Assembly (NCBI RefSeq): GCF_018863395.1
Contig: NZ_JAHKRR010000004.1
Coordinates: 248,001 to 312,000, forward strand
Direction: 5' to 3'
Length of the DNA: 64,000 nucleotides
Origin: Sinomicrobium weinanense
Lineage (GTDB): Bacteria; Bacteroidota; Bacteroidia; Flavobacteriales; Flavobacteriaceae
The notes under the pieces: generated by a model
Told to the model about the DNA's origin: nothing
Seen by the model: the letters and a program-made list of their open reading frames with translations, nothing else
The model's database searches: none
Made by a program: the position numbers and the translations under genes
Shown here: in pieces, positions 1 to 64,000 of the stretch
Layout of the letters: every line of letters starts with the position of its first letter
How positions within the stretch are numbered: position 1 is the stretch's first letter

Positions 1-1
1 T

Positions 2-808
2 ACCGGTGATATCAACGAAGCAGTGGCCTATGCCGATATAATCATTTTTGCCGTGCCCTCGGCATTTTTGCATTCGGAACTGGAAAAACTTACGGTGTCT
101 CTGGAGGACAAGGTCATTTTTTCTGCAATCAAAGGGATCGTCCCGGAAACCGGGCTTATTGTAGGCGAACATTTTCACGACCGGTATAATATTCCGTTTG
201 AAAGCATTGGGGTCATTACAGGGCCATGCCATGCCGAAGAAGTGGCCCTGGAAAGGCTGTCGTACCTCACCATTGCCTGTGCAGACGAGAAAAAGGCCGG
301 GACTGTGGCTAAAAACCTGTCCAGCGATTATATAAAGACCAAGATATCTGACGATATTATCGGTACGGAATATGCAGCCGTACTGAAGAACATCTATGCC
401 ATTGCTGCCGGTATTGCACACGGACTGGGATATGGCGATAATTTTCAGAGCGTTTTGATGAGTAACGCCATACGCGAAATGCGGCGTTTTATAAAACGCG
501 TGCACAAGATGAAAAGGAATATCAACAATTCCGCTTACCTTGGCGACCTGCTGGTCACGGGATATTCTGTTTTTTCCCGTAACCGTATGTTCGGCAATAT
601 GATTGGAAAAGGATATACGGTGAAGTCGGCCATGATGGAAATGAGTATGGTTGCTGAAGGTTATTACGCGGCCAAAAGTGCGCATATTATCAACAACAAG
701 CATGAGCGCAAGATTAAAACCCCCATTATGGACGCGGTGTATAATGTGCTGTATGAAGGCAAGGAGGCCAAGAAGGTGTTCAGGAAACTTTCCGAAAAAC
801 TTGATTGA
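2..808 (+). CDS. gpsA: Glycerol-3-phosphate dehydrogenase [NAD(P)+], 3' part
   Basis: Makes sn-glycerol 3-phosphate from dihydroxyacetone phosphate in the cytoplasm, the entry to phospholipid synthesis. The window begins inside the gene, so the N-terminal GxGxxG nucleotide-binding loop is missing; the reading frame is open from base 2 and begins TGDINEAVAYADIIIFAVPS, the AD-II-AVPS strand of the Rossmann fold. The family block LKNIYAIAAGIAHGLGYGDN, which includes the catalytic Lys, is intact, as are the following MSNAIREM helix and the C-terminal helical domain. The stop at 806-808 gives a normal C-terminus. A 22-bp-arm palindrome follows the stop at once and may end transcription. The call is secure; only the start is unknown. 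Confidence 0.95.
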   Translation, partial: TGDINEAVAYADIIIFAVPSAFLHSELEKLTVSLEDKVIFSAIKGIVPETGLIVGEHFHDRYNIPFESIGVITGPCHAEEVALERLSYLTIACADEKKAGTVAKNLSSDYIKTKISDDIIGTEYAAVLKNIYAIAAGIAHGLGYGDNFQSVLMSNAIREMRRFIKRVHKMKRNINNSAYLGDLLVTGYSVFSRNRMFGNMIGKGYTVKSAMMEMSMVAEGYYAAKSAHIINNKHERKIKTPIMDAVYNVLYEGKEAKKVFRKLSEKLD

Positions 809-812
809 CTCC

Positions 813-862
813 GGCTTTAGTTTATCCTGAGCTCTTCGGCGAGCTCAGGATAAACTAAAGCC
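813..862. repeat. Perfect 22-bp inverted repeat (CTGAGCTC / TTCGGC loop)
   Basis: Arms 813-834 and 841-862 are exact reverse complements around the 6-nt loop TTCGGC. It lies 4 bp after the gpsA stop and between convergent gpsA and nadD, so it could act as a two-way terminator, but it lacks a T-run. The 17-mer CTCAGGATAAACTAAAG of its right arm recurs exactly at 37957-37973 and nearly so at 50068-50082, which marks it as a dispersed repeat and not a private terminator. Confidence 0.9.
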
Positions 863-886
863 AGGCCTGGTAGTGGAGCCGAAGCC

Positions 887-1495
887 CTATTTGTAAAAAT
901 TCATTTGGTCGATATACTGCCAGACGGAAGGGTCGAGCAGGGGGGAGACGTTTTTTCCGGCTTTGATGTCTTTGCGTATGGCCGTAGAGGATATTTCAAT
1001 GATCGGGGCGTCTATTTTATGGATGCGGGGGTGCTTTTCCAGGGGAACTTCCCGGGTTGAGGTGATCCTCGGATATACGTAGATCGAATGATGCTCCAGG
1101 ATAATTTCGTAGTTTTTCCACTTGTGGAGGCCATTCAGGTTGTCTTCGCCCATGATGAGGCAAAATTCCCGCTGAGGGTACTTTTCCTGTAAATGTGCCA
1201 GGGTATTTACGGTATAGCTCGGCTGCGGCAGCTTAAATTCGATATCGCAGGGCTTCAGGTCATTGTATTTTTCAGTGGCCCTGTGCACCATTTCCAGGCG
1301 GTGGTGGTCCGGCAGGAGCGAACTTTTCTTTTTGAAAGGGTTGTGGGGCGTGACCACGAGCCATATTTCGTCCAGGTCGCTGTGTTCGGCAAAGTGATTG
1401 GCAATGATGATGTGCCCCACATGGACCGGGTTGAAGGTTCCGAAATATAAGCCGGTTTTCTTTCTGGAGTTCAAAGGTTCAAGTTTAAAGTTCAA
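887..1495 (-). CDS. nadD: Nicotinate-nucleotide adenylyltransferase
   Basis: Adenylates nicotinate mononucleotide to form deamido-NAD in NAD synthesis. The nucleotidyltransferase signature GTFNPVHVGH is at residues 19-28 and the second family motif ISSTAIR at about 168-174; length is normal for the family. The start is doubtful. No ATG precedes the conserved GLYFGTF strand; only TTG codons at 1493-1495 and 1472-1474 are available. The first 13 residues are encoded by a degenerate heptamer repeat (GAACTTT AAACTTG AACCTTT GAACTCC) seen elsewhere only between genes. Either translation starts at a TTG inside this repeat or the repeat has displaced the original start. It follows gmk on the same strand and is probably co-transcribed with yicC-gmk. 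Confidence 0.93.
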   Translation of the reverse strand: MNFKLEPLNSRKKTGLYFGTFNPVHVGHIIIANHFAEHSDLDEIWLVVTPHNPFKKKSSLLPDHHRLEMVHRATEKYNDLKPCDIEFKLPQPSYTVNTLAHLQEKYPQREFCLIMGEDNLNGLHKWKNYEIILEHHSIYVYPRITSTREVPLEKHPRIHKIDAPIIEISSTAIRKDIKAGKNVSPLLDPSVWQYIDQMNFYK

Positions 1496-1552
1496 CCCTT
1501 CGACACTTCGGCTGCGCTTAGTGCAGGCGAGTTCAGGGCGACGGGTTGAAGG
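1470..1552. repeat. Heptamer repeat plus CCTTCGAC/CAGGGC palindromic repeat at the nadD start
   Basis: Bases 1471-1497 are period-7 copies of GTTCAAA-like words (GGTTCAA, GTTTAAA, GTTCAAC). They are followed at 1496-1548 by a CCCTTCGAC...GTTCAGGGCGACGGG block of the dispersed CTGAG/TCGAAG palindrome type. TTCAACCC near 1491 can pair with GGGTTGAA near 1543. This fills the whole gmk-nadD gap and enters the nadD coding region. Confidence 0.7.
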
Positions 1553-1560
1553 TTTCTGTT

Positions 1561-2151
1561 TTAATGTTTGTTGATAAACTCATCCACCAGTTGTTCGGCC
1601 TCTGCCAGGGCGGTTTCCAGGTCGTAGTTCTTGATGATACTGTCAAATTGCGGAGCAGTAGCCAGTTCTACGGAAGCCTTGGCTATACGCATGTTTATCT
1701 TGTCTTCCGGTTCTGTTTTTCGCTTTTTCAACCGTATTTTCAATTCATCCACACTGGGCGGTTTTACGAATACGGCAAGGGTTTCTTCCGGGAATTTCTT
1801 TTTAATACGGAGCCCCCCGGCCACGTCGATATCAAAAATAACGTTTTTACCCCTGGCCCAGATACGTTCTATTTCGGTTTTCAGGGTGCCGTAAAAATTG
1901 TCCCGGTATACTTCTTCCCATTCCAGGAAATCGCCTTGTTTGATGTGATCCTTGAACTGCCTGAGACTGAGAAAATAATAGTCCCTGCCATCTACCTCAT
2001 TCCCCCGGGGCTCACGGGAAGTGGCGGAGATGGAAAATTCGAGGTTTAGCTTTTCAATGCCGAGCAGGTGACGGACTATGGTGGTTTTTCCACTTCCCGA
2101 AGGTGCGGAGAATACAATGAGCTTGCCTTTTTTGGCGCTGTTGTTTGCCAT
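1561..2151 (-). CDS. gmk: Guanylate kinase
   Basis: Phosphorylates GMP to GDP using ATP. The P-loop APSGSGKTT is at residues 16-24, followed by the GMP-binding stretch ISATSREPRGNEVDGRDY and the lid/core motif VIFDIDVAGG. The 196-residue length is typical. ATG at 2149-2151 lies one base from the yicC stop, so the two are translationally linked. The yicC-gmk-nadD order is common in Flavobacteriia. Confidence 0.97.
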   Translation of the reverse strand: MANNSAKKGKLIVFSAPSGSGKTTIVRHLLGIEKLNLEFSISATSREPRGNEVDGRDYYFLSLRQFKDHIKQGDFLEWEEVYRDNFYGTLKTEIERIWARGKNVIFDIDVAGGLRIKKKFPEETLAVFVKPPSVDELKIRLKKRKTEPEDKINMRIAKASVELATAPQFDSIIKNYDLETALAEAEQLVDEFINKH

Positions 2152-2152
2152 G

Positions 2153-3010
2153 CTAAAGAACGTTTAAGACTTGTTCCTTGATCTTTTCCAGTTCGTCTTT
2201 CATCTGCACCACCAGCTTTTGCATGGGTGCGTAGTTGGCCTTGGAACCGATGGTGTTGATCTCCCTTCCTATTTCCTGGGAGATAAAGCCGAGCTTTCTT
2301 CCGTTAGAATCTTCAGAATTCAGGGAGCTGAGAAAATATTCGAGATGGTTGGCCAGACGCACTTTTTCTTCGGTGATGTCAAATTTTTCGAGGTAATAAA
2401 TAAGCTCCTGCTCGAAGCGGTTTTTATCCACATTTTCCTTGACATCGGCCACGGCCTTTTCCAGGCGTTCCCGAACCTGTACCATGCGTTCGGGGTCCAG
2501 TTCCTTGACTTGTTCGAGCAAAGTTGAGATATTGTTTATCCGCAGCAGAAAATCTTTTTCGAGGGCAAGGCCCTCTTCGTTCCTGAAGGTCCTGATCTCA
2601 ACAATGGCGTCCTCGAGGGCACGGGCAATAGCTACATATTCTTCCTCATCGATGTTATTGCGCTCCGTCTTGAGGGCATCCGGCATGCGGACAGCCATTT
2701 TCAGGAGTTCGGTCTCGTCCCCGTTTACGATGTTTTTCAGTTGTTGCATGTATTGCTTTATCACAGCCTCATTGACCTGGGACGTGGTTTCTTCCCCGGT
2801 GATCTCTACATACAGGCCAAAGTCTACCTTTCCGCGTACGAGGGCATTGGCAATGGTGCTTCGCATCTGCAATTCTTTTTCCCTGTACTGGGAAGGTATC
2901 CTGGCATTGACATCCAGGCTCTTGCTGTTGAGTGATTTCAACTCAACTGTTATTTTCTTGGTGGGAAGTTGTACTATGGATTTCCCGAAGCCCGTCATAG
3001 ATTGTATCAT
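2153..3010 (-). CDS. YicC family protein (YicC/YloC, endoribonuclease-related)
   Basis: Belongs to the YicC/YloC family, members of which have been linked to RNA cleavage and sRNA turnover. The N-terminal family signature MIQSMTGFGKS and the C-terminal DUF1732 segment GREINTIGSKANYAPMQKL followed by a KDELEKIKEQVLN helix are both complete. The 285-residue length is normal. It heads the minus-strand yicC-gmk-nadD operon; a -7-type box on that strand (CAAAGGTA read on the plus strand, 3036-3043) lies 26 bp before the start. The exact biochemical role in this organism is not shown by the sequence. Confidence 0.92.
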   Translation of the reverse strand: MIQSMTGFGKSIVQLPTKKITVELKSLNSKSLDVNARIPSQYREKELQMRSTIANALVRGKVDFGLYVEITGEETTSQVNEAVIKQYMQQLKNIVNGDETELLKMAVRMPDALKTERNNIDEEEYVAIARALEDAIVEIRTFRNEEGLALEKDFLLRINNISTLLEQVKELDPERMVQVRERLEKAVADVKENVDKNRFEQELIYYLEKFDITEEKVRLANHLEYFLSSLNSEDSNGRKLGFISQEIGREINTIGSKANYAPMQKLVVQMKDELEKIKEQVLNVL

Positions 3011-3035
3011 CCGGTTTTTTTTAAGAAAAGTTGCA

Positions 3036-3043
3036 CAAAGGTA
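3036..3043 (-). promoter_or_regulatory. -7 promoter element for yicC-gmk-nadD
   Basis: Plus-strand CAAAGGTA is TACCTTTG on the minus strand, an exact match to the Bacteroidota TAnnTTTG box, 26 bp upstream of the yicC ATG. No clear -33 TTG is seen at the expected spacing. Confidence 0.6.
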
Positions 3044-3103
3044 AGTAAAATAGAAAAGTTAAGAAAAAAGATGATGGTACACATATCTTAAGCTGTGCGA
3101 TGA

Positions 3104-3184
3104 GGTTCAATAACGGTTAAAGTTGCGGGTTACAGGTTGCAAGTTGCAGGCATGCTCAACCTACAACTTTAAACCTTGAACTTA
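3104..3184. repeat. Heptamer-repeat hairpin (GGTTGCA type)
   Basis: The left arm runs as period-7 words GGGTTAC AGGTTGC AAGTTGC AGG; the right arm, after CATGCTC, is AACCTAC AACTTTA AACCTTG AACTTA, the complementary words. It lies in the divergent yicC/aminotransferase spacer, upstream of both starts, so it is not a terminator for either. Confidence 0.75.
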
Positions 3185-3219
3185 TTCGTTATAGAATACG
3201 GTTTTTACCAGACTTGGTT

Positions 3220-3227
3220 TATATTTG
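3220..3227 (+). promoter_or_regulatory. -7 promoter element for the D-amino acid aminotransferase
   Basis: TATATTTG matches TAnnTTTG exactly and is 19 bp before the ATG at 3247. No convincing -33 TTG is present 17-23 bp upstream. Confidence 0.55.
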
Positions 3228-3246
3228 AGCGCTTAAATGGTTAGTA

Positions 3247-4107
3247 ATGAAAAAAACGTATCCGAAGGCCGTGTATCTTAACGGGGAATGGATGGAAAGT
3301 GAAAAAGCATCTGTTTCTGTTTTTGATCGTGGTTTTTTGTTTGGGGATGGTGTATATGAGGTGATCCCGGTTTATGAAGGGAAGTTTTTCTTGCTGGAAG
3401 AACATTTAGACCGGTTAAAGTACGGATTAAATGAAACCCGGATCGGGTTTGAGGTAAGTGCTGTTGAAAATGTGTTGAAAACAGCCGTGGAGAAAGCAGA
3501 ACTGACCCATAGAGACGGGACCGTATATATGCAGGTAACCAGGGGCATCGCTCCCCGGTCTCATTTTTTTCCTGCTGATGCAGAGCCGACAATTTTGATA
3601 TATGCTTCTCCATTGGTGATGAAGGGTTTTGAAAACAAGCTGGTAAAAGTTTTGATCTCGGAGGATTTTCGCTGGCATCGGTGCGATATAAAGTCCACTT
3701 CGTTAATGGCCAATGTAGGGCTCAATAATGATGCATACAGCCAGGGATTTTATGAAAATGTATTGCAAAGGGATGGCCTTTTTACGGAAGGATCGCATAC
3801 CTCGGTATTTTTTGTGAAGGATAATATTGTTTATACCCATCCGAAAGGGCATCATATTTTACCGGGGATAACCAGGAAAGCTGTTATTGAATTATGTGAA
3901 GAGCTGGGGATCGAAGTCAGGGAAAAAGCATTACATATAGACGATACAGCTCATGTTGATGAAGTTTTTATCGCCGGAACAACAGTTCAGATCACGGCTG
4001 TTGGTGAAATGATGATGGATGGCGTATTGAAATTCAGGAAAGAGGGGGCAGGTACGATCACTAAAAAGCTCCAGCAGCAATTTATAAAGCGAACCGGAAG
4101 CCTGTAA
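3247..4107 (+). CDS. dat: D-amino acid aminotransferase (class IV PLP)
   Basis: Class IV PLP transaminase. Residues 1-40 (VYLNGEWMESE then FDRGFLFGDGVYE) are the fold signature shared with branched-chain aminotransferases. The PLP Lys is K149 in CDIKSTSLMANVGLN, near the usual position of this family's catalytic Lys. The APRSHFFP segment (R104, H106) corresponds to the Arg-x-His carboxylate trap of bacterial D-amino acid transaminases, which favours D-alanine/D-glutamate exchange over BCAT or ADC lyase. Length 286 is typical. It stands alone on the plus strand and converges on the DmpA-type peptidase. Substrate preference is inferred from that motif. Confidence 0.85.
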   Translation: MKKTYPKAVYLNGEWMESEKASVSVFDRGFLFGDGVYEVIPVYEGKFFLLEEHLDRLKYGLNETRIGFEVSAVENVLKTAVEKAELTHRDGTVYMQVTRGIAPRSHFFPADAEPTILIYASPLVMKGFENKLVKVLISEDFRWHRCDIKSTSLMANVGLNNDAYSQGFYENVLQRDGLFTEGSHTSVFFVKDNIVYTHPKGHHILPGITRKAVIELCEELGIEVREKALHIDDTAHVDEVFIAGTTVQITAVGEMMMDGVLKFRKEGAGTITKKLQQQFIKRTGSL

Positions 4108-4118
4108 AAGGGGCAGGA

Positions 4119-5288
4119 TCATTTTTTCTTTATAATACGATGTTCTTTTAAGATATCAAGCACTTTTGATACAGGGAGCGCCTCGATCTTTCTGTTGTTC
4201 TTTCCCGTGGTGGCTTTGGCTGTAAAGAGCGCGTTTAAAATGGCTTCTTCGGTAGCCTCAATAGCGGCCATGAACAATGGGGACATATAGTCGTTGGCGA
4301 CGACTTCTTGTTTCAACAGGTGTGTGGTTTTATAAGCGATCTGTGTTTCTTTGGCTGTTGAAAATGCAATGATATAGTCACCGCTTCCGTTCGAGGCAAT
4401 ACCCCCGGTTTTGGCAAGCCCCATAAAGGCGCGTTTGGCCAGGCGATCTAAATTTCTATGGTCCAGGGGAGCATCTGTGGCTACTACGATCATGCAGGAG
4501 CCGTCTACATTGTTTAAAAGCTGATCGCTAAAAGCAAAGCGGCTTAATTCTTTTCCAACATTGATACCGGCTATCTGCAGCACCCCTCCGAAATTTGCTT
4601 GTACAAGTACACCTACGGTATAGCCTCCCAGGCTCCCGGGCAGTTTTCGCGATGAGGTGCCTATTCCACCTTTATACCCAAAACAGACCGTCCCGGTTCC
4701 GGCTCCGATATTTCCTTCCTGTGCATTGTTCTCGGTAGCGTTATTGATCGCTGAAAGCACATCCCGGGTTTTGACATGCTGGCCCCTGATATCGTTTAGG
4801 TAGCCGTCATTGGTTTCGCCTACTACCGCATTCACCGAGCGGACATTCTCATTGCCTTTCTGCCGGAGCGTATATTTTATAACGGCATCCATGGCAGTCG
4901 CAACGCTTAGGGTATTGGTCAGGATGATCGGGGTCTCTATATTCCCCAGTTCGTTGACCTGTGTGCTTCCTGCAAGTTTTCCAAACCCGTTTCCCACAAA
5001 GACAGCAGCAGGCACTTTTTGCTGAAAAATATTTCCTCCATGCGGAAGGATCGCCGTGACCCCGGTTCTTATGGAATCGCCTTTTACCAGAGTGGTGTGC
5101 CCTACTTTTACCCCTGAAACATCTGTTATGGCATTTTGTGTCCCCGTGGGGATAACTCCTATTTCAATCCCGTAATCCCTTATTCGCTCCTGGGCATATG
5201 TGCCTGATGCTAGGAAACAAAAGAGCAGGAGAAAGAGGGCCGCTTTTGAATACATTGTTAATCGGGGACTTATGAGATTTGTGTTCAT
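4119..5288 (-). CDS. P1 family peptidase (DmpA/BapA-type aminopeptidase)
   Basis: Secreted Ntn-type self-processing peptidase of family S58/P1, whose members release N-terminal L- or D-residues or beta-amino acids. A signal peptide with hydrophobic core AALFLLLFCFLASG ends at YAQ (about residue 33); the in-frame Met12 (5255) is an equally good start. Family blocks follow in order: IRDYGIEIG, ITDVSGVKVGHTTL, GVTAILPHGG, the cofactorless GYKGGIGTSSR turn (about 204-214) and ASNGSGDYIIAF, whose Gly302-Ser303 is the likely autocleavage site giving alpha and beta chains. It is convergent with the D-amino acid transaminase 11 bp away, a suggestive pairing of D-residue release and use. Confidence 0.88.
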   Translation of the reverse strand: MNTNLISPRLTMYSKAALFLLLFCFLASGTYAQERIRDYGIEIGVIPTGTQNAITDVSGVKVGHTTLVKGDSIRTGVTAILPHGGNIFQQKVPAAVFVGNGFGKLAGSTQVNELGNIETPIILTNTLSVATAMDAVIKYTLRQKGNENVRSVNAVVGETNDGYLNDIRGQHVKTRDVLSAINNATENNAQEGNIGAGTGTVCFGYKGGIGTSSRKLPGSLGGYTVGVLVQANFGGVLQIAGINVGKELSRFAFSDQLLNNVDGSCMIVVATDAPLDHRNLDRLAKRAFMGLAKTGGIASNGSGDYIIAFSTAKETQIAYKTTHLLKQEVVANDYMSPLFMAAIEATEEAILNALFTAKATTGKNNRKIEALPVSKVLDILKEHRIIKKK

Positions 5289-5300
5289 GGGTATCGGTGG

Positions 5301-5756
5301 TTAAAAGTGTAGTTTCATCCCTTCGTGCGTAGCCCGGAATCCCAGTTTTTCATAAAACCCAATGGCTTCGGGGCGCTTTTTATCGGTGGTCAGTTGCAGT
5401 ACATGGGCGTTTCGTTCTTTGGCGCGTTTTATGGCCCAGGCAAACATCTGCTGCCCTATGCCTTTTCCCCTTTGGTCTTTTCTGATCCTTACCGCTTCGA
5501 TCTGTGCCCGTATTCCGCCGCGATAGGTGAGGTACTGGATGAAGCTGAGCTGCAGTGTGCCGATAATTTCTCCACTTCCGTTCTCCACAACGATCAATTC
5601 CTGGTTAGGGTCCTTGTCTATGTTCCCGAAAGCGGCCAGGTATTCTTCCGGGAGCGGCTGGCGATAGTTTTCCCGGGCTTGCCCCAGCTTGTCATCGGCC
5701 AGCATCTGCACGATGAAGGGCAGGTCTTTTTCTGTCGCTTTTCGAAAGTTCAGCAT
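5301..5756 (-). CDS. GNAT family N-acetyltransferase
   Basis: A complete 151-residue GNAT fold: the beta-4 strand QIEAVRIRKDQRGKGIGQQM carries the acetyl-CoA pyrophosphate loop (R/Q-x-x-G-x-G/A, residues about 93-101), followed by the KRAKERNAHVLQLTTDKKR helix-strand and the C-terminal AIGFYEKLGFRATHEGMKL. It lies 12 bp upstream of the P1 peptidase on the same strand, so is probably co-transcribed. The substrate is unknown; similar small GNATs act on amino acids or peptides. Confidence 0.85.
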   Translation of the reverse strand: MLNFRKATEKDLPFIVQMLADDKLGQARENYRQPLPEEYLAAFGNIDKDPNQELIVVENGSGEIIGTLQLSFIQYLTYRGGIRAQIEAVRIRKDQRGKGIGQQMFAWAIKRAKERNAHVLQLTTDKKRPEAIGFYEKLGFRATHEGMKLHF

Positions 5757-5777
5757 GGGTAAAGTAAGGGGTAAGGG

Positions 5778-6536
5778 TTATAATTCCCTTACCCAGATAT
5801 TGCGGAAGCTCACTTCGCTGCCGTGGTCCTGTAATTTTATCGGTGCTTTGCCGTGGGGGTCGTTCTTGGGCCAGCCTATATATTCGGTGGTCCCTTTGAT
5901 CTCTACGTGGTCCTGAACCAGAATGCCGTTGTGGAGCACGGTAATGGTTCCCGGTTTGATCTTTTCTCCGGTATTGTTGAATTCGGGAGCGTGAAAAATA
6001 ATATCATATGTATTCCATTCCCCGGTTTTTACGGAGGCTTTGGCAAGGGGGACACTTTGTTTGTACAGGGAGCCTACCTGCCCGTTTACATAAGTGTCGT
6101 TGTTATTGTTGTCCAGTACCTGGATCTCATAACGGTCTTGCAGAAATACGCCGCTGTTGCCCCGGTTCTGGCCATCTCCTTTTATTTTCTCGGGAGATTT
6201 CCATTCCAGGTGAAGCTGAACGCTTCCGAAATCCTTTTTGGTCTGTATGTCGCCCGCACCGGGTTTTACCGACATGCTGCCATCGGAATTTAAGGTCCAG
6301 GGAGCTTTGGAACCATTTTTTTCGCTGACCCATTCGTCCAGGTTTTTGCCGTCGAACAGAACAATGGCATCACTGGGAGCCCCGTTATCAGCAGCCGGAG
6401 TTACTTTTGGCGGAACGGGGTGGTAAATTTCCGTTTCTTCGGGTTTTGTGGGTTCTTTTTGCATGTTTTTTTTCTGTGCGTAGGTATATATACCGCTCAT
6501 AAGGAGGGCGAAGACTAATACGTATGTCTTTTTCAT
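5778..6536 (-). CDS. DUF1080 (3-keto-disaccharide hydrolase-like) secreted protein
   Basis: Secreted concanavalin-like beta-sandwich of the DUF1080 family; characterised relatives cleave 3-keto-glycosides. A signal peptide ends at YAQ (about residue 20), followed by a polar linker rich in P and K. Family motifs are VLFDGKNLDEW, GNSGVFLQDRYEIQVLD, GEWNTYDIIFHAPEFN and the C-terminal DHGSEVSFRNIWVREL. It precedes GNAT on the minus strand by 21 bp. A second, diverged DUF1080 gene lies immediately upstream, so two enzymes or subunits of the same fold are supplied together. Activity is inferred from family and neighbours. Confidence 0.88.
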   Translation of the reverse strand: MKKTYVLVFALLMSGIYTYAQKKNMQKEPTKPEETEIYHPVPPKVTPAADNGAPSDAIVLFDGKNLDEWVSEKNGSKAPWTLNSDGSMSVKPGAGDIQTKKDFGSVQLHLEWKSPEKIKGDGQNRGNSGVFLQDRYEIQVLDNNNNDTYVNGQVGSLYKQSVPLAKASVKTGEWNTYDIIFHAPEFNNTGEKIKPGTITVLHNGILVQDHVEIKGTTEYIGWPKNDPHGKAPIKLQDHGSEVSFRNIWVREL

Positions 6537-6555
6537 CTTTTTATTTTTAAACGGA

Positions 6556-6627
6556 AGATCAATGACCGGTGACCGGTAACGGATGACCGATGTATGCCCC
6601 TGTCATCTGTCTTCGGTCCTCCATTCT
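6556..6627. repeat. Heptamer-repeat hairpin (GGTGACC/GATGACC type)
   Basis: Period-7 words AATGACC GGTGACC GGTAACG GATGACC GATGTAT form the left arm; TGTCATC TGTCTTC GGTCCTC form the right arm. It lies between the two DUF1080 genes, which are on the same strand. Confidence 0.75.
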
Positions 6628-6691
6628 GTATATGTTCATTTAAAAAGTTAATCATTTTCCCATGGGTATGAGAATTGATCATGGAAGTTTT

Positions 6692-7453
6692 TTATTGTAA
6701 TTCCTTGATCTTTATGTTTCGGAAAGAGACCTCATTACCGTGATGTTGCAGGCCGATCTTCCCGGTTTTATAGGCTCCGAAGCCTTCCCAGCCGTTAAAT
6801 TTGGAATCTTTTATCATATTTTCCCACTCCTCGCCGTGTACAGGGAAGTTGACGATCTCCACACCGTTGAGCCATACTTCGCCTTCGTTGGCATTATGGT
6901 CTATCTTCAGGACCATGGTGTTCCATTCTCCTGCGGGTTTTGCCACCTTTTCCGAAGGGGGGACCATATCGTACAGGGCTCCTGCCTGGTGGGTAGTGCC
7001 TGCCTTGGCATCCGGGTGTCTTTCATTGTCCAGGACCTGTATTTCCGGTCCGGTCTGGTAAGGTTCGTGAAGTTCCGGGACCTCTTTAACTCCCCAGAAC
7101 ACACCGCTGTTCCCTGCTTCGGATATTTTCCATTCCAGGGAGAGCTTAAAGTTGGTGTAATCTTTATCGGTAACCAGGTTCTTACCTTCAACCTTGCGGT
7201 CATTGTTTGGGGTGAGTACCAAGGTCCCGTCCTGGATGCTCCATTCGGGGGAGATCTCATCGGAATTATAACCATGCCAGCCCGAGAAGGTTTTACCGTC
7301 AAAAAGGGATACCCATTCGCCATCCTGTTTTTCCTGGGTTTCGACAACAGCGGCCTCTTCTTTTTTTGCCGCTTCTTCAGTGTCTTTTTTGTTAGCCTCT
7401 TTGCATCCTACCAGGAAGAGCAGGGAAAGAGCGCAAAATCCAATCTTTTTCAT
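6692..7453 (-). CDS. DUF1080 lipoprotein (3-keto-glycoside hydrolase-like)
   Basis: Lipoprotein paralogue of the neighbouring DUF1080 protein. The N-terminus MKKIGFCALSLLFLVGCKE has a lipobox (LVGC, Cys17), followed by a charged K/E/A linker. The sandwich motifs are SLFDGKTFSGW, AGNSGVFWGV, GPEIQVLDNERHPDA, AGEWNTMVLKID and GLQHHGNEVSFRNIKIKEL. Length 253 matches single-domain family members. Membrane anchoring here against a soluble copy next door suggests different positions along one periplasmic or surface route. It is downstream of a TIM-barrel isomerase gene (33-bp gap) and is likely in its operon. Confidence 0.9.
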   Translation of the reverse strand: MKKIGFCALSLLFLVGCKEANKKDTEEAAKKEEAAVVETQEKQDGEWVSLFDGKTFSGWHGYNSDEISPEWSIQDGTLVLTPNNDRKVEGKNLVTDKDYTNFKLSLEWKISEAGNSGVFWGVKEVPELHEPYQTGPEIQVLDNERHPDAKAGTTHQAGALYDMVPPSEKVAKPAGEWNTMVLKIDHNANEGEVWLNGVEIVNFPVHGEEWENMIKDSKFNGWEGFGAYKTGKIGLQHHGNEVSFRNIKIKELQ

Positions 7454-7486
7454 TATTTGTGTGTTTAATTATCCGGGACGATGATC

Positions 7487-8554
7487 TTATAGCCCCAGTA
7501 TTTTTTTTAGTTTTTCATCATTGATCTCGGCTCCCGCAAAGTCGTCAAATGCCTTTTCTGTGGCTTCGATGATATGGCTTTGTATGAACGGAGCACCTTC
7601 GCGTGCACCTTGTTCGGGCGATTTTATACAGCACTCCCATTCCATAACGGCCCAGACGTCGCATCCGTATTCTGTGAGCTTGGTAAAAATGGTCTTGAAG
7701 TCTACCTGGCCGTCTCCGAGCGAGCGGTATCTTCCGGCCCGGTCCCTCCAGTCGTTAAATCCGCCGAAAGCGCCTTTTTTGCCGGTCGGATTAAACTCGG
7801 AATCTTTGACGTGGAAAGATTTTATGAATTCGTGATAGTGATCGATATAAGTGATGTAATCGAGTTGTTGCAGTACAAAGTGACTGGGGTCGTATAGAAT
7901 GTTCACTCTTTTGTGGTTGTTGGTCGCTTCCAGGAACCTTTCGAAAGTATCGCCGTCGTGGAGGTCTTCGCCGGGGTGGATCTCGTAGCAGACGTCCACA
8001 TCATTCCCGTCGTAGAGGTCGAGGATGGGTTTCCAGCGTTTGGCGAGTTCTTCGAAGCCCATTTCCACGAGTCCGGCCGGGCGTTGTGGCCAGGGATGTG
8101 CGGTGTGCCACAGCAGGGAACCGGAAAAAGTGGCATGTGCTTTAAGCCCCAGCCTCCGGCTGGCCAATGCCGCTTTGCTGACCTGGTCTACGGCCCATTC
8201 GGTACGGGCTTTGGGATTGTTTTTGTAGGCGTCGGGGGCAAAGTTATCGAACATGATATCATAGGCCGGGTGAACGGCTACCAGTTGCCCCTGCAAATGG
8301 GTGGAGAGTTCCGTGATCTCCAGTCCGTAGGAATTTATTTTTTCTTTTAATTCGTCGCAGTAGGCCTGTCCTTCCGCTTCGTCGGCACTTCCGGCTTTGT
8401 CGAGATCGATAAGGAAGGTTTCCCAGGTAGGGATCTGGATGCCTTTGTAGCCCAGCCCGGCTGCCCATTTACACATTCCGTCCAGGGAATTGAAAGGGGC
8501 TTCACTGTCTACGAATTGTGCGAGAAATACTGCGGGGCCTTTTATTGTTTTCAT
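7487..8554 (-). CDS. Sugar phosphate isomerase/epimerase (TIM barrel)
   Basis: Cytosolic xylose-isomerase-like TIM barrel (AP_endonuc_2 family), 355 residues, no signal peptide. Candidate metal ligands follow the family order: Glu in CYEIHPGEDLH, His in LYDPSHFVLQ, His in KSFHVKDSEF and Glu in AVMEWECC. A long RDRAGRYRSLGDGQVDF loop is typical of the subgroup found next to Gfo/Idh/MocA dehydrogenases. It sits between the DUF1080 pair and two Gfo/Idh genes on one strand. In comparable Bacteroidota loci such proteins act on keto-sugars or inosose-like intermediates; the exact substrate is not evident. Confidence 0.85.
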   Translation of the reverse strand: MKTIKGPAVFLAQFVDSEAPFNSLDGMCKWAAGLGYKGIQIPTWETFLIDLDKAGSADEAEGQAYCDELKEKINSYGLEITELSTHLQGQLVAVHPAYDIMFDNFAPDAYKNNPKARTEWAVDQVSKAALASRRLGLKAHATFSGSLLWHTAHPWPQRPAGLVEMGFEELAKRWKPILDLYDGNDVDVCYEIHPGEDLHDGDTFERFLEATNNHKRVNILYDPSHFVLQQLDYITYIDHYHEFIKSFHVKDSEFNPTGKKGAFGGFNDWRDRAGRYRSLGDGQVDFKTIFTKLTEYGCDVWAVMEWECCIKSPEQGAREGAPFIQSHIIEATEKAFDDFAGAEINDEKLKKILGL

Positions 8555-8623
8555 TGGTATGACTTTTTATATTTAATTTTTTTCTTTTCAAAATCCGGTG
8601 ACGTCTTGCCAGGCTGTTTGTGG

Positions 8624-9763
8624 TTAAATTTGGGTCCAGGCAGCATTGTTCTTATCACTTTCCACCGCGGCATATATGAACTGAACCCCTTTTACGCCAT
8701 CGCTTACCGTAGGGTAGTCCGGGTTTTCGATAGGGTTGTTTTCCAGAACGCTGACCAGGTGCCTGCCGAAATTCCTGTAAATAGTGGCAAAGGCTTCCAG
8801 GTATCCTTCGGGATGTCCTTTGGGGATCCTGGAAACGGCCCTTACCTCGTCGTAAATGTCATTTCCGTCCGGGGTAAGGGTTTGTTCGGGTTTATCTATC
8901 CATTTGGTATAAAGGCGGGTGGAATCTTCCTGGTTCCACTGGATGCTTCCTTTGCTTCCATATACCCGAATGGCCAGGTCGTTCTCTTCGCCTGTGGCGA
9001 TCTGTGAGATGGACATGGTGCCTTTTGCCCCGTTTTCCATCCGGAAAAGGATGTTACCATCGTTATCCAGCACCCGGCCTTCACCGACCCTTCCGAGATC
9101 GGCCGCAATTTCGGTGATCTTTGTTCCGGTGATGTAAGACACCAGGTTTTCGGCATGGGTGCCTATATCGGCCAGGGAACCTCCTACGCCCGATTTTTTC
9201 GGGTCGGCCCTCCAGGGTTTTATAGCAGCCTGTTCGTCGAGTTCCGCGGCCATCCATCCCTGCAGGTATTGTATGTGTATCTTTCTGATATCTCCCAGGT
9301 CGCCGTTTTTAACCATGGCCCTGGCTTGTTTTACCATGGCATTGCCTGTGTAATTGTGTGTCAGGGCAAATAGAAGCCCGGTTTCCCGAACCAGTTTTTC
9401 CAGGCTCCTGGCTTCTTCTACCGTGAGGGTCATGGGTTTGTCGCATACTACGTGAAAACCGTTTTCCAGGGCCATTTTTGCAGGTTCGAAATGAAGATGG
9501 TTGGGGGTGACAATGGATACAAAGTCCATACGCTCCCCTTCGGGAAGTTCCTTTTCTCTTGAGATCATTTCCTGAAAACTACCATAGCACCTGTCTTCCG
9601 GCAGGTAAAGCGATTTTCCGGTTTCTCTGGACTTTTCCGATGTGCTGCTGAAAGCACCGCATACCAGTTCTATCATACCGTCCATGGCAGATGCCTTGCG
9701 GTGAACACCTCCCATAAATGAACCGATGCCGCCACCGATCATGCCCATTCTTAGTTTTCTCAT
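8624..9763 (-). CDS. Gfo/Idh/MocA family oxidoreductase
   Basis: NAD(P)-dependent sugar or inositol dehydrogenase. The preferred start is ATG at 9763 (MRKLRMGMIGGG), giving 379 residues; a GTG 33 bp further up adds eleven unconserved residues. Rossmann loop GGGIGSFMGGVHRKA, then the catalytic-domain hallmark CDKPMT with its Lys, and GGSLADIGTHAENLVSYITG with the conserved Asp/His. No signal peptide is present, so it is cytosolic. A second family member lies just upstream on the same strand but is clearly diverged. Together with DUF1080 neighbours this suits oxidation at C3 of a sugar or reduction of a 3-keto product. Confidence 0.92.
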   Translation of the reverse strand: MRKLRMGMIGGGIGSFMGGVHRKASAMDGMIELVCGAFSSTSEKSRETGKSLYLPEDRCYGSFQEMISREKELPEGERMDFVSIVTPNHLHFEPAKMALENGFHVVCDKPMTLTVEEARSLEKLVRETGLLFALTHNYTGNAMVKQARAMVKNGDLGDIRKIHIQYLQGWMAAELDEQAAIKPWRADPKKSGVGGSLADIGTHAENLVSYITGTKITEIAADLGRVGEGRVLDNDGNILFRMENGAKGTMSISQIATGEENDLAIRVYGSKGSIQWNQEDSTRLYTKWIDKPEQTLTPDGNDIYDEVRAVSRIPKGHPEGYLEAFATIYRNFGRHLVSVLENNPIENPDYPTVSDGVKGVQFIYAAVESDKNNAAWTQI

Positions 9764-9840
9764 GTCGTTCTGATGTATGTTTTTGGATTTTACCACGAAT
9801 TTAGTGGAAACATAACACTTATAAAATTTTTGAGCCGGTT

Positions 9841-9936
9841 ATTAAGGATTGTGAGGAGATTGACTGAGATTGATAAAGGTTGAAAGGTAATGCGATCATC
9901 TCCCGAAATCAATCTCCATCAATTTTATACCTGCCA
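9841..9936. repeat. Inverted tandem-repeat element with about 10-nt period
   Basis: Words GGAGATTGAC TGAGATTGAT AAAGGTTGAA step by 10 nt, and AAATCAATCT CCATCAATTT follow as rough reverse complements. It lies between the two Gfo/Idh/MocA genes and looks like a longer-period version of the heptamer hairpins. Confidence 0.5.
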
Positions 9937-9951
9937 ATCGCAGTTCATCAC

Positions 9952-11085
9952 TTATACTTTTACCCAGGTATTTCCCTTTTGGTGCGACTCAACCACTCTT
10001 TCTATAAAATTCATACCGCGAACACCATCGTTCATGGTGGGGAATTCCCCGGGATGGTATTTCTCTTTTCTGATGGCCCTTGCTACACCTTTGTATATAT
10101 TGCCCATGGAGTCGAAGATACCTTCGGGGTGCCCGGGGGGCAATTTACTGCCGTCGAGGGATAATTCACTGTTATAGGCATGCCCGGGTTTTAAAACTTT
10201 CAGGGGTTCGGTCTCCGTGAGGTGATAGAGGTAATTAGGGTTTTCCTGCTCCCATTTCAATCCGCCTTTATCTCCGTAGATGCTTACGGTAAAATTATTT
10301 TCTTCACCGGTGGCGATCTGGCTGGTTCTGATCAGGCCTTTTACAAATTCGGAGAAACGAAGGAGTACGGTACCGTCAACATCCATTTTATTGTCACTGT
10401 ATACATAGTTGAGGTCTGCAAGTACTTCTTTGACCTCCATGCCCGTAACGTATTCTATCATATCAAAAGCATGGGTGCCGATATCTCCGATACAACAGCT
10501 GATCCCCGACTTTTCAGGGTCCAGTCGCCAGGTTGCAGCGCGTTTTTCGCCGTCGTGGATAATAGGGTTGATCCATCCCTGATAGTATTGCGCGTCGATT
10601 TTCTGTACAGTGCCGATAGCTCCCGATGCGATCATTTCCTTCATTTGCCGTATCATGGGGTACCCGGTATAGGTATAGGTTACGGCAAAGATGGCGTTGG
10701 ACCTGTCGAGAATATCTTTTAATATCCTGGCTTCCTCATAAGTGGTGGTCATCGGTTTTTCACAGATAACATTAAACCCGTTTTCCAACAGCTTTTTTGC
10801 CATCGGGAAGTGGAGGAAGTTGGGGGTCAGCACAGAAACCACCTGCATCCTTTCGGTTTCGGGGAGCTTGAGCTCTTCTTCGATAAGGGTGTCAAAATCC
10901 TTGTATACCCGGTCGGTAGGGATACCGATCTTTTCGGCAAACCCGATATTCTGGTCTAGATCAGGGTTGAACACGCCGCCTACCAGTTGATAACTATCGT
11001 ACATGGAGGAAGCCACGCGGTGCAGTACCCCAATTAACGAATCGCCACCACCTCCGAGAATTCCTAATCTGATTTTATTGCTCAT
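9952..11085 (-). CDS. Gfo/Idh/MocA family oxidoreductase
   Basis: Second NAD(P)-dependent dehydrogenase of the cluster, 377 residues. N-terminal LGILGGGGDSLIGVLHRVA is the nucleotide-binding loop; CEKPMTTTYEEA carries the catalytic Lys; SCCIGDIGTHAFDMIEYVTG supplies the conserved Asp and His of the active site. The family's C-terminal LPPGHPEGIFDSMGN stretch closely resembles the matching part of the downstream paralogue. No export signal. Likely acts with that paralogue on oxidised or epimerised sugars; two such enzymes would allow oxidation at one carbon and reduction of its product. Confidence 0.92.
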   Translation of the reverse strand: MSNKIRLGILGGGGDSLIGVLHRVASSMYDSYQLVGGVFNPDLDQNIGFAEKIGIPTDRVYKDFDTLIEEELKLPETERMQVVSVLTPNFLHFPMAKKLLENGFNVICEKPMTTTYEEARILKDILDRSNAIFAVTYTYTGYPMIRQMKEMIASGAIGTVQKIDAQYYQGWINPIIHDGEKRAATWRLDPEKSGISCCIGDIGTHAFDMIEYVTGMEVKEVLADLNYVYSDNKMDVDGTVLLRFSEFVKGLIRTSQIATGEENNFTVSIYGDKGGLKWEQENPNYLYHLTETEPLKVLKPGHAYNSELSLDGSKLPPGHPEGIFDSMGNIYKGVARAIRKEKYHPGEFPTMNDGVRGMNFIERVVESHQKGNTWVKV

Positions 11086-11103
11086 TTTTTAGTTTGTTTT
11101 TTT

Positions 11104-11169
11104 GTCTGAAGTCCGAAGTCCGGTGTCCGAAGTATAAGTAGTTATTACTTCTGACTTCTGTCTTCCGGC
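11104..11169. repeat. Heptamer-repeat hairpin (TCCGAAG type)
   Basis: Left arm TCTGAAG TCCGAAG TCCGGTG TCCGAAG TATAAGT, right arm ATTACTT CTGACTT CTGTCTT CCGG: the same period-7 layout with complementary words. It lies 18 bp before the start of the Gfo/Idh gene. Confidence 0.78.
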
Positions 11170-11348
11170 TTTTTGTTGTTGCGCTTAAATTTAAAATAAA
11201 AATCAGGGGTAAAAAAATTAAATGGAAATCCGGATCATCCGGATTTCCGTTTGTTACATTTAAAAAAGTTCCGGTGCTGATAAAGCTCCTTCGCTTTGGA
11301 TTTTATTTGCCCCATAAGTATTATGCCGATATTCAATTCGGGATGGGC

Positions 11349-12578
11349 CTATGCGTCTTTATATTCTATTTTTTCATTTTTAAAGAAGAGCACGAAAAGG
11401 GCCATGACCCCAAGTGCAAAGAAGGCCGGGTATGTCCATATCGATTGCCAGTCGTGTGTTTCGTCGGCCGCCAGGAATTTGTCGGTGATCTCGCCGGCTA
11501 CCCAGAAACCGATCAGCATACCTACGCCGTAGGTGGCCAGGGTAATGAGCCCCTGGGCGGCACTTTTGTATTTTTCTCCTGCCTTGGTATCGGTATAGAT
11601 CTGCCCGGATACGAAGAAGAAGTCATAACATAGTCCGTGCAAAGCGATACCTATAATAAGCATAAACGCAAGTTCTCCGGCGTCGCCATAGGCAAAGAGC
11701 AGATAACGTACGGTCCAGGCAAGCATTCCTGCGAGGATGGTCATCTTAAAGCCAAACCGTTTAAAGAAGAAAGGGAGCAGCAGCATAAAGAGTACTTCCG
11801 ACATTTGCCCGAACGACATTTTGAAGGTTGAATTTTCAACTCCTATTTCAGTGAGGAAAGGGCTGGTGTTCTGATAATAAAATGCAAGCGGAATACATAT
11901 GAGTATGGAAGCGATAAAGAAGAACAGGAAGTTTTTGTCCTTCAGCAGTTTTAAGGCCTCAAGTCCGAGCATATCGGAAACACTTACTTTTTCATTTTTG
12001 TCGACTTTTGGTGGTGTTTTGGGAAGTGTAAAGCTGAATATACCCAAAAGGGCAGAGGCACCTGCCGTCATTAAAAAGGTGTTGCTCAGCAGGCCGTCTT
12101 TAACGCCCTGGTCACTGTCCCAGGCAAAAAAGCTGATCAATGACCCGGCTATGATCCAGCCTATGGTACCGAAAACACGTACAAAGGGAAACTGTTTTCC
12201 GGGGTCGCTCATTTGGTTGAAGGATACGGAATTAACCAGGGCCAATGTGGGCATATAGAGGATCATATAGCCTAAGACATAGGGGTAAAACGCCCCGAAA
12301 TCGGTGGTGTGGGCCATCTGGTACAATAGTACCGCGCCGACAAGATGAAGTATCCCCAATATTTTTTCGGCATTAAAATATCTGTCGGCAATAAGTCCGA
12401 TGATGAACGGAGCAATAATGGCCCCCCAGGACTGGGTTGAAAATGCCATGGCCGATTGTGCTCCCGTAGCTTCCAGGTTTTTTCCGAGAAATGTTCCCAG
12501 AGTAACAAACCATCCCCCCCAGATAAAGAATTCGAGGAACATCATCAGGGATAGCTGGAATTGTGTTTTTACATTCAT
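11349..12578 (-). CDS. MFS transporter, nucleoside:H+ symporter (NupG-like) family
   Basis: Inner-membrane permease with 12 predicted helices over 409 residues. The N-terminus (FLEFFIWGGWFVTLGTFL) and the helix-4/5 region YMPTLALVNSVSF, followed by FPFVRVFGTIGWIIAG, are hallmarks of the NHS/NupG family. In Bacteroidota, members of this family often sit in sugar-catabolic clusters, so here the cargo may be a sugar or oxidised sugar and not a nucleoside (inference from context). Its start codon is directly preceded by a single-arm heptamer repeat. It lies 263 bp upstream of the Gfo/Idh gene and may be in the same transcription unit. Confidence 0.85.
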   Translation of the reverse strand: MNVKTQFQLSLMMFLEFFIWGGWFVTLGTFLGKNLEATGAQSAMAFSTQSWGAIIAPFIIGLIADRYFNAEKILGILHLVGAVLLYQMAHTTDFGAFYPYVLGYMILYMPTLALVNSVSFNQMSDPGKQFPFVRVFGTIGWIIAGSLISFFAWDSDQGVKDGLLSNTFLMTAGASALLGIFSFTLPKTPPKVDKNEKVSVSDMLGLEALKLLKDKNFLFFFIASILICIPLAFYYQNTSPFLTEIGVENSTFKMSFGQMSEVLFMLLLPFFFKRFGFKMTILAGMLAWTVRYLLFAYGDAGELAFMLIIGIALHGLCYDFFFVSGQIYTDTKAGEKYKSAAQGLITLATYGVGMLIGFWVAGEITDKFLAADETHDWQSIWTYPAFFALGVMALFVLFFKNEKIEYKDA

Positions 12579-12579
12579 A

Positions 12580-12614
12580 GTTAGATGTTAGATTTTAGAT
12601 GTGAGATATTAGAC
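12580..12614. repeat. Single-arm heptamer repeat (GTTAGAT type)
   Basis: Five consecutive period-7 words, GTTAGAT GTTAGAT TTTAGAT GTGAGAT ATTAGAC, begin 2 bp from the MFS start codon. No complementary arm follows; instead a CTGAGC...CTGTGCTGAGCACAGTCGAAG palindromic repeat occupies 12636-12672. Confidence 0.75.
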
Positions 12615-12635
12615 TTTCGGTTCCCTAGCGGTGGC

Positions 12636-12672
12636 CCCTGAGCGGAAGAGCCTGTGCTGAGCACAGTCGAAG
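12636..12672. repeat. Dispersed CTGAGCACAGTCGAAG-type palindromic repeat
   Basis: CCCTGAGCGG, then TGTGCTGAGCACA (a perfect small palindrome) and GTCGAAG. The CTGAGCACAGTCGAAG word recurs exactly at 29311-29326. It lies between two minus-strand genes. Confidence 0.75.
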
Positions 12673-12693
12673 CAAAGGGAGCCGAGAGATGGT

Positions 12694-13704
12694 TTATGAA
12701 AGTTGTTTTGAGGCGTTCAGCAACAGTTTTCTGGTGGCGAGGAGGCCTTCTTCTTCGCTGAGCCGGTCTCCTTCGTATTCCACACCTATATATTGATCAT
12801 AGCCCGCGTCTTTTACGATCTGCAACATTTTTACATAATCTATGACGGTCTCGTTGCCTGCCTGGTCGAAATCGTAGGATTTGGCACTGACTGCTTTGGC
12901 AAAGGGCATTAATTCCCTGACTCCTTTATATTTGTCATATTCTTCCACACATGGAGCTCCCCAGGGCTCGCCGTTTTCCCTTTTCAGGCAGAAATTCCCA
13001 AAATCGGGGAGGGTGCCACAGTTGTTCATATTTACTTCCTGCATGACTTCTGCGAGCAGGGCTGCGTTGGAAGAAAAACCCCCGTGATTTTCCACCAACA
13101 CATTGATGTTGGATTTGCCCGCGTATTCCGCAAGTTGGGAAAGGCTTTCCACAGAATACTGTTTCCAGGCATCGGCTTCTTTTTCTCCGAAAAGGTTTAC
13201 CCGTATGGAATGACAGCCCAGTCCGGCAGCGGCATCTACCCACTTGTGGTGGTTTTCTACTGCTTTTGTTCGCTCTGCCTTGTCCCTGATGCTCAGGTTC
13301 CCTTCGCCATCTACCATGATGATGAGGTTTTTTATATCGTTGTCTGCACTGCGCTGGTTCAGTTCTTTTACAAGATTGTCAATGGCAAGGGCCGTATTGG
13401 AATTTTTTTTGAGCTCTTCGGCATACAGGTGATTTACGTATTCCAGTCCTTCAAAACCCCATCCTTTTGCTTTTTCGGCGAATTTTAAGGGGTCGAATCC
13501 CTGTTCCATGATCATTTTGTGGATAGACCACTGAGCGAGGGAGAGTTTAAAAAAGGGAGAAATTTCGGTTTCGGCTGCAGTTTCTTCGGGATTTTTTGTG
13601 GTGGTTTCCGCATTTTTTTTCGAATCTTTGCAAGCATATAGTCCTAATAACGATAAGGCTATACTGGCTTTACCCGAGTTTTCGATAAAATTTCGTCTGT
13701 TCAT
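12694..13704 (-). CDS. Secreted TIM-barrel isomerase (hydroxypyruvate/sugar isomerase-like)
   Basis: Exported xylose-isomerase-like TIM barrel, 336 residues. The N-terminus NRRNFIENSGKASIALSLL carries a twin-arginine motif, then LLGLYAC is a possible lipobox. Candidate metal residues: Glu in VLVENHGGFSS, Asp in GTLPDFGNF, Lys/Asp in VSAKSYDFD and Glu in IGVEYEGDRL. Tat export of a folded metal enzyme fits the periplasmic position of the GMC complex encoded divergently. Substrate is unknown; the cluster suggests a keto-sugar. Confidence 0.82.
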   Translation of the reverse strand: MNRRNFIENSGKASIALSLLGLYACKDSKKNAETTTKNPEETAAETEISPFFKLSLAQWSIHKMIMEQGFDPLKFAEKAKGWGFEGLEYVNHLYAEELKKNSNTALAIDNLVKELNQRSADNDIKNLIIMVDGEGNLSIRDKAERTKAVENHHKWVDAAAGLGCHSIRVNLFGEKEADAWKQYSVESLSQLAEYAGKSNINVLVENHGGFSSNAALLAEVMQEVNMNNCGTLPDFGNFCLKRENGEPWGAPCVEEYDKYKGVRELMPFAKAVSAKSYDFDQAGNETVIDYVKMLQIVKDAGYDQYIGVEYEGDRLSEEEGLLATRKLLLNASKQLS

Positions 13705-13786
13705 TGTAGTGAATATTTTCGATTTTCAGAATTGCTAAAATAATAAGTTTTAAAAGTAATAGGTGTATATCTCACAAAAAAATTTA

Positions 13787-13815
13787 TTGAAACATGTATA
13801 AAATTTATATATTTG
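13787..13815 (+). promoter_or_regulatory. Promoter of the GMC oxidoreductase operon
   Basis: TTG at 13787-13789, an 18-bp spacer and TATATTTG at 13808-13815 match the Bacteroidota consensus TTG-N(17-23)-TAnnTTTG. The leader to the ATG at 13850 is about 28 nt. Confidence 0.75.
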
Positions 13816-13849
13816 GAGCTTACTCTAATATAAAAACAAAAACAAAATA

Positions 13850-15562
13850 ATGGGCACTATGTATTATAACCCTCCGCAAGAGGAGTACGATGCTATTGTT
13901 ATAGGCACCGGTGTGAGTGGCGGATGGGCCGCTAAAGAATTGTGTGAAAAAGGATTAAAGACCCTGGTTCTGGAACGGGGGCGTATGGTGAAGCACATAG
14001 AGGATTACCCTACCATGCACCTCGATCCCTGGGATATGGAAAACGGTGGAGCTCCCACTCAGGAAGATCTTCGTAAACAGGCAAAGCAGGCAAGGACGGG
14101 CTATACCGTTCGGCAGGACAGCAAACATTTCTTTGTCAATGACCTGGAACATCCCTATAATGAAATAGAGCGGTTTGACTGGATGCGGGGATATCACGTA
14201 GGAGGACGTTCCATTATGTGGGGAAGGCAGAGTTACAGACATGGTGATATTGATTTTGAAGCAAACCTTAAAGAAGGTGTAGCGGTAGATTGGCCTATAC
14301 GGTACAAAGATATAGCACCGTGGTATGATTATGTAGAGAAATATATAGGAGTAAGTGGTGAAAAACTGGGACTTCCGCAATTACCGGATGGACAGTTTCT
14401 GCCTCCGATGGAACTTTATTGTGTTGAGGAAGACCTGAAAAAGGCGATGTCTCAGAAATTTGATGACGGCAGGTTACTGACCATAGGAAGGGTGGCCCAT
14501 ATCACCGATGGCCAGTTTGATGGCAGGAGCCATTGTCAGTACAGGAACCGGTGTATAAGAGGGTGTCCTTTCGGTGGATATTTCAGCAGTAATGCTTCTA
14601 CACTTCCTGCGGCCCAAAAAACCGGGAACATGACCCTGAGACCTTTTTCTATTGTACACGAGATCTTGTATGACAAGGATAAAAAACGCGCTACGGGTGT
14701 GAGGATCGTTGATGCCGAAAGCAATGAAACGCTGGAATTCAAAGCCAAGGTGATCTTTGTGTGTGCCTCCGCGATCGGATCGACTTCTATCCTGATGCAA
14801 TCCAAATCCGAACGTTTCCCCGAAGGATTGGGTAACGATTCCGGAGAACTCGGCCACAACCTGATGGACCACCACTTCAGGGTGGGGGCCTCGGCAAAAG
14901 TGGAAGGATATGAAGACAAATATTATAAGGGAAGAAGGCCTAACGGTTTTTACATCCCGAGGTTCCGTAACCTGGGAGGTAATACCGACAAGAAAGACTT
15001 TCTGCGTGGTTACGGCTACCAGGGCGGCGGCGGAAGAGGCGATTGGGCTTCGTCCGTAAAAGAATTGAGCTATGGTACAAAACTGAAAGAGGAGATCTTA
15101 AAGCCAGGAGGATGGAGCGTTGGAATGACCGCCTTCGGTGAGATGTTACCGCATCACGACAACAAGATGTTCCTGGATTATGATAAAAAGGACAAATGGG
15201 GCTTACCCACAGTGACCTTCGATGCCAAGTTCAGGGAAAACGAATTTAACATGCGCAAAGACATGAAGCAGCAGGCTGTGGATATGCTGGAAGCGGCAGG
15301 ATTTAAGGATATCACCCCTTACGACAACCCCGGAGCCCCCGGTCTCGGTATCCACGAAATGGGAACGGCACGTATGGGAAGGGATCCCAAGACATCCGTG
15401 CTCAATGCGCACAACCAGTTACACGCCGTGTCTAACGTTTATGTGACCGACGGTGCGGCAATGACATCCGCAAGTTGTGTAAACCCCTCCCTGACCTATA
15501 TGGCACTTACTGCCAGGGCAGCGGACCATGCTGTAAATGAACTGAAAAAAATGAACCTCTAA
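13850..15562 (+). CDS. GMC family oxidoreductase (FAD glucoside/gluconate dehydrogenase catalytic subunit)
   Basis: FAD-dependent sugar dehydrogenase, 570 residues. The FAD-binding GTGVSGGWAAKELCEKG starts near residue 19 and the ELGHNLMDHH segment marks the substrate domain. The C-terminus has HEMGTARMG (active-site His side) and CVNPSLTYMALTARAADHAV with the family Asn. A Cys-rich loop (C-x5-C-x3-C in SHCQYRNRCIRGCPFGG) recalls the iron-sulfur loop of FAD glucose dehydrogenases, but the cluster is unproven. It has no signal peptide; the next gene encodes a Tat-signal small subunit, so export as a complex is likely. Related systems (LacABC-like) oxidise C3 of glycosides and pass electrons to cytochrome c. 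Confidence 0.9.
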   Translation: MGTMYYNPPQEEYDAIVIGTGVSGGWAAKELCEKGLKTLVLERGRMVKHIEDYPTMHLDPWDMENGGAPTQEDLRKQAKQARTGYTVRQDSKHFFVNDLEHPYNEIERFDWMRGYHVGGRSIMWGRQSYRHGDIDFEANLKEGVAVDWPIRYKDIAPWYDYVEKYIGVSGEKLGLPQLPDGQFLPPMELYCVEEDLKKAMSQKFDDGRLLTIGRVAHITDGQFDGRSHCQYRNRCIRGCPFGGYFSSNASTLPAAQKTGNMTLRPFSIVHEILYDKDKKRATGVRIVDAESNETLEFKAKVIFVCASAIGSTSILMQSKSERFPEGLGNDSGELGHNLMDHHFRVGASAKVEGYEDKYYKGRRPNGFYIPRFRNLGGNTDKKDFLRGYGYQGGGGRGDWASSVKELSYGTKLKEEILKPGGWSVGMTAFGEMLPHHDNKMFLDYDKKDKWGLPTVTFDAKFRENEFNMRKDMKQQAVDMLEAAGFKDITPYDNPGAPGLGIHEMGTARMGRDPKTSVLNAHNQLHAVSNVYVTDGAAMTSASCVNPSLTYMALTARAADHAVNELKKMNL

Positions 15563-15572
15563 AACAAATGCC

Positions 15573-16214
15573 ATGCAAAGAAGAGATGCGATAAAAAATA
15601 TAGGGCTTTCCCTGGGGTTTGTTGCAGCTACCCCGACCGTGTTTAGCATATTGCAAAGTTGTACGGGAACCCCGAAAGTGGAATGGACCCCGGAATTTTT
15701 TACTCCCGAAGAAGGTAGTGTATTGTCTAAAATGGTAGATATCATTCTTCCCAAGACCGACGATCTTCCTGGTGCTGCAGAATTGAACGTGCCTCAGTTT
15801 ATAGATAAATACATCAATGAAATATACAGTCCTGAAGATCAGAAACTGGTCAGGGATGGTATGGCGGCCTTTGTAAATAAACTCGGCGTAAAAGATCCGA
15901 AGGACCTTCCAGGGGTCAAGGCCGAAGCGGTCGAAAAAGTAATAGCTTCTTCCCTGGGAGTTGATGAGAGCCAGAGAAAAGACCTGGAAAGGAAACTAAG
16001 GGATTATAAAGATACAGACGACGGTGCTTCTCCCGAAAATGAAGAAGCTCTGGTCTTTGGCTTTGTTAAAGAAATACGCGGAAAGACGATCTACGGATTT
16101 AAGATCAATGAATATATCGGAGAAGAGGTTCTTGCCTACGATCCTATTCCGAAAGAACAGAAAGGGTGTATTTCCCTGGAAGAGGCCACCGGAGGAAAGC
16201 TGTGGTCCCTGTAA
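15573..16214 (+). CDS. Gluconate 2-dehydrogenase subunit 3 family protein
   Basis: Small (gamma) subunit for the preceding GMC enzyme, 10 bp downstream. The N-terminus MQRRDAIKNIGLSLGFVAA is a twin-arginine signal, so this subunit probably carries the signal-less flavoprotein across the membrane. The helical domain EEGSVLSKMVDIILPKTDDLPGA followed by VPQFIDKYI is the family signature, and the C-terminal YDPIPKEQKGCISLEE is typical. Length 213 fits. The heptamer hairpin at its 3' end separates it from the third gene of the operon. Confidence 0.9.
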   Translation: MQRRDAIKNIGLSLGFVAATPTVFSILQSCTGTPKVEWTPEFFTPEEGSVLSKMVDIILPKTDDLPGAAELNVPQFIDKYINEIYSPEDQKLVRDGMAAFVNKLGVKDPKDLPGVKAEAVEKVIASSLGVDESQRKDLERKLRDYKDTDDGASPENEEALVFGFVKEIRGKTIYGFKINEYIGEEVLAYDPIPKEQKGCISLEEATGGKLWSL

Positions 16215-16216
16215 AA

Positions 16217-16297
16217 TGGTAATCGGTATCCGGTGGTCGGTATTCAGTAATCAACTGCTAATTACCAACCACCGAATACCGACCATCAATAACCCCA
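16217..16297. repeat. Heptamer-repeat hairpin (GGTATCC/GGTGGTC type)
   Basis: Tandem words GGTATCC GGTGGTC GGTATTC AGTAATC, then after AACTGCTA the complementary ATTACCA ACCACCG AATACCG ACCATCA. Bases 16225-16242 pair with 16263-16280 over 18 bp with two G-T pairs. It starts 2 bp after a stop codon but lacks a T-run. Confidence 0.85.
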
Positions 16298-16366
16298 ATT
16301 GAAGCGAACTATTGCCCGGAGCTTGTTTTGGTCCCGGACACCATTTGATTGTTTAAACCAACCATT

Positions 16367-17299
16367 GTGAAACGAAGAACATTTGTACAAAATTCTCTTA
16401 TGGCAACCCTGGGAGCTTCGGTGACTACCACCGGAGCTTTCGGTTTTGCAGGGAATGCGAAAGAAAAACAACAAGGAAAACACAATTTTAACCTGAAGTA
16501 TGCCCCTCATGAAGGGATGTTCAAACACAATGCCGGGGGAGATATTATTTCCCAGCTCGAATACATGGCCGAACAGGGCTTTACTGCTCTTGAAGACAAT
16601 GGTATGAGCGGGCGCTCTGTCAATGTGCAGGAAGCTATGGCCAAAACCATGCAGGACCTTGACATAGAGATGGGGGTGTTCGTAGCCCATAAAATATACT
16701 GGTCTGAACCCAACCTGGCCAGCGGGGATAAAGGGAAACGCGAAGAATTTCTGTCTGACATCCGGAAGTCCGTTGAGGTGGCCAAACGGGTTAATGCCAA
16801 ATGGGTAACTGTTGTTCCCGGTCATGTAGATCTCAGGAAAGAACCCGGTTATCAGACAGCCAATGTAGTGGAATCCCTGAAACAGGCGGCCGGGATCCTC
16901 GAACCGCACGGTATAACCATGGTCCTGGAACCGCTCAATTATATGAACCACCCCGGGATGTTCCTCACCAAGTCTGCGCAGGCCTATGAAGTATGTAAGG
17001 CTGTAAACTCGCCTTCCTGCAAGATACTCTACGATATCTATCATCAACAGATCACCGAAGGTAACCTTATCCCGAATATCGAAGCCAGCTGGGACGAGAT
17101 CGCTTATTTCCAGGTAGGCGACAACCCCGGAAGAAACGAACCCACTACGGGCGAAATAAACTACAGGAACGTATTCAAATACATTTACGACAAAGGGTTT
17201 AAGGGTATAGTAGGTATGGAACATGGAAATTCCAGGCCGGATACCGAAGGCGAACTTGCCGTGATAGAAGCCTATAAAAAAGTAGACGACTTTCTGTAA
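16367..17299 (+). CDS. Hydroxypyruvate isomerase family TIM barrel, Tat-exported
   Basis: Third gene of the GMC operon, a 310-residue TIM barrel of the Hyi type. A GTG start at 16367 gives a clean twin-arginine N-terminus (KRRTFVQNSLMATLG); the TTG at 16349 would add six residues. Metal/active-site stretches in family order are MVLEPLNYMNH, ILYDIYHQQITEGN, YFQVGDNPGRNEP and GIVGMEHGNS. The match to bacterial hydroxypyruvate isomerase is good, but the export signal and gene partners argue for a periplasmic sugar-related substrate instead of hydroxypyruvate. Confidence 0.85.
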   Translation: MKRRTFVQNSLMATLGASVTTTGAFGFAGNAKEKQQGKHNFNLKYAPHEGMFKHNAGGDIISQLEYMAEQGFTALEDNGMSGRSVNVQEAMAKTMQDLDIEMGVFVAHKIYWSEPNLASGDKGKREEFLSDIRKSVEVAKRVNAKWVTVVPGHVDLRKEPGYQTANVVESLKQAAGILEPHGITMVLEPLNYMNHPGMFLTKSAQAYEVCKAVNSPSCKILYDIYHQQITEGNLIPNIEASWDEIAYFQVGDNPGRNEPTTGEINYRNVFKYIYDKGFKGIVGMEHGNSRPDTEGELAVIEAYKKVDDFL

Positions 17300-17323
17300 A
17301 CCAATAGGCGCATCACATGTAAA

Positions 17324-17410
17324 AAGAGGGAGTCTAAAAAGTAGCATTTCCGTCAACCTGAAACAAGTTGAGAATGACGAGGAGTTATAAGACTTTTTAG
17401 ATACCCTCTT
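17324..17410. terminator. Bidirectional terminator-like hairpin with nested repeat
   Basis: Arms 17324-17342 and 17392-17410 (AAGAGGGAGTCTAAAAAGT against its complement, 17 of 19) lie between the convergent Hyi and VOC genes, with T/A-rich flanks on both sides. The loop carries CGTCAACCTGAAACAAGTTG followed by AGAATGACG, itself an inverted repeat. The right arm touches the VOC stop codon. Confidence 0.75.
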
Positions 17411-18074
17411 ACTTTTTTTCCGGGTCCAGGGTAAATTCGCAGTCGCGCTGGTTTGTGGTAAATATAACCTTGGTTCGGTAGGCCGTGGATCTTTTGTCTG
17501 TTGGGAACCAGTTTCTCCTGTTGCTCGCTAGGATAAACAGGCCGTCTTCATCCCCCATAACGGTAAAGTGTTCCTGTGGCGGTTGCTTGGGATACAGGTC
17601 TACGCCATATTCGGAGGTTATGGCCGAGGCCAGTTTCGGAACATCGTCTGTCACCAGGCCTATTTCGCTTAGATGAAGCACAGAAGACCCGTCAAATGTC
17701 CTGCCCGATACATTTTTCAGATCGTAGCGGGTAATGTATTCCAGTACATTTCCATTGTTATCATAGAAATAGAAGGACTTTGCGTTCCAGCTTGTGAAAT
17801 CTGCTATGGTCTTTCCGGGTGACACGGGCAGGATGTGCACTTTTTCCTTCATCTGGCCATGGGCCTCTTTCAGCCTGTTGTTTGGAATGTCAAAAGCCAG
17901 GTGATATACGGGGTGAAGCCCCTCTGACCTGTGGAAAAACAGTGTGGTCATTCCCGCTTCGATACGGAGTAGCGATGCCTCGCCGGGCGCAACACGGAAC
18001 CCCAGGACCTTGCGGTAAAAATTTTCGGTCCCCGACAGGTCGTCTGTTAACAGGTGTATCTCTTTTAGTTTCAT
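17409..18074 (-). CDS. VOC (glyoxalase/dioxygenase-like) family protein
   Basis: Cytosolic protein with two vicinal-oxygen-chelate modules. Module 1 (residues 1-125) begins MKLKEIHLLTDDLSGTENFY, with a His at 7 and FYFYDNNGNVLEYITRYD supplying a Glu in the usual metal-ligand position. Module 2 (about 133-200) begins LHLSEIGLVTDDVPKLASAI and has PPQEHFTVMGDEDGLFILAS, with fewer ligand residues. It may be a glyoxalase-type lyase, dioxygenase or resistance protein; the sequence alone does not decide. The stop of nudK is 7 bp upstream, so both genes are probably one transcript. Confidence 0.8.
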   Translation of the reverse strand: MKLKEIHLLTDDLSGTENFYRKVLGFRVAPGEASLLRIEAGMTTLFFHRSEGLHPVYHLAFDIPNNRLKEAHGQMKEKVHILPVSPGKTIADFTSWNAKSFYFYDNNGNVLEYITRYDLKNVSGRTFDGSSVLHLSEIGLVTDDVPKLASAITSEYGVDLYPKQPPQEHFTVMGDEDGLFILASNRRNWFPTDKRSTAYRTKVIFTTNQRDCEFTLDPEKK

Positions 18075-18081
18075 TTTGGTT

Positions 18082-18666
18082 TCAGGAAAACAGTCCGTTT
18101 ATCCGGGCATATTGCAGGAGCATGATGGTCTTGGCATCCTTTATCCGGCCGTCGGCGATCATGTTCATGGCCTCCTCGAAAGGTATTTCGAGGACCTCGA
18201 TCTCTTCGTGCTCGCTGGCTACTCCGCCGCCCTCGCTCACTTTCATCTCCGGGGTGTATTCGCCGGTAAAGAAATGAATGATCTCCGTAACAGAGCCGGG
18301 AGACATATAGGATTCGAATATCTTGCGGACTTCGGTGATCCTGTATCCTGTTTCTTCTTCCGCTTCCCGTTTGATGCACTCTTCCGGGCTGTCTTCGTCC
18401 AGCAGCCCTGCACAAGCCTCGATCATCATTCCGGTGTCGTTACCGTTGAGGTAGGTTGGCATCCGGAATTGCCTGGTGAGTACAACGGTTTTGTTCTGCT
18501 GGTTATAGAGCAGTATGGTGGCGCCATTGCCACGGTCGTATGCTTCCCGTTGCTGGACCTGCCATTTTCCGTTTTTCTCCCGGTATTCGAAAGTGGCTTT
18601 CTTTAAAATGTACCAGTTATCCGACAGGATATCGATCTTCAGGTTCCTTATTTTGGAGTTACTCAT
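18082..18666 (-). CDS. nudK: GDP-mannose pyrophosphatase (Nudix hydrolase)
   Basis: Hydrolyses GDP-mannose and related sugar nucleotides. The Nudix box region [20 protein letters not shown] then ETGYRI and the following [17 protein letters not shown] closely follow E. coli NudK along the whole length, including [21 protein letters not shown] and a C-terminal hydrophobic tail. Length 194 matches. It is the first gene of a two-gene unit with the VOC protein. Confidence 0.9.
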
Positions 18667-18691
18667 AATTCTTCCCTTAATTTACAAAAAA

Positions 18692-18725
18692 TAATCCCTC
18701 ATTCCCAAAAAAAGGGAAGAGGGAT
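18692..18725. repeat. Short inverted repeat ahead of nudK
   Basis: ATCCCTC-ATTCCC, seven A residues, then GGGAA-GAGGGAT form an interrupted hairpin 28 bp upstream of the nudK start and downstream of the cytochrome c stop. It may end cytochrome c transcription. Confidence 0.45.
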
Positions 18726-18765
18726 GGATCATATATGTCATAAAATTATAATTGAAGCACGGAGT

Positions 18766-18846
18766 GGTTCAAGGTTTAAAGTTGTAGGTTGCAGGTTGTA
18801 AGTTTTAATCCAACCTGTGACCTGTAACCTGTAACATCGAACACCG
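18766..18846. repeat. Heptamer-repeat hairpin (GGTTGCA type)
   Basis: Left words GGTTCAA GGTTTAA AGTTGTA GGTTGCA GGTTGTA AGTTTTA; right words AACCTGT GACCTGT AACCTGT AACATCG AACACCG. About 24 bp can pair if G-T pairs are allowed. It resembles the element at 3104-3184. Confidence 0.85.
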
Positions 18847-18911
18847 ATCACGATTTAGCCCCATCTTTCTGCATATAGCGTGTTTGTCCGGGAAAATAAA
18901 CAAAGCCCTGT

Positions 18912-19400
18912 CTAAAGTGTTCTCAAAAACTCAGCAATGGCCCGGGCCTCTTCTTCCGTGAGATTCTGGTTGAGCATCAGGGTGCCGTTGTATTCTTCTA
19001 CAAGGGCTTTTGCAATGGGGTCTTCTTTTTGCATGACGTCGGGATTGAGCATCATGTTCATCACCCACTCCGGGCTCCTGCGTTCGTAAATCCCTTGCAG
19101 GTCAGGGCCTATGAATTTCTGGTCTACTTTATGGCAGGCCGTGCATTTGGTTTTAAATGCTTCTTCTCCCTGGGACACCATGTTCTGGTCGATATCCCCG
19201 AATTCTACTTCCTCAATAGGGCCTATTCCCTTATTATCAAGGTCAACCGGGACCTTGGAGGCTTCTGCACCTGCATTGTCGGCTTTCTTTTCGGTCTTTG
19301 TTCTTTCGTAGCTGAATTTTTCCTTTTTCTCTTTTTTCTCTCCGCAACTTACCAATACCATGGCAGTGCCCAGTGCCATTGTTAGCAATATTTTTTTCAT
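18912..19400 (-). CDS. Lipoprotein cytochrome c (single heme)
   Basis: Periplasmic membrane-anchored electron carrier, 162 residues. The signal ends in the lipobox LVSC (Cys19), then a charged K/E linker. One heme site CTACH (about residues 94-98), with IGPDLQGIYERRSPEWV typical of class I c-type domains and a Met in the NGTLMLNQNLT segment as likely sixth ligand; the C-terminal TEEEARAIAEFLRTL helix closes the fold. It stands 1.6 kb from the GMC/subunit-3 operon and is a natural electron acceptor for it, though on the other strand. That link is inference. Confidence 0.88.
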   Translation of the reverse strand: MKKILLTMALGTAMVLVSCGEKKEKKEKFSYERTKTEKKADNAGAEASKVPVDLDNKGIGPIEEVEFGDIDQNMVSQGEEAFKTKCTACHKVDQKFIGPDLQGIYERRSPEWVMNMMLNPDVMQKEDPIAKALVEEYNGTLMLNQNLTEEEARAIAEFLRTL

Positions 19401-19735
19401 CTGTTAAGCGTTTGCAGCCGGGGGATAAGTCGTAAAACATACTTTTAACTCGGATAATGAGATATATCCGGACCGGCTTTTTCGTTATTAATGGTTTTAA
19501 GCCACTAATATAAGTAATAAAACAGATTCTTCCGGGTGTTTTAGTATATTTTAAATCTCTTTTTGTGATATTTGGAAGCGTTGTTTAGTTTTGGAGTTCG
19601 GGAGTCTGGGAGTTTATGAGGATGTTCTTACCTCTCTGATAACCGGCTTGAAACTCCTTAACTCCAAAACTCCAAAAACTAAAAAAAATCTTACCTTTAC
19701 AACTATTATGCGTGCATAAGATTTAAAAGAGAGCG
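19401..19735. other. 335-bp intergenic spacer (cytochrome c / thioesterase, divergent)
   Basis: No credible ORF. It holds AT-rich sequence and, at 19587-19681, an inverted repeat built of 7-8 nt words: TTTGGAG TTCGGGAG TCTGGGAG on the left and AAACTCC TTAACTCC AAAACTCC on the right. Promoters for both flanking genes must lie here, but no full consensus was found. Confidence 0.6.
19587..19681. repeat. 7-8 nt tandem-repeat hairpin (GGGAGTC type)
   Basis: Words ending in GGAG/GGGAG repeat three to four times, then after about 40 nt the complementary CTCC words repeat four times. Related single-arm words occur at 50830-50868. Confidence 0.7.
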
Positions 19736-20218
19736 ATGATGTATTTCAAAGAATTTGATATACGGTGGAGCGATATTGATGCCAACCGTCACCTGGCCAA
19801 TTCGGCCTATATCAATTTTATGAGTCATACCCGTATGTCATTCCTTATAGCGAACGGGCTTACTCAAAAAGAACTGGCAAAACACCGTGTAGGGCCGGTA
19901 GTGTTTTATGAGCATGTGTATTATTTCAGGGAGGTCTTTCCCGGAAAACCGGTTAAAGTGTCCCTGGAGTTGGCCGGCACGAGCGAGGACGGCAGGTTTT
20001 TTGAATTTCACCACAATTTTTATGACCACAAAGGGAGGAATTTTGCCCACTGCGAAATGATGGGGGCCTGGATAGATATGAATACGAGGAAACTCACCGG
20101 GCTTCCCCCCGATTTTCTACATATCCTCGACCACCTGCCTAAGACCGAAGGCTTTAAGGTGCTCACCAGCGAAGACACCCGTAAATTCGGTAAAAAGCCG
20201 AAAGATCTGGAAGGATAA
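19736..20218 (+). CDS. Acyl-CoA thioesterase (4HBT hotdog fold)
   Basis: A 160-residue hotdog-fold thioesterase. The N-terminal FDIRWSDIDANRHLANSAYI has the family's D-x-x-x-H catalytic pattern (Asp and His of DIDANRH) and the following helix MSHTRMSFL; the sheet YYFREVFPGKPVKVSLEL and the strand NFAHCEMMGAWIDM are characteristic. It is a stand-alone gene ahead of the siderophore locus, converging with the siderophore acyltransferase 28 bp away. The acyl-CoA substrate is unknown; a role in supplying acyl groups to the siderophore is possible but unsupported. Confidence 0.85.
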   Translation: MMYFKEFDIRWSDIDANRHLANSAYINFMSHTRMSFLIANGLTQKELAKHRVGPVVFYEHVYYFREVFPGKPVKVSLELAGTSEDGRFFEFHHNFYDHKGRNFAHCEMMGAWIDMNTRKLTGLPPDFLHILDHLPKTEGFKVLTSEDTRKFGKKPKDLEG

Positions 20219-20246
20219 TGGAGTTATCGGGATGCTTATTGCCCTG

Positions 20247-20843
20247 CTAGTCCGGGATCCCGGATCGGGCTGAAATATAATGTTCCCTGCTGCAAAATGC
20301 CAGATAAGCGTCCTTTTCCGGCAGGGAGATCTGTTTTTGGTATACAAATCCCGCGCGCTTGTTGAGCCGGTGTATTTTTTTGTTCCTGACATCGGGTTCC
20401 ACGACAACTCTCTGTATCCTTTCTTCACTGAACAGGAAATCGAGTATGGTGGTGAATATATGCCGGGTAAATGAAGGGATCCGGCGTTCGGGCGGAGCTA
20501 CGAGAACATGCATGCCCATATCGGAATCCTGTACTTCAAAATGTTCTTTTAAAGAGGTGAGCCCGGGGTAGTAACGTTCGAGCAAAAAGCTCTTTTTCCC
20601 GTTAAAATATCCGGTGAAAACATCGGTATGCCTGCTGTTTATCAATTCGTCATAAGCCTTTTTTACATCATCAACACTTGTGTTGAGCATTTGCCAGTAT
20701 TTTGCACGTTCATGGTTGACCCAGCGGTGGAGGTCGTGGCAATCCTGTTCCAGGTTAAACGGGGACAGGGAAAAATCTCCGAGGCCCGGGACGGATCTTG
20801 TGAATATGCCGGGGCCTGATAGCGAATTTTCAATATGTTTCAT
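20247..20843 (-). CDS. Siderophore N-acyltransferase (AlcB/IucB/RhbD-like GNAT)
   Basis: Acyl-CoA-dependent acyltransferase that acylates an N-hydroxylated diamine, giving the hydroxamate. The family opening FSLSPFNLEQDCHDLHRWVN and YWQMLNTS are followed by the GNAT core MGMHVLVAPPERRIPSFTRH and VVVEPDVRNKKIHRLNKRAG, then FVYQKQISLPEKDAYL. Length 198 fits AlcB. It is the last gene of the leftward siderophore operon. The acyl donor (acetyl- or succinyl-CoA) cannot be read from the sequence, and it decides whether the product is citrate-capped or a polyhydroxamate chain. Confidence 0.88.
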   Translation of the reverse strand: MKHIENSLSGPGIFTRSVPGLGDFSLSPFNLEQDCHDLHRWVNHERAKYWQMLNTSVDDVKKAYDELINSRHTDVFTGYFNGKKSFLLERYYPGLTSLKEHFEVQDSDMGMHVLVAPPERRIPSFTRHIFTTILDFLFSEERIQRVVVEPDVRNKKIHRLNKRAGFVYQKQISLPEKDAYLAFCSREHYISARSGIPD

Positions 20844-20938
20844 CTGTTTTTTTTATTTGTTTTTCATAGGTCAGATGTAATGCCCAAAGAACATATCGGC
20901 TGGTTTGCACAAATTGTTAATGGGCATTTCATAGCAGT

Positions 20939-22336
20939 TTATAGTTTTATAGATTTCCATTTTTCTGTTCTGAATACGGCAATGCAACACAATGCCAGAA
21001 TGACTTCCGAACTTACAATAGCAATAAAGATGCCTTTGGGGCCTCCGTTCAAAAGGATGGCCAGTATGTAGGCTGCCGGAAGTTGAACGATGTAGAAGGT
21101 CAGTATATAAAGCAGGGTAACGGTATTGATCTGCCCTGCGGCATTCAGGGAGCGGGAGATCACCATGGTATATCCGAAAAAGAGGTAGGCGATGGCCATA
21201 TAGCGGAGATACAGCACGGTGTTTTTTGCGACAGACGGATCATCGGTAAACAGGGAAGCCACCGAGTCTGTGAACAATAAAAGCGCAAGGGCAATGGCAC
21301 TGAGAAATGCCATATTGAATATCCCGGTGATCCAGACAGACCGTGCTGCCCTTTCCGGCTGGCCTGCCCCGAGGTTTTGCCCCGTCAGTACGCCTGCCGC
21401 ATTGGCGATGCCCCAGGCGGGCAGGGCAGTGAACAGGATAATACGGTTGGCGATGACATAACCCGCCAGGGCGCTTTCTCCGAGTAATGAAACCACAGCG
21501 ATCATAAGAAACCTGCTCGATGCAGGTACCAGATATTGGGCTGTTCCTGCGGCTCCCAGGCGCCATAGTTTTTTCATGACCGCTATAACGGGTTTCCACT
21601 GTTGTTTGTCAAAAGACAATACACTTTGATCTCTTCGAAGGTAAATGTATTGGTATAGAACGGCAGCAAGGTTGGCAAACCCGGTGGCCCAGGCCGCTCC
21701 CGGAAGGCCGAGGGCAGGGAAGGGGTCGGGACCGAAAATAAGAACGGCGCACAACACTGCATTGATGGCATTGCAAAGCAACAGGGAACGCATGGCCATT
21801 GCAGCCTGGCCCGCACCCCGGAATATGGCATTCATCAATACCCGCAGGACCATGAACAGCACGCTTCCGAACATAATGGTCGTATAGCTGCTCCCTTCCA
21901 GGACCATGTTTTCCGATGCTCCGGCGAATTTCAGTATGTTTTTGTGAAAAACCATTCCCGTGCCACTGAATAAAAGGGCGACGACTACTCCCGAATAAAT
22001 GGCCTGCACCGCAGCAGATGTTGCTTCACGGCCTTTCTTTTCCCCGACACGCCTGGAAATTATGGCCGTGGCGGCGATACCTAGGCCCACGGCAACCGAA
22101 TGAAAAAGAATAATTACCGAATTGGTAATTCCCGATATGGTAACGGCACTTTCGCCCAGGCTGCTTATAAAAAGGAGGTCCACCATTACGAACAGGGATT
22201 CCAGTGCCAGTTCCATCATGGAAGGAAAAGACAGCAGAAAAGTGGCCCGGGCCACGTTGCCGGAAGTGAAATCCTTTTCCGTCCCCCGGACCGCTGTTTT
22301 GAATAGACCGAATAAGGATTGGATCTTAGCGGGCAT
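20939..22336 (-). CDS. MATE family efflux transporter (probable siderophore exporter)
   Basis: Multidrug/toxin extrusion-type antiporter, 465 residues with 12 predicted helices in two MatE halves. Half 1 begins FLLSFPSMMELALESLFVMV; half 2 begins after the loop near residue 245 with RLGAAGTAQYLVPASSRFL, and GQNLGAGQPERAARSV is the conserved inter-helix motif. The gene starts 11 bp after the N-hydroxylase stop on the same strand and lies within the siderophore operon, which makes siderophore export its likely job. Other NIS loci often use MFS exporters for this step. Confidence 0.9.
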   Translation of the reverse strand: MPAKIQSLFGLFKTAVRGTEKDFTSGNVARATFLLSFPSMMELALESLFVMVDLLFISSLGESAVTISGITNSVIILFHSVAVGLGIAATAIISRRVGEKKGREATSAAVQAIYSGVVVALLFSGTGMVFHKNILKFAGASENMVLEGSSYTTIMFGSVLFMVLRVLMNAIFRGAGQAAMAMRSLLLCNAINAVLCAVLIFGPDPFPALGLPGAAWATGFANLAAVLYQYIYLRRDQSVLSFDKQQWKPVIAVMKKLWRLGAAGTAQYLVPASSRFLMIAVVSLLGESALAGYVIANRIILFTALPAWGIANAAGVLTGQNLGAGQPERAARSVWITGIFNMAFLSAIALALLLFTDSVASLFTDDPSVAKNTVLYLRYMAIAYLFFGYTMVISRSLNAAGQINTVTLLYILTFYIVQLPAAYILAILLNGGPKGIFIAIVSSEVILALCCIAVFRTEKWKSIKL

Positions 22337-22347
22337 TTCTCTGTTGT

Positions 22348-23670
22348 TTACGACATGAACAGTTTCTCTGCAAAAACATCTGTGTGTTCCGTACCAAACT
22401 GTTGAAAGGCGGTCCGTTTTTCCACCGGGTATATTTCCCTGGCCGAAATACTGTTGATGATCCTTGAGTTCCGGTATGCGCCCATCCCCAGGTCCGGTGT
22501 TACAAAACCGTGGGTGTGCAGTTCTGCATTCTGAACGTATATTTCATTGTGATCCCTGTCTATCGTATAGTTCCTGCCTACATCGTATTTTCCTTCCTTA
22601 TTCCACAGGATACGATCGGAAACAGGTTCCAGGAACTCCGGGATCCTGTAAGTATAGCCTGTGGCCAGTATAAGCCCCTCCGTGTTGAAGGTATATTCCT
22701 TTTCCTGTTCTGTCTGGTAGAGTTCCATCGTAAAGCGGTTTTCCGTATAGGCGGCGTTCCGGCATTCGGAATTGGTCAGCAGGGAAGTGCGTACCGGAGC
22801 GGATAATCGTTTGGTATATAGCAGGTCGTATATATCGTTGATAAGATCGGTATTAATGCCTTTGTACAGTTGCTTTTGTTCGGAAAGCAGCCTCTGTTTC
22901 TTTTCGTAAGGAAGCGCATAGAAATAATCCACATAGTCCGGCGAGGTCATTTCCAGGGTAAGTTTGCTGTATTCCAGGGGAAAAAAGCGTGGGGACCGGG
23001 TTATCCAGTGTAGTTCGTACCCGTAGTGGTCAATGTCCAGGAGCAGGTCGTAATAGATTTCGGCGGCACTTTGACCGCTGCCCAGTATGGTGATGGATTT
23101 TTTGCGTTGTAATGCCTGTTTGTGATCCAGGTAGGCCGCGGAATGAATGGCTTTGTCCCGGATACCTTCACAACCCTTAGGAACAAAAGGAACCGTGCCT
23201 GTTCCGAGGACCAGCTTTTTGGCGTAACGGGCCTTTGCCTCACCTGTCGAGGTACATTGCGATACTACTTCATAGCATTTTTCGGTGTTGTTATAAAGCA
23301 CTTCCCGGACCTCATTTCCGAATCGTATGGCGGGCAATCGTTCTGCCACCCATTGACAATACATATTGTATTCATTGCGAAGCAGGAAAAAGTTTTCCCG
23401 GATATAGAAAGAATAGATCTTTTTGTGGTGTTTGGCGTAATTCAGGAAACTGAATTCACTAGTGGGATCTGCCAGGGTCACCAGGTCGGCGAGAAAGGGT
23501 ACCTGCAGCCTGGAATCAGAAAGCAACATGCCCGGATGCCAGTTAAAACCTTCCGCCCGGTCCAGGAACAGGGCAGAGACGTCTTTTACGGGATGCATCA
23601 ATGCAGCCAGTCCGAGGTTAAACGGACCTGTACCGATGCCTATAATATCATATTTATCCTTGTTTTTCAT
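22348..23670 (-). CDS. L-lysine/ornithine-type N-monooxygenase (siderophore diamine N-hydroxylase)
   Basis: FAD/NADPH-dependent N-hydroxylating monooxygenase, 440 residues, IucD/RhbE/DesB family. FAD loop GIGTGPFNLGLAAL (about 11-24), substrate/FAD segment WHPGMLLSDSRLQVPFLADL, NADPH loop TILGSGQSAAEIYYDL and the ATGY motif LILATGYTYRIPEFLEP are all intact. The next gene upstream encodes a PLP decarboxylase, so the natural substrate is probably a free diamine (cadaverine, putrescine or 1,3-diaminopropane) and not the amino acid itself. Confidence 0.93.
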   Translation of the reverse strand: MKNKDKYDIIGIGTGPFNLGLAALMHPVKDVSALFLDRAEGFNWHPGMLLSDSRLQVPFLADLVTLADPTSEFSFLNYAKHHKKIYSFYIRENFFLLRNEYNMYCQWVAERLPAIRFGNEVREVLYNNTEKCYEVVSQCTSTGEAKARYAKKLVLGTGTVPFVPKGCEGIRDKAIHSAAYLDHKQALQRKKSITILGSGQSAAEIYYDLLLDIDHYGYELHWITRSPRFFPLEYSKLTLEMTSPDYVDYFYALPYEKKQRLLSEQKQLYKGINTDLINDIYDLLYTKRLSAPVRTSLLTNSECRNAAYTENRFTMELYQTEQEKEYTFNTEGLILATGYTYRIPEFLEPVSDRILWNKEGKYDVGRNYTIDRDHNEIYVQNAELHTHGFVTPDLGMGAYRNSRIINSISAREIYPVEKRTAFQQFGTEHTDVFAEKLFMS

Positions 23671-23779
23671 AACATATTTATTTCGAGGGTTATCGGGTTT
23701 TAGCGTAACGGATGGGATGTGTTGAAAGAAAGTCCTGCTGGAAATTCCCCTTTAGCCATGCCGAATGTCTTTGTTGGGA

Positions 23780-25381
23780 TTAGTTTGTATACACCTGTCC
23801 TGGTCCCGGATAATCCTGGATGGAAGTGCCTGCGGATACGGGAATCTTTTTCTCCTCTTTATAAGAATTGCCATGGCCTTTGAGGATGTCCAGTATGCTA
23901 CGGATATCTTCTTCGGTGGTGATGGGGTTCAGCAGGGTGAACTTCAGGTAGAATTTCCCGTCGACCCGGGTACCTGCCACCAGGGCTTTCCCGTCGCTAA
24001 AAGTTTTTTTTCGGATGTATTCGTTCAATTTACAGAGGTCTGAGGTCGTTCGTTGATCGGGGATATAACGGAAAAGCAATACGCTGATGTCCGAACGGGT
24101 GAGCAATTCCAGTTCCGGGTCGTGTTCAATGATCCGGGCGGCCTGCCGGGTGGTATGGATGATGGTATCGATATAATCCCCGAGTTTTTCCTTTCCGAGC
24201 AGGCGCAGGGTAAACCATAGCTTAAGGGCATCGAACCGGCGTGTGGTCTGGGAAACCGATTTGTTTACCTGTGCCGGGAACTCTTCGTAATCCTGGTCCT
24301 CCGGGTTGAGGTAATCGGCATGGTGCTTAATGATCTGAAGGGTTCTTTTGTCCCGTACTACCACTGCGCTGCTGCTTATGGGCTGAAAAAAGGATTTGTG
24401 ATAGTCTATGGTAACGGAGTCCGCCAGCTCTATACCGTTGAGCATGTGCCTGTGAAGGGACGTCAACAGTAAACAACTGCCATAGGCGGCATCTACGTGA
24501 AACCAGAGCCCGTATTGCCGGGCTATACTGCCTATTTCATCCAGCGGGTCCACATTTCCAAAATCAGTGGTCCCGGCCGTGGCGACGATCGCTATGGGAA
24601 TATTACCGGCCTGTATTTCCCTTTGCAGGGCATTTTGCAGTGCCTCGGGATCCATACGGAAACGGTGGTCTGTTCCTACCTCTACAATAGCTTGTTCTCC
24701 CAAACCGAGAAGCGAAGCGTTTTTCAGGTTGCTGAAGTGGGCTTTTTCCGAGGCAAAAACGCGAAAGCGCGCTGCCTGTGGTGGATTCCCGGATCGTTTG
24801 ACCGAGTGTCCGAGCCTTTTCCTAGCATAGTGGTCACGGGCCAGTAAAAGTCCCGTAAGGTTGCTTTGTGTACCCCCGGAGGTGAATACCCCGTCGGCAT
24901 CGGTACCGAACCCTAACTGTTCGGCGGTCCAACTTATTAATCGTTGTTCCATAAGTGTGCCACCTGCACTCTGGTCCCAGGTGTCTAGTGAAGAATTGAT
25001 GGCGCTTATCAGTACTTCCGCAGCAAGGGCCGGGATTACCACCGGGCAGTTGAGATGGGCAATGTAATGGGGGAGATGAAAGGCAACGGCGTGGTCGGTA
25101 TAGAGCCGTTGTACCTCTTTCATCAGCTCTTCGTAGTTGTCCAGAGGGATGTCCATGTCGATCTCTGAAAACGGAGTATGAAGGTCTGCCGGCCTGACTC
25201 CGCTGAAAGGCTGCTGCTTTTGCCGGAGAAAGTTGAGCACTACCTGTTTGGCACGATCAATGGCTTCGTCGTAGGACAGGGAAGCCCCTCCGTGGAAAAT
25301 ATCTTTAAACGTATCGGAGGAAAGCCCGGTTGTAAGTACGCCGGACATGGAAACTTCAGAGCAGGATTTTTTTTCCATCAT
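23780..25381 (-). CDS. PLP-dependent amino acid decarboxylase (siderophore diamine synthesis)
   Basis: Group II PLP decarboxylase (DesA/RhbB/Ddc type) that makes the diamine backbone. ATG at 25381 (MMEKKS) gives 533 residues; a start at 25513 adds 44 residues with no family look and would run through the control region. The PLP Lys is in DYHKSFFQPIS (K329), with Asp of WFHVDAAYGS (about 297) and ATAGTTDFGNVDP earlier; TSGGTQSNLTGLL is the cofactor phosphate loop. First gene of the leftward operon. No L-2,4-diaminobutyrate aminotransferase lies nearby, so lysine to cadaverine is the simpler reading, but DABA cannot be excluded. Confidence 0.9.
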   Translation of the reverse strand: MMEKKSCSEVSMSGVLTTGLSSDTFKDIFHGGASLSYDEAIDRAKQVVLNFLRQKQQPFSGVRPADLHTPFSEIDMDIPLDNYEELMKEVQRLYTDHAVAFHLPHYIAHLNCPVVIPALAAEVLISAINSSLDTWDQSAGGTLMEQRLISWTAEQLGFGTDADGVFTSGGTQSNLTGLLLARDHYARKRLGHSVKRSGNPPQAARFRVFASEKAHFSNLKNASLLGLGEQAIVEVGTDHRFRMDPEALQNALQREIQAGNIPIAIVATAGTTDFGNVDPLDEIGSIARQYGLWFHVDAAYGSCLLLTSLHRHMLNGIELADSVTIDYHKSFFQPISSSAVVVRDKRTLQIIKHHADYLNPEDQDYEEFPAQVNKSVSQTTRRFDALKLWFTLRLLGKEKLGDYIDTIIHTTRQAARIIEHDPELELLTRSDISVLLFRYIPDQRTTSDLCKLNEYIRKKTFSDGKALVAGTRVDGKFYLKFTLLNPITTEEDIRSILDILKGHGNSYKEEKKIPVSAGTSIQDYPGPGQVYTN

Positions 25382-25532
25382 AGCTTTGATATTGGTTAAA
25401 TGGTACAGATTCAGGGTGTTCGGTACGGGCCATTTCCGGATAACCGGGAATATGATCGTCATTGACTGTATTTTCGGCAGACAGTGATTTGGGGCTTCCG
25501 TACGTGCAAACAAAAATCTAAATTATTATTGC

Positions 25533-25547
25533 TATTTAGTCTAAATA
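25533..25547. promoter_or_regulatory. Palindromic operator I of the siderophore locus
   Basis: TATTTAG-T-CTAAATA is a perfect 7-1-7 palindrome in the divergent decarboxylase / synthetase spacer. Its twin lies at 25576-25590. Placement suggests metal-responsive repression (Fur- or DtxR-type), but the protein that binds is not identified here. Confidence 0.7.
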
Positions 25548-25575
25548 ATATTAGTTTTGTCGATGCAAATGTATA

Positions 25576-25590
25576 TATTTAGACTAAATA
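25576..25590. promoter_or_regulatory. Palindromic operator II of the siderophore locus
   Basis: TATTTAG-A-CTAAATA differs from operator I only in the central base. The centres are 43 bp apart, about four helical turns, so both face the same side of the DNA. Operator II overlaps a -7-like TATATTTA and is 33 bp from the rightward start codon. Confidence 0.7.
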
Positions 25591-25622
25591 AAAATAAATT
25601 TTACTGAAAAAATTATAAAAAT

Positions 25623-27428
25623 ATGAGGAAAACCCTCCGCCCCGAAGAAACTGTGAACCACCTCGGCATATGGCCCCGGGTCAACCGGTTTCACCTGAGA
25701 AAGATCATTTCCGAATTTGCCCATGAACGCCTTCTGGAACCCGAATTACTGGATTCGGACGATGACTGGGGGATATACCGGCTTAAAATTCCGGACAATG
25801 CTGCGGAATACCACTTCCGTGCCAGGATACTGAGCCTGGATCACTGGTATATTGCTCCCGATTCCATTACAAAAAGTGCAGAAGGTAGGGATGCTCCACT
25901 GGATTCTATCGAATTTATTATTGAATTCAAGGATGTGCTGGGCTTTGATGATAAGGTTCTGCCTGCCTACCTCGAAGAAGTGAGCAGTACGCTTTATGGC
26001 GCCTGCTATGTGCATTCCCTAGGGGGACCTACGGCAAAAGAACTCACCAATGCCGGGTACCAGGAGGTTGAGCACGCTATGATAGCCGGCCATCCCTGTT
26101 TTGTGGCCAATAATGGCCGTATCGGTTTTGATACGGACGATTATCGCAAATACGCCCCCGAATCTGCTGCCCCTCTCTCGCTGATATGGCTCGCAGGGCA
26201 TAGGGACAGGTTGGAATTTACCTCAGTACGGGGGCTCGATTACGATAGACTGATCCGGGAAGAGCTGGGAAAAGAGACCAGGGCCGAATTTAACGGGATA
26301 TTGACCAAAGAAGGCCTTGATCCGGAACGTTATTTCTTTATTCCCGTACATCCCTGGCAGTGGTTCAACAAGCTGTCACATATTTTTGCCGCAGATATAG
26401 CCGCCGGGTATCTCGTTTGCCTGGGCTACGGGCCGGACAAATACCTTCCGCAGCAATCTATCCGGACATTCTTTAATGTCAGTCATCCGGAAAAACACTA
26501 TGTCAAAACTGCTTTGTCTATCCTTAATATGGGTTTTATGAGAGGGCTGTCACCTTACTTTATGCGTACCACCCCGGCCATTAACGAATGGGTGGCCGGT
26601 ATTGTGGAAAATGACGACTACCTGGAGGAAAAGGGATTCATCATTTTGAAGGAAGTGGCTACTGTCGGCTATACCAATACTTACTACGAAGATGCCCTGC
26701 AATCGGACAGTGCCTATAAAAAAATGCTCTCTGCTCTCTGGCGCGAAAGCCCGGCCCAAAAGGTGGCACCTGGTCAGCACCTGATGACCATGGCGTCCCT
26801 GCTGCATACGGATATGTACGGAACAGCCCTGTTGCCGGAACTCATAGATGCCTCCGGGCTGAGTATTTCAGACTGGCTGAAGCACTACCTTTCTGCCTAT
26901 CTGATCCCGCTCCTTCACTGCTTTTATACGTATGATATCCGTTTTATGCCTCACGGGGAAAATATCATACTGGTGCTGGAAGATCATGTGCCCGTAAAGG
27001 TGATACTGAAAGACGTAGGTGAGGAGGTAGCCGCTGTAAACTGGAAGGACACCCTGCCTGAAGCGGTAAAACGAGTAGCAATACAGGTCCCTGAGGAACT
27101 GAAAGTACTTTCCATATTCACCCAGATATTCGATTGTTTTTTCCGTTTCCTGGGGCAAATCCTTGTAGAGCACTGTAATTATAAGGAAGAGGGGTTCTGG
27201 GAGCTCGTAGCCGGATGTGTCCGGGAGTACCAGCAAAGGTTTCCGGAACGGGAAGAAAAATATGACGCCTGCGACCTGTTTGCCCCTGAAATGGTAAAAA
27301 CCTGCCTCAACCGTCTGCAGATCAGGGATAACCAGAAAATGATGGACAATGCAGACCCCTTTAAAAAACAGCAGTTTGCAGGGGCCATGAAAAATCCCCT
27401 GGCTGCCTTTAAGACAACTACCGTTTAA
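25623..27428 (+). CDS. IucA/IucC family NIS siderophore synthetase 1
   Basis: ATP-dependent NRPS-independent siderophore synthetase that joins a hydroxamate amine to a carboxylate through an acyl adenylate. 601 residues, the usual length. Landmarks are HLRKIISEFAHE near the start, FVANNGRIGFDTDDYRKYAP, FIPVHPWQWFNKL (nucleotide-binding His/Trp motif), SIRTFFNVSHPEKHYVKTAL, LNMGFMRGLSP and MPHGENIILVLEDHVPVK, which carry the adenylation residues, then the C-terminal FhuF-like helical region. It is followed 20 bp later by a paralogue of equal length and colinear motifs. Substrate type cannot be assigned by eye. Confidence 0.94.
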   Translation: MRKTLRPEETVNHLGIWPRVNRFHLRKIISEFAHERLLEPELLDSDDDWGIYRLKIPDNAAEYHFRARILSLDHWYIAPDSITKSAEGRDAPLDSIEFIIEFKDVLGFDDKVLPAYLEEVSSTLYGACYVHSLGGPTAKELTNAGYQEVEHAMIAGHPCFVANNGRIGFDTDDYRKYAPESAAPLSLIWLAGHRDRLEFTSVRGLDYDRLIREELGKETRAEFNGILTKEGLDPERYFFIPVHPWQWFNKLSHIFAADIAAGYLVCLGYGPDKYLPQQSIRTFFNVSHPEKHYVKTALSILNMGFMRGLSPYFMRTTPAINEWVAGIVENDDYLEEKGFIILKEVATVGYTNTYYEDALQSDSAYKKMLSALWRESPAQKVAPGQHLMTMASLLHTDMYGTALLPELIDASGLSISDWLKHYLSAYLIPLLHCFYTYDIRFMPHGENIILVLEDHVPVKVILKDVGEEVAAVNWKDTLPEAVKRVAIQVPEELKVLSIFTQIFDCFFRFLGQILVEHCNYKEEGFWELVAGCVREYQQRFPEREEKYDACDLFAPEMVKTCLNRLQIRDNQKMMDNADPFKKQQFAGAMKNPLAAFKTTTV

Positions 27429-27448
27429 TCTTTCAACAAGAACCTGCC

Positions 27449-29248
27449 ATGATAACAGAAACTTTGTCCCCCCGGGAAGCTGTTTCCCACATCACACCGG
27501 TCATCTGGGCCAGGGTCAACCGCCTGCACTTATGCAAGGTCATTTCCGAGTTTGCCCACGAAAACATTATCATTCCGGAAAAACAATATGAAAACGAAGG
27601 TTGGGGGCATTATGTGCTCCATGCCTTTTCTTTTAACGTACAATACCGCTTCCGGGCCAAGATTGGATCTCTCAATCATTGGTATATAGACAGGGATTCT
27701 CTCGAAAAATATACAGAGGGAAAACCAGACAGGCTCGATTCCCTCCGTTTTGTTGTAGAGTTCAGGGAAGCGATGGGCATAGACGAACAATCCCTGCCCG
27801 TATATATGGAAGAGGTGAGCAGTACCCTTTGCGGAAGTGCGTATATGCATATGCAGAGCACCGTTCGCTCCGGAGATCTTATTCATGCCGGATACCAGGA
27901 GATAGAAAGGGCCATGACCGGACATCCCCGGTTTATCGCCAATAATGGCCGCATAGGTTTTGATACGGCCGACTACCGGGATTATGCCCCTGAAGCAGCC
28001 AGTGCCTTTTCACTCATTTGGGTGGCAGGGCACCGTGAAAGGACGGTATTTACCAGTATAGAACCCCTGACTTATCAACAACTCCTCCTGCAAGAACTGG
28101 GAGAAGAGTTACTGGGATTGTTCCGGGGACTGCTTACCAAAAAGGGCCTGGACCCGGACGAATACATTTTTATACAGGTACATCCCTGGCAGTGGTATAA
28201 CAAACTGGCCATTGTTTTTGCTTCGGATATTGCCGCCGGCCGTCTTGTCTATCTCGGTCCCGGAAAGGACGAATACCTGCCACAGCAGTCTATCCGTACA
28301 TTTTTTAATGTGAGCAACCCGGATAAATTCTATGTAAAAACAGCACTTTCCATACTGAATATGGGGTATGTCCGGGGCCTTTCCCCCGGTTTTATGCAAA
28401 CCAACCCGCCCGTAAGCAAATGGGTAGAGGAACTGGTGGAAGGAGATAGCTATCTCCGGGAAACCGGGTTTTGCGTGTTACGGGAGATCGCCGGGGCAGG
28501 CTATACCAACATGAATTGTGAAAGATCGACCCGGGAAAACAGCCCTTACAAAAAAATGCTTTCCTGCCTGTGGAGGGAAAGCCCTCTGCCCAAAATGAAA
28601 AAAGGCCAGCGATTGATGACGATGGCAGCCTTATTACATACAGACACAGAAGGTGCAGCTTTTCTTCCCGAACTTATCCGGGCTTCCGGGCTGGACACTG
28701 ACCCTTGGATAAGGCAATATCTGCACTGCTATATGAGCCCGTTGTTGCATTGCTTTTACCGATATGATCTCGTTTTTATGCCCCATGGGGAAAACCTTAT
28801 CCTGGTGATGGAAGATCACGTTCCCGTACGGGCCATTATGAAAGACCTGGGAGAAGAAGTGTCCGTAATGAACAAGGGTGCAGGCCTGCCGGAAGAAATA
28901 AGGCGTATCGCCGTCGAAGTATCTGACGGGGAAAGGGTCCGGCCCATTTTTACACAGCTGTTCGATTCCATTTTCCGGTTTATTGCGGCCATACTCCATG
29001 AACATGCCGGATACCCGGAAGAACGGTTCTGGGAGCTGATAGCCGAATGTATCCACAATTACGGTCTGGCGCATCCGCAGCTGGAGGAAAAGATCCGGAA
29101 ATACGATCTTTTTGTCCCGGAGATCAGTCCCGATGCATTGAATCGCCTGCAATTGCGGAACAACAGGCAGCTTCGTAACCGGGCCACCCCTTTTAATGTG
29201 AAATATATAGAGAATGTGGCCAACCCCGTAGCCCGCTTTGAGAAATAA
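27449..29248 (+). CDS. IucA/IucC family NIS siderophore synthetase 2
   Basis: Second NIS synthetase, 599 residues, colinear with its neighbour throughout: HLCKVISEFAHE, FIANNGRIGFDTADYRDYAP, IQVHPWQWYNKL, SIRTFFNVSNPDKFYVKTAL, LNMGYVRGLSP and MPHGENLILVMEDHVPVRAI. By eye well over half the positions match, which points to tandem duplication inside this lineage and not two unrelated subfamilies as in IucA/IucC. The start ATG is 20 bp after the first stop. The copies may perform successive condensations, or one may join and the other cyclise; neither has lost a visible active-site motif. Confidence 0.94.
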   Translation: MITETLSPREAVSHITPVIWARVNRLHLCKVISEFAHENIIIPEKQYENEGWGHYVLHAFSFNVQYRFRAKIGSLNHWYIDRDSLEKYTEGKPDRLDSLRFVVEFREAMGIDEQSLPVYMEEVSSTLCGSAYMHMQSTVRSGDLIHAGYQEIERAMTGHPRFIANNGRIGFDTADYRDYAPEAASAFSLIWVAGHRERTVFTSIEPLTYQQLLLQELGEELLGLFRGLLTKKGLDPDEYIFIQVHPWQWYNKLAIVFASDIAAGRLVYLGPGKDEYLPQQSIRTFFNVSNPDKFYVKTALSILNMGYVRGLSPGFMQTNPPVSKWVEELVEGDSYLRETGFCVLREIAGAGYTNMNCERSTRENSPYKKMLSCLWRESPLPKMKKGQRLMTMAALLHTDTEGAAFLPELIRASGLDTDPWIRQYLHCYMSPLLHCFYRYDLVFMPHGENLILVMEDHVPVRAIMKDLGEEVSVMNKGAGLPEEIRRIAVEVSDGERVRPIFTQLFDSIFRFIAAILHEHAGYPEERFWELIAECIHNYGLAHPQLEEKIRKYDLFVPEISPDALNRLQLRNNRQLRNRATPFNVKYIENVANPVARFEK

Positions 29249-29287
29249 ATACCGTGAATACTTAACCGCTTGTGTTATGGACGAAAA

Positions 29288-29392
29288 AGTCCGAAGTCTG
29301 AAGCAATGCCCTGAGCACAGTCGAAGGGTCCGAAGTAGAATTAATTATAAATAACACTTCCGACTTCGCGCCTCGGACATCTGACCTCAAAA
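29288..29392. repeat. Heptamer-repeat hairpin interrupted by a CTGAGCACAGTCGAAG repeat
   Basis: Left words AAGTCCG AAGTCTG AAG are broken at about 29303-29326 by CAATGCCCTGAGCACAG-TCGAAG, then resume GGTCCG AAGTAGA. The right arm is ACTTCCG ACTTCGC. It lies between synthetase 2 and the TonB receptor, inside the apparent operon. Confidence 0.75.
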
Positions 29393-29406
29393 CCAAACAA
29401 AAATCA

Positions 29407-31806
29407 ATGTTAAAAACTATGAAATCATTTCTAACCTTACACGGTAGCACTTTAGTTAAATCCTGTTTATGTGTTTTGGCCCTGCATTTCTGTACGGCAT
29501 GGGGATACGGATATCCCTTGCAGGATACCGGACAGATCAAGGGGACGGTATCCACTCCCGGCGGAGCGGTTATTCCTTTTGCCACGGTAGGGATTGTCGG
29601 GGGAAAACAGACACAGGCCGATGAAAACGGCAGATATGTACTGAGCGGAATTCGTCCGGGAACCCACAGGCTTCGTGCCAGCTATTTTAACAGTAATTCG
29701 GATCCGAAAGAAATTGTCCTGAAGGAAGGGGAAGTACTGGAAGTGAACCTGGTGCTGGAAGAATATACCCAAGCCCTGAACGAGGTTTTGCTGGTGGGTG
29801 ACAAGTACAGGAAACTATCCAAAAAAGCCAGTGAATATGTAGCCCGGATGCCCCTGGAATATATGGAAAACCCGCAGGTATATAATGTGGTGGACAAAGA
29901 ACTCATCCAGGAGCAGGTGGCCCTTACCCTGGAAGAAGCCTTTATCAATATCCCCGGAGCAGCCCCGGCCAAGACGGGAGCCGGTATGCCGGCGTTTTTC
30001 TCCCGTGGTTTTCTGGCCAATTATAACTTCAGGGACGGGATGGTGACCTCATTGGCCACAACAGTAGACCTGGCCATAGTAGACCGGGTAGAGACGATCA
30101 AGGGGCCGTCTTCAACCTTGTTCGGGGGAACGCTCACTTCCTTTGGGGGGATCGTCAACTACGTAACCAAGAAACCCTATGAAGAATTCGGAGGAGAGGT
30201 CTCCTTTCAGCTCGGTAGCTGGGACCTGGGCCGCCTTACTGCTGATATAAATACACCGCTCAATGAAGATAAATCAGTTTTGTTCCGGTTGAATACAGCG
30301 GTACAGAAAGAAAATTTTTTCCAGAACCAGGGGTATGCCAATACCTATGTCTTCGCCCCCAGCTTTATCTATAAACCGTCGGACAGGCTTACCTTTACCC
30401 TCGGGGCAGATTTTCAGCTGATCAAAGGGACTGCCTATGCGGGATGGAACGTTACAGGAGATCTGCAAACCAAAAACATCAAAAACCTGAAACTGGATTA
30501 CGATCAGTCGCTGATCAATAATTCCCTGGCCAGCAATCGAAGTTCCGGTAATATCCTTTTACAAGCCGACTATAAAATATCGGAGAACTGGACTTCGCAG
30601 ACCAAACTGGCCTGGAGTAATGGCGCCTATAACGATCTTTATAATTTTATCAACTCCTGGACATCAGACAATACGGTTTCCCGGGCCATTGGGGTATATG
30701 TTCCGGACAAGACCGGCCGTACGCAGTTACAACAAAACTTTATCGGCGATTTTAAACTGGGCAGGATGAAGAACAGATTGCTTCTCGGGCTGGACTATAT
30801 GAACGATTACCGGGATATACGTTATAAGTGGATCCCTCTTGATGTAGTGGATATCAATTCCCCGATAAACGAAATAGGAAAGCAATCGGTAGATACCCTG
30901 ATCTCTCAGCAGGCCATATCCTCCGTACGCATAGAGCAAAATACTTATAGTTTATATGTTTCCGATATGTTGGATATTACCGATCAGTTGATGGTCATGG
31001 CAAGCCTGCGTGCCGATAAATTCGTAAAGAAAAGTGCCTGGTCCGGCCCGGATGAGTTTGATCAGTTGGCATTTTCTCCCAAATTCGGGGTGGTTTTCCA
31101 GCCGGTTAAAGAGCAGGTATCTGTCTTTGTCAATTATATGAACGGTTTTAAAAACCTGGACAATGTTATATATCCCGATGGCACCAGCTCCGATTTTGAG
31201 CCACAACAGGCCAATCAGTGGGAGGGAGGAATAAAAGTAAAACTCTTCGGAGACAAACTGAGCGCTACGGCGAGCTACTATGATATCCGGGTCAGTGACG
31301 CCCTGTACACGGAGATGCGGGAAGTCGACGGAGCCAACGGTCCGCAGGCTTTCAGGGTACAAGGTGGAAAGCAGCAGAGCAAGGGGGTGGAAGCAGAAGT
31401 GATAGCCAATCCCTTTCCCGGGTTACACCTTGTTGCCGGGTACAGTTATAACGATAATGAATATACCGAAGGAGATGCCGCTATCCTCGGCAAGAGGACC
31501 ACGGGTGCCCCGGAACAGGTGGGTAACCTATGGGCCAGTTACACTGTGCTTCAGGGAGCGCTGGAGGGTTTTGGCATCGGTGCGGGAGGGCAAATGGTCT
31601 CCGAGGTTTATGTAGACGGTGCCAATGAATACACCCTGCCTTCCTATACCAAACTGAATACCACCCTGTTCTATAACCGGTCCAAATATCGCATCAGCCT
31701 GAAACTGGACAACCTGCTGGACGAAGAATACTGGATCAGCGACGGGGTCTATTTCCGGCCGCAGAAACCCTTGAATTTTATTGCAGGGATCAGTTTTAAG
31801 TTTTAA
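29407..31806 (+). CDS. TonB-dependent siderophore receptor
   Basis: Outer-membrane receptor importing the ferric siderophore with TonB-ExbBD energy. 799 residues; Met at 29407 or 29419 could start it, both before a signal peptide (core CLCVLALHFCTAWGYGYP). Residues about 38-115 form a carboxypeptidase-regulatory-like domain (GQIKGTVSTPGGAVIPFATV), common in Bacteroidota receptors. The plug domain runs from about 155 (QVYNVVDKELIQEQVALTLE) with FSRGFLANYNFRDGM and VETIKGPSSTLFGG. The beta-barrel ends LNFIAGISFKF with the terminal Phe needed for membrane insertion. Synteny with the synthetases supports a cognate receptor. Confidence 0.95.
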   Translation: MLKTMKSFLTLHGSTLVKSCLCVLALHFCTAWGYGYPLQDTGQIKGTVSTPGGAVIPFATVGIVGGKQTQADENGRYVLSGIRPGTHRLRASYFNSNSDPKEIVLKEGEVLEVNLVLEEYTQALNEVLLVGDKYRKLSKKASEYVARMPLEYMENPQVYNVVDKELIQEQVALTLEEAFINIPGAAPAKTGAGMPAFFSRGFLANYNFRDGMVTSLATTVDLAIVDRVETIKGPSSTLFGGTLTSFGGIVNYVTKKPYEEFGGEVSFQLGSWDLGRLTADINTPLNEDKSVLFRLNTAVQKENFFQNQGYANTYVFAPSFIYKPSDRLTFTLGADFQLIKGTAYAGWNVTGDLQTKNIKNLKLDYDQSLINNSLASNRSSGNILLQADYKISENWTSQTKLAWSNGAYNDLYNFINSWTSDNTVSRAIGVYVPDKTGRTQLQQNFIGDFKLGRMKNRLLLGLDYMNDYRDIRYKWIPLDVVDINSPINEIGKQSVDTLISQQAISSVRIEQNTYSLYVSDMLDITDQLMVMASLRADKFVKKSAWSGPDEFDQLAFSPKFGVVFQPVKEQVSVFVNYMNGFKNLDNVIYPDGTSSDFEPQQANQWEGGIKVKLFGDKLSATASYYDIRVSDALYTEMREVDGANGPQAFRVQGGKQQSKGVEAEVIANPFPGLHLVAGYSYNDNEYTEGDAAILGKRTTGAPEQVGNLWASYTVLQGALEGFGIGAGGQMVSEVYVDGANEYTLPSYTKLNTTLFYNRSKYRISLKLDNLLDEEYWISDGVYFRPQKPLNFIAGISFKF

Positions 31807-31817
31807 ATATTCCGATT

Positions 31818-32981
31818 ATGATCGTCCCCAAAGCGTCCGGAATTACAAAACCGCTTAACCTGCTGCTGGGGGTGGTAATGTCCCTGGCCATTCTGGACCA
31901 TACGAGATTGTTCTTTCATTTCTGGAATACCGATCCCTATGGTCCGGAAACCACCCCATTCCTGTTTTTTACCAGGTTTATTTCCCATTATTTTGTTCCC
32001 GCTATATATCTGGTTACGGGAATTACCGTTTACCTGGCCGGTAGAGAAAGGCCAAAACCCGGGCTCTCCCGGTATTTATTGTTGCTGGGGACAGGCTTTC
32101 TGGTACTGGAATTGATGCCGGACAATTTTTCCTGGACTTTTGACATATACTATCGCACCGTAGGGGTGTTTATCTTCGGGGGGATAGGTCTTTGCCTGCT
32201 GCTCTTTTCCGTCCTGATATATCTTCCGGTGAGGTGGCTTGTTGCAATTGGTGTGGTTATTATCGCGCTGCACCATGTGCTGGATGATGTCCGGATGGAG
32301 GGGACCGGTGCTATATCAGTAGTTTGGTATATATTTCATCAGCACAAGATTTTCCTGGTCGGGGAAAGGGTCTTTGTCATTAACTACACCTTGTTCCCCT
32401 GGCTGGGTGTGATGCTGCTGGGATATGGAATGGGGCCTTTGTATTCCGGGGAATATGATGGTAGTACGAGGAGAAAATGGCTGTTTCGCCTTGGTATAGC
32501 GGCCATTGTCCTTTTTTTTCTGTGGAGAGGTGCTCAAATCTATGGCGACCCGGACCCCTGGGCCGTTCAGGAAGATCCGGTACGTACCGTAATGTCTTTT
32601 TTAAACCTTACCAAATATCCGGCTTCTCTCGATTTTCTGCTTATTACCCTGGGACCCGTATGGCTTTTCCTGCTTGCTTCCGATAAGGTAAAGAACGGTA
32701 GGCTGGCCTCCTTTTTTACGGTCTTTGGAAACACGCCCGTATTTTGTTACCTTTCCAGTACGTATCTCATTCATGCTGCAGCAGCCCTTGTACTCCGGTT
32801 ACAGGGCAATAACTGGAAGGATATGATCATCATACCTGCCTCTTATGGTAATGGCAGTCCGTTAAAAGATTACGGGTACAAGCTGGGAATCGTGTACTTC
32901 ATCTGGATGGGGTTTATGCTGATATTGTATTTTTTGCTTAAATACTTTCAAATGTTAAAAGGAAAATTGCTCCGCCGGTGA
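31818..32981 (+). CDS. DUF1624-like polytopic membrane protein (acyltransferase-related)
   Basis: Integral inner-membrane protein of 387 residues with about ten hydrophobic segments. The first helix VVMSLAILDHTRLFFHFWN contains the LDH-x-R pattern of the DUF1624/heparan-alpha-glucosaminide acetyltransferase-like family, and a histidine pair LHHVLDDVR lies in a middle helix. It starts 12 bp after the receptor stop, so it belongs to the rightward siderophore operon. Family relatives move acetyl groups across membranes; here it could modify or help release or take up the siderophore, but no function is shown. Confidence 0.75.
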   Translation: MIVPKASGITKPLNLLLGVVMSLAILDHTRLFFHFWNTDPYGPETTPFLFFTRFISHYFVPAIYLVTGITVYLAGRERPKPGLSRYLLLLGTGFLVLELMPDNFSWTFDIYYRTVGVFIFGGIGLCLLLFSVLIYLPVRWLVAIGVVIIALHHVLDDVRMEGTGAISVVWYIFHQHKIFLVGERVFVINYTLFPWLGVMLLGYGMGPLYSGEYDGSTRRKWLFRLGIAAIVLFFLWRGAQIYGDPDPWAVQEDPVRTVMSFLNLTKYPASLDFLLITLGPVWLFLLASDKVKNGRLASFFTVFGNTPVFCYLSSTYLIHAAAALVLRLQGNNWKDMIIIPASYGNGSPLKDYGYKLGIVYFIWMGFMLILYFLLKYFQMLKGKLLRR

Positions 32982-33036
32982 CCGTCCGAAGTGGCTGTAT
33001 TTGGAGGAGAATTTTAAGAAATCATATATTATTGGC

Positions 33037-33058
33037 GATTTTTTAGCGGTAAAAAATC
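33037..33058. terminator. AT-rich hairpin after the siderophore operon
   Basis: Perfect 9-bp arms GATTTTTTA / TAAAAAATC around GCGG. The arm composition gives both A- and T-runs. It is 56 bp after the DUF1624-like stop and just upstream of a -7 box, so it could be a terminator or an operator. Confidence 0.5.
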
Positions 33059-33091
33059 ATTTTCTCTATTATTCCCTATATTTGTTTGGTA

Positions 33092-33193
33092 ATGCATAAA
33101 AAAGTCAAAATCGATTATCGGAACCGGGTTTGGGGAACTTTTGTGGACATTGCTTCTCTGAAAAAGTTCTTCAAGACCGTATCCCCGCCCTAA
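33092..33193 (+). CDS. Possible 33-residue small protein
   Basis: ATG at 33092 opens a 33-codon frame to TAA at 33191-33193. The peptide begins MHKKVKIDYRNRVWGTFVDI and is basic with no membrane segment. The only support is the exact TATATTTG box 7 bp before the ATG and the A/G-rich start context. It may be a leader peptide for the GNAT operon, a gene remnant or chance. No family is recognised. Confidence 0.25.
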   Translation: MHKKVKIDYRNRVWGTFVDIASLKKFFKTVSPP

Positions 33194-33295
33194 TCTTTTC
33201 GCAATTCGTCTTTCCGGCAATCCATGCCTGCGGAAAGAGTGTGGACCTCTTTTGTCCTGTTTCCATTTTTCCACAATCTATAAAGTACTACCTGT

Positions 33296-33739
33296 ATGAT
33301 GACGTTTGTTATTTATAATCCCAATCAAAAACTGTCGGATGACCAAAAACAGGAGGTGGCGGACTTTTTGCATACCCATCTCGAAAATTACGGCGATGAC
33401 AAAGAATACATTCTCAAAGCTATCGATTTTGCCATGCGGGATACCATTCCCTCTATGGGCGGGTTTGTCCTGGTAGGCAAAGAGCAAAAAGAGATTGTTG
33501 CCGTGACCGTGGTTAACAGTACGGGAATGAAAGGCTATATTCCTGAAAACATACTCGTATATATTGCCACACACAAGGATATGAGGGGAAAGGGCATCGG
33601 AAAAAAACTGATGCAGAAAGCCATTGATCTTGCCGATGGCGATATAGCCCTTCATGTAGAACCCGACAATCCTGCAAAACACCTGTATGAAAAACTGGGA
33701 TTTGTAAACAAGTATCTCGAAATGCGCTTCACCAAATAA
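33296..33739 (+). CDS. GNAT family N-acetyltransferase
   Basis: 147-residue GNAT protein. The acetyl-CoA loop is in THKDMRGKGIGKKLMQKAI (about residues 95-110), preceded by the beta-4 strand NILVYIA and followed by DIALHVEPDNPAKHLYEKLG, the classical C-terminal strand and helix. Its stop is 6 bp before the symporter start, and the racemase follows that gene at 2 bp, so three genes form one tight operon. Acetylation of an amino acid or D-amino acid is a reasonable guess from that company. Confidence 0.85.
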   Translation: MMTFVIYNPNQKLSDDQKQEVADFLHTHLENYGDDKEYILKAIDFAMRDTIPSMGGFVLVGKEQKEIVAVTVVNSTGMKGYIPENILVYIATHKDMRGKGIGKKLMQKAIDLADGDIALHVEPDNPAKHLYEKLGFVNKYLEMRFTK

Positions 33740-33745
33740 CGGGAC

Positions 33746-35170
33746 ATGAGTTTCATTGATATCGCTATTTTCTGTGCCTACATCATAGGAGTCATGATCG
33801 TGGGGTGGTATTACTATCTCAAAAACGAAAGCAATGAAGACTATTATGTGGGCGGACGGAATATGAGCAGTTTTCACGTGGGGCTCTCCGTAGTGGCCAC
33901 CGATGTGGGAGGTGGTTTTTCCATAGGCCTGGGCGGCCTGGGTTTTGTGATGGGGATATCCGGCTCCTGGATGCTTTTCACCGGACTTGTAGGGGCGTGG
34001 CTAGCGTCGGTATTCCTCATCCCCAAGGTGATAAAGATGGGGCATATGCACAAGCTGCTCACCTTTCCACAACTGTTACGGCAGTTCTACGGGCAACATG
34101 TGGCTTTTCTGGCCGGGATCATTTCTTTTGTAGGCTATCTCGGTTTTACTTCTTCTCAACTCCTGGCAGGTGCCAAACTGGCAACAGGTACTTTTCCGGC
34201 CCTTAGCATGGAGAATGCCCTGATCATTATGGGAGTGGTGGCCGTGGTCTATACTGTCGCCGGAGGTATAAAAGCCGTGATCTATACCGATACTTTTCAA
34301 TGGCTGCTCCTTATGGGAGGCCTTATTTGCATCGGGATTCCCATGGCCTATATAAAGCTAGGAGGCATGTCAGTCATAAGAGAAAGCCTGCCGGACGATT
34401 TTCTGAGCTTTACCAACCTCACAGGGGTGCAGTTCATCAACTGGCTGATAACGATAGTGCCTATATGGTTTATAGGGATGACGCTCTATCAACGCATATT
34501 TTCCTGTAAAGATGAAAGAACGGCCAAAAGGGCCTGGTATATTGCCGGTTTGTTCGAATATCCGGTGATGGCTTTTATGGGGGTGTTGCTGGGAGTGTTT
34601 GCCCGTGTCGCGGCAGATGCCGGGATGTTTGCCGAATATGGCTTTGCCTCGGGCAGTATCATGGCCGAAACCGATTCGGAAATGGGACTACCACTGCTAT
34701 TGCGCTCCATACTCCCGGTGGGATTGACAGGGCTGATGATGTCGGCCTATTTCTCGGCGATCATGTCTACGGCAGATAGTTGCCTGATGGCGGCTTCAGG
34801 CAATTTTGTCACCGATATCCTGGGGTTGAAGAGTACAGACAAGAATGTGATCCGGGTATCACAAGCGATCACCCTCATCATCGGTGTGCTGGCCATTCTT
34901 CTCGCTTACCAGATGCAAAATGTACTGACCCTGATGCTGAATTCTTATGCTTTTATGGTATCGGGCCTTTTTGTTCCCGTTCTCGGCATGTTGTTTGCCA
35001 AAAAAGTGAAACCTGCGGCAGCGTTGGCGGCCATGCTCGCAGGAGGTGTCGGTACGCTGACTTTTAGTATATTTGATAGTATTCCCATTCCGTTTGGTTT
35101 TGACCCGATCATCGTGGGGATCACTTTATCCGCCATAGTTTTTCTGGCGGTTAACAGTCAAGCAAAGTAA
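33746..35170 (+). CDS. Sodium:solute symporter family protein
   Basis: Inner-membrane Na+-coupled transporter (SSS family, 474 residues, about 13 helices). The first helix IAIFCAYIIGVMIVGWYYYL is followed by DYYVGGRNMSSFHVGLSVVA, the hallmark opening of the family, and later by GLMMSAYFSAIMSTADSCLM, the Na+-site helix with its Ser/Thr residues. Members carry sugars, proline, pantothenate or other solutes. The neighbours, a GNAT enzyme and an amino-acid racemase, suggest an amino acid or its D-form. Confidence 0.9.
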   Translation: MSFIDIAIFCAYIIGVMIVGWYYYLKNESNEDYYVGGRNMSSFHVGLSVVATDVGGGFSIGLGGLGFVMGISGSWMLFTGLVGAWLASVFLIPKVIKMGHMHKLLTFPQLLRQFYGQHVAFLAGIISFVGYLGFTSSQLLAGAKLATGTFPALSMENALIIMGVVAVVYTVAGGIKAVIYTDTFQWLLLMGGLICIGIPMAYIKLGGMSVIRESLPDDFLSFTNLTGVQFINWLITIVPIWFIGMTLYQRIFSCKDERTAKRAWYIAGLFEYPVMAFMGVLLGVFARVAADAGMFAEYGFASGSIMAETDSEMGLPLLLRSILPVGLTGLMMSAYFSAIMSTADSCLMAASGNFVTDILGLKSTDKNVIRVSQAITLIIGVLAILLAYQMQNVLTLMLNSYAFMVSGLFVPVLGMLFAKKVKPAAALAAMLAGGVGTLTFSIFDSIPIPFGFDPIIVGITLSAIVFLAVNSQAK

Positions 35171-35172
35171 CC

Positions 35173-36243
35173 ATGGCATATCTCAAACTGAATACACGTG
35201 CACTGAAACATAACTTTCTGTTTTTAGACGAGCTCTTTAAAAGCCACGGTAAGGATTGGGGGGTAGTGACCAAAGTGTTGTGCGGAAGCAAACTCTTCCT
35301 GGAGCAGGTGATTAAATTACATCCCGATTGTATTTTCGATTCCCGGTTGAGCAACCTTGAGATGGTGAAAAAGATCAATCCGAAGATCAAGACAGGATAT
35401 ATTAAACCCCCGCCACAACGCCATGTGGAAAAACTGATCAAAGTAGCAGACATTTCCTTTAACACCCAGTTCGAAACCATTGAGATGATAAACCGGTATG
35501 CACAGAAAGCGGGTAAGGTGCATCAGATCGTTATTATGATAGAAATGGGGGACCTTCGCGAGGGGGTGATGCGGGAAGATTTTGTGGATTTCTACGCCAG
35601 GGTGTTCGATCTGGAAGCTGTGGAAGTCATGGGGATCGGGGCCAATCTGAATTGTCTCAACGGCATTATGCCATCTCACGATAAGCTCATTCAGTTGAGT
35701 TTATACGAACAGCTCGTGGAGGCGAAGTTCAACAAAAAGATCCCCTGGGTGTCGCTGGGCACTTCGGTAACCCTGCCACTATTGCTCAAAAACCTGGTGC
35801 CCGAAGGCGTTAATCACTTCCGGATAGGGGAAAGCCTGTTCTTTGGAAACAATTTGTTTGACGATTCGTCCATGGAAGGGATGAAACAGGATGTTTTTAT
35901 GCTCTATGCCGAAGTGCTGGAGGTGATGGAAAAACCGATCAATCCCACCGGGTATGTAGGGTCTAATGTGGCCGGTGAAACCCCGGTTTTTGAAATAGAA
36001 GACTATTCTGAGACCAGTGTCCGGGTGCTGGTTGATATCGGGATACTGGATATAGAGATCGATAATATAAGACCCCTTTACGAAGAATATCACCTGGAAG
36101 GAGGGAGCTCCGACATGATCGTATTGGATGTGGGGACGAATAAGCATAATATCAAGGCAGGAGATATGGTGCCCTTTCACATCAACTACATGGGAGCCCT
36201 TCGCCTTCTCAATTCCAAGTATATCGAAAAGCGGCTGGACTAG
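35173..36243 (+). CDS. Alanine/ornithine racemase family PLP-dependent enzyme
   Basis: Fold-III PLP enzyme (alanine racemase N-terminal barrel), 356 residues, related to ornithine racemase/YhfX rather than Alr because it lacks a full C-terminal Alr domain. The PLP Lys is in DWGVVTKVLCGSK (about residue 35). Later barrel strands read IVIMIEMGDLREGV, VMGIGANLNCLNG, WVSLGTSVTLPLLL and NHFRIGESLFFG, where the Gly/Ser groups bind the phosphate. It ends the GNAT-symporter-racemase operon, so it probably racemises an imported amino acid. Substrate not determined. Confidence 0.87.
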   Translation: MAYLKLNTRALKHNFLFLDELFKSHGKDWGVVTKVLCGSKLFLEQVIKLHPDCIFDSRLSNLEMVKKINPKIKTGYIKPPPQRHVEKLIKVADISFNTQFETIEMINRYAQKAGKVHQIVIMIEMGDLREGVMREDFVDFYARVFDLEAVEVMGIGANLNCLNGIMPSHDKLIQLSLYEQLVEAKFNKKIPWVSLGTSVTLPLLLKNLVPEGVNHFRIGESLFFGNNLFDDSSMEGMKQDVFMLYAEVLEVMEKPINPTGYVGSNVAGETPVFEIEDYSETSVRVLVDIGILDIEIDNIRPLYEEYHLEGGSSDMIVLDVGTNKHNIKAGDMVPFHINYMGALRLLNSKYIEKRLD

Positions 36244-36296
36244 AGCCTGTTTACTGCATATTCAAATCGTCCTTTTCCGGTAGTGCTAACAGGCTC
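36243..36296. terminator. Convergent-gene terminator-like hairpin
   Basis: GAGCCTGTT (36243-36251) and AACAGGCTC (36288-36296) are perfect complements with a 36-nt loop. It begins on the last base of the racemase stop codon and lies 14 bp from the stop of the opposing repressor gene. Confidence 0.55.
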
Positions 36297-36309
36297 CGGG
36301 AGTGTACAC

Positions 36310-37020
36310 TTACAGCACTTTGCTCTTGCCGCGCTCCCCGATGAGGTCGAGAGAGAATACAGAATTTATTTTCCATAATTCCACAATCTCGTCTGCAGAC
36401 ATCCTGACGCCAGGGGAAACCTGTTTTCTGTCGTTGATAAGAAGGAGAAAACCGGGCGATTCAGGATCTTGTTTCACTCTATTGATAAAGATTCCTTTTA
36501 CCTTGCTCACCAATACATATATATAATGGTCTGTAATAGCATCGGTATTCTCGACATATTCCCCGACGACAAAATCTCCGTCTTTGAGCCGGGGAGACAT
36601 CCCCGAACCCACGATCTGGAAAGCGCGGACCTTACTGCCGGAAACAAAGGGAAAGTCAAACCTCGGGAGCGTGTTGATGTAAGATGGATCCCGGTAATTG
36701 GTCACGTACGGGTAGTATTCTTCCCTGGGAACTACGAAAAAGCCCCTTTTTTCTCTCCCTGATCTGGGAGACGGGGGAGTGTTGTGATTGAAAAACAATC
36801 GGTTAATGTCCAGCCTGTAGGTATGGCAGACGTTTAGGATCCTCTTGTAATCGAGTGTGTTCCTTTTCTTCCAGGTAGAAAGGGTGTTGGGCTTTATATC
36901 CAGGATGTCGGATAATTCGACATTGGTCCGGATGCCCAGACGATCTTTCAGTCTTTGCAATACTGTCTCTGTTTCGACCGGATGCTTCTTTTTCTTTTCT
37001 GACACGGAAATAACATTCAT
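36310..37020 (-). CDS. CI-type HTH repressor with S24-like domain lacking the catalytic dyad
   Basis: DNA-binding regulator of 236 residues. N-terminal CI-repressor-type HTH: VLQRLKDRLGIRTNVELSDI then LDIKPNTLSTWKKRN (about 20-54). The C-terminal domain (about 130-200) is LexA/CI S24-like: FQIVGSGMSPRLKDGDFVV aligns with the usual G-D-S-M-x-P. The position of the nucleophile Ser is Gly140, and the general-base Lys (normally V-K-R-L) aligns with Asn180 in IFINRVK. It should dimerise but not self-cleave. A large inverted repeat 26 bp upstream is a likely autoregulatory operator. No phage genes are nearby. Confidence 0.85.
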   Translation of the reverse strand: MNVISVSEKKKKHPVETETVLQRLKDRLGIRTNVELSDILDIKPNTLSTWKKRNTLDYKRILNVCHTYRLDINRLFFNHNTPPSPRSGREKRGFFVVPREEYYPYVTNYRDPSYINTLPRFDFPFVSGSKVRAFQIVGSGMSPRLKDGDFVVGEYVENTDAITDHYIYVLVSKVKGIFINRVKQDPESPGFLLLINDRKQVSPGVRMSADEIVELWKINSVFSLDLIGERGKSKVL

Positions 37021-37334
37021 AGGATGGGTTGTTTGAATTTAAGAGATCATATCACTGATTCATTCCCATGGGTAAAGGGACAGTGAAATGATATTCAGGT
37101 TAATTATTTGGTGTTTAGAAATGCGCCTAAGCAGGCGGAAAGATGCAGGGGGCTTTTCAAAGATAATTATTTTTTGCCACTTGTAGGCCGGGAAAGTGTT
37201 TTTTCGCGATGTTGTTTTGTGGTGATTTGCAGTGTCTCGATGTTGATTTTCGGTCGTATCTTCTTCTCACTGGAAAGCCTCTGGGAATCCCTGTGAATAT
37301 CCATAAAACTCAATCAATTCCAGGTCAATGACCT
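37021..37334. other. 314-bp spacer between the repressor and retropepsin genes
   Basis: Holds the palindromic operator-like dyad at 37046-37092 next to the repressor start. The remainder is G/T-rich on the plus strand with no ORF of credible composition. Nothing else was recognised. Confidence 0.6.
37046..37092. promoter_or_regulatory. Operator-like dyad upstream of the S24-like repressor gene
   Basis: ATCATATCACTG (37046-37057) and CAGTGAAATGAT (37081-37092) are reverse complements at 11 of 12 positions. Almost exactly at their centre is the 8-bp palindrome CCCATGGG (37065-37072). The element starts 26 bp upstream of the repressor ATG. Confidence 0.6.
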
Positions 37335-37811
37335 TTATGTCTGTGCAGTTGTTCCGTTCTTCTTATTGCGGCTTTTTTTCAGGTAGACGCATTTTTTGTC
37401 GTAATCGATAATGGCCTTTGCTTTTTTCAGAACATCGGCCCCGATAATACCATGGACCGGAAGGGAATCGTGCTGCACCAGGGCCTCGTTGACGTGAGAC
37501 AGGTTAAACAAGACCAGTTTCACTTTCTTTTTGCTCCAGGAACCGATGGAAAGGCTGTTCTTTTTGGAGATCCGGGTATCCATATTGTTAGCTCCCGCCC
37601 CGGCGGCTTTCACCTCCGAGTCTTCTGAGCTGAGGTTAAAATGTGCTATGCAATCCGTTCCTACACAGGTGCTGGAGGCCCCGGTATCGAGTATAAAACG
37701 GCCTTCGATACCGTTGATTTCCGCCTTTATTTCAAAGTGATTAGTGTTGGTGAGTACCAGGGGTACCCGTACAAAACCTTTTTCGCGAAGGAAGGTCTTT
37801 AAATTTTTCAT
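37335..37811 (-). CDS. Retropepsin-like aspartic protease, single domain
   Basis: A 158-residue aspartyl protease half-domain: FILDTGASSTCVGTD places the catalytic Asp at residue 42 in the classic D-T-G-A loop, with the flap-like LSIGSWSKKKVKLVLFNLS and the hydrophobic VHGIIGADVLKKAKAIIDYD that complete the retroviral-protease-like fold. One catalytic Asp per chain means it must dimerise. No signal peptide or membrane helix is present, so it is cytosolic, unlike many exported bacterial retropepsins. It stands alone, oriented towards the repressor gene. The substrate is unknown. Confidence 0.85.
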   Translation of the reverse strand: MKNLKTFLREKGFVRVPLVLTNTNHFEIKAEINGIEGRFILDTGASSTCVGTDCIAHFNLSSEDSEVKAAGAGANNMDTRISKKNSLSIGSWSKKKVKLVLFNLSHVNEALVQHDSLPVHGIIGADVLKKAKAIIDYDKKCVYLKKSRNKKNGTTAQT

Positions 37812-37931
37812 GTATTTTTTTATTTCAAAATTTTGAAGGCGATTTTACTTTGGGGTTTTTGTTGTTTTATCGTTGTAATACGCTTGTAATAAATGTGTTG
37901 TGTTGATGTCTGGTTGTTGCTTTTCGGTTTT

Positions 37932-37982
37932 TTGGCTCCTGAGTCCTTCGGTTAAACTCAGGATAAACTAAAGTCGAAGGAT
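37932..37982. repeat. CTGAG/TCGAAG palindromic repeat upstream of tatD
   Basis: CTCCTGAGTCCTTCGG-TTAAACTCAGG then ATAAACTAAAGTCGAAGG. It contains CTCAGGATAAACTAAAG (37957-37973), identical to 844-860. Confidence 0.8.
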
Positions 37983-37985
37983 GTG

Positions 37986-37993
37986 CAAAGATA
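37986..37993 (-). promoter_or_regulatory. -7 promoter element, minus strand (retropepsin)
   Basis: Plus-strand CAAAGATA is TATCTTTG on the minus strand (TAnnTTTG). It is 175 bp from the retropepsin start. An opposite-facing TATTTTTG at 38007-38014 lies only 4 bp from the tatD ATG, too close for a normal leader unless the tatD message is leaderless. Confidence 0.45.
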
Positions 37994-38018
37994 GTTTTAA
38001 TGTTTTTATTTTTGCCTC

Positions 38019-38786
38019 ATGATAATTACCGATACCCATACACATTTATATAGCGAATCTTTTGATGAAGACCGGGACGAGATGATACAACGTGCCCTGG
38101 GGGCGGGTGTAGAGCGATTTTTTATTCCCGCTATCGATTCTTCCTATACAGAAAGGATGTTGCAACTCGAAAAGGATTATCCCGACCGTATTTTCCTGAT
38201 GGCCGGTTTGCACCCCACCCATGTCAGGGAAAATTACCGGGACGAACTGAACCATGTAAAAGAGTTGCTCTCCCGGCATAAATACTATGCCATAGGGGAG
38301 ATAGGGATAGATCTTTACTGGGACAAAAGTTATATAAAACAGCAACAGGATGCATTCCGGTGGCAGATACAACTGGCTAAAGAGCATATGCTCCCCATAG
38401 TAATACATTGCAGGGAGGCTTTTGATGAGGTTTTTGATATTCTCGAAGAAGAAAAAGGCGATGACCTTTTCGGTATCTTTCACTGTTTTACAGGCAATCG
38501 CGAACAGGCCGGTCAGGCGGTTTCCTACAATATGAAACTGGGCATAGGCGGAGTGGTGACCTTTAAGAACGGCAGGATAGACCGGTTCCTGGATGAAGTG
38601 GATATAAAACATATTGTGCTGGAGACCGATGCGCCCTACCTGGCCCCGGTGCCGTACAGGGGCAAGCGTAATGAAAGCGCATATATTGTTAACGTTTTGC
38701 AGAAGCTGAGTGAAATTTACGGGATGTCCCCCGAAGAAGTGGCGGAGATCACCACACAAAATTCCAGAGCGGTTTTTGGGGTGTAA
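38019..38786 (+). CDS. TatD family metal-dependent hydrolase (DNase)
   Basis: Amidohydrolase-fold nuclease/hydrolase of the TatD family, 255 residues. Metal ligands are visible in order: DTHTHLYSESF (H7/H9 region), GLHPTHVRENY, AIGEIGIDLYWD (Glu), IVIHCREAFDE (His), FGIFHCFTGNREQA (His) and LETDAPYLAPVPYRGKRNES (Asp). All key residues are intact. It stands alone with a heptamer hairpin after its stop. Family members degrade DNA in repair or apoptosis-like contexts; role here not shown. Confidence 0.93.
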   Translation: MIITDTHTHLYSESFDEDRDEMIQRALGAGVERFFIPAIDSSYTERMLQLEKDYPDRIFLMAGLHPTHVRENYRDELNHVKELLSRHKYYAIGEIGIDLYWDKSYIKQQQDAFRWQIQLAKEHMLPIVIHCREAFDEVFDILEEEKGDDLFGIFHCFTGNREQAGQAVSYNMKLGIGGVVTFKNGRIDRFLDEVDIKHIVLETDAPYLAPVPYRGKRNESAYIVNVLQKLSEIYGMSPEEVAEITTQNSRAVFGV

Positions 38787-38791
38787 AAGGT

Positions 38792-38865
38792 TTGGTATCC
38801 GGAGTTGCAGGTTGCGGGTTGAATTAAAATCAGCAACCTGCAACTTGTAACCTGCAACCTTCAGC
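38792..38865. repeat. Heptamer-repeat hairpin (GGTTGCA type) after tatD
   Basis: AGTTGCAGGTTGC (38803-38815) pairs perfectly with GCAACCTGCAACT (38833-38845). Further words GGGTTGA on the left and TGTAACC TGCAACC on the right extend it. It is the same word family as 3104-3184 and 18766-18846. Confidence 0.88.
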
Positions 38866-38938
38866 CCATAAATTATGATTTTATGATGTGTTTGTCCGGA
38901 ATTTTAAATCCCTTACAAACGGTAAAGTCAATAAATTT

Positions 38939-38968
38939 TTGTTCATTTGCTCTATGTGCTTAAATTTG
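38939..38968 (+). promoter_or_regulatory. Promoter of the acyltransferase gene
   Basis: TTG at 38939-38941, 19-bp spacer, TAAATTTG at 38961-38968, matching TTG-N(17-23)-TAnnTTTG. The ATG at 38982 follows 13 bp later. Confidence 0.7.
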
Positions 38969-38981
38969 TTGCCGGCCATAG

Positions 38982-40202
38982 ATGGTTGTTGTTCACGATT
39001 TTAATGGTGCTGTTTTTTTCATTGTCTTGTCATCGTGGAGATTAGGCCATTCTATAAAGATTGATCATTTGGATAATTATAAAGAAATTCGTCCCTATCT
39101 GGACAGTGAGGTAAGAGGAGCTCTGGAAGAGCACAAGGATCATCCAATGATCCGTGCGTTGCTTTATTTTACTTTTCCGGACAAGTCGCAAGAAGAAATA
39201 GGGGAGATACTCGCCTCCTGCAATTCCGTAAGCGATTTTCAGGCTAAGGTAATATATCAAAGCGTAAAGAACGTGCTTGAAAAAAGTTCGGAAGGCTTTT
39301 TTACCTCCGGTTTTGAAAAACTTAAACCGGACACATCCTACCTTTTTATATCCAATCACCGCGATATTGTTATGGATACTTCCCTTCTCAATGTGGCCTT
39401 GTTAGAGAACCACCTGGTCATGACGGCATCGGCCATAGGGGATAATCTGGTTAAGAAACCTTTCCTGCTGGCACTTTCCAAGCTGGTGAGGAATTTTTTG
39501 ATACAGAGAGGTTTGTCTCCCCGCGAAATGTTGGAGAGTTCCAGGAACGTATCGGGGTACATACGGCATCTTTTGAAGGACGAGAACCGATCGGTATGGA
39601 TCGCCCAGCGAGAAGGAAGAACAAAGGATGGTAACGACCAGACACAACAGGGTGTGCTTAAGATGCTCGCACTGGCCAGCGATGAAGAGGAGATCATGGA
39701 CTATTTTAAGAAGCTGCGGATCGCTCCGGTGTCCATCTCCTATGAATACGACCCGACCGACCTGCTGAAAATGCCCGAACTGATGGCCAGGCATTACGAC
39801 CTCGAATATGTGAAGACCAGTAACGAAGACTTTAATTCCATTTTAAAGGGAGCCCTGGGACAAAAAAAACGTATCTGTATAAAAATCGGAGATGTCCTGG
39901 ATACCGAACTGGATGAAATAAAGAACAGGAATGAACCGATAAACAGGCAGTTTCAGATGCTTGCCGATCACATTGACGAGCAAATCCATAAAAACTACCG
40001 GCTGTGGCCCACCAATTACCTCGCTTATGACCTGTTGAACGGCACTGCGAAATATGCAGACAAGTACAACGAAAAAGAAAAGCGGCAATTCGAAAGAAGG
40101 CTGGAGCGAAGAGTAGGGGAAGGAAATCATGTGGCCCGGCAGAATTTTCTCGCCATGTATGCCAATCCCGTGGTGAACCGGATGAAATATGAAGAGGACT
40201 AA
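38982..40202 (+). CDS. 1-acyl-sn-glycerol-3-phosphate acyltransferase-like protein
   Basis: PlsC-superfamily acyltransferase, 406 residues. The block-I motif is FISNHRDIVMD (His126, Asp132), where the His-Asp spacing is one residue longer than the usual H-x4-D, and block III is QREGRTKDGND. The remainder is helical with a charged tail (KYNEKEKRQFERRLERRV). The first 29 residues look unconserved; TTG at 39069 (LDNYKEIRPYLD) is an alternative start, but the promoter placement favours the ATG. Probably acylates lysophospholipid or a related acceptor at the inner membrane. Confidence 0.8.
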   Translation: MVVVHDFNGAVFFIVLSSWRLGHSIKIDHLDNYKEIRPYLDSEVRGALEEHKDHPMIRALLYFTFPDKSQEEIGEILASCNSVSDFQAKVIYQSVKNVLEKSSEGFFTSGFEKLKPDTSYLFISNHRDIVMDTSLLNVALLENHLVMTASAIGDNLVKKPFLLALSKLVRNFLIQRGLSPREMLESSRNVSGYIRHLLKDENRSVWIAQREGRTKDGNDQTQQGVLKMLALASDEEEIMDYFKKLRIAPVSISYEYDPTDLLKMPELMARHYDLEYVKTSNEDFNSILKGALGQKKRICIKIGDVLDTELDEIKNRNEPINRQFQMLADHIDEQIHKNYRLWPTNYLAYDLLNGTAKYADKYNEKEKRQFERRLERRVGEGNHVARQNFLAMYANPVVNRMKYEED

Positions 40203-40322
40203 CTAACCTGCCTGAAGGCATAAAGTGCAGGAAGGTGAGCAACAAAAACCTCCTTGTACACTAATTAAATCACCGATTTTCCGAAAACAAATATAGACGA
40301 AACTGTAAAACTGTGCTGCAGA

Positions 40323-41351
40323 ATGGGTAAAAGATCAGACATCCTCCTCATATATACCGGAGGAACGATCGGTATGATCAAAGACTATAAAACCGGGGCG
40401 CTACGAGCTTTTGACTTTGACAAGCTGTTAAAGCGGATCCCCGAGTTGTCACACCTGGACTGTAATATAAAAACGGTTTCGTTCAGTGAGCCCATAGATT
40501 CGTCCAATATGAATCCGGATTGCTGGGTGCAGATCGCAGAGATCATAGAAGACAATTACGACGCTTTTGACGGTTTCGTAGTGTTGCACGGCAGTGATAC
40601 CATGAGCTATACCGGGGCTGCATTGAGTTTTATGCTCGAAAACCTTACAAAACCCGTTATACTCACAGGCTCGCAATTACCCATAGGTGATCTCCGGACC
40701 GATGCCAAAGAAAACCTGATTACCTCGATACAGATCGCGGCATTACAGGAAAAAGGCAGGCCCAGGGTGGCGGAGGTTTGTCTGTATTTCGAATATAAAC
40801 TATACAGGGCCAACCGTACCACAAAGATAAACGCAGAACACTTCGAGGCCTTTGCTTCCCTGAATTATCCGTCCCTGGCCGAAAGCGGGGTGCATTTAAA
40901 GATAAACGAAGAATGTCTGTTAAAGCCCAACCGGGGAAAAAAGCTACGGGTACATAAGCAATTGGACAATCGTATAGCAGTGGTGAAACTGTTCCCCGGA
41001 ATAAGTGAAAATGTGCTGGAGGGTACTTTTAACAGCCCCGGGCTAAAAGCAGTGATCTTGGAAACTTACGGAGCCGGAAATGCACCGACGGAAACGTGGT
41101 TTTGCAACCTTGTGGAAAAGGCAATAAAAAAGGGGATATTTGTGGTCAATGTTACACAGTGCTCCGGTGGCAGTGTGCTCATGGGGAAATATGAGACCAG
41201 CACCTACCTTCAGAAGCTGGGGGTTATTAATGGAAAGGACATGACCACAGAGGCGGCGATAGCTAAGCTCATGTATCTTTTGGGAGGTGGGATCGACAAA
41301 AAAATGTTTAAAACTGTGTTCGAAACACCTTTGAGGGGAGAAATACATTAA
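40323..41351 (+). CDS. ansA: Type I asparaginase (cytoplasmic)
   Basis: Hydrolyses L-asparagine to aspartate and ammonia. The first catalytic loop YTGGTIGMIKDY (T12, T15 region) and the second LHGSDTMSYTGAAL (S91-D92-T93) are intact, with ILTGSQLPIGDLRTDAKEN between the domains. Length 342 and the absence of a signal peptide indicate the cytoplasmic AnsA type. It lies alone 120 bp after the acyltransferase gene. Confidence 0.93.
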   Translation: MGKRSDILLIYTGGTIGMIKDYKTGALRAFDFDKLLKRIPELSHLDCNIKTVSFSEPIDSSNMNPDCWVQIAEIIEDNYDAFDGFVVLHGSDTMSYTGAALSFMLENLTKPVILTGSQLPIGDLRTDAKENLITSIQIAALQEKGRPRVAEVCLYFEYKLYRANRTTKINAEHFEAFASLNYPSLAESGVHLKINEECLLKPNRGKKLRVHKQLDNRIAVVKLFPGISENVLEGTFNSPGLKAVILETYGAGNAPTETWFCNLVEKAIKKGIFVVNVTQCSGGSVLMGKYETSTYLQKLGVINGKDMTTEAAIAKLMYLLGGGIDKKMFKTVFETPLRGEIH

Positions 41352-41540
41352 AAATAACGATAGAAATTTTATCAACTAAAAAAAAATTCGTTATTTGGCA
41401 CCCCGAAGAAAATTATAGAAGTAATTTTTTCGAATAATGAACGTTGAATAACCAGGGTTGAATGCAGAAGTGTTGTTGAAGAAAGATCTGGAAAAACTTC
41501 GCAATTTGATATTCAACAATTCGACGTTAGTTAATAATAC

Positions 41541-41628
41541 AGAGAGGTGGCCGAGTGGTCGAAGGCGCACGCCTGGAAAGTGTGTATACGGCAAAACCGT
41601 ATCGAGGGTTCGAATCCCTTCCTCTCTG
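41541..41628 (+). tRNA. tRNA-Ser (GGA anticodon)
   Basis: AGAGAGG (41541-41547) pairs with CCTCTCT (41621-41627), discriminator G at 41628. The D arm has GGCCGAGTGGTC; the anticodon loop CTGGAAA, with stem CACGC/GTGTG, gives GGA at 41575-41577 (reads UCC/UCU). A long variable arm (TATACGGCAAAACCGTA) and T arm GGGTTCGAATCCC are typical of class II serine tRNA. The 3' CCA is not encoded. Confidence 0.96.
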
Positions 41629-41862
41629 CAAAAGACAATAGATAGATCACACCTGTTTTGACAATCTGACAATATTTGTCCTTTTTGTGAATTATAATTA
41701 TCAAAACGGCAATGAAGTTCTTAAAAAATCTATTTGTTTTCCGGTAACGGAGCTCGGGAAGTGAAAACGGGGAGAGTTTTCCTTTCTTTATTACAAATTC
41801 ATTAATTGTAAAAATTTTATATCTTTAACCCTATTAACTAACAAAATTTAAGTTTAAAAGAA

Positions 41863-42669
41863 ATGAAAAGATTATTCTCTATTCTGGCTGTTGCCGGATT
41901 GATGGCTTTTAATGCAACGACGACGGAAGCAAAGGATCTTGCTCCTGTTGTATCTGAAAATGTTTCGGAAATTGTTGCTCCTGTAGACGATGCTGCTGCT
42001 TTTGTTCAAGACGATGCCGCTGCTACTGCTGAAGATAGCAAGCCTTTCCACCAGGTATTGAAAGAATACTTTATTAAGGGTGGTGCAAGTTTTATGGGTA
42101 TCGTATTGCTGTGTTTGATACTCGGTCTGGCAGTTGCCATTGAAAGGATTATTTTCCTTAACCTTTCTACTACAAACACCAGAAAACTCACCTCTAAAGT
42201 GGAAGAAGCATTGTCATCAGGAGGAGTAGAAGCCGCAAAAGAAGTGTGCAGAAACACTAAAGGCCCCGTTGCCTCTATCTTCTATCAAGGCCTGGAAAGG
42301 GCAGATGAAGGTGCAGAAGCTGCAGAAAAAGCGGTTGTGGCCTACGGAGGTGTTCAGATGGGACAGTTAGAAAAGAATGTATCTTGGGTTTCTCTGTTTA
42401 TTGCCGTAGCCCCGATGCTCGGGTTCATGGGTACGGTAATCGGTATGATCCAGGCCTTTGACAAGATTAGTGCAGCCGGTGGATTGGACGCTTCCCTGAT
42501 CGCCGCAGACATTCAGGTAGCACTGTTGACTACCGTATTCGGTCTTATTGTGGCTATTATCCTGCAGATATTCTACAACTATATCATCGCAAAAATCGAT
42601 AGTATAGTAAATGATATGGAAGAGGCTTCCATCTCATTGATCGACCTGTTGGTAGCTCACAAGAAGTAA
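41863..42669 (+). CDS. MotA/TolQ/ExbB proton channel family protein
   Basis: Proton-channel subunit of a Ton/Tol motor, 268 residues. It begins with a cleavable-looking signal (MKRLFSILAVAGLMAFNATT) and an A/V/E/D-rich periplasmic stretch, unlike short E. coli ExbB. Three membrane helices follow: FMGIVLLCLILGLAVAIERI, LEKNVSWVSLFIAVAPMLGF with the conserved TVIGMIQAFDKI and the last helix ALLTTVFGLIVAIILQIFYN, which carries the family Thr/Pro-lined channel residues. It heads the ExbB-4TM-ExbD-ExbD-PorT-like unit and probably energises the TonB receptors. Confidence 0.92.
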   Translation: MKRLFSILAVAGLMAFNATTTEAKDLAPVVSENVSEIVAPVDDAAAFVQDDAAATAEDSKPFHQVLKEYFIKGGASFMGIVLLCLILGLAVAIERIIFLNLSTTNTRKLTSKVEEALSSGGVEAAKEVCRNTKGPVASIFYQGLERADEGAEAAEKAVVAYGGVQMGQLEKNVSWVSLFIAVAPMLGFMGTVIGMIQAFDKISAAGGLDASLIAADIQVALLTTVFGLIVAIILQIFYNYIIAKIDSIVNDMEEASISLIDLLVAHKK

Positions 42670-42690
42670 TAACCGGATTAAAGAAGAATT

Positions 42691-43119
42691 ATGAAAATAT
42701 ATAAGATTTTATTAATCATAGCTGGGGTGATCGGCGCGATACTGTGGTTCTTGCTGCCCAGTGGAGATGTGCCGGTAGATGTGGCGGCGACAAACTCTAA
42801 TGTAAACCTGATGTTTATCGTTTCTTATGTGCTGTTTGGCATAGCTATTGTCCTTACTGTGTTATTTAGTATAAAGAGCTTGCTCTCGCATCACAAGATC
42901 AAGGAAATGCTCATCTCATTGGTAGTTTTTGCACTGATACTCGTAGTGAGTTATGCACTGGCTACCGGAAGCGAGGTGAAAACAGCTGACGGCAGCGTAT
43001 TGGCAACGGCCAATACATCCAGGTTAGTTGGAGGTGGATTGATCGCTTTTTACATACTGGCTGCCGTGGCAGTCATTTCGCTGGTATTTTCCAGCATTAA
43101 AAAAATATTAATCAGGTAA
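42691..43119 (+). CDS. Uncharacterised 4-TM membrane protein in the exbB-exbD operon
   Basis: 142 residues with four hydrophobic segments: ILLIIAGVIGAILWFLL, FIVSYVLFGIAIVLTVLF, MLISLVVFALILVVSYAL and LIAFYILAAVAVISLVF. A short polar loop with VDVAATNSN lies after helix 1 and KTADGSVLATANTSR before helix 4. No motif is recognised. Placement 21 bp after exbB and 9 bp before exbD means it is almost certainly made with the motor and may be an accessory of it. Function unknown. Confidence 0.8.
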   Translation: MKIYKILLIIAGVIGAILWFLLPSGDVPVDVAATNSNVNLMFIVSYVLFGIAIVLTVLFSIKSLLSHHKIKEMLISLVVFALILVVSYALATGSEVKTADGSVLATANTSRLVGGGLIAFYILAAVAVISLVFSSIKKILIR

Positions 43120-43128
43120 CTAAGAATT

Positions 43129-43746
43129 ATGGCAAGAAGAGGAATACCGGAAGTAAACGCCGGTTCAATGGCGGACATCGCATTCCTGCTCCTGATCTTC
43201 TTTCTGGTGACCACCACCATTGAGACAGACTCCGGGCTGGACCGTAAGTTACCGCCTGATGAACCGCCGGAAGAAGATGTTATCATCAAAGAGAGAAACC
43301 TGTTGCAAGTGTTGATTAACAAGAATAATCAACTGATGGTCAATGAAGAGTTGACCGAGTTAAAGGATCTTCGCCAGGTTGCCATGGACTTCATCGATAA
43401 TGGAGCAGGGGCAAACGATAAAGGAGAGACCTGCGATTATTGCCAGGGAGCGAAGGACTCGGAGTCATCCGTTCATCCCGAGAAAGCGATTATCTCTCTT
43501 CAGAACGACAGGCAAACCAAGTATAGCACGTATATAGCCGTTCAGAATGAATTGGTAGCAGCTTATAACGAGTTGAGAAACCGGGCAGCACAGCAATTGT
43601 ATAAAACGGATTTTACCGAAATGCAAAGGGTGTACAAAGATCCGAAAACTACTGATGAAGAAAAGGATAAGTTGAGGCCAAAAGTAGAACGGGTCCAGAA
43701 AATGTATCCGCAGCTGTTGTCTGAAGCTGAACCTAAGAAAAACTAA
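43129..43746 (+). CDS. ExbD/TolR family biopolymer transport protein 1
   Basis: 205-residue ExbD/TolR. The single N-terminal helix MADIAFLLLIFFLVTTTIET carries the key proton-handling Asp (residue about 13), followed by the periplasmic domain and a C-terminal extension (KDPKTTDEEKDKLRPKVERV) longer than in E. coli ExbD, with CDYCQG, an uncommon Cys pair, near residue 103. It pairs with the second ExbD gene 10 bp downstream, so the motor may use a heteromeric ExbD. Confidence 0.9.
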   Translation: MARRGIPEVNAGSMADIAFLLLIFFLVTTTIETDSGLDRKLPPDEPPEEDVIIKERNLLQVLINKNNQLMVNEELTELKDLRQVAMDFIDNGAGANDKGETCDYCQGAKDSESSVHPEKAIISLQNDRQTKYSTYIAVQNELVAAYNELRNRAAQQLYKTDFTEMQRVYKDPKTTDEEKDKLRPKVERVQKMYPQLLSEAEPKKN

Positions 43747-43756
43747 AAATACTATT

Positions 43757-44242
43757 ATGGCAAAATTCACAAAAAAGAAAAGTGGCGAATTACCAGCTGT
43801 ATCTACGGCTTCGTTGCCGGATATCGTATTTATGTTGTTGTTTTTCTTTATGACCGTTACAGTAATGAAAGATGATGAGCTTATGGTCGAGAATGTTCTG
43901 CCTACAGCAGACCAGGTACAAAGGCTTGATAAAAAAGATAATACTGTGGTTTATATCTATGCCGGGAAACCGCATCCCAGATATCAGGACAAATACGGTA
44001 CAGCGGCAAGAATTCAGTTGAATGATAAGTTTGCTGGTGTAGATGAGGTTGCCCCTTATATCTTGGCAGAAAGAGCGGAGATGAGACAGGAATTACAACC
44101 TTTAATGACCACCGCCCTGAAAGTGGATAAAGAGACTAATATGGGCCTGATATCCGATATAAAACAGGAACTCAGGAAAGTAAATGCCTTGAAAGTGAAC
44201 TACACAACCAAGGAAGGTGATGCAATGAGGAACCTGGAATGA
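43757..44242 (+). CDS. ExbD/TolR family biopolymer transport protein 2
   Basis: 161-residue ExbD paralogue: STASLPDIVFMLLFFFMTVT is the membrane helix with its conserved Asp, preceded by a basic cytosolic stretch (KFTKKKSGE). The periplasmic domain ends with LISDIKQELRKVNALKVNY, the strand that joins peptidoglycan/TonB-interacting ExbD folds. It is the last gene before a strong terminator at 44271-44301. Confidence 0.9.
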   Translation: MAKFTKKKSGELPAVSTASLPDIVFMLLFFFMTVTVMKDDELMVENVLPTADQVQRLDKKDNTVVYIYAGKPHPRYQDKYGTAARIQLNDKFAGVDEVAPYILAERAEMRQELQPLMTTALKVDKETNMGLISDIKQELRKVNALKVNYTTKEGDAMRNLE

Positions 44243-44270
44243 CCCTCATTTCTTAAAACTTATATTTTGC

Positions 44271-44301
44271 AAAAGCCGGCCGTTTTACGTGCCGGCTTTT
44301 T
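44271..44301 (+). terminator. Rho-independent terminator of the exbB-exbD operon
   Basis: AAAAGCCGGC / GCCGGCTTTT perfect 10-bp stem with a 10-nt loop and further T residues, 28 bp after the second exbD stop. Confidence 0.9.
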
Positions 44302-44403
44302 GTTTTTGGTCCGGACGCTTTCCGGAGGCAAAGGACTCCGGAAGGAGAGAGACTTTGTTGTAACGGGCTGCATATATGCCAAAAGCATAAGGCCGAAATA
44401 AAC

Positions 44404-44411
44404 TATATTTG
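44404..44411 (+). promoter_or_regulatory. -7 promoter element for the PorT-like gene
   Basis: TATATTTG (TAnnTTTG) lies 19 bp before the preferred ATG at 44431 and only 10 bp before an in-frame ATG at 44422, which supports the later start. Confidence 0.6.
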
Positions 44412-44430
44412 TTAGAAATATATGATGTGT

Positions 44431-45147
44431 ATGAAAGTTCGCCTGTACATAGTGCTCATTACCTTTGGCCTCTATTCGTGGAATATATACTCCCAGGAAG
44501 AAATTACTGCAGATACCACAGTATTGCAGGAGGAAAAAAGAGATGATAAATACAAGGAAGACCAGGTTTATATCGGGGCGACCTACAATATATTGCTGAA
44601 CAGGCCGTCTGATGTAAAACAAAATAATCTGTCGAGAGGAATACAGCTCGGGGTTGTCAAAGATATGCCCCTGAACAAAAGAAGAAATATAGCCCTCGGT
44701 ATTGGAATAGGGTATGCGTATAATGTGCATTTCCACAACCTGCAGTTCTTCGAAGGGGAAGGAGGGTCGGGTTATCGCGTGATCCCCGATTCCGTCGATT
44801 ATAAACGAAATAAGGTTGACACCCATCTTATAGAGATGCCGATAGAATTTCGCTGGCGTACCTCTACTGCCGATTCCTATAAATTCTGGCGTGTCTATAC
44901 CGGGATTAAACTGGGGTATGTCTTTGCAAACCGGTATAAATTTATTGCCGATAATAAGACCAGGTTCACCAATGACGATATTTCACGGTTTCAGGCAGGC
45001 CTTCATTTAAGTGTGGGGTACAATACCTGGAATTTTTATGCCTATTATGGGCTTGGAAAGCTCTTTAAGGGCGATACGGAGACCGATACGGGAGAAAGCC
45101 TGGACATGAGTTCCCTGAAGATAGGTATAATCTTTTATGCCCTCTGA
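44431..45147 (+). CDS. PorT-family outer-membrane beta-barrel protein
   Basis: Exported 238-residue protein. Met at 44431 (MKVRLYIVLITFGLYSW) starts a signal peptide; two earlier in-frame ATGs lie too near the promoter. The mature part is rich in alternating aromatic strands (YIGATYNILLNRPS, IALGIGIGYAYNVHF, FWRVYTGIKLGYVFANRYK, HLSVGYNTWNFYAYYGLGKL) and ends LKIGIIFYAL, the pattern of a small outer-membrane barrel. The size and Ton-motor neighbourhood match PorT/SprT, a component linked to type IX secretion. Assignment to PorT is by resemblance and context. Confidence 0.7.
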   Translation: MKVRLYIVLITFGLYSWNIYSQEEITADTTVLQEEKRDDKYKEDQVYIGATYNILLNRPSDVKQNNLSRGIQLGVVKDMPLNKRRNIALGIGIGYAYNVHFHNLQFFEGEGGSGYRVIPDSVDYKRNKVDTHLIEMPIEFRWRTSTADSYKFWRVYTGIKLGYVFANRYKFIADNKTRFTNDDISRFQAGLHLSVGYNTWNFYAYYGLGKLFKGDTETDTGESLDMSSLKIGIIFYAL

Positions 45148-45150
45148 GGT

Positions 45151-45753
45151 TTAGAACCAATACGGAAAAACCAGCACTTGTGGGAGTACACCCAGCAGGA
45201 TCCCCAGAATTATTTCCTTCGTGTTATGGGCGCGGATGTATAGCCTGGACGAAGCCACGGCTCCTACGGCGAGTATAAGAAGGACAAGAAGCAGGGTGAT
45301 GTTCAGCCGGAAATGAATGCCAAGTTCCGTCACAAATGTGGTCAGCCCTGCAATGCCCATCATATGAATGCTGGCTTTTACCTTTAGGAAAACAAGAAAA
45401 AGACAAGCAAACAGAGCTATTAATATGCCCAGGAAGAAATAGTGTAACTCCGGGGAGAATGTTCTGGGAACAATATATGCCGTGATGATACAGGTTATGG
45501 GGATAGCTACAAACAAGGGGGCTTTCCGCTCTTCTACCCCCGAAAGTTCATGAGATCGGACCCATCCCATATTCCGGAGTAAAAAATAAAGCACGATCGG
45601 TACTATGAGTGTAAGGATCAGTACAGGGATAATAACGCTTTTTTCTACCGCTTGAGGCTGATATCCGGGGAAGATGATATAATAGATCGCTGTTCCCGCA
45701 AAAGGCATGAAAAGCGGATGAAAGAGGTAGCTGAATGATCTTAAAAAATACAT
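45151..45753 (-). CDS. PAP2-like integral membrane protein
   Basis: 200 residues, about six membrane helices. The C-terminal part HMMGIAGLTTFVTELG and ASSRLYIRAHNTKEIILGIL echoes the last two PAP2 motifs (PSGH-like H, then SR-x5-H-x3-D/E), while the first (K-x6-RP) is replaced by KASIH. It may be a degenerate phosphatidate phosphatase-like protein or a different fold with chance likeness. Convergent with the PorT-like gene, 3 bp apart; 81 bp downstream of rpoN. Confidence 0.6.
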   Translation of the reverse strand: MYFLRSFSYLFHPLFMPFAGTAIYYIIFPGYQPQAVEKSVIIPVLILTLIVPIVLYFLLRNMGWVRSHELSGVEERKAPLFVAIPITCIITAYIVPRTFSPELHYFFLGILIALFACLFLVFLKVKASIHMMGIAGLTTFVTELGIHFRLNITLLLVLLILAVGAVASSRLYIRAHNTKEIILGILLGVLPQVLVFPYWF

Positions 45754-45834
45754 ATACGACTGTGGGTTTGGAATGGCAAAAAAGACCGGGAGGGAGTGAA
45801 AAAACCATTTTTGCCCTTGCGTGGTCCATCTCTT

Positions 45835-47298
45835 TTATATCTGTTTTCGCAGTCTCGCCACAGGAATATCCAGTTGTTCGCGATACTTGGCAATGGTCCT
45901 CCTGGCGATGGGATAGCCTTTTTCTTTCAGGAGTATTGCCAGTTTATCGTCGGTCAGCGGGGTTTTTTTGTCCTCTTCCTCGATAATATTTTCCAGTATC
46001 TTTTTGATCTCCCTGGTAGATACGTCCTCTCCCTGCTCGTTCTTCATGGCTTCTGAAAAGAAATCCTTGATGAGTTTAGTGCCGTAGGGCGTGTCTACAT
46101 ATTTGCTGTTGGCTACCCTGGACACCGTGGATACATCCATCCCAATGCCGTCTGCAATATCCTTGAGGATCATGGGCCTCAGCTTCCGCTCATCCCCCGT
46201 AAGGAAGTATTCTTCCTGGTAGTGCATAATGGCATTCATCGTAACGAAGAGTGTTTCCTGACGTTGTTTAATCGCTTCGATGAACCACTTGGCAGCATCG
46301 AGCTTTTGCTTGATGAACTGGACCGCATCCTTTTGCGATCTGGATTTTTCCCTGGAATCTTTATACCCCTGTAACATATTGCTGTATTCCCTGGAAACAT
46401 GCAGTTGAGGAGCGTTTCTTCCGTTGAGCGACAGTTCCAGTTCGCCATCGATAATACGGATCGTAAAATCAGGGACCACGTGCTCTACGATACGGTTATT
46501 TCCGGAATATGAACTGCCGGGCTTGGGGTTTAGCTTTTCAATTTCGTGTATGGCTTCTTTCAGCTCTTCCTCCGAGATATGGTGTTTTTGCAGCAGTTTT
46601 TTATAGTGCTTCTTGGTAAATTGTTCGAAAGACCTTTCCAGTATGTTTATGGCCAGTTTTATCTCCGGTGTGGCTTCCTTTCGTTTGAGCTGAATGAGCA
46701 GGCATTCCTTGAGGTCCCGCGCACCAACTCCGGCCGGGTCCAGTTGCTGGACGATCCGGAGTACTTTTTCTATGGTATCTTCCTCGGTATAGACGTTCTG
46801 GGTAAAAGCCAGGTCGTCCATGATGTCTTCCAGGGAACGCCTTATATAACCTGTTTCGTCCACACTACCCACGAGAAATTCGGCAATGTCGCGCTGGTTG
46901 TCGTTGAGGCTGTAAGTGTTTAGCTGGTTGACCAGGTGTTGGTGAAAAGAAGTTCCGGCAGCATAAGGCACGGTCTTTTCCTCGTCATCGGCACTGTAGT
47001 TATTGGCCTGGAGCCTGTATTCCGGTATTTCGTCGTCACTCAGGTACTCGTCAACATTGATGTCTTCCGCTTCTATCTTATCCCTGTCGTTATAATCATC
47101 TTCAAAAGTATCATTCATGTCATCATCATATGCAGACAAGTCTTCCTCCTTACCGCTTTCCAGTGCGGGGTTTTCCTCTATTTCCTGTTTAAGGCGCTGT
47201 TCAAAAGCCTGTGTAGGCAATTGGATCAGCTTCATCAACTGGATCTGTTGAGGTGATAGCTTTTGTGATAATTTAAACTGTAACTGTTGTTTCAGCAT
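45835..47298 (-). CDS. rpoN: RNA polymerase sigma-54 factor
   Basis: Alternative sigma factor, 487 residues. Region I QQLQFKLSQKLSPQQIQLMK is Gln/Leu-rich as expected, region II (about 48-110) is highly acidic (YDDDMNDTFEDDYND), the core-binding domain follows, and the C-terminus has the RpoN box as ARRTIAKYREQ. The HTH precedes it in DGIGMDVSTVSRVANSKYVD. Sigma-54 promoters need an AAA+ activator, none of which is in this window. Confidence 0.96.
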   Translation of the reverse strand: MLKQQLQFKLSQKLSPQQIQLMKLIQLPTQAFEQRLKQEIEENPALESGKEEDLSAYDDDMNDTFEDDYNDRDKIEAEDINVDEYLSDDEIPEYRLQANNYSADDEEKTVPYAAGTSFHQHLVNQLNTYSLNDNQRDIAEFLVGSVDETGYIRRSLEDIMDDLAFTQNVYTEEDTIEKVLRIVQQLDPAGVGARDLKECLLIQLKRKEATPEIKLAINILERSFEQFTKKHYKKLLQKHHISEEELKEAIHEIEKLNPKPGSSYSGNNRIVEHVVPDFTIRIIDGELELSLNGRNAPQLHVSREYSNMLQGYKDSREKSRSQKDAVQFIKQKLDAAKWFIEAIKQRQETLFVTMNAIMHYQEEYFLTGDERKLRPMILKDIADGIGMDVSTVSRVANSKYVDTPYGTKLIKDFFSEAMKNEQGEDVSTREIKKILENIIEEEDKKTPLTDDKLAILLKEKGYPIARRTIAKYREQLDIPVARLRKQI

Positions 47299-47327
47299 CT
47301 GTATTCGATTACTCCTGACTTATATTG

Positions 47328-47361
47328 CAAAAATAATCGAAAACTTTGAATCCGGGAACAA
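47328..47361 (-). promoter_or_regulatory. Promoter of rpoN
   Basis: On the minus strand: TTG (complement of CAA 47359-47361), 23-bp spacer, TATTTTTG (complement of CAAAAATA 47328-47335), 29 bp before the rpoN ATG. The spacer is at the upper limit of the consensus. Confidence 0.55.
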
Positions 47362-47463
47362 TAACAGGATAAATAGGTGCTGCTTTGTTTTGCGCAGGTG
47401 GCGCGGTAGCGGGAATTGTACTATATATGGTCCGCAATAAGGACGGGCTTTCCGGGGAATGGA

Positions 47464-48228
47464 TCATTTCCTGAAAAAATCACCGGCTGTATCAGTGCTT
47501 TCCACCCAGAAACCGGAATTGGCAGAAAGCACGAATTCACTCAACCCTACCTCTTCCGTTTCGGGAGACCAATCATAGGTATATCCCAGGCGTGTCCAGG
47601 GATAATGGCGGTCGTTTTCAGATCCGAGGGTACGGTAATAGGCAAAAATGATATAGTTGTTAAACCACGAAACATAGGTCGCTGTAACATTGTCCCGGAG
47701 GGCTGCCCCGGCCGATGTGGTGTGGATGTCCGGATCGCCGGCAGGGCGGTAGAGGCTTTCCGGGTTGACCCAAAGCGTACTGATATGGGTGTTGCTGTTT
47801 TCGTTTGCAGGGGGCAGGCCTAATACCTGGCAGATACGCATAATGGTGTCGGAGGCCTGTGTGAGGTCTGTTTTTAGCCGGGCTTTCATTTGCGAAGGAA
47901 TGAATAACCAAGACTCTCCCCAGGTATTGGTAATGGAGTCGCCTGCGGGATAGCTGGACGGATATTTATTAAAACTGGCCATTAACACATAGTCCCGGCC
48001 ATTGATCTTTTTCCATTGCAATCCGGGATTTTCCGGGCTTATAGCCCATAGCGTATCGATGATCTCAGATGTGTCGGCTACCATGGCATCGGTAACAGAT
48101 AAATGGTATAGTTCGTCCGGGGTGTATTCCGGTTCGGGAACAGTGTCGTCATCGCTGCTACACGAAATGAAAACGATTGTCGTAAGTATAACCGCTACCG
48201 GTCTTAACAGGGTAGTATAAAATGGCAT
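47464..48228 (-). CDS. Uncharacterised lipoprotein
   Basis: 254 residues. Signal peptide with lipobox FISC (Cys23) followed by SSDDDTVPEPEYTP. No family recognised. The middle repeats Trp/aromatic strands (SWLFIPSQMKARLKTDLTQA, YVSWFNNYIIFAYYRTLG), and the mature protein appears all-beta with charged loops. It sits between rpoN and asnS on the same strand but 165 bp from the first. A cell-envelope protein of unknown function. Confidence 0.75.
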   Translation of the reverse strand: MPFYTTLLRPVAVILTTIVFISCSSDDDTVPEPEYTPDELYHLSVTDAMVADTSEIIDTLWAISPENPGLQWKKINGRDYVLMASFNKYPSSYPAGDSITNTWGESWLFIPSQMKARLKTDLTQASDTIMRICQVLGLPPANENSNTHISTLWVNPESLYRPAGDPDIHTTSAGAALRDNVTATYVSWFNNYIIFAYYRTLGSENDRHYPWTRLGYTYDWSPETEEVGLSEFVLSANSGFWVESTDTAGDFFRK

Positions 48229-48413
48229 AAGTAAAGATTTGGGAATATAAATATAAACAAAAACGAACCCGATAGCAAGATGGGAAGGAAAATGCTTAAA
48301 ACAAAAATATTCCTTGACACATGGATCTGAAGTTGCTTGTGTCTTTTAGGTGTAAGTTACAGTCTTATGTCAGTTTTAAAAAGGCATTTGGGAAAGCAGG
48401 GCCGGAAATTTTC

Positions 48414-48449
48414 AAAAAAAATCCCGGCTCGAATTGTTTCGGGCCGGGA
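48414..48449 (-). terminator. Rho-independent terminator of asnS
   Basis: TCCCGGCTCGA / TCGGGCCGGGA (11 bp, one G-T) with loop ATTGTT, followed on the minus strand by a run of seven T. It lies 15 bp after the asnS stop. Confidence 0.88.
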
Positions 48450-48464
48450 AATTCAGGTGAGATC

Positions 48465-49898
48465 TTAAAACTCCGCACTCTGTGGTGTTCTCGGAAAGGG
48501 AATAACATCCCGTATATTGGTCATTCCGGTGGCAAAGAGCACGAGCCTTTCAAAGCCCAGTCCAAAACCACTGTGAACTGCAGTACCGTATTTTCGAAGG
48601 TCCAGGTACCACCAGAGTTCTTTTTCGTCAATACCCATGGTCTTCACTTTTTCCAGTAGCACATCATAACGTTCTTCCCGTTGCGATCCTCCTACGATCT
48701 CGCCAATACCCGGGAAGAGGATGTCCATGGCCCTTACCGTTTTGCCGTCGTCGTTCAGCCGCATATAAAACGCCTTTATCTTGGCGGGATAATCAAAGAG
48801 GATCACCGGGCATTTAAAATGTTTTTCTACCAGGAAGCGTTCGTGCTCACTTTGAAGGTCGGCACCCCATTCCTCAATGATATACTGGAACTTTTTCTTT
48901 TTATTGGGCTTGGAATTCTTCAGGATGTCAATGGCCTCTGTATAGCTGACTCTTTTGAAATTGTTGTCCAGTACGAAGTGGAGTTTTTCCGTAAGGGTCA
49001 TGCTGCTTCTTTCGTTCTGGGGCTTGGTCTTTTCTTCGTCCAGAAGGCGTTTTTCCAGGAATTCCAGGTCATCCTTACAATGTTCCAGGACATAGCGGAT
49101 AACGTATTTTATAAAATCTTCAGCCAGGTCCATGTTGCCGTCCAGGTCCATAAAGGCCACTTCGGGTTCTATCATCCAGAACTCGGCCAGGTGCCTGGAA
49201 GTATTGGAGTTTTCTGCCCGGAATGTAGGCCCGAATGTATATACCTTGCCCAGGGACATGGCATAGGTTTCGGCCTCCAACTGACCGGATACGGTAAGAT
49301 TGGTCTCCTTGCCGAAAAAATCTTCTTTATAATTAACGCTGCCATCCTCATTCAACGGTGGGTTTTTGGCGTCGAGTGCACTTACGCGGAACATTTCTCC
49401 TGCCCCTTCGGCATCACTTCCGGTGATGATGGGGGTGTTGACATAGTTAAAACCGTTGTTCTGAAAATACCGGTGCACTGCAAACGACAGGGTAGAACGC
49501 ACCCGCATTACGGCACCAAAGGTATTGGTCCGGGTACGCAGATGGGCGTTTTCCCTGAGAAACTCCAAAGAGTGTTTCTTGGGCTGGATAGGATATTCAT
49601 CAGGATGAGAATCGCCCAGCACCTCCAGCCGGGTTACCTGTATCTCTACTTTTTGCCCTTTTCCAGAACTTTCTACCAGGGTGCCCTCTATGTGCAGGGC
49701 TGCTCCCGTGGAGATCCGTTTCAGGACCTCTTCGGGTGTTTTTTCAAAATCGACTACGCACTGGATGTTGTGTATGGTAGAGCCGTCATTCAGTGCAATA
49801 AAGCGATTGCTCCGGAATGTTCTTACCCATCCCTTAACACTTACTTCCTGTAATAGCAGGTCTTCGACAAGCAGGTCTTTTACACTGTAAACCTTCAT
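48465..49898 (-). CDS. asnS: Asparaginyl-tRNA synthetase
   Basis: Charges tRNA-Asn, 477 residues. N-terminal OB-fold anticodon domain ([20 protein letters not shown]), class II motif 2 [20 protein letters not shown] (the FRAE-x-S loop) and motif 3 [20 protein letters not shown] with the C-terminal [12 protein letters not shown]. The N-E-x-x-x-S residues favour Asn over Asp. A -7 box lies 121 bp upstream. Confidence 0.98.
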
Positions 49899-50018
49899 TT
49901 TTTTGATCTTCTTACTGAACGATACACTTTTCTACGGACTTTCCCTGTCTCTTTTTATCAGAGCGGAGGGGTATGTAAGCTGTGAAAAAGCGTATGGCAT
50001 GCGGTTAATATCAGTTGG

Positions 50019-50026
50019 CAAATATA
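50019..50026 (-). promoter_or_regulatory. -7 promoter element for asnS
   Basis: CAAATATA on the plus strand is TATATTTG on the minus strand. It lies 121 bp upstream of the asnS ATG. Confidence 0.5.
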
Positions 50027-50361
50027 GGTGTTTTTCATAGTTTTTTTGAAGATTTCGGAGGGATTATCAGGGTAAACTAAAGCTGAAGAATACCGAAACC
50101 CTTGAAGTGACTTTGATGGCTTAGGTCTTATGTCAAAATTCATAAAGGCAGGCCCGGGCGATAAAATTAGAAGATAAACGGGCTTGCAGGCCTCCTGTAT
50201 ACTTGTATCCGCGAACACCCGTGCCCTCGTATATTCCTCCCTGGCCTTAAATTTAAAAAAGGGGATTTTTCCCCTTACCTGTCAAGGCCTGCTGCAATAC
50301 TTTTGAGGTACAGATAATAAGTTGAATTATTTGTTTTAGGTAAAGTAGGTTTGGGGAAGCC

Positions 50362-50426
50362 AAAAAAAGCCTGTCGGTCCTACTCCGATCGTGAAAGGTC
50401 GGGGTTTATTTTCCGGCAGGTTTTTT
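50362..50426. terminator. Nested double hairpin, possible bidirectional terminator or small structured RNA
   Basis: The outer stem CCTGTCGG (50370-50377) pairs with CCGGCAGG (50413-50420), flanked by seven A and six T that also pair. The inner stem ACTCCGATC (50382-50390) pairs with GGTCGGGGT (50397-50405) around GTGAAA, with G-T pairs. Symmetric A/T flanks would allow termination in either direction. Confidence 0.65.
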
Positions 50427-50541
50427 GATTTTGAATTACCGGGCTTTCCGTGAAATATTGATGCTTCTGTTCGGTTTACATCCCCTTTTTGGTCCCCTTT
50501 AGGGCAATGTCATTTAGTTAAGGTCATGGATATAAATGTAT

Positions 50542-50681
50542 CACCCCTTCGGGGTTTAGAATCTCTTTAATGCCTTTGGGGCTATAAATATTTAAGCCTT
50601 TCAGGCTTTTTTTGATCCCGAAGGGATCACAGAATTATAGAATCAGAAACGGTAAGACAATATATAAACCCCGAAGGGGTG
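50542..50681. repeat. 140-bp noncoding element with perfect 17-bp inverted ends
   Basis: CACCCCTTCGGGGTTTA (50542-50558) and TAAACCCCGAAGGGGTG (50665-50681) are exact reverse complements, and each contains its own CCCC-TTCG-GGGG or CCCC-GAAG-GGG hairpin. Inside lie AAGCCTTTCAGGCTT with a T-run (50594-50613) and the palindrome GATCCCGAAGGGATC (50614-50628). It looks like a MITE-type or structured-RNA element. Confidence 0.75.
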
Positions 50682-50829
50682 GTATAATTAGCCAAACTAA
50701 ATGATATTGTCCTCAAGAAGAGAGCTGTAACTGTCTTTAAAAGACCCTCCGCTTGTACTGAGCCCGGCCGAAGTATGAGAGGGGTTGGGGTGTGTAAGGG
50801 ACAGGAGAGTGTAACCCAAAGCAATCCAT

Positions 50830-50868
50830 TCCTTTAACTCCGAAACTCCCCGACTAACAAACTCCCAA
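50830..50868. repeat. Single-arm 7-8 nt tandem repeat (AAACTCC type)
   Basis: TTTAACTCC GAAACTCC CCGACTAA CAAACTCC CAAACT ends 2 bp from the stop of the MMPL gene. The words match the right arm of the element at 19587-19681. Confidence 0.6.
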
Positions 50869-50869
50869 A

Positions 50870-53251
50870 CTATTTATCCTCATCCGTCAAAACGTCGAAA
50901 TTGGGTTCTTTGAGCACCTGTTTATTGGCAATGCTTTTTTCCAGTGACAGCAGCAGCGATGGCAGAAGAATAAGGTTGGAAAGCATGGCGAACAGCAGTG
51001 TGGAGGAAACCAGTCCTCCGAGGGCTACTGTCCCTCCGAAACTCGAAGTCATAAAGACCGAAAAGCCGAAAAACAGGACAATAGAGGTGTAGAACATGCT
51101 TACCCCGGTTTCCCGCAGGGCGGCAAAAACGGACCGCCGTATCTTCCAGCCATTGCTCACCAGTTCCTGCCGGTATTTGGCCAGGAAGTGGATGGTGTCG
51201 TCTACCGATATACCAAATGCAATACTAAAGACCAGTATGGTAGAGGGCTTTATGGGGATACCCAGGAAACCCATGACCCCGGCCGTGATGATAAGCGGGA
51301 ACAGATTCGGTATCAGTGATATAATGATCATCTTAAAGGACCGGAACATATAGGCCATAAATATGGCAATGAGCAATATGGCCAGGGAAAGGGAAATGAC
51401 CAGGTTTTTTACCAGGTATTTGGTGCCTTTCATAAAAACCAGGGCCTTACCCGTCATGCTTACATCATAACGGTCCTTAGAAAATATCTTGTCTATATTG
51501 GTCTTTAGCTGGTGCTGGACCTCTTCCATCTGATCCGTTCCCATATCCTTCATAAAGGTGGTAATACGTGCTATTTGCCCGGTAGAATCTATAAAACTCC
51601 GCAATAGGTCAGTGTGGCCTGATGATTTTTTGGCATAGGAAAGGATAAAATGATTTTCCTGGGTGCTCGGCAATTGGTAATAAGTGGGGTTCCCGTTGTA
51701 ATAAGCCTGTTTGGAATATTTAACGAGGTTAACCACCGATATGGGCTTGGAAAGCCCGGGGGTTTCCCTGATAAGTTCTTCCAGTTTGTCCATTCTTTGC
51801 AGGGTAGATAATTTGAGCACCCCGTTTTTCCTCCTGGTATCGATCATGATCTCCAGGGGCATGATACCGTCGAATTCCTTTTCAAAAAAGCGGATGTCAT
51901 CAAAGAAATCGGCACTCTTGGGCATGTCTTCAATAATACTGCCGGATATTTTCATCTGGTAAATACCAATAATGCTGGCAACAAGCAGGATGAGGGAGCA
52001 GACGAATATTTCGATCCGTTTGTGCCGTACGGTTTGCTCCATCCAGTTGACGAACCCGCCGATCCACCGTTTGTTCAGGTGCTTCAGGTGTCTTTTCTTG
52101 GGCAGGGACATGAAGCTGTAAATAATAGGGATGATCAACAGCGACAGGATAAATATGGCCAGGATGTTAATAGAGGCCACGATCCCGAATTCCTTGAGCA
52201 ATTTACTTTCGGTAACGATAAAAGAAGCAAACCCGATAGCCGTTGTAGCATTGGTCATTAAAGTGGCATTACCCACCTTTGAAATTACCCGCTGCAGTGA
52301 TTTGGCCTGGTTACCGTGTTTTTTTACTTCCTGCTGGTACTTGTTGATCAGGAAAATACAGTTGGGGATCCCGATGACAATGATAAGCGGGGGAATGAGT
52401 GCTGTAAGCACAGTGATCTCGTAGTGCAGCAGCCCCAAAATACCAAATGCCCACATCACCCCGATGATCACTACGATCATGGAAATAAATGTAGCCCGGA
52501 ACGATCGGAAAAAGAAAAAGAAAATAAGCGAAGTAACTCCCAGTGCAGCCAGTATAAAGCCGCCGATCTCATCAATGATATTCTGGGAGTTCAGGGTCCG
52601 GATATAGGGCATGCCCGACACATGTACCTTTAACCCGGTCTTGTTTTCGAATTTTTCAATAAGGGGGATAAAGTCGTTGAAAATAAAATCTTTCCGGACA
52701 GGAGTGTTTACGATCTCTTTATCGATATAGACCGCAGTGCGTATGGTCTGGTTTTTCTTGTTGAACAGCAGGCTTTCATAGAAGGGAAGTTCGTGAAAAA
52801 GATGATTTTTCAGGGTGTCTATGGCTGCTTTGGTTTCCGGGTGATGATCCAGGAAGGGCTTTAACTCGAATTCCTGTTTTTCCGTGTTCTTCGACAGTTC
52901 CTTGAGGTTATCGGTAGAAACCACAAGGTCTACTTCAGGAAAAGCGTTGAGTTGTTTGCTCAGTTTGTTCCACAGGTTGAAGTTTCTGGGGGTGAACAAG
53001 GCCGGGTCCTTTGTGGCAAGGACAATGAGATTGCCTTCTTCACCGAAAGTTTCCAGGAATTTGTTGTACTGGACATTTACCGGGTGATGATCGGGAAGCA
53101 GATTGGCCTCTGTATAAGTGAAACGCATGTTTTTCCACTGTATACCCAGAAAAACCGTAACTCCCACGATAATGAGGAGTATTAAGATCCTGTTCCGGAG
53201 AATTATTCGCGCAACCCTTTCCCAAAAGCCTTTACTGATCCAAGCAACCAT
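50870..53251 (-). CDS. RND superfamily (MMPL/patched-like) transporter
   Basis: Inner-membrane exporter of 793 residues with two halves, each with one helix, a large periplasmic loop and five clustered helices. First half core: ILAALGVTSLIFFFFFRSFR and EITVLTALIPPLIIVIGIP; second half: LVISLSLAILLIAIFMAYMF and VFSIAFGISVDDTIHFLAKY, with the paired Asp residues of the proton relay. The protein resembles sterol/lipid-type MMPL exporters rather than AcrB. No periplasmic adaptor gene is adjacent, so it acts alone. Cargo unknown, possibly a lipid or hopanoid. Confidence 0.9.
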   Translation of the reverse strand: MVAWISKGFWERVARIILRNRILILLIIVGVTVFLGIQWKNMRFTYTEANLLPDHHPVNVQYNKFLETFGEEGNLIVLATKDPALFTPRNFNLWNKLSKQLNAFPEVDLVVSTDNLKELSKNTEKQEFELKPFLDHHPETKAAIDTLKNHLFHELPFYESLLFNKKNQTIRTAVYIDKEIVNTPVRKDFIFNDFIPLIEKFENKTGLKVHVSGMPYIRTLNSQNIIDEIGGFILAALGVTSLIFFFFFRSFRATFISMIVVIIGVMWAFGILGLLHYEITVLTALIPPLIIVIGIPNCIFLINKYQQEVKKHGNQAKSLQRVISKVGNATLMTNATTAIGFASFIVTESKLLKEFGIVASINILAIFILSLLIIPIIYSFMSLPKKRHLKHLNKRWIGGFVNWMEQTVRHKRIEIFVCSLILLVASIIGIYQMKISGSIIEDMPKSADFFDDIRFFEKEFDGIMPLEIMIDTRRKNGVLKLSTLQRMDKLEELIRETPGLSKPISVVNLVKYSKQAYYNGNPTYYQLPSTQENHFILSYAKKSSGHTDLLRSFIDSTGQIARITTFMKDMGTDQMEEVQHQLKTNIDKIFSKDRYDVSMTGKALVFMKGTKYLVKNLVISLSLAILLIAIFMAYMFRSFKMIIISLIPNLFPLIITAGVMGFLGIPIKPSTILVFSIAFGISVDDTIHFLAKYRQELVSNGWKIRRSVFAALRETGVSMFYTSIVLFFGFSVFMTSSFGGTVALGGLVSSTLLFAMLSNLILLPSLLLSLEKSIANKQVLKEPNFDVLTDEDK

Positions 53252-53269
53252 CCTGTTTTTTTAACTCGG

Positions 53270-53277
53270 CAAAGATA
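53270..53277 (-). promoter_or_regulatory. -7 promoter element for the MMPL gene
   Basis: CAAAGATA on the plus strand (TATCTTTG on the minus strand), 19 bp upstream of the MMPL start. The -33 region is occupied by a heptamer tract. Confidence 0.55.
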
Positions 53278-53281
53278 CAAA

Positions 53282-53318
53282 AGAAGTTAGAAGTACGAAG
53301 TTAGAAGCGTGAAGTTAA
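53282..53318. repeat. Single-arm heptamer repeat (AGAAGTT type)
   Basis: AGAAGTT AGAAGTA CGAAGTT AGAAGCG TGAAGTT in strict period 7, directly behind the -7 box of the MMPL gene. No complementary arm is seen. Confidence 0.75.
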
Positions 53319-53394
53319 CACAGGTTTGATACATCTCTCCTGTTTCGAACCATTCGATCCGGCTAATTAGGTTATAATTAAATAATCCCCGTCA

Positions 53395-53448
53395 CTTCGA
53401 GTAGGGTTTCCAGGTCATTTTAGTGACTTGGAAACCCGTATCGAGAAG
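53395..53448 (-). terminator. Long hairpin after the DUF5686 gene
   Basis: CTTCGAGTAGGGTTTCCAGGTCA pairs, with a few changes, with TGACTTGGAAACCCGTATCGAGAAG (loop TTTTAG), ending one base from the DUF5686 stop. No T-run follows, so it may be a repeat rather than a terminator. Confidence 0.6.
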
Positions 53449-55983
53449 CTAAAACCCGAGGCTCAGGTAATAGGTGAATTTGAACGATATATTGTCGTCA
53501 AAATGTGGTAAACGGTACGGGCCGTAGCGATACATGGTGCTCAGGCCAAACCCTTTGAATATCTTGTTGAGCTCGAATCCGCTTTCGAGATAGCCCTTGT
53601 TCAGGGACTTGAAATCCTGACCAATGTGTTTTTCCGTATGGGTAACGCTCCCGATGGCAAACCGGGAAATAAGGACGATCTCCGGTCTTATTTTTCCGAT
53701 CAGCTTAAAGCGATTGGATTGGTGCTTTAACTGAAACATGGCATAGCGGTCCGAGAAGAATTCGTTGAAGTACATCGTTTCGAAACTGTCCCTCCCTGCT
53801 ACGGAAAACCGTTGTAAAATGGCATGGCCTTCCGGCTGGTTAGGAGAAGCGTGATAGAGGTGGGTGATGGGGATGTCACCGTATGCCAGCCCGCCCTTAA
53901 CGAGAAAACTGGTACTCGTCCGGTTAGGGTGTTTGATCAGGTGCATGGCCCGGAAATCGAGTTTTGTAAAGTCAAAATCACCTTCAAGCAGGTTGCGGAA
54001 ACTTCTGGATACCTGGAAAGTGAGGTTGGGGTATTCGTTTTTCATTGTGGCCTTGCCGTGCCGGGTTTGCATATAGCGGCTAAAGGGGGTCCACTGCAAG
54101 GCCAGTGTAGCCTCGGTAAGTTTAAAATCGTAATAAGATGTGCCATTGTTGACAAAGCGATAATCATAAGTAGGTACAATATTGCTTTGGCTCACCTGCA
54201 ATTTGGCGCCGATCTTGGCCGTGATGTCGTGCTCCAGGTAAGCACTGGTCTTGCGGGTCTTGTGGAGCATGGTGATGTTGAAGAGCCGTGGTTCAAACAG
54301 GGAAAAACTCCTCGCTTCGTTGATAAATTCGGCGCTTCCGGTCTCGATTAGGTCATCCATATATGAAACGCCTATCCAGGTATTGGTCATTTTTGCCAGT
54401 CGCGCTGCGGCACCCATACCAAACTTGATCTTTTTGTCCTTGGTGCCGTAAACGCTGTATCCCCTTAACCTGTACTTCGAGGAAAAGTCGGTATTGGTAA
54501 TGGCACCGATCCCCAGGCGGAACCCTTCATAATTATTGTATTTGAGCAGGTAGCGCAGGTCCAGGTCTACATACTTCAGCGGATAATATCCTTTTAACAG
54601 TTTCCGGGCCAGGTTTAGTTTTCGTTCTACCTTGTTCGCTTCAGAAATGCTGTCAACGACAACATAGGTTTCTTTTCCCCGTAGAGACAAGGGTCCCCTG
54701 CGGTAGTTATTCCAGAAATCTTCGCTTTGCCGGTGGGCATTGTCGTCAATGTCGAGGGCTATGCCCCTGCCTTTGATCTCCACAGGGGTATTGAAGGAAA
54801 TATCAAAGTTCTCTTCCCTGCTTATAAAGTGCATCAGTTTGGATACATCCTGTTGTGAACTCGTCATGGAAGTGGAGTCCTTATCTTTTTTCTCATCCCC
54901 GTTAAAGGAGATCGATCCCCCCAGGAGGGAAATGCCTTCATTGTTTTCGCCACGTGTGATCTTGATTTGTTTGGACGATGGAAACCAGATATTTTTTTCC
55001 GGAAAATATTCGAAGGTCTGGGAAGCGCTGATGTCGATCACTGCTTTGAGCTGGGCCACGGCCTTCTGAAGTGCATACGATTCGCTGTCGATGTACAGCA
55101 CCCCTTCTATACCGGCGGTTTTCCCTTTTTCTTTCGGGTAATAGTAGATCATGTAGGCCGGCCTTTGGTTAAGCTGGTCGGGGATGGTGTCGAGTATACG
55201 GTAATGATAAGTGCCCGGGGCCCTGCTCCCTATGGGGTTGGGATAATTGGTTCCGAGGATCGTATAGCTGTTCTGATAAAAGGAAAAAGACTGCATCTGT
55301 AAGGCGATCATCTCGTAAACCGGTTCCTTGAAACCGGCCATTTTTGTGGCCAGAATCGTTTCCCTCCTCCCTTTTTGTTTGTTATAGGCGTATTCAGATA
55401 TCTTTTCTGACATATAAAGATGGGAGCGGGAGAGTTGTTTTTTTAATTCGTAGTTTGTGGAGTCCAGTTTTACAAATTCTTTCCCCCTGTTGGTCTTTTT
55501 GAACAGGGAATCGACCGTACCGTTTATGGAATCCGGGTTGGCGGTAACGATGAGTTTGTTATAGGTGCGGAACTTAAAGCTGTTCAATACTTTTTCAGGA
55601 TCATTTTCCGCCCTCTTTTTCATGGCTTTTTTTATGATCTCCAGGGCGGGATTCTGCCCCCCGGTGACCACGACTTCCCGGAGCTTTTCGGGTTTTTCAT
55701 CGAGCGTTATGGAGTAAAAGTTCTTTTCGGAATCTGTTTTTACGGTTTTTTCCAGGTATCCGATATAAGAGAAGGTCAGTGAGAGGACTTCCCCGTTGGA
55801 ATTGTCGATCTGAAATTTTCCGTCTGCATCGGTAATAACCCCTTTCCCGATATTAGTGAGAATATTGGCGAAGGGAAGGGGTGCCCCGGTATTTTTATCC
55901 CGGACTATCCCGGAAAGGATTTCCTGTGAAAAGCAAAAAAAGGGGAGCAGGATAATAAAAAAGGAAAGCAATTGCTTTTTCAT
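53449..55983 (-). CDS. DUF5686 and carboxypeptidase-regulatory-like domain outer-membrane protein
   Basis: Exported 844-residue protein. Met at 55983 (MKKQLLSFFIILLPFFCFS) begins the signal peptide; the further upstream frame adds 25 residues with no signal. Residues about 20-100 are a carboxypeptidase-regulatory-like beta-sandwich (LSGIVRDKNTGAPLPFANIL). The rest is DUF5686: repeated aromatic strands such as YHYRILDTIPDQLNQRPAYM, KEGYYPL-type turns and an outer-membrane barrel-like end KFTYYLSLGF with terminal Phe. Common in Flavobacteriia; function unknown. It is alone, with promoter details unclear. Confidence 0.85.
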   Translation of the reverse strand: MKKQLLSFFIILLPFFCFSQEILSGIVRDKNTGAPLPFANILTNIGKGVITDADGKFQIDNSNGEVLSLTFSYIGYLEKTVKTDSEKNFYSITLDEKPEKLREVVVTGGQNPALEIIKKAMKKRAENDPEKVLNSFKFRTYNKLIVTANPDSINGTVDSLFKKTNRGKEFVKLDSTNYELKKQLSRSHLYMSEKISEYAYNKQKGRRETILATKMAGFKEPVYEMIALQMQSFSFYQNSYTILGTNYPNPIGSRAPGTYHYRILDTIPDQLNQRPAYMIYYYPKEKGKTAGIEGVLYIDSESYALQKAVAQLKAVIDISASQTFEYFPEKNIWFPSSKQIKITRGENNEGISLLGGSISFNGDEKKDKDSTSMTSSQQDVSKLMHFISREENFDISFNTPVEIKGRGIALDIDDNAHRQSEDFWNNYRRGPLSLRGKETYVVVDSISEANKVERKLNLARKLLKGYYPLKYVDLDLRYLLKYNNYEGFRLGIGAITNTDFSSKYRLRGYSVYGTKDKKIKFGMGAAARLAKMTNTWIGVSYMDDLIETGSAEFINEARSFSLFEPRLFNITMLHKTRKTSAYLEHDITAKIGAKLQVSQSNIVPTYDYRFVNNGTSYYDFKLTEATLALQWTPFSRYMQTRHGKATMKNEYPNLTFQVSRSFRNLLEGDFDFTKLDFRAMHLIKHPNRTSTSFLVKGGLAYGDIPITHLYHASPNQPEGHAILQRFSVAGRDSFETMYFNEFFSDRYAMFQLKHQSNRFKLIGKIRPEIVLISRFAIGSVTHTEKHIGQDFKSLNKGYLESGFELNKIFKGFGLSTMYRYGPYRLPHFDDNISFKFTYYLSLGF

Positions 55984-56084
55984 TAAGAACAAATGTTTAT
56001 CCGATAACGAATTAAAAACGGTAATGTTACAAAAAAAATGCCCACAATCTGCGGGCATTGAAAAAAAATTATGTGAAGTTTAAC

Positions 56085-56642
56085 TTATATCGTCATGATC
56101 TCTTTTTCTTTTACGGCCAGAAGATCATCTGTTTTAGTGATATAGGAATCCGTAAGTTCCTGTATGTCTACTTCGGCGTTTTTACGAACGTCTTCAGATG
56201 CGTCTTCCAGTTTTTTTATTTCCTTATTGGCGTCCTGCCGGGCACCACGGATGCTTACCTTGGCATCTTCCGCTTCTCCTTTGGCCTGTTTTACCAGCTC
56301 GCGTCGTCTTTCCTCGGTAAGGGGAGGTACATTGATAATGAGGGTCTCTCCGTTGTTCATGGGGGTAAACCCAATATTAGCCACAATAATGGCTTTTTCT
56401 ATGGGTTGCAACATGGCCTTTTCCCAGGGCTGTATGGAGATGGTCCTGCCGTCGGGGGTGTTGATGTTGGCTACCTGGTTCAATGGGGTCTGCGAACCGT
56501 AGTAGTCTACAAATACGCTTCCCACCATAGATGGGCTGGCTTTACCGGCCCGTATGTTAACAAACTGCTTTTCCAGGTGGAGTATGGCACCGTCCATGGC
56601 TTCCCTGGCGCTGTCTAATATAAAATCGATCTCTTCATTCAT
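56085..56642 (-). CDS. frr: Ribosome recycling factor
   Basis: Splits post-termination ribosomes with EF-G. The 185-residue protein has the three-helix bundle, including LEKQFVNIRAGKASPSMVGS, VDYYGSQTPLNQVANINTPD and GETLIINVPPLTEERRRELV with the conserved K-A-E-D-A-K run. It is 40 bp downstream of pyrH on the same strand, as in many bacteria. Confidence 0.98.
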   Translation of the reverse strand: MNEEIDFILDSAREAMDGAILHLEKQFVNIRAGKASPSMVGSVFVDYYGSQTPLNQVANINTPDGRTISIQPWEKAMLQPIEKAIIVANIGFTPMNNGETLIINVPPLTEERRRELVKQAKGEAEDAKVSIRGARQDANKEIKKLEDASEDVRKNAEVDIQELTDSYITKTDDLLAVKEKEIMTI

Positions 56643-56682
56643 GATTATTGATTTTATGTTGGTTGTAATGCTCCCGGGGTGG

Positions 56683-57390
56683 TTAGAGGTTAACCTTGGT
56701 CCCTACATTTTCACCGGAAACCACCTTGAGAAGGTTTCCTTTTTTATTCATATCGAAAACAATAATGGGTAATTCGTTTTCCTGGCTAAGGGTAAAAGCT
56801 GTGGTGTCCATGACCTTCAGTCCTCTTTTCAGTACGTCATCAAAGGAAATAAAGTCAAATTTGGTAGCGCTTTTGTCTTTTTCCGGGTCGGAAGTATAAA
56901 TTCCGTCTACCCTGGTGCCTTTCAGTATTACATTAGCATTGATCTCAATAGCGCGGAGCACTGCCGCCGAGTCGGTGGTGAAGTAGGGGTTGCCCGTACC
57001 TCCGCCGAAGATAACCACTCTTCCTTTTTCCAGGTGCCTTATAGCCCTTCGCCTTATAAAAGGTTCGGCGACTTCGTTGATCTTAATGGCAGATTGAAGC
57101 CTGGTCTGTACGCCCACATCTTCGAGAGCACTTTGAAGGGCAAGTCCGTTGATCACGGTAGCCAACATTCCCATATGGTCGCCCTGGACCCTGTCCATGC
57201 CGTTGCTGGCTCCTGCTAACCCCCGGAAAATATTCCCACCTCCGATGACAATGGCCACTTCTACACCCTTGCCCGCTATTTCTTTGATATCTGCTGCATA
57301 TTCCGCAAGGCGTTTCGGGTCTATTCCATATTGTCTTTCTCCCATTAATGCCTCGCCACTTAGTTTCAGGAGGATTCTCTTGTATTGCAT
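56683..57390 (-). CDS. pyrH: UMP kinase
   Basis: Phosphorylates UMP to UDP; hexameric amino-acid-kinase fold. [19 protein letters not shown] at the start, [17 protein letters not shown] with the ATP/UMP loop, and [20 protein letters not shown] are the family motifs. Length 235 is normal. It is followed by frr. Confidence 0.98.
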
Positions 57391-57412
57391 AATTTTTCGG
57401 ATGAGTTGTGTG

Positions 57413-57420
57413 CAAATATA
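57413..57420 (-). promoter_or_regulatory. -7 promoter element for pyrH-frr
   Basis: CAAATATA on the plus strand equals TATATTTG on the minus strand, 22 bp from the pyrH ATG. The purine-rich tract begins just behind it. Confidence 0.6.
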
Positions 57421-57436
57421 AGGATAATCTCAAATT

Positions 57437-57561
57437 AAGAAAGTGAAAAATGAAAAGGGAAGGAGAGGGTGGGAGAAAAAGAGACTGGGGGAAGGGGAAA
57501 AGGGAGAAAAGGAGACTGGGAGGCTGAAAACGGATCAACCCGCAACCGGTAACCGGAAAAC
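57437..57561. repeat. Purine-rich, G-run tract followed by AACCGG heptamers
   Basis: From 57437 to about 57531 the plus strand is almost all purine with many GGG/GGGG runs and a repeated GAGACTGGG (57481-57489 and 57512-57520). It is followed by AACCCGC AACCGGT AACCGGA words. It sits between the tsf terminator and the pyrH promoter. Confidence 0.7.
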
Positions 57562-57569
57562 AAGACATG

Positions 57570-57609
57570 AAAAAGCCGTACTGAGTTCTAAATTCCAGTA
57601 CGGCTTTTT
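57570..57609 (-). terminator. Rho-independent terminator of rpsB-tsf
   Basis: Perfect 14-bp stem AAAAAGCCGTACTG / CAGTACGGCTTTTT with a 12-nt loop, 22 bp after the tsf stop. A/T runs on both sides make it effective in either direction. Confidence 0.92.
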
Positions 57610-57631
57610 ATATATCGGTCAGGAAGGGGGC

Positions 57632-58456
57632 TTATCCTAAAGCTACCCTTTTGAATCCTGTTACGGTAAGGTCTCCGTTTACGGATTTTATATAATCGGA
57701 AACACTGAGCTTGCTGTCTTTGATGTATACCTGGTTTACCAGGGTGTTGTCTTTAAAGAAGCGTTTCAATTTACCTTTGGCAATATTCTCCAGCATGGCT
57801 TCCGGTTTTCCTTCGGTGCGCAGCTGGTCTTTGGCGATCTCGATTTCCTTATCGATCACAGTTTGGTCCACGCCTTCCTCGTCCAGGGCGATGGGGTTCA
57901 TTGCAGCGGCTTGCATGGCTACGTTCTTTGCAGCTTCTTCAGCGCCATCGGCCTTGGCAGAAAGTCCTACTATCGTAGCGATCTTGTTTCCGGCATGGAT
58001 ATAAGATCCTACAAAGGGAGCTTCGATGGTTTCAAAACCTCCGATTTCTATCTTTTCGCCGATAACACCGGTTTGTTCGGTGAGCTTGTCCTCAACGGGG
58101 ATCCCGTTGTAGTCGGCTTTAAGGAGTTCTTCCTTGGTAGTGTAGTTCAGTGCCAGTTCGGCCAGGTCATTGGCCAGTTTTACAAAAGATTCGTTTTTGG
58201 CCACGAAGTCGGTTTCGCAGTTCAGGGAAACGATAACACCCTGGGTAGCGTCTCCGTTTACCTTAGCAATAACAGCACCTTCGGAAGACGTTCTGTCTGC
58301 GCGTTTTGCTGCTACTTTCTGTCCTTTTTTACGGAGTATTTCAATCGCTTTGTCAAAATCGCCTTCGGCCTCTACCAATGCTTTTTTACAGTCCATCATA
58401 CCGGCACCGGTAGCTTGTCTCAGTTTATTAACTTCAGCGGCTGTGATTTTTGCCAT
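57632..58456 (-). CDS. tsf: Elongation factor Ts
   Basis: Nucleotide exchange factor for EF-Tu, 274 residues. The N-terminal UBA domain AAEVNKLRQATGAGMMDCKK then ALVEAEGDFDKAIEILRKKG is followed by the core with the T-D-F-V motif in VSLNCETDFVAKNESFVKLA and GSYIHAGNKIATIVGLSA. It lies 107 bp downstream of rpsB on the same strand. No defect. Confidence 0.98.
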   Translation of the reverse strand: MAKITAAEVNKLRQATGAGMMDCKKALVEAEGDFDKAIEILRKKGQKVAAKRADRTSSEGAVIAKVNGDATQGVIVSLNCETDFVAKNESFVKLANDLAELALNYTTKEELLKADYNGIPVEDKLTEQTGVIGEKIEIGGFETIEAPFVGSYIHAGNKIATIVGLSAKADGAEEAAKNVAMQAAAMNPIALDEEGVDQTVIDKEIEIAKDQLRTEGKPEAMLENIAKGKLKRFFKDNTLVNQVYIKDSKLSVSDYIKSVNGDLTVTGFKRVALG

Positions 58457-58563
58457 TTTTTTCTCGTTTTATTTGGGTAATATTAAAGGGTTGACCATAT
58501 TATATACCGGTAAATATACCGGGCCTGTTTTATACGGTCAACACCTTAATATTAATTTTAGGT

Positions 58564-59415
58564 TTAATTTTCTTTGTTACTTTCAGCAGTTTCTGTGTTT
58601 TTTTCGGTCTCTGCCTCTTCCTTCTTGGTTTCTACCTTTTCTTTGGCTTCGGGTTGTTCGGCAGGAGCTTCATTTTTAGCAGCTTCCTTGTTGGTTTTGG
58701 CTGCGTCTTTTTCTGCTCTTTCTGCTTTTCTTTCCGAAAGGCCTTCGGCAACGGAGGCAGTTACGTGAGACAGGATCTTTTCGATGGATTTGGAAGCGTC
58801 GTCATTAGATGGGATAACGTAGTCCACATCGCGGGGATCAGAGTTGGTATCCACCATGGCGAATATTGGAATGTTTAATTTCTGTGCTTCTTTCACAGCG
58901 ATGTGTTCACGCATGGTATCTACAATAAACAATGCTCCCGGAAGACGGGTCATATCTGCAATAGAACCGAGCTGTTTTTCCAGTTTGGCTCTTAAACGGT
59001 CTACCTGTAAACGTTCTTTTTTGGAAAGGGTATTGAAGGTGCCGTCTTTTTTCATTTTATCGATGGCCGTCATTTTTTTTACGGCTTTACGGATGGTCAC
59101 GAAGTTGGTGAGCATTCCGCCGGGCCATCTTTCGGTAATATAGGGCATGTTAACGCCGCTCGCTTTATCGGCAACGATGTCTTTGGCCTGTTTCTTGGTG
59201 GCTACGAAAAGTATTTTTCGGCCGGAAGCTGCGATCTTTTTAAGGGCTTCACCCGCTTCGTCGATCTTGGCTGCTGTTTTGTACAGGTTAATAACGTGAA
59301 TGCCATTGCGCTCCATATAGATATAGGGAGCCATGTTCGGGTTCCATTTTCTGGTGAGGTGTCCGAAGTGTACACCTGCTTCTAATAAGTCTTTTACGTC
59401 TATTTTACTTGCCAT
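58564..59415 (-). CDS. rpsB: 30S ribosomal protein S2 with acidic/Ala-rich C-terminal tail
   Basis: Binds 16S rRNA and tethers S1. The body opens IDVKDLLEAGVHFGHLTRKW and contains VATKKQAKDIV, RWPGGMLTNFVTIRKAVKKM and PRDVDYVIPSNDDASKSIE, all normal. Residues from about 235 to 283 form a low-complexity tail of K, E and A (e.g. KEKVETKKEEAETEKNTET), an extension found in several Bacteroidota S2 proteins. It heads the rpsB-tsf unit. Confidence 0.98.
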   Translation of the reverse strand: MASKIDVKDLLEAGVHFGHLTRKWNPNMAPYIYMERNGIHVINLYKTAAKIDEAGEALKKIAASGRKILFVATKKQAKDIVADKASGVNMPYITERWPGGMLTNFVTIRKAVKKMTAIDKMKKDGTFNTLSKKERLQVDRLRAKLEKQLGSIADMTRLPGALFIVDTMREHIAVKEAQKLNIPIFAMVDTNSDPRDVDYVIPSNDDASKSIEKILSHVTASVAEGLSERKAERAEKDAAKTNKEAAKNEAPAEQPEAKEKVETKKEEAETEKNTETAESNKEN

Positions 59416-59608
59416 TTTCGTAATAGTTTACGTTCCGTTGAGTTAGCAATGACAAAGTGGCTCCGGAGGAGGCCTCTATCATTTGGATGCTAAACTAATT
59501 TCCCGGTTGCCCCGGGACAACAACAACTTGATTATTTTTAATACCGTCCCCGTAAAACCGGTTCCGGTGAAAACAAAAGGTTTCGGATATAAAATATCCG
59601 GATAAAAA

Positions 59609-59995
59609 TTAACGCTTGGAGAACTGGAATTTCTTACGGGCTTTTTTCTGTCCGTATTTCTTGCGTTCTACCATTCTCGGGTCCCTAGTCAGCAAACCTT
59701 CCGGTTTAAGGGTTATCCTGTTTTCCGCGTCTACTTCACAAAGTGCCCTGGAGATCGCCAGGCGTACGGCTTCTGCCTGTCCTGTGCTGCCTCCTCCATA
59801 TACGTTCACTTTAATGTCAAAGTTATCTGCCGTACTGGTGAGGTTCAAAGGTTGTTTTACCTTGTACTGTAAAGTAGGAGTGGGAAAATAAGTGTTAAGA
59901 TCTTTTTTGTTGACGGTGATGTTTCCGCTTCCCTGGGAAACATAAACACGTGCAACCGCAGTTTTTCTTCTGCCGATTTTGTGAATTACTTCCAT
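59609..59995 (-). CDS. rpsI: 30S ribosomal protein S9
   Basis: 128 residues with HKIGRRKTAVARVYVSQGSG at the start and the essential C-terminal ERKKYGQKKARKKFQFSKR that reaches the P-site tRNA. The start ATG at 59995 overlaps the last base of rplM's stop, so both are one transcript. Confidence 0.98.
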   Translation of the reverse strand: MEVIHKIGRRKTAVARVYVSQGSGNITVNKKDLNTYFPTPTLQYKVKQPLNLTSTADNFDIKVNVYGGGSTGQAEAVRLAISRALCEVDAENRITLKPEGLLTRDPRMVERKKYGQKKARKKFQFSKR

Positions 59996-60450
59996 TACTT
60001 CAGCTCGTTTAAGTTAATTGCAGTAGGTTTTTGCGCTTCCTGATTGTGTTCTGCACCTGTGTATACTTTCAGGTTGCGAAACAATGCAGCGCCCAGTCTG
60101 TTCTTGGGGAGCATCCCTTTAACGGACTTTTCGATCAGGCGGGCAGGGTCCTTTTCATAGAGTTCCCTGGCATTGAGCGATCGCTGTCCGCCCGGATAAC
60201 CCGTATGACGGATGTATTGCTTGGCTTCCCACTTGTTGCCGGTTAACTGGATCTTTTCTGCGTTGATAATAACAACATTGTCTCCACAATCCACATGCGG
60301 GGTGTAATTGGGTTTGTACTTACCTCTCAGGAGCTTGGCCACTTTAGAGGCAAGACGTCCCAACGTCTGTCCTTCGGCATCAACGAGTACCCACTGTTTA
60401 TCTACAGTAGCCTTGTTGGCCGAGATGGTTTTGTAGCTTAACGTGTTCAC
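59995..60450 (-). CDS. rplM: 50S ribosomal protein L13
   Basis: 151 residues, opening WVLVDAEGQTLGRLASKVAK then LLRGKYKPNYTPHVDCGDNV, and the RHTGYPGGQRSL and MLPKNRLGAALFRNLKVYTG blocks that define L13. It heads the rplM-rpsI pair; a full consensus promoter lies 47-76 bp upstream. Confidence 0.98.
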   Translation of the reverse strand: MNTLSYKTISANKATVDKQWVLVDAEGQTLGRLASKVAKLLRGKYKPNYTPHVDCGDNVVIINAEKIQLTGNKWEAKQYIRHTGYPGGQRSLNARELYEKDPARLIEKSVKGMLPKNRLGAALFRNLKVYTGAEHNQEAQKPTAINLNELK

Positions 60451-60932
60451 ACTAATTTATTTAAAATTAAACATTCCATTCCCAATAAATGGGGTGCAAA
60501 TGTACAACTATAAATTGTAATAACAAACACCGGGATATTATTATTTGGGAGTAGGTAATCGTTTGGTTTTCATGTGGCTACTAATGGCACTTTAATACGA
60601 TAATCGTACGGTGCCCCGTAGAGGAGTTATGCGGGTTTTTGTAAGCGCTGATTTTTCCGGCCTGTTGAGCACTTCGAATCGGAAAAATGCCTGTGGATTT
60701 TGATTTTGTAGATGCTTTGTAGATGTTTTTTTGGGGGCCGTAGTTGCTGTGTATGCCCTTGAAAATTGTTTCAGACTTTCCAGACCTTTAAATTTGTTTC
60801 CGGAGTTTTCCTATTTTCCTGCGTGGAAGGGAAGATAGGGAAAAGCTCTTTATACACGAAATACTTTGTAAAATAAAAGCCGTATTTTTATAAAGAGCGG
60901 TTTTAAATGTACGCTATAAACACCTGGTTAAT
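60451..60932. other. 482-bp intergenic spacer (rplM / A2M-like, divergent)
   Basis: Holds the rplM promoter and an inverted repeat ATTTTTCCG (60651-60659) / CGGAAAAAT (60680-60688). No ORF is convincing. No full promoter for the A2M-like gene was found, although its leader region is AT-rich. Confidence 0.6.
60497..60526 (-). promoter_or_regulatory. Promoter of rplM-rpsI
   Basis: On the minus strand: TTG (complement of CAA 60524-60526), 19-bp spacer, TACATTTG (complement of CAAATGTA 60497-60504). Full match to the Bacteroidota consensus. Confidence 0.75.
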
Positions 60933-63900
60933 ATGAGAACATATCTATTCTTTGCAGTTTTTTTAACTTATACCGTAATAAGTGCCCAGCAGTTTCCCTA
61001 TGACAGGGAATGGAAAAAGATTGAAAAGCAGGAGAGGGAAGGGAAGCTCAAAAGCCTCCTTCCGGCCGTGAACAAGATTTATAAAGCAGCAAAAAGAGAA
61101 GGGAATGCCACCCAGCGCATCCGTGCCGTACTCTATCGGGGAAAAATAGTGGTGATCACTGACGATGGCGGTGAAGAACAATTACAGGCGATCCGCGATT
61201 TTGAAGCAGAGATCGCTTCCGCTTCGGGTCCGGAAAAAAATATCCTGCAATCCATGCTGGCCGAAACACTGTATAGTTATTACCAGGGCAACAGGTGGAT
61301 TATCGAGGAGCGCGCCCGTGTGAAAGAGGCCACAACGGAGGATTTCCGGTTCTGGAGTGAAAATATTTTTGACGAACGGATCACCGCGTTGTATCTCCGG
61401 TCCCTGGAAAATGCCGGGGAGTTGAAGGCGCAGACTATTGAAAAATGGGATAATATTCTGGAAAACCGGGAATGGAGGTATGTTTATAACAGGCAGAAAG
61501 AAGATAAAAACGAAGGGTTGAAATCGCAGCATGCCCGGGGAAGAGAACTCCGGCCCGCATTATATGATCTCCTGGTATATAGGGCTATCGGGTTTTTCCG
61601 GGACCAACCGGAAATTTTCTTTAACAGGTTTATTACCGAAGACGAAGCAGGCCCAAGAAAGGAAAAAGTTCTGGGCCTGCTCCGGGACCTTGCGGACTTT
61701 CACAGGGAAAAGGGCCATGTCAATGCACAGCTTTATAACGAATTGGAGATCCTCAAGGCCCGAAAAGAGGAATATACTGCGGAGAAATATATAAACAAAC
61801 TCGAAAAACTTTCCCGGACTGCTCCCTCTGCATGGTATAACGGGGAAGTGTTGCTGGAGCTGGCCCGTTTTTACCGGGAGCAGGAAGACCGGGAAGACAC
61901 GGATGACCTTCAGGCGAAAAAGAAATGGTGTGACAATGCCCTGGCCCTGGTAGCTAAAATCGAAAAAGACTACGCAAAGACCCATGCCGTAAGAGAGGCC
62001 ATACAGCTCCGGCAGGACATACTTTCCAGAACTTTTTCCATCCGGGTGGAATCCTATGTCCCATCCGGGCAGTACAATCCTATGTCGGTAACACATAAAA
62101 ACCTGGAGCACATTTATTTTAGGGTACTTCGGTATCATCCGAACCTCAATGATTTTTTCGGAAATCCTACAGACAAGATCCGTTATGCCAAAGATGAGGA
62201 CCGGCAAAAAGTGCTGGATGAAATGCAGGAAAAATATCCGCTGGAAAAAGAATTTAGTATTTCCCTGAGATCATTTGACGATTACCAGGACCATACCACT
62301 ACTGTTGCCCTGGAAGCATTGCCTCCGGGAAGTTATATTGTACTTGCGGCGAATACCCCGGATTTTAAGGTAGAAAGTGAAGGGTTTGCCTTGCAGTCGC
62401 AACTCGTCAATGTAACAGACTATACCATAGTGAGCAACGGGAAGGAAGTGCTGGTTACCGGGCGTCAAAGCGGGCATCCCGAAGCGGGGAAGACCGTGGA
62501 AGTTTATGAGAGGGACTCCAAAAAATTAAACATGGTAAAGACGCTTACTACCGATGCTTCGGGGAAATCCGTTGCCGCTTTCGATAAACAGGGGAGGTCA
62601 CAACAGTATTACCGTATAAAGGGAGAAGATGTTTTTTATAACCACTCCGGTTATTATTCCGGGGTGGATTACGAGAGGCAAACCACCCATCACACCCGGT
62701 TTTTTACAGACCGGTCCATTTACCGTCCCGGGCAGACCGTCTATTTTAAAGCAATTCGCTATAAACAATATCCCGATGGCAGAAAAGAAGTGGTCGAAAA
62801 GGAGAAGCTCAATATTGAGTTGTCCGATCTTAATAAGAATATCCTGGGAACATTGGAACTGACCACAAACCGTTTCGGGTCCGTTTCGGGAGAGTTTGTC
62901 CTGCCAACGGGAGGGATTACAGGAATTTATATCCTGAAGGACGATCCCTATAACAGGTATACCTTTAGTGTGGAAGAATACAAACGTCCCCGTTTTGAAG
63001 TCATATTTGATACCATTAAAGAAATTTTCCGCCTGGATGAAGAAATAACCGCTCATGGAAAAGCACAGGCCTACTCCGGTGCCAGTATAGATAACGCTAA
63101 GGTAACATACCGCGTATACCGTAAGCCAATCTATCCTTATCTTCCCTGGTGGAGAAGGCAGAGCATAAGGCAGGAACCGAGAGAAGAGATCACTCACGGG
63201 GAAACAATGACCGATGCGAAAGGAAATTTTAAAATTCCGTTTGAAGCAAAAACACCGTCCCGTCCTGCTTCCGTAAAAAAGGAAAAGGAACCCCGTACCT
63301 ATACCTATATCATAGAAACCGATATTACCGATATCAACGGGGAAACCCGGTCAGGCAGCCAGAGCATTACGGTAGGTGACCTGCGTTATACGCTTGGGCT
63401 GGATATCCCTTCCCGTGTAGAATGGGAGGCGTTAAAAAATATCACCCTTCATACCGAAAATCTCAACGGACAGTTCGCCCCGGCAAAAGGAAAGTTAACG
63501 CTTGCCAGGATCGTTCCGCCAGACAGGGTGTTGCGTGAAAATCCCCTGCAGGATGGAGATTACAAACTCTACGACAGGGCAGCATTTGTGAAAATGTTTC
63601 CTCATGACCCTTATGCGAAAGAGGATAAGAAGGAGAACTGGCCACAAGAAGACCCGGTGATTGCCGTGAACTTCGATACTGAAAAAGAAAATAAGATCAG
63701 GGTAAAGCCCAGAAGAAAATGGAAAGAAGGTTATTATCTGTTAAAAGGACATATTCTGGACGGACAGGATACGATCCCTGCAGAAAAGCTGGTATACCTC
63801 TATAAAAAGGAGAAAAAACATCCTGTGAACAATGAACTTTTTTCGGTGATGGCAGACAAGGAGAGTTATAATCCCGGAGATGAGGCGAAGGTGACTTTTG

Positions 63901-64000
63901 CCAGTGCTGCCCCGAATGCCACGGTCATTGCCGAGCTGGAATACGACGGTGAGATCGTAAAGAGGGAGGAACTGGAAATAAACAACGACGTCGGTGTCTT
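60933..64000 (+). CDS. Alpha-2-macroglobulin-like protein, N-terminal part
   Basis: Continuous open frame from ATG 60933 through the window edge (1022 codons so far, no stop). A signal peptide (MRTYLFFAVFLTYTVISAQ) is followed by a long helical region (about 25-450). Then the MG-domain hallmark FFTDRSIYRPGQTVYFKAIR, typical of the MG2 module, and further beta-sandwich repeats (EYKRPRFEVIFDT, LDEEITAHGKAQAYSGA). No PbpC gene, the usual partner, precedes it. It may trap proteases in the periplasm or at the surface. Whether a thioester motif is present lies beyond the window. Confidence 0.85.
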   Translation, partial: MRTYLFFAVFLTYTVISAQQFPYDREWKKIEKQEREGKLKSLLPAVNKIYKAAKREGNATQRIRAVLYRGKIVVITDDGGEEQLQAIRDFEAEIASASGPEKNILQSMLAETLYSYYQGNRWIIEERARVKEATTEDFRFWSENIFDERITALYLRSLENAGELKAQTIEKWDNILENREWRYVYNRQKEDKNEGLKSQHARGRELRPALYDLLVYRAIGFFRDQPEIFFNRFITEDEAGPRKEKVLGLLRDLADFHREKGHVNAQLYNELEILKARKEEYTAEKYINKLEKLSRTAPSAWYNGEVLLELARFYREQEDREDTDDLQAKKKWCDNALALVAKIEKDYAKTHAVREAIQLRQDILSRTFSIRVESYVPSGQYNPMSVTHKNLEHIYFRVLRYHPNLNDFFGNPTDKIRYAKDEDRQKVLDEMQEKYPLEKEFSISLRSFDDYQDHTTTVALEALPPGSYIVLAANTPDFKVESEGFALQSQLVNVTDYTIVSNGKEVLVTGRQSGHPEAGKTVEVYERDSKKLNMVKTLTTDASGKSVAAFDKQGRSQQYYRIKGEDVFYNHSGYYSGVDYERQTTHHTRFFTDRSIYRPGQTVYFKAIRYKQYPDGRKEVVEKEKLNIELSDLNKNILGTLELTTNRFGSVSGEFVLPTGGITGIYILKDDPYNRYTFSVEEYKRPRFEVIFDTIKEIFRLDEEITAHGKAQAYSGASIDNAKVTYRVYRKPIYPYLPWWRRQSIRQEPREEITHGETMTDAKGNFKIPFEAKTPSRPASVKKEKEPRTYTYIIETDITDINGETRSGSQSITVGDLRYTLGLDIPSRVEWEALKNITLHTENLNGQFAPAKGKLTLARIVPPDRVLRENPLQDGDYKLYDRAAFVKMFPHDPYAKEDKKENWPQEDPVIAVNFDTEKENKIRVKPRRKWKEGYYLLKGHILDGQDTIPAEKLVYLYKKEKKHPVNNELFSVMADKESYNPGDEAKVTFASAAPNATVIAELEYDGEIVKREELEINNDVGV

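Follow-up and report, generated by a model that had tools for sequence, protein, structure and literature searches.

Convergent tandem arrays of degenerate 7- and 8-nt words, mostly with a purine-G-T core, in the intergenic spacers of Sinomicrobium weinanense

Two-arm and one-arm arrays in the window

The window, a 64,000-nt stretch of DNA from Sinomicrobium weinanense, contains eight spacers (S1 to S8, none assigned to a strand) in which tandem words are followed by their reverse-complement words, and all eight fold back, as an earlier, sequence-only reading of this DNA had claimed. Three of them belong to the type RGTTNNA, namely S1 (3104-3184; AGTTGCA and GGTTACA), which lies in a divergent spacer, and S5 (18766-18846) and S8 (38792-38865), both with tandem genes on either side, the latter 5 nt past a stop codon. 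Tandem genes also flank S2 (6556-6627), of the type GGTGACC or GATGACC, and the two sites of the type AGTCCGA, S3 (11104-11169) and S7 (29288-29392). The S4 site (16217-16297), of the type RGTNNTC (GGTATTC and GGTGGTC), lies between convergent ORFs, and S6 (19587-19681), of the type AGTTTTGG, occupies a divergent spacer; the longer period previously ascribed to S6 is 8. The two arms described for S7 are present, with the left one broken by an unrelated palindrome (CCCTGAGC...GAAGGG, 29309-29328).

Three further sites consist of a single arm: A1 (12580-12614, plus strand; GTTAGAT), which does not match the RGT core discussed below, A2 (50830-50868, minus strand; AACTCCNN, with AGTT on the opposite strand) and A3 (53282-53318, plus strand; AGTTAGA and AGTACGA). 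Of these, A2 is a one-arm array as previously described, with a period of 8 rather than the 7 assigned to it. An additional short one-arm array, absent from the earlier reading, is found at 57536-57559 on the minus strand (CAACCCGCAACCGGTAACCGG). Tandem Repeats Finder returned arms with a period of 7 or 8 at 6/8 two-arm sites (matches at 3120, 6562, 11104/11147, 18781/18812, 19593/19651 and 38833) and at 3/3 one-arm sites (12580, 50836 and 53282). It gave no match at the sites starting at 16217 and 29288, the former being recovered by autocorrelation and the latter solely by reading the sequence.

Genome-wide excess and placement

Sampling the same genome at even intervals (26 stretches of 20 kb, 520 kb in all) and comparing with dinucleotide shuffles, we found 26 intergenic arrays of period 7 against 1.0 in shuffled sequence, 13 of period 8 against 1.0, and 14 at lag 14, twice the period of 7, against 0.6; each of the remaining lags from 4 to 15 yielded at most 4 arrays, against 0.0-2.4. 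Foldbacks scoring at least 12 numbered 52, many of them from other repeat families, against 0.5 in the shuffles. The genome-wide excess of period-7, two-arm sequences implied by the sequence-only reading is thus far above chance. The arrays are concentrated in spacers, with 50 in 96 kb of intergenic DNA as against 4 within 758 kb of called genes. They lie nearer to stop codons (median distance 33.5 nt) than to starts (69.5 nt) and are fewer in divergent spacers than spacer length predicts (5 seen as against 8.9). Among spacers of at least 80 bp, those between convergent genes show no enrichment (5 seen, 5.2 expected by length), and no association with CCTGAGC is observed (1 of 41 array spacers as against 19 of 399 spacers of this size).

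Word types and the purine-G-T core

The words at these sites fall into a handful of types, most of which place a purine-G-T at each 7th or 8th base. This RGT core is present in 16 of the 26 unbiased period-7 arrays (column-permuted null 6.6, sd 2.1) and in 10 of the 12 unbiased period-8 arrays (null 3.1, sd 1.3), counts that none of the 300 permutations run for each period class reached. At the 60% level the core is missing in 10 of the 26 period-7 arrays, and at a stricter level of 75% it is retained in 9 of the 26 against a null of 4.2. In the relative G003 there is no excess at the 75% level (1 of 10 arrays, 1.2 expected). An anchor-free search for the best-kept trinucleotide in 55 longer arrays returned GTT in 18, AGT in 4, GGT in 3, AAA in 8 and others in 22.

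Mismatch fractions were computed at positions 1-7 from a position-blind collection of units. They are.30.06.03.03.47.39.26 for the GGTTGCA type (376 units),.53.03.05.34.46.05.12 for the GGTTTAC type of Myroides (278 units) and.20.12.06.44.48.15.22 for the GGTATTC type of the own genome (97 units). The best-kept part in this collection is the GT core, with the adjoining letters varying freely, and in the Myroides and GGTATTC types the core is hardly better conserved than positions 6-7. Were a copied word decaying uniformly, so uneven a pattern would not arise. The words that the earlier reading took to be different at each site are not unrelated, because they belong to few types and mostly have the RGT core in common.

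Orientation and likeness of the arms

Neighbouring array pairs in the unbiased sample are convergent in 6 cases, same-direction in 2 and divergent in none. The element can be written 5'-(RGTNNNN)n - short loop - (NNNNACY)n-3', where the step is 7 or 8 nt and an arm comprises about 3-8 units. The arms of one site are usually of one broad word type: the coarse word class (GTT or other) matches between arms at 30 of 31 sites, and arms of the same site differ by 1.69 as against 2.43 between sites, which none of 5000 permutations attained. Within the commonest type, arms of the same site are no more similar than arms taken from different sites.

Between the arms of 29 sites, 68-94% of nested positions match. 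On swapping arms among these sites the likeness is unchanged (414 within sites, 416.8 swapped, sd 14.1), and since same-site arms are no closer than swapped ones, there is no sign of compensatory change. The regulatory RNA left open by the earlier reading thus finds no compensatory pairing at these sites. When units were shuffled within one arm, 1 of 49 period-7/8 foldback rows (one site being counted under both periods) fell below 0.05; the rows were selected for pairing, so the observed score exceeds the mean in most of them. On these results, together with the flat swap test, inverted duplication and compensatory stems were rejected. Neighbouring units retain little memory of each other, their differences at distances 1-4 being 1.94, 2.00, 1.92 and 2.23.

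Presence in relatives

Six sites could be anchored in the closest relative, S1 and S7 having no anchor in relatives, and four of the six are plainly absent there. S2, S3, S5 and S8 are absent from both G003 and G004, and S8 also from G001; the cleanest case is S3, where the flanks in G003 and G004 align right up to 3-6 nt from the hairpin. The spacers of S4 and S6 hold a short unlike sequence in G003, maybe a remnant, and that of S4 holds a foldback of other words in G002. The A1 spacer contains a similar stretch in G004. Additional stretches of G003, which extended the alignment to the own genome by just about 25 kb, lie outside this presence/absence set. Such absences may reflect insertion or in-place growth alike. 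Word usage differs by lineage. In Cyanobacteria a composed array had no plasmid match, and a scan of 250 kb of Trichormus variabilis plasmid A (366 kb in length) showed 8 strong period-7 arrays, 2 of them with RGT against a null of 2.0 and hence without core excess, and one clear two-arm foldback (L344:43080-43134).

Comparison with known repeat systems

The closest published parallels are the heptamer repeats GGGAATC of Xanthomonas and GGGGA(C/T)T of Nostoc (Rehm et al. 2015, PMC4692102), for which 70 and 75 convergent inverted pairs are given in two Xanthomonas genomes. As described there, both repeats resemble the Sinomicrobium arrays in their degenerate 7-nt units, with some positions fixed and others free, and in their mostly intergenic placement near the preceding ORF with few copies between divergent ORFs; convergent inverted pairs occur in Xanthomonas and Sinomicrobium alike. 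In contrast, the Xanthomonas and Nostoc repeats use one G-rich word, studied in that paper as quadruplex-forming, whereas Sinomicrobium has several types with an RGT core at steps of 7 or 8, none of which, in the array listings, carries a GGG tract in every unit. The arrays look like a many-worded relative of the Xanthomonas pairs. The earlier statement that no described family with this property was known goes too far, convergent heptamer pairs being published for Xanthomonas (PMC4692102).

The TAACTGA heptamers of Beggiatoaceae, Cyanobacteria and five Bacteroidetes (MacGregor 2015, PMC4679880) are likewise of period 7 and mostly intergenic, and by our own reading their opposite strand, AGTTATC, fits the RGT rule. 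They differ in being direct repeats of one word which, according to the sections of that paper used here, lie in Beggiatoa mostly just upstream of start codons and include a single inverted pair. REPs and REPINs with their RAYT transposases (PMC3733652, PMC3116915) are also dispersed intergenic hairpins, but these are palindromes tagged with GTAG or CGTC, and the portions of these sources drawn on mention no 7-nt period in the arms. The RAYT genes of the Sinomicrobium genome carry their own, different palindromes. The foldback (FB) elements of Drosophila, which are much larger and eukaryotic, have inverted arms made up of short tandem repeats, with a loop between them; the likeness is one of layout and no kinship is claimed.

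Possible origins of the arrays

We tentatively favour, at somewhat below even probability, an explanation in which the arrays are recognition arrays whose RGT core is read by a putative factor. The core would be read at each 7-8 nt step, such that it survives or is written as the rest drifts. The reader would most likely be a protein, or an enzyme that multiplies the element, binding short tandem sites in convergent layout. Hairpin pairing would be a by-product of similar words in the two arms, its exactness seemingly not being kept; slippage or unequal exchange would add and remove units, and new sites would arise often enough for close species to have few in common. A binding array, one of the options left open earlier, is possible. 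The several word types of one genome would need several readers or one tolerant reader. A search for RRM RNA-binding proteins (PF00076) gave no lead, with no match in the own genome and matches in 5 of 40 genomes. The core may also be kept, without any reader, by the manner in which arrays are made.

Neutral slippage, a possible but somewhat doubtful account, would have a polymerase favouring 7-nt steps, foldback of the 3' end adding the second arm and point mutation degrading both, with neither function nor reader. It is consistent with the over-representation of heptamer arrays across many bacteria, for which slippage has been proposed (PMC4679880, PMC4692102). Near-pure arrays (18 GGTTGAC units; 13 GGTTGTA within a 15-unit run) and three rrn-linked hairpins with identical right flanks and differing unit numbers also point to it, and strand-specific foldback priming could, we infer, yield the single orientation. 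However, in the position-blind collection the core mismatch of the GGTTGCA type is.03-.06 against.26-.47 elsewhere, adjacent units are no more alike than distant ones, and a few types common across a genome would hardly be expected from random seeds. Slippage, also left open earlier, surely contributes, as the near-pure long arrays indicate; as sole cause it leaves the unit statistics unexplained.

It is unlikely that the arrays are miniature foldback mobile elements, with arms serving as tandem binding sites of a putative transposase or recombinase by which the element would be copied from site to site. Dispersal in the own genome (at E up to 10, S5 yields 55 matches and a pure GGTTGCA array 51, with some sites matched twice and not all candidates scored), the absence of 4 of the 6 anchored sites from the closest relative and the lineage-specific words are in its favour. 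Against it, no target-site duplication was found at 27 sites (the longest common flank word averages 4.11, as compared with 4.26, sd 0.18, after swapping of flanks), the elements in this test being without sharply defined ends, and sites have a unit order in common weakly at best. The polarity first seen, a net 35 of 45 pairs running outer-to-inner, came largely from loci found with the S5 query and was discarded as proof of copying, for it was lost with an order-neutral query (net 2 of 22). In the unbiased stretches the count was 5 of 5, from just two arrays and equalled in 493 of 5000 shuffles, and in loci of other Sinomicrobium species and of other relatives it was 9 of 31. A longest-common-word test gives a weak signal at 14-20 nt (16 pairs of at least 20 nt, 8.8 expected, sd 3.3) and flat higher up (0 pairs of at least 25 nt, 0.4 expected); an earlier, less fair null had made this signal look stronger. 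All three Y1 transposase genes found, which are the PF01797 loci of the genome, adjoin other palindromes, and a link to RAYTs was rejected; no GTAG or CGTC tag with a fixed palindrome was noticed on reading the array listings by eye. The tested RAYT elements do not account for the arrays.

An RNA stem at transcript ends, where the hairpin would protect, terminate or process RNA and the repeated words merely keep the arms complementary, appears improbable: the nested matching between arms, the proximity to stop codons with depletion from divergent spacers and the hairpins beyond the terminator of three rrn operons would suit it, but swapped arms are as alike as same-site ones, divergent spacers hold 2 of the 8 window sites, and convergent spacers show no enrichment. 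Termination is therefore not the common job of the arrays, as the sequence-only reading had maintained. In the window Rfam 15 at gathering thresholds matches just a tRNA (41541-41628) and no site.

Implications

Returning to the RGT core, a broader proposition, to which we attach a rather low probability, is that a process of Flavobacteriales, perhaps of other phyla too, writes or keeps convergent RGT arrays with near-random letters between the cores. Such arrays would be born degenerate rather than being decayed copies, with words specific to the lineage and the core and orientation rule constant. A core at each step, free letters, convergence, arms alike in word type but not in sequence and turnover between species are quantitative constraints on any account, and they argue against both simple slippage followed by decay and selection for exact stems. 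That bacteria have an excess of heptamer repeats was reported in 2007 (cited in PMC4692102), and the cited literature, in the parts used here, gives no accepted cause for it. Should the core have a reader or writer, the arrays would offer a route to finding it.

Abundance and genomic position of the arrays

The degenerate tandem arrays with a step of 7 or 8 nt, which at two-arm sites are followed by a short loop and a reverse-complement array, are a real, widespread and rule-bound feature of the Sinomicrobium weinanense genome (5.36 Mb in 30 contigs), of which the window is a part. Sequence folding in the window confirmed as foldbacks the eight two-arm sites claimed by the sequence-only reading, namely S1-S8 (3104-3184, 6556-6627, 11104-11169, 16217-16297, 18766-18846, 19587-19681, 29288-29392 and 38792-38865, respectively), and ten proteins adjoining these sites match ordinary Pfam families. 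The genome-wide excess of period 7 that this reading had implied was borne out in an unbiased sample of 26 evenly spaced 20-kb stretches (L009-L034, 520 kb), which contained 26 intergenic period-7 arrays against 1.0 in shuffles, along with 13 period-8 arrays against 1.0. Intergenic autocorrelation in the own-genome sample is elevated at lags 7, 8, 14 and 21, and foldbacks number 52 against 0.5 in shuffles, many of them representing other repeat families.

Using simple longest-ORF gene calls across L009-L048 and the window (L035-L048 being chosen in part near known matches), we found 50 arrays in 96 kb of intergenic sequence versus 4 in 758 kb of genes. The 36 array-bearing spacers of at least 80 bp comprise 26 tandem, 5 convergent and 5 divergent ones (length-based expectation 22.0, 5.2 and 8.9), and those of any length (n=41) comprise 28, 8 and 5. 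Two near-pure one-arm arrays, L020:8383-8562 with 18 GGTTGAC units, which lies outside the intergenic count of the unbiased sample, and L184:286-437 with 13 GGTTGTA within a 15-unit run, are probably recent slippage expansions.

A conserved core in the unit words

Most array words take the form RGTNNNN. Autocorrelation alone yielded 78 arrays across the unbiased sample, the window and L035-L048; RGT occurs in 75% or more of the units in 42 of these, against 12.0 (sd 2.6) when unit letters are permuted. Within the unbiased sample, the 60% level is reached by 16 of 26 period-7 arrays (null 6.6) and 10 of 12 period-8 arrays (null 3.1), and the 75% level by 9 of 26 period-7 arrays versus 4.2; the 2, 4, 3 and 3 arrays of periods 6, 9, 10 and 11, respectively, show no RGT excess. 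When units were collected position-blind, by a total match of at least 4 of 7 letters with every position weighted equally, GT was the best-kept letter pair in the own-genome GGTTGCA and GGTATTC types and among the best-kept letters in Myroides, the other positions varying freely. The rule is not absolute: the array at window position 12580 and others do not fit it, and in an anchor-free test the top conserved trinucleotide was GTT, AGT or GGT in 25 of 55 arrays.

Orientation and likeness of the two arms

RGT array pairs at most 60 bp apart in the unbiased sample include 6 convergent, 2 same-direction and no divergent ones; eight sets summed, which overlap and were partly chosen near matches, give 54, 6 and 0. 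Of 31 convergent sites, in part from loci chosen by matches, 30 have arms that fall in the same coarse word class, either GTT or other; arms differ at 1.69 of 4 free positions within a site versus 2.43 across sites (0/5000 permutations). Arms of the GTT type, the commonest (RGTTNNA; 21 sites), are hardly closer within a site (1.60) than across sites (1.65), and the mixed non-GTT remainder (9 sites) gives 1.91 versus 2.37. The nested pairing score of 29 GTT sites (414) equals that obtained with arms swapped between sites (416.8, sd 14.1) or units shuffled within arms (410.7, sd 8.6), and unit comparisons along arrays showed no clear neighbour memory. Taken together, these results indicate that the two arms have a word type in common rather than an exact sequence. 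Single sites with good mirror arms do exist, e.g. L044:250-325.

Phyletic spread and turnover

A search with a pure GGTTGCA array (E<=0.1) gave at least 29 matching places within the own genome, where 23 of 46 candidates were scored, and 17, 10, 4, 3 and 0 places in the relatives' genomes G004, G002, G003, G001 and G005, respectively, of which G001, G002 and G004 are listed under Sinomicrobium; within the genus these counts do not track relatedness. Elsewhere in the family, 19 further genera yielded one weak place, and 15 genomes of other families yielded three, all in one genome. Preferred words are AGTAGTG and AGTTCTT in G002 and RGTTACA in G004, some contigs having been chosen because a match lay there, and RGTKNAC in Myroides. 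The last has 30 matches, some overlapping, in Myroides odoratus, a single match apiece in three further genomes of the order, and one weak match in a single genome among six of Sinomicrobium. The M. odoratus loci hold 40 arrays, yielding 9 convergent and 2 same-direction pairs; at L292, L293 and L299 RGTKNAC foldbacks adjoin apparent tRNA gene copies, as read by eye. Plasmid A of the cyanobacterium Trichormus variabilis also carries a degenerate foldback with two arms, period 7 and units of the AGTCAGG type (L344:43080-43134).

Two-sided anchors were located for S2-S6 and S8, S1 and S7 being without one, in G003, the closest relative as judged by one protein (94% versus 80-85%). S2, S3, S5 and S8 are plainly missing at the anchored positions in both G003 and G004, most cleanly S3, where both flanks align up to 3-6 nt from the hairpin. 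In G003 the positions of S4 and S6 carry short unlike sequences instead, which may be remnants. Three further own-genome hairpins lie at contig ends directly past a 5S gene and terminator, with identical right flanks and differing unit numbers and loops. Of 12 relatives' loci with this right flank, four were readable far enough, the other eight having no readable flank: one in G004 has no such hairpin, and three in G005 have a different repeat in common there. This other foldback repeat, GGGCGAATTGCAATTCGCCC with CCCCAACC units, occupies the same place adjoining three rrn operons (L351, L354, L358).

Other palindromic repeats

Three Y1 (RAYT-type) transposase genes of the own genome (L178, L179 and L180, around C23:556152, C1:845618 and C28:191156) are each adjoined by their own distinct palindromic repeat. 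A dispersed palindrome starting CGTCA(T)...CTGAACTTGTTTCAG (L027:4424-4504, L031:19715-19790, L013:10586-10641) looks like a CGTC-tagged REP family. Another, CCTGAGC...GAAGGG (window 29309-29328; also L020, L028, L048, L186 and L187), lies in several places within or next to GGTTCAA-type heptamer arrays, with no general association with arrays in the spacer sample.

Relationship to known arrays and possible role

Arrays of the heptamer GGGAATC are reported from Xanthomonas, where some unit positions are fixed and others free; they are intergenic, lie near the preceding ORF and form 70 and 75 convergent inverted pairs in two genomes (Rehm et al. 2015, PMC4692102). TAACTGA arrays are reported in organisms including five Bacteroidetes (MacGregor 2015, PMC4679880). 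The layout is therefore of a known kind. Within the literature found, the multiple word types, the RGT core, the 7-or-8 step and the absence of arm-to-arm memory are new. We tentatively favour, as a possible interpretation, a recognition array whose core would be read by a putative factor, and rank it only narrowly above an origin of the arrays in neutral slippage.
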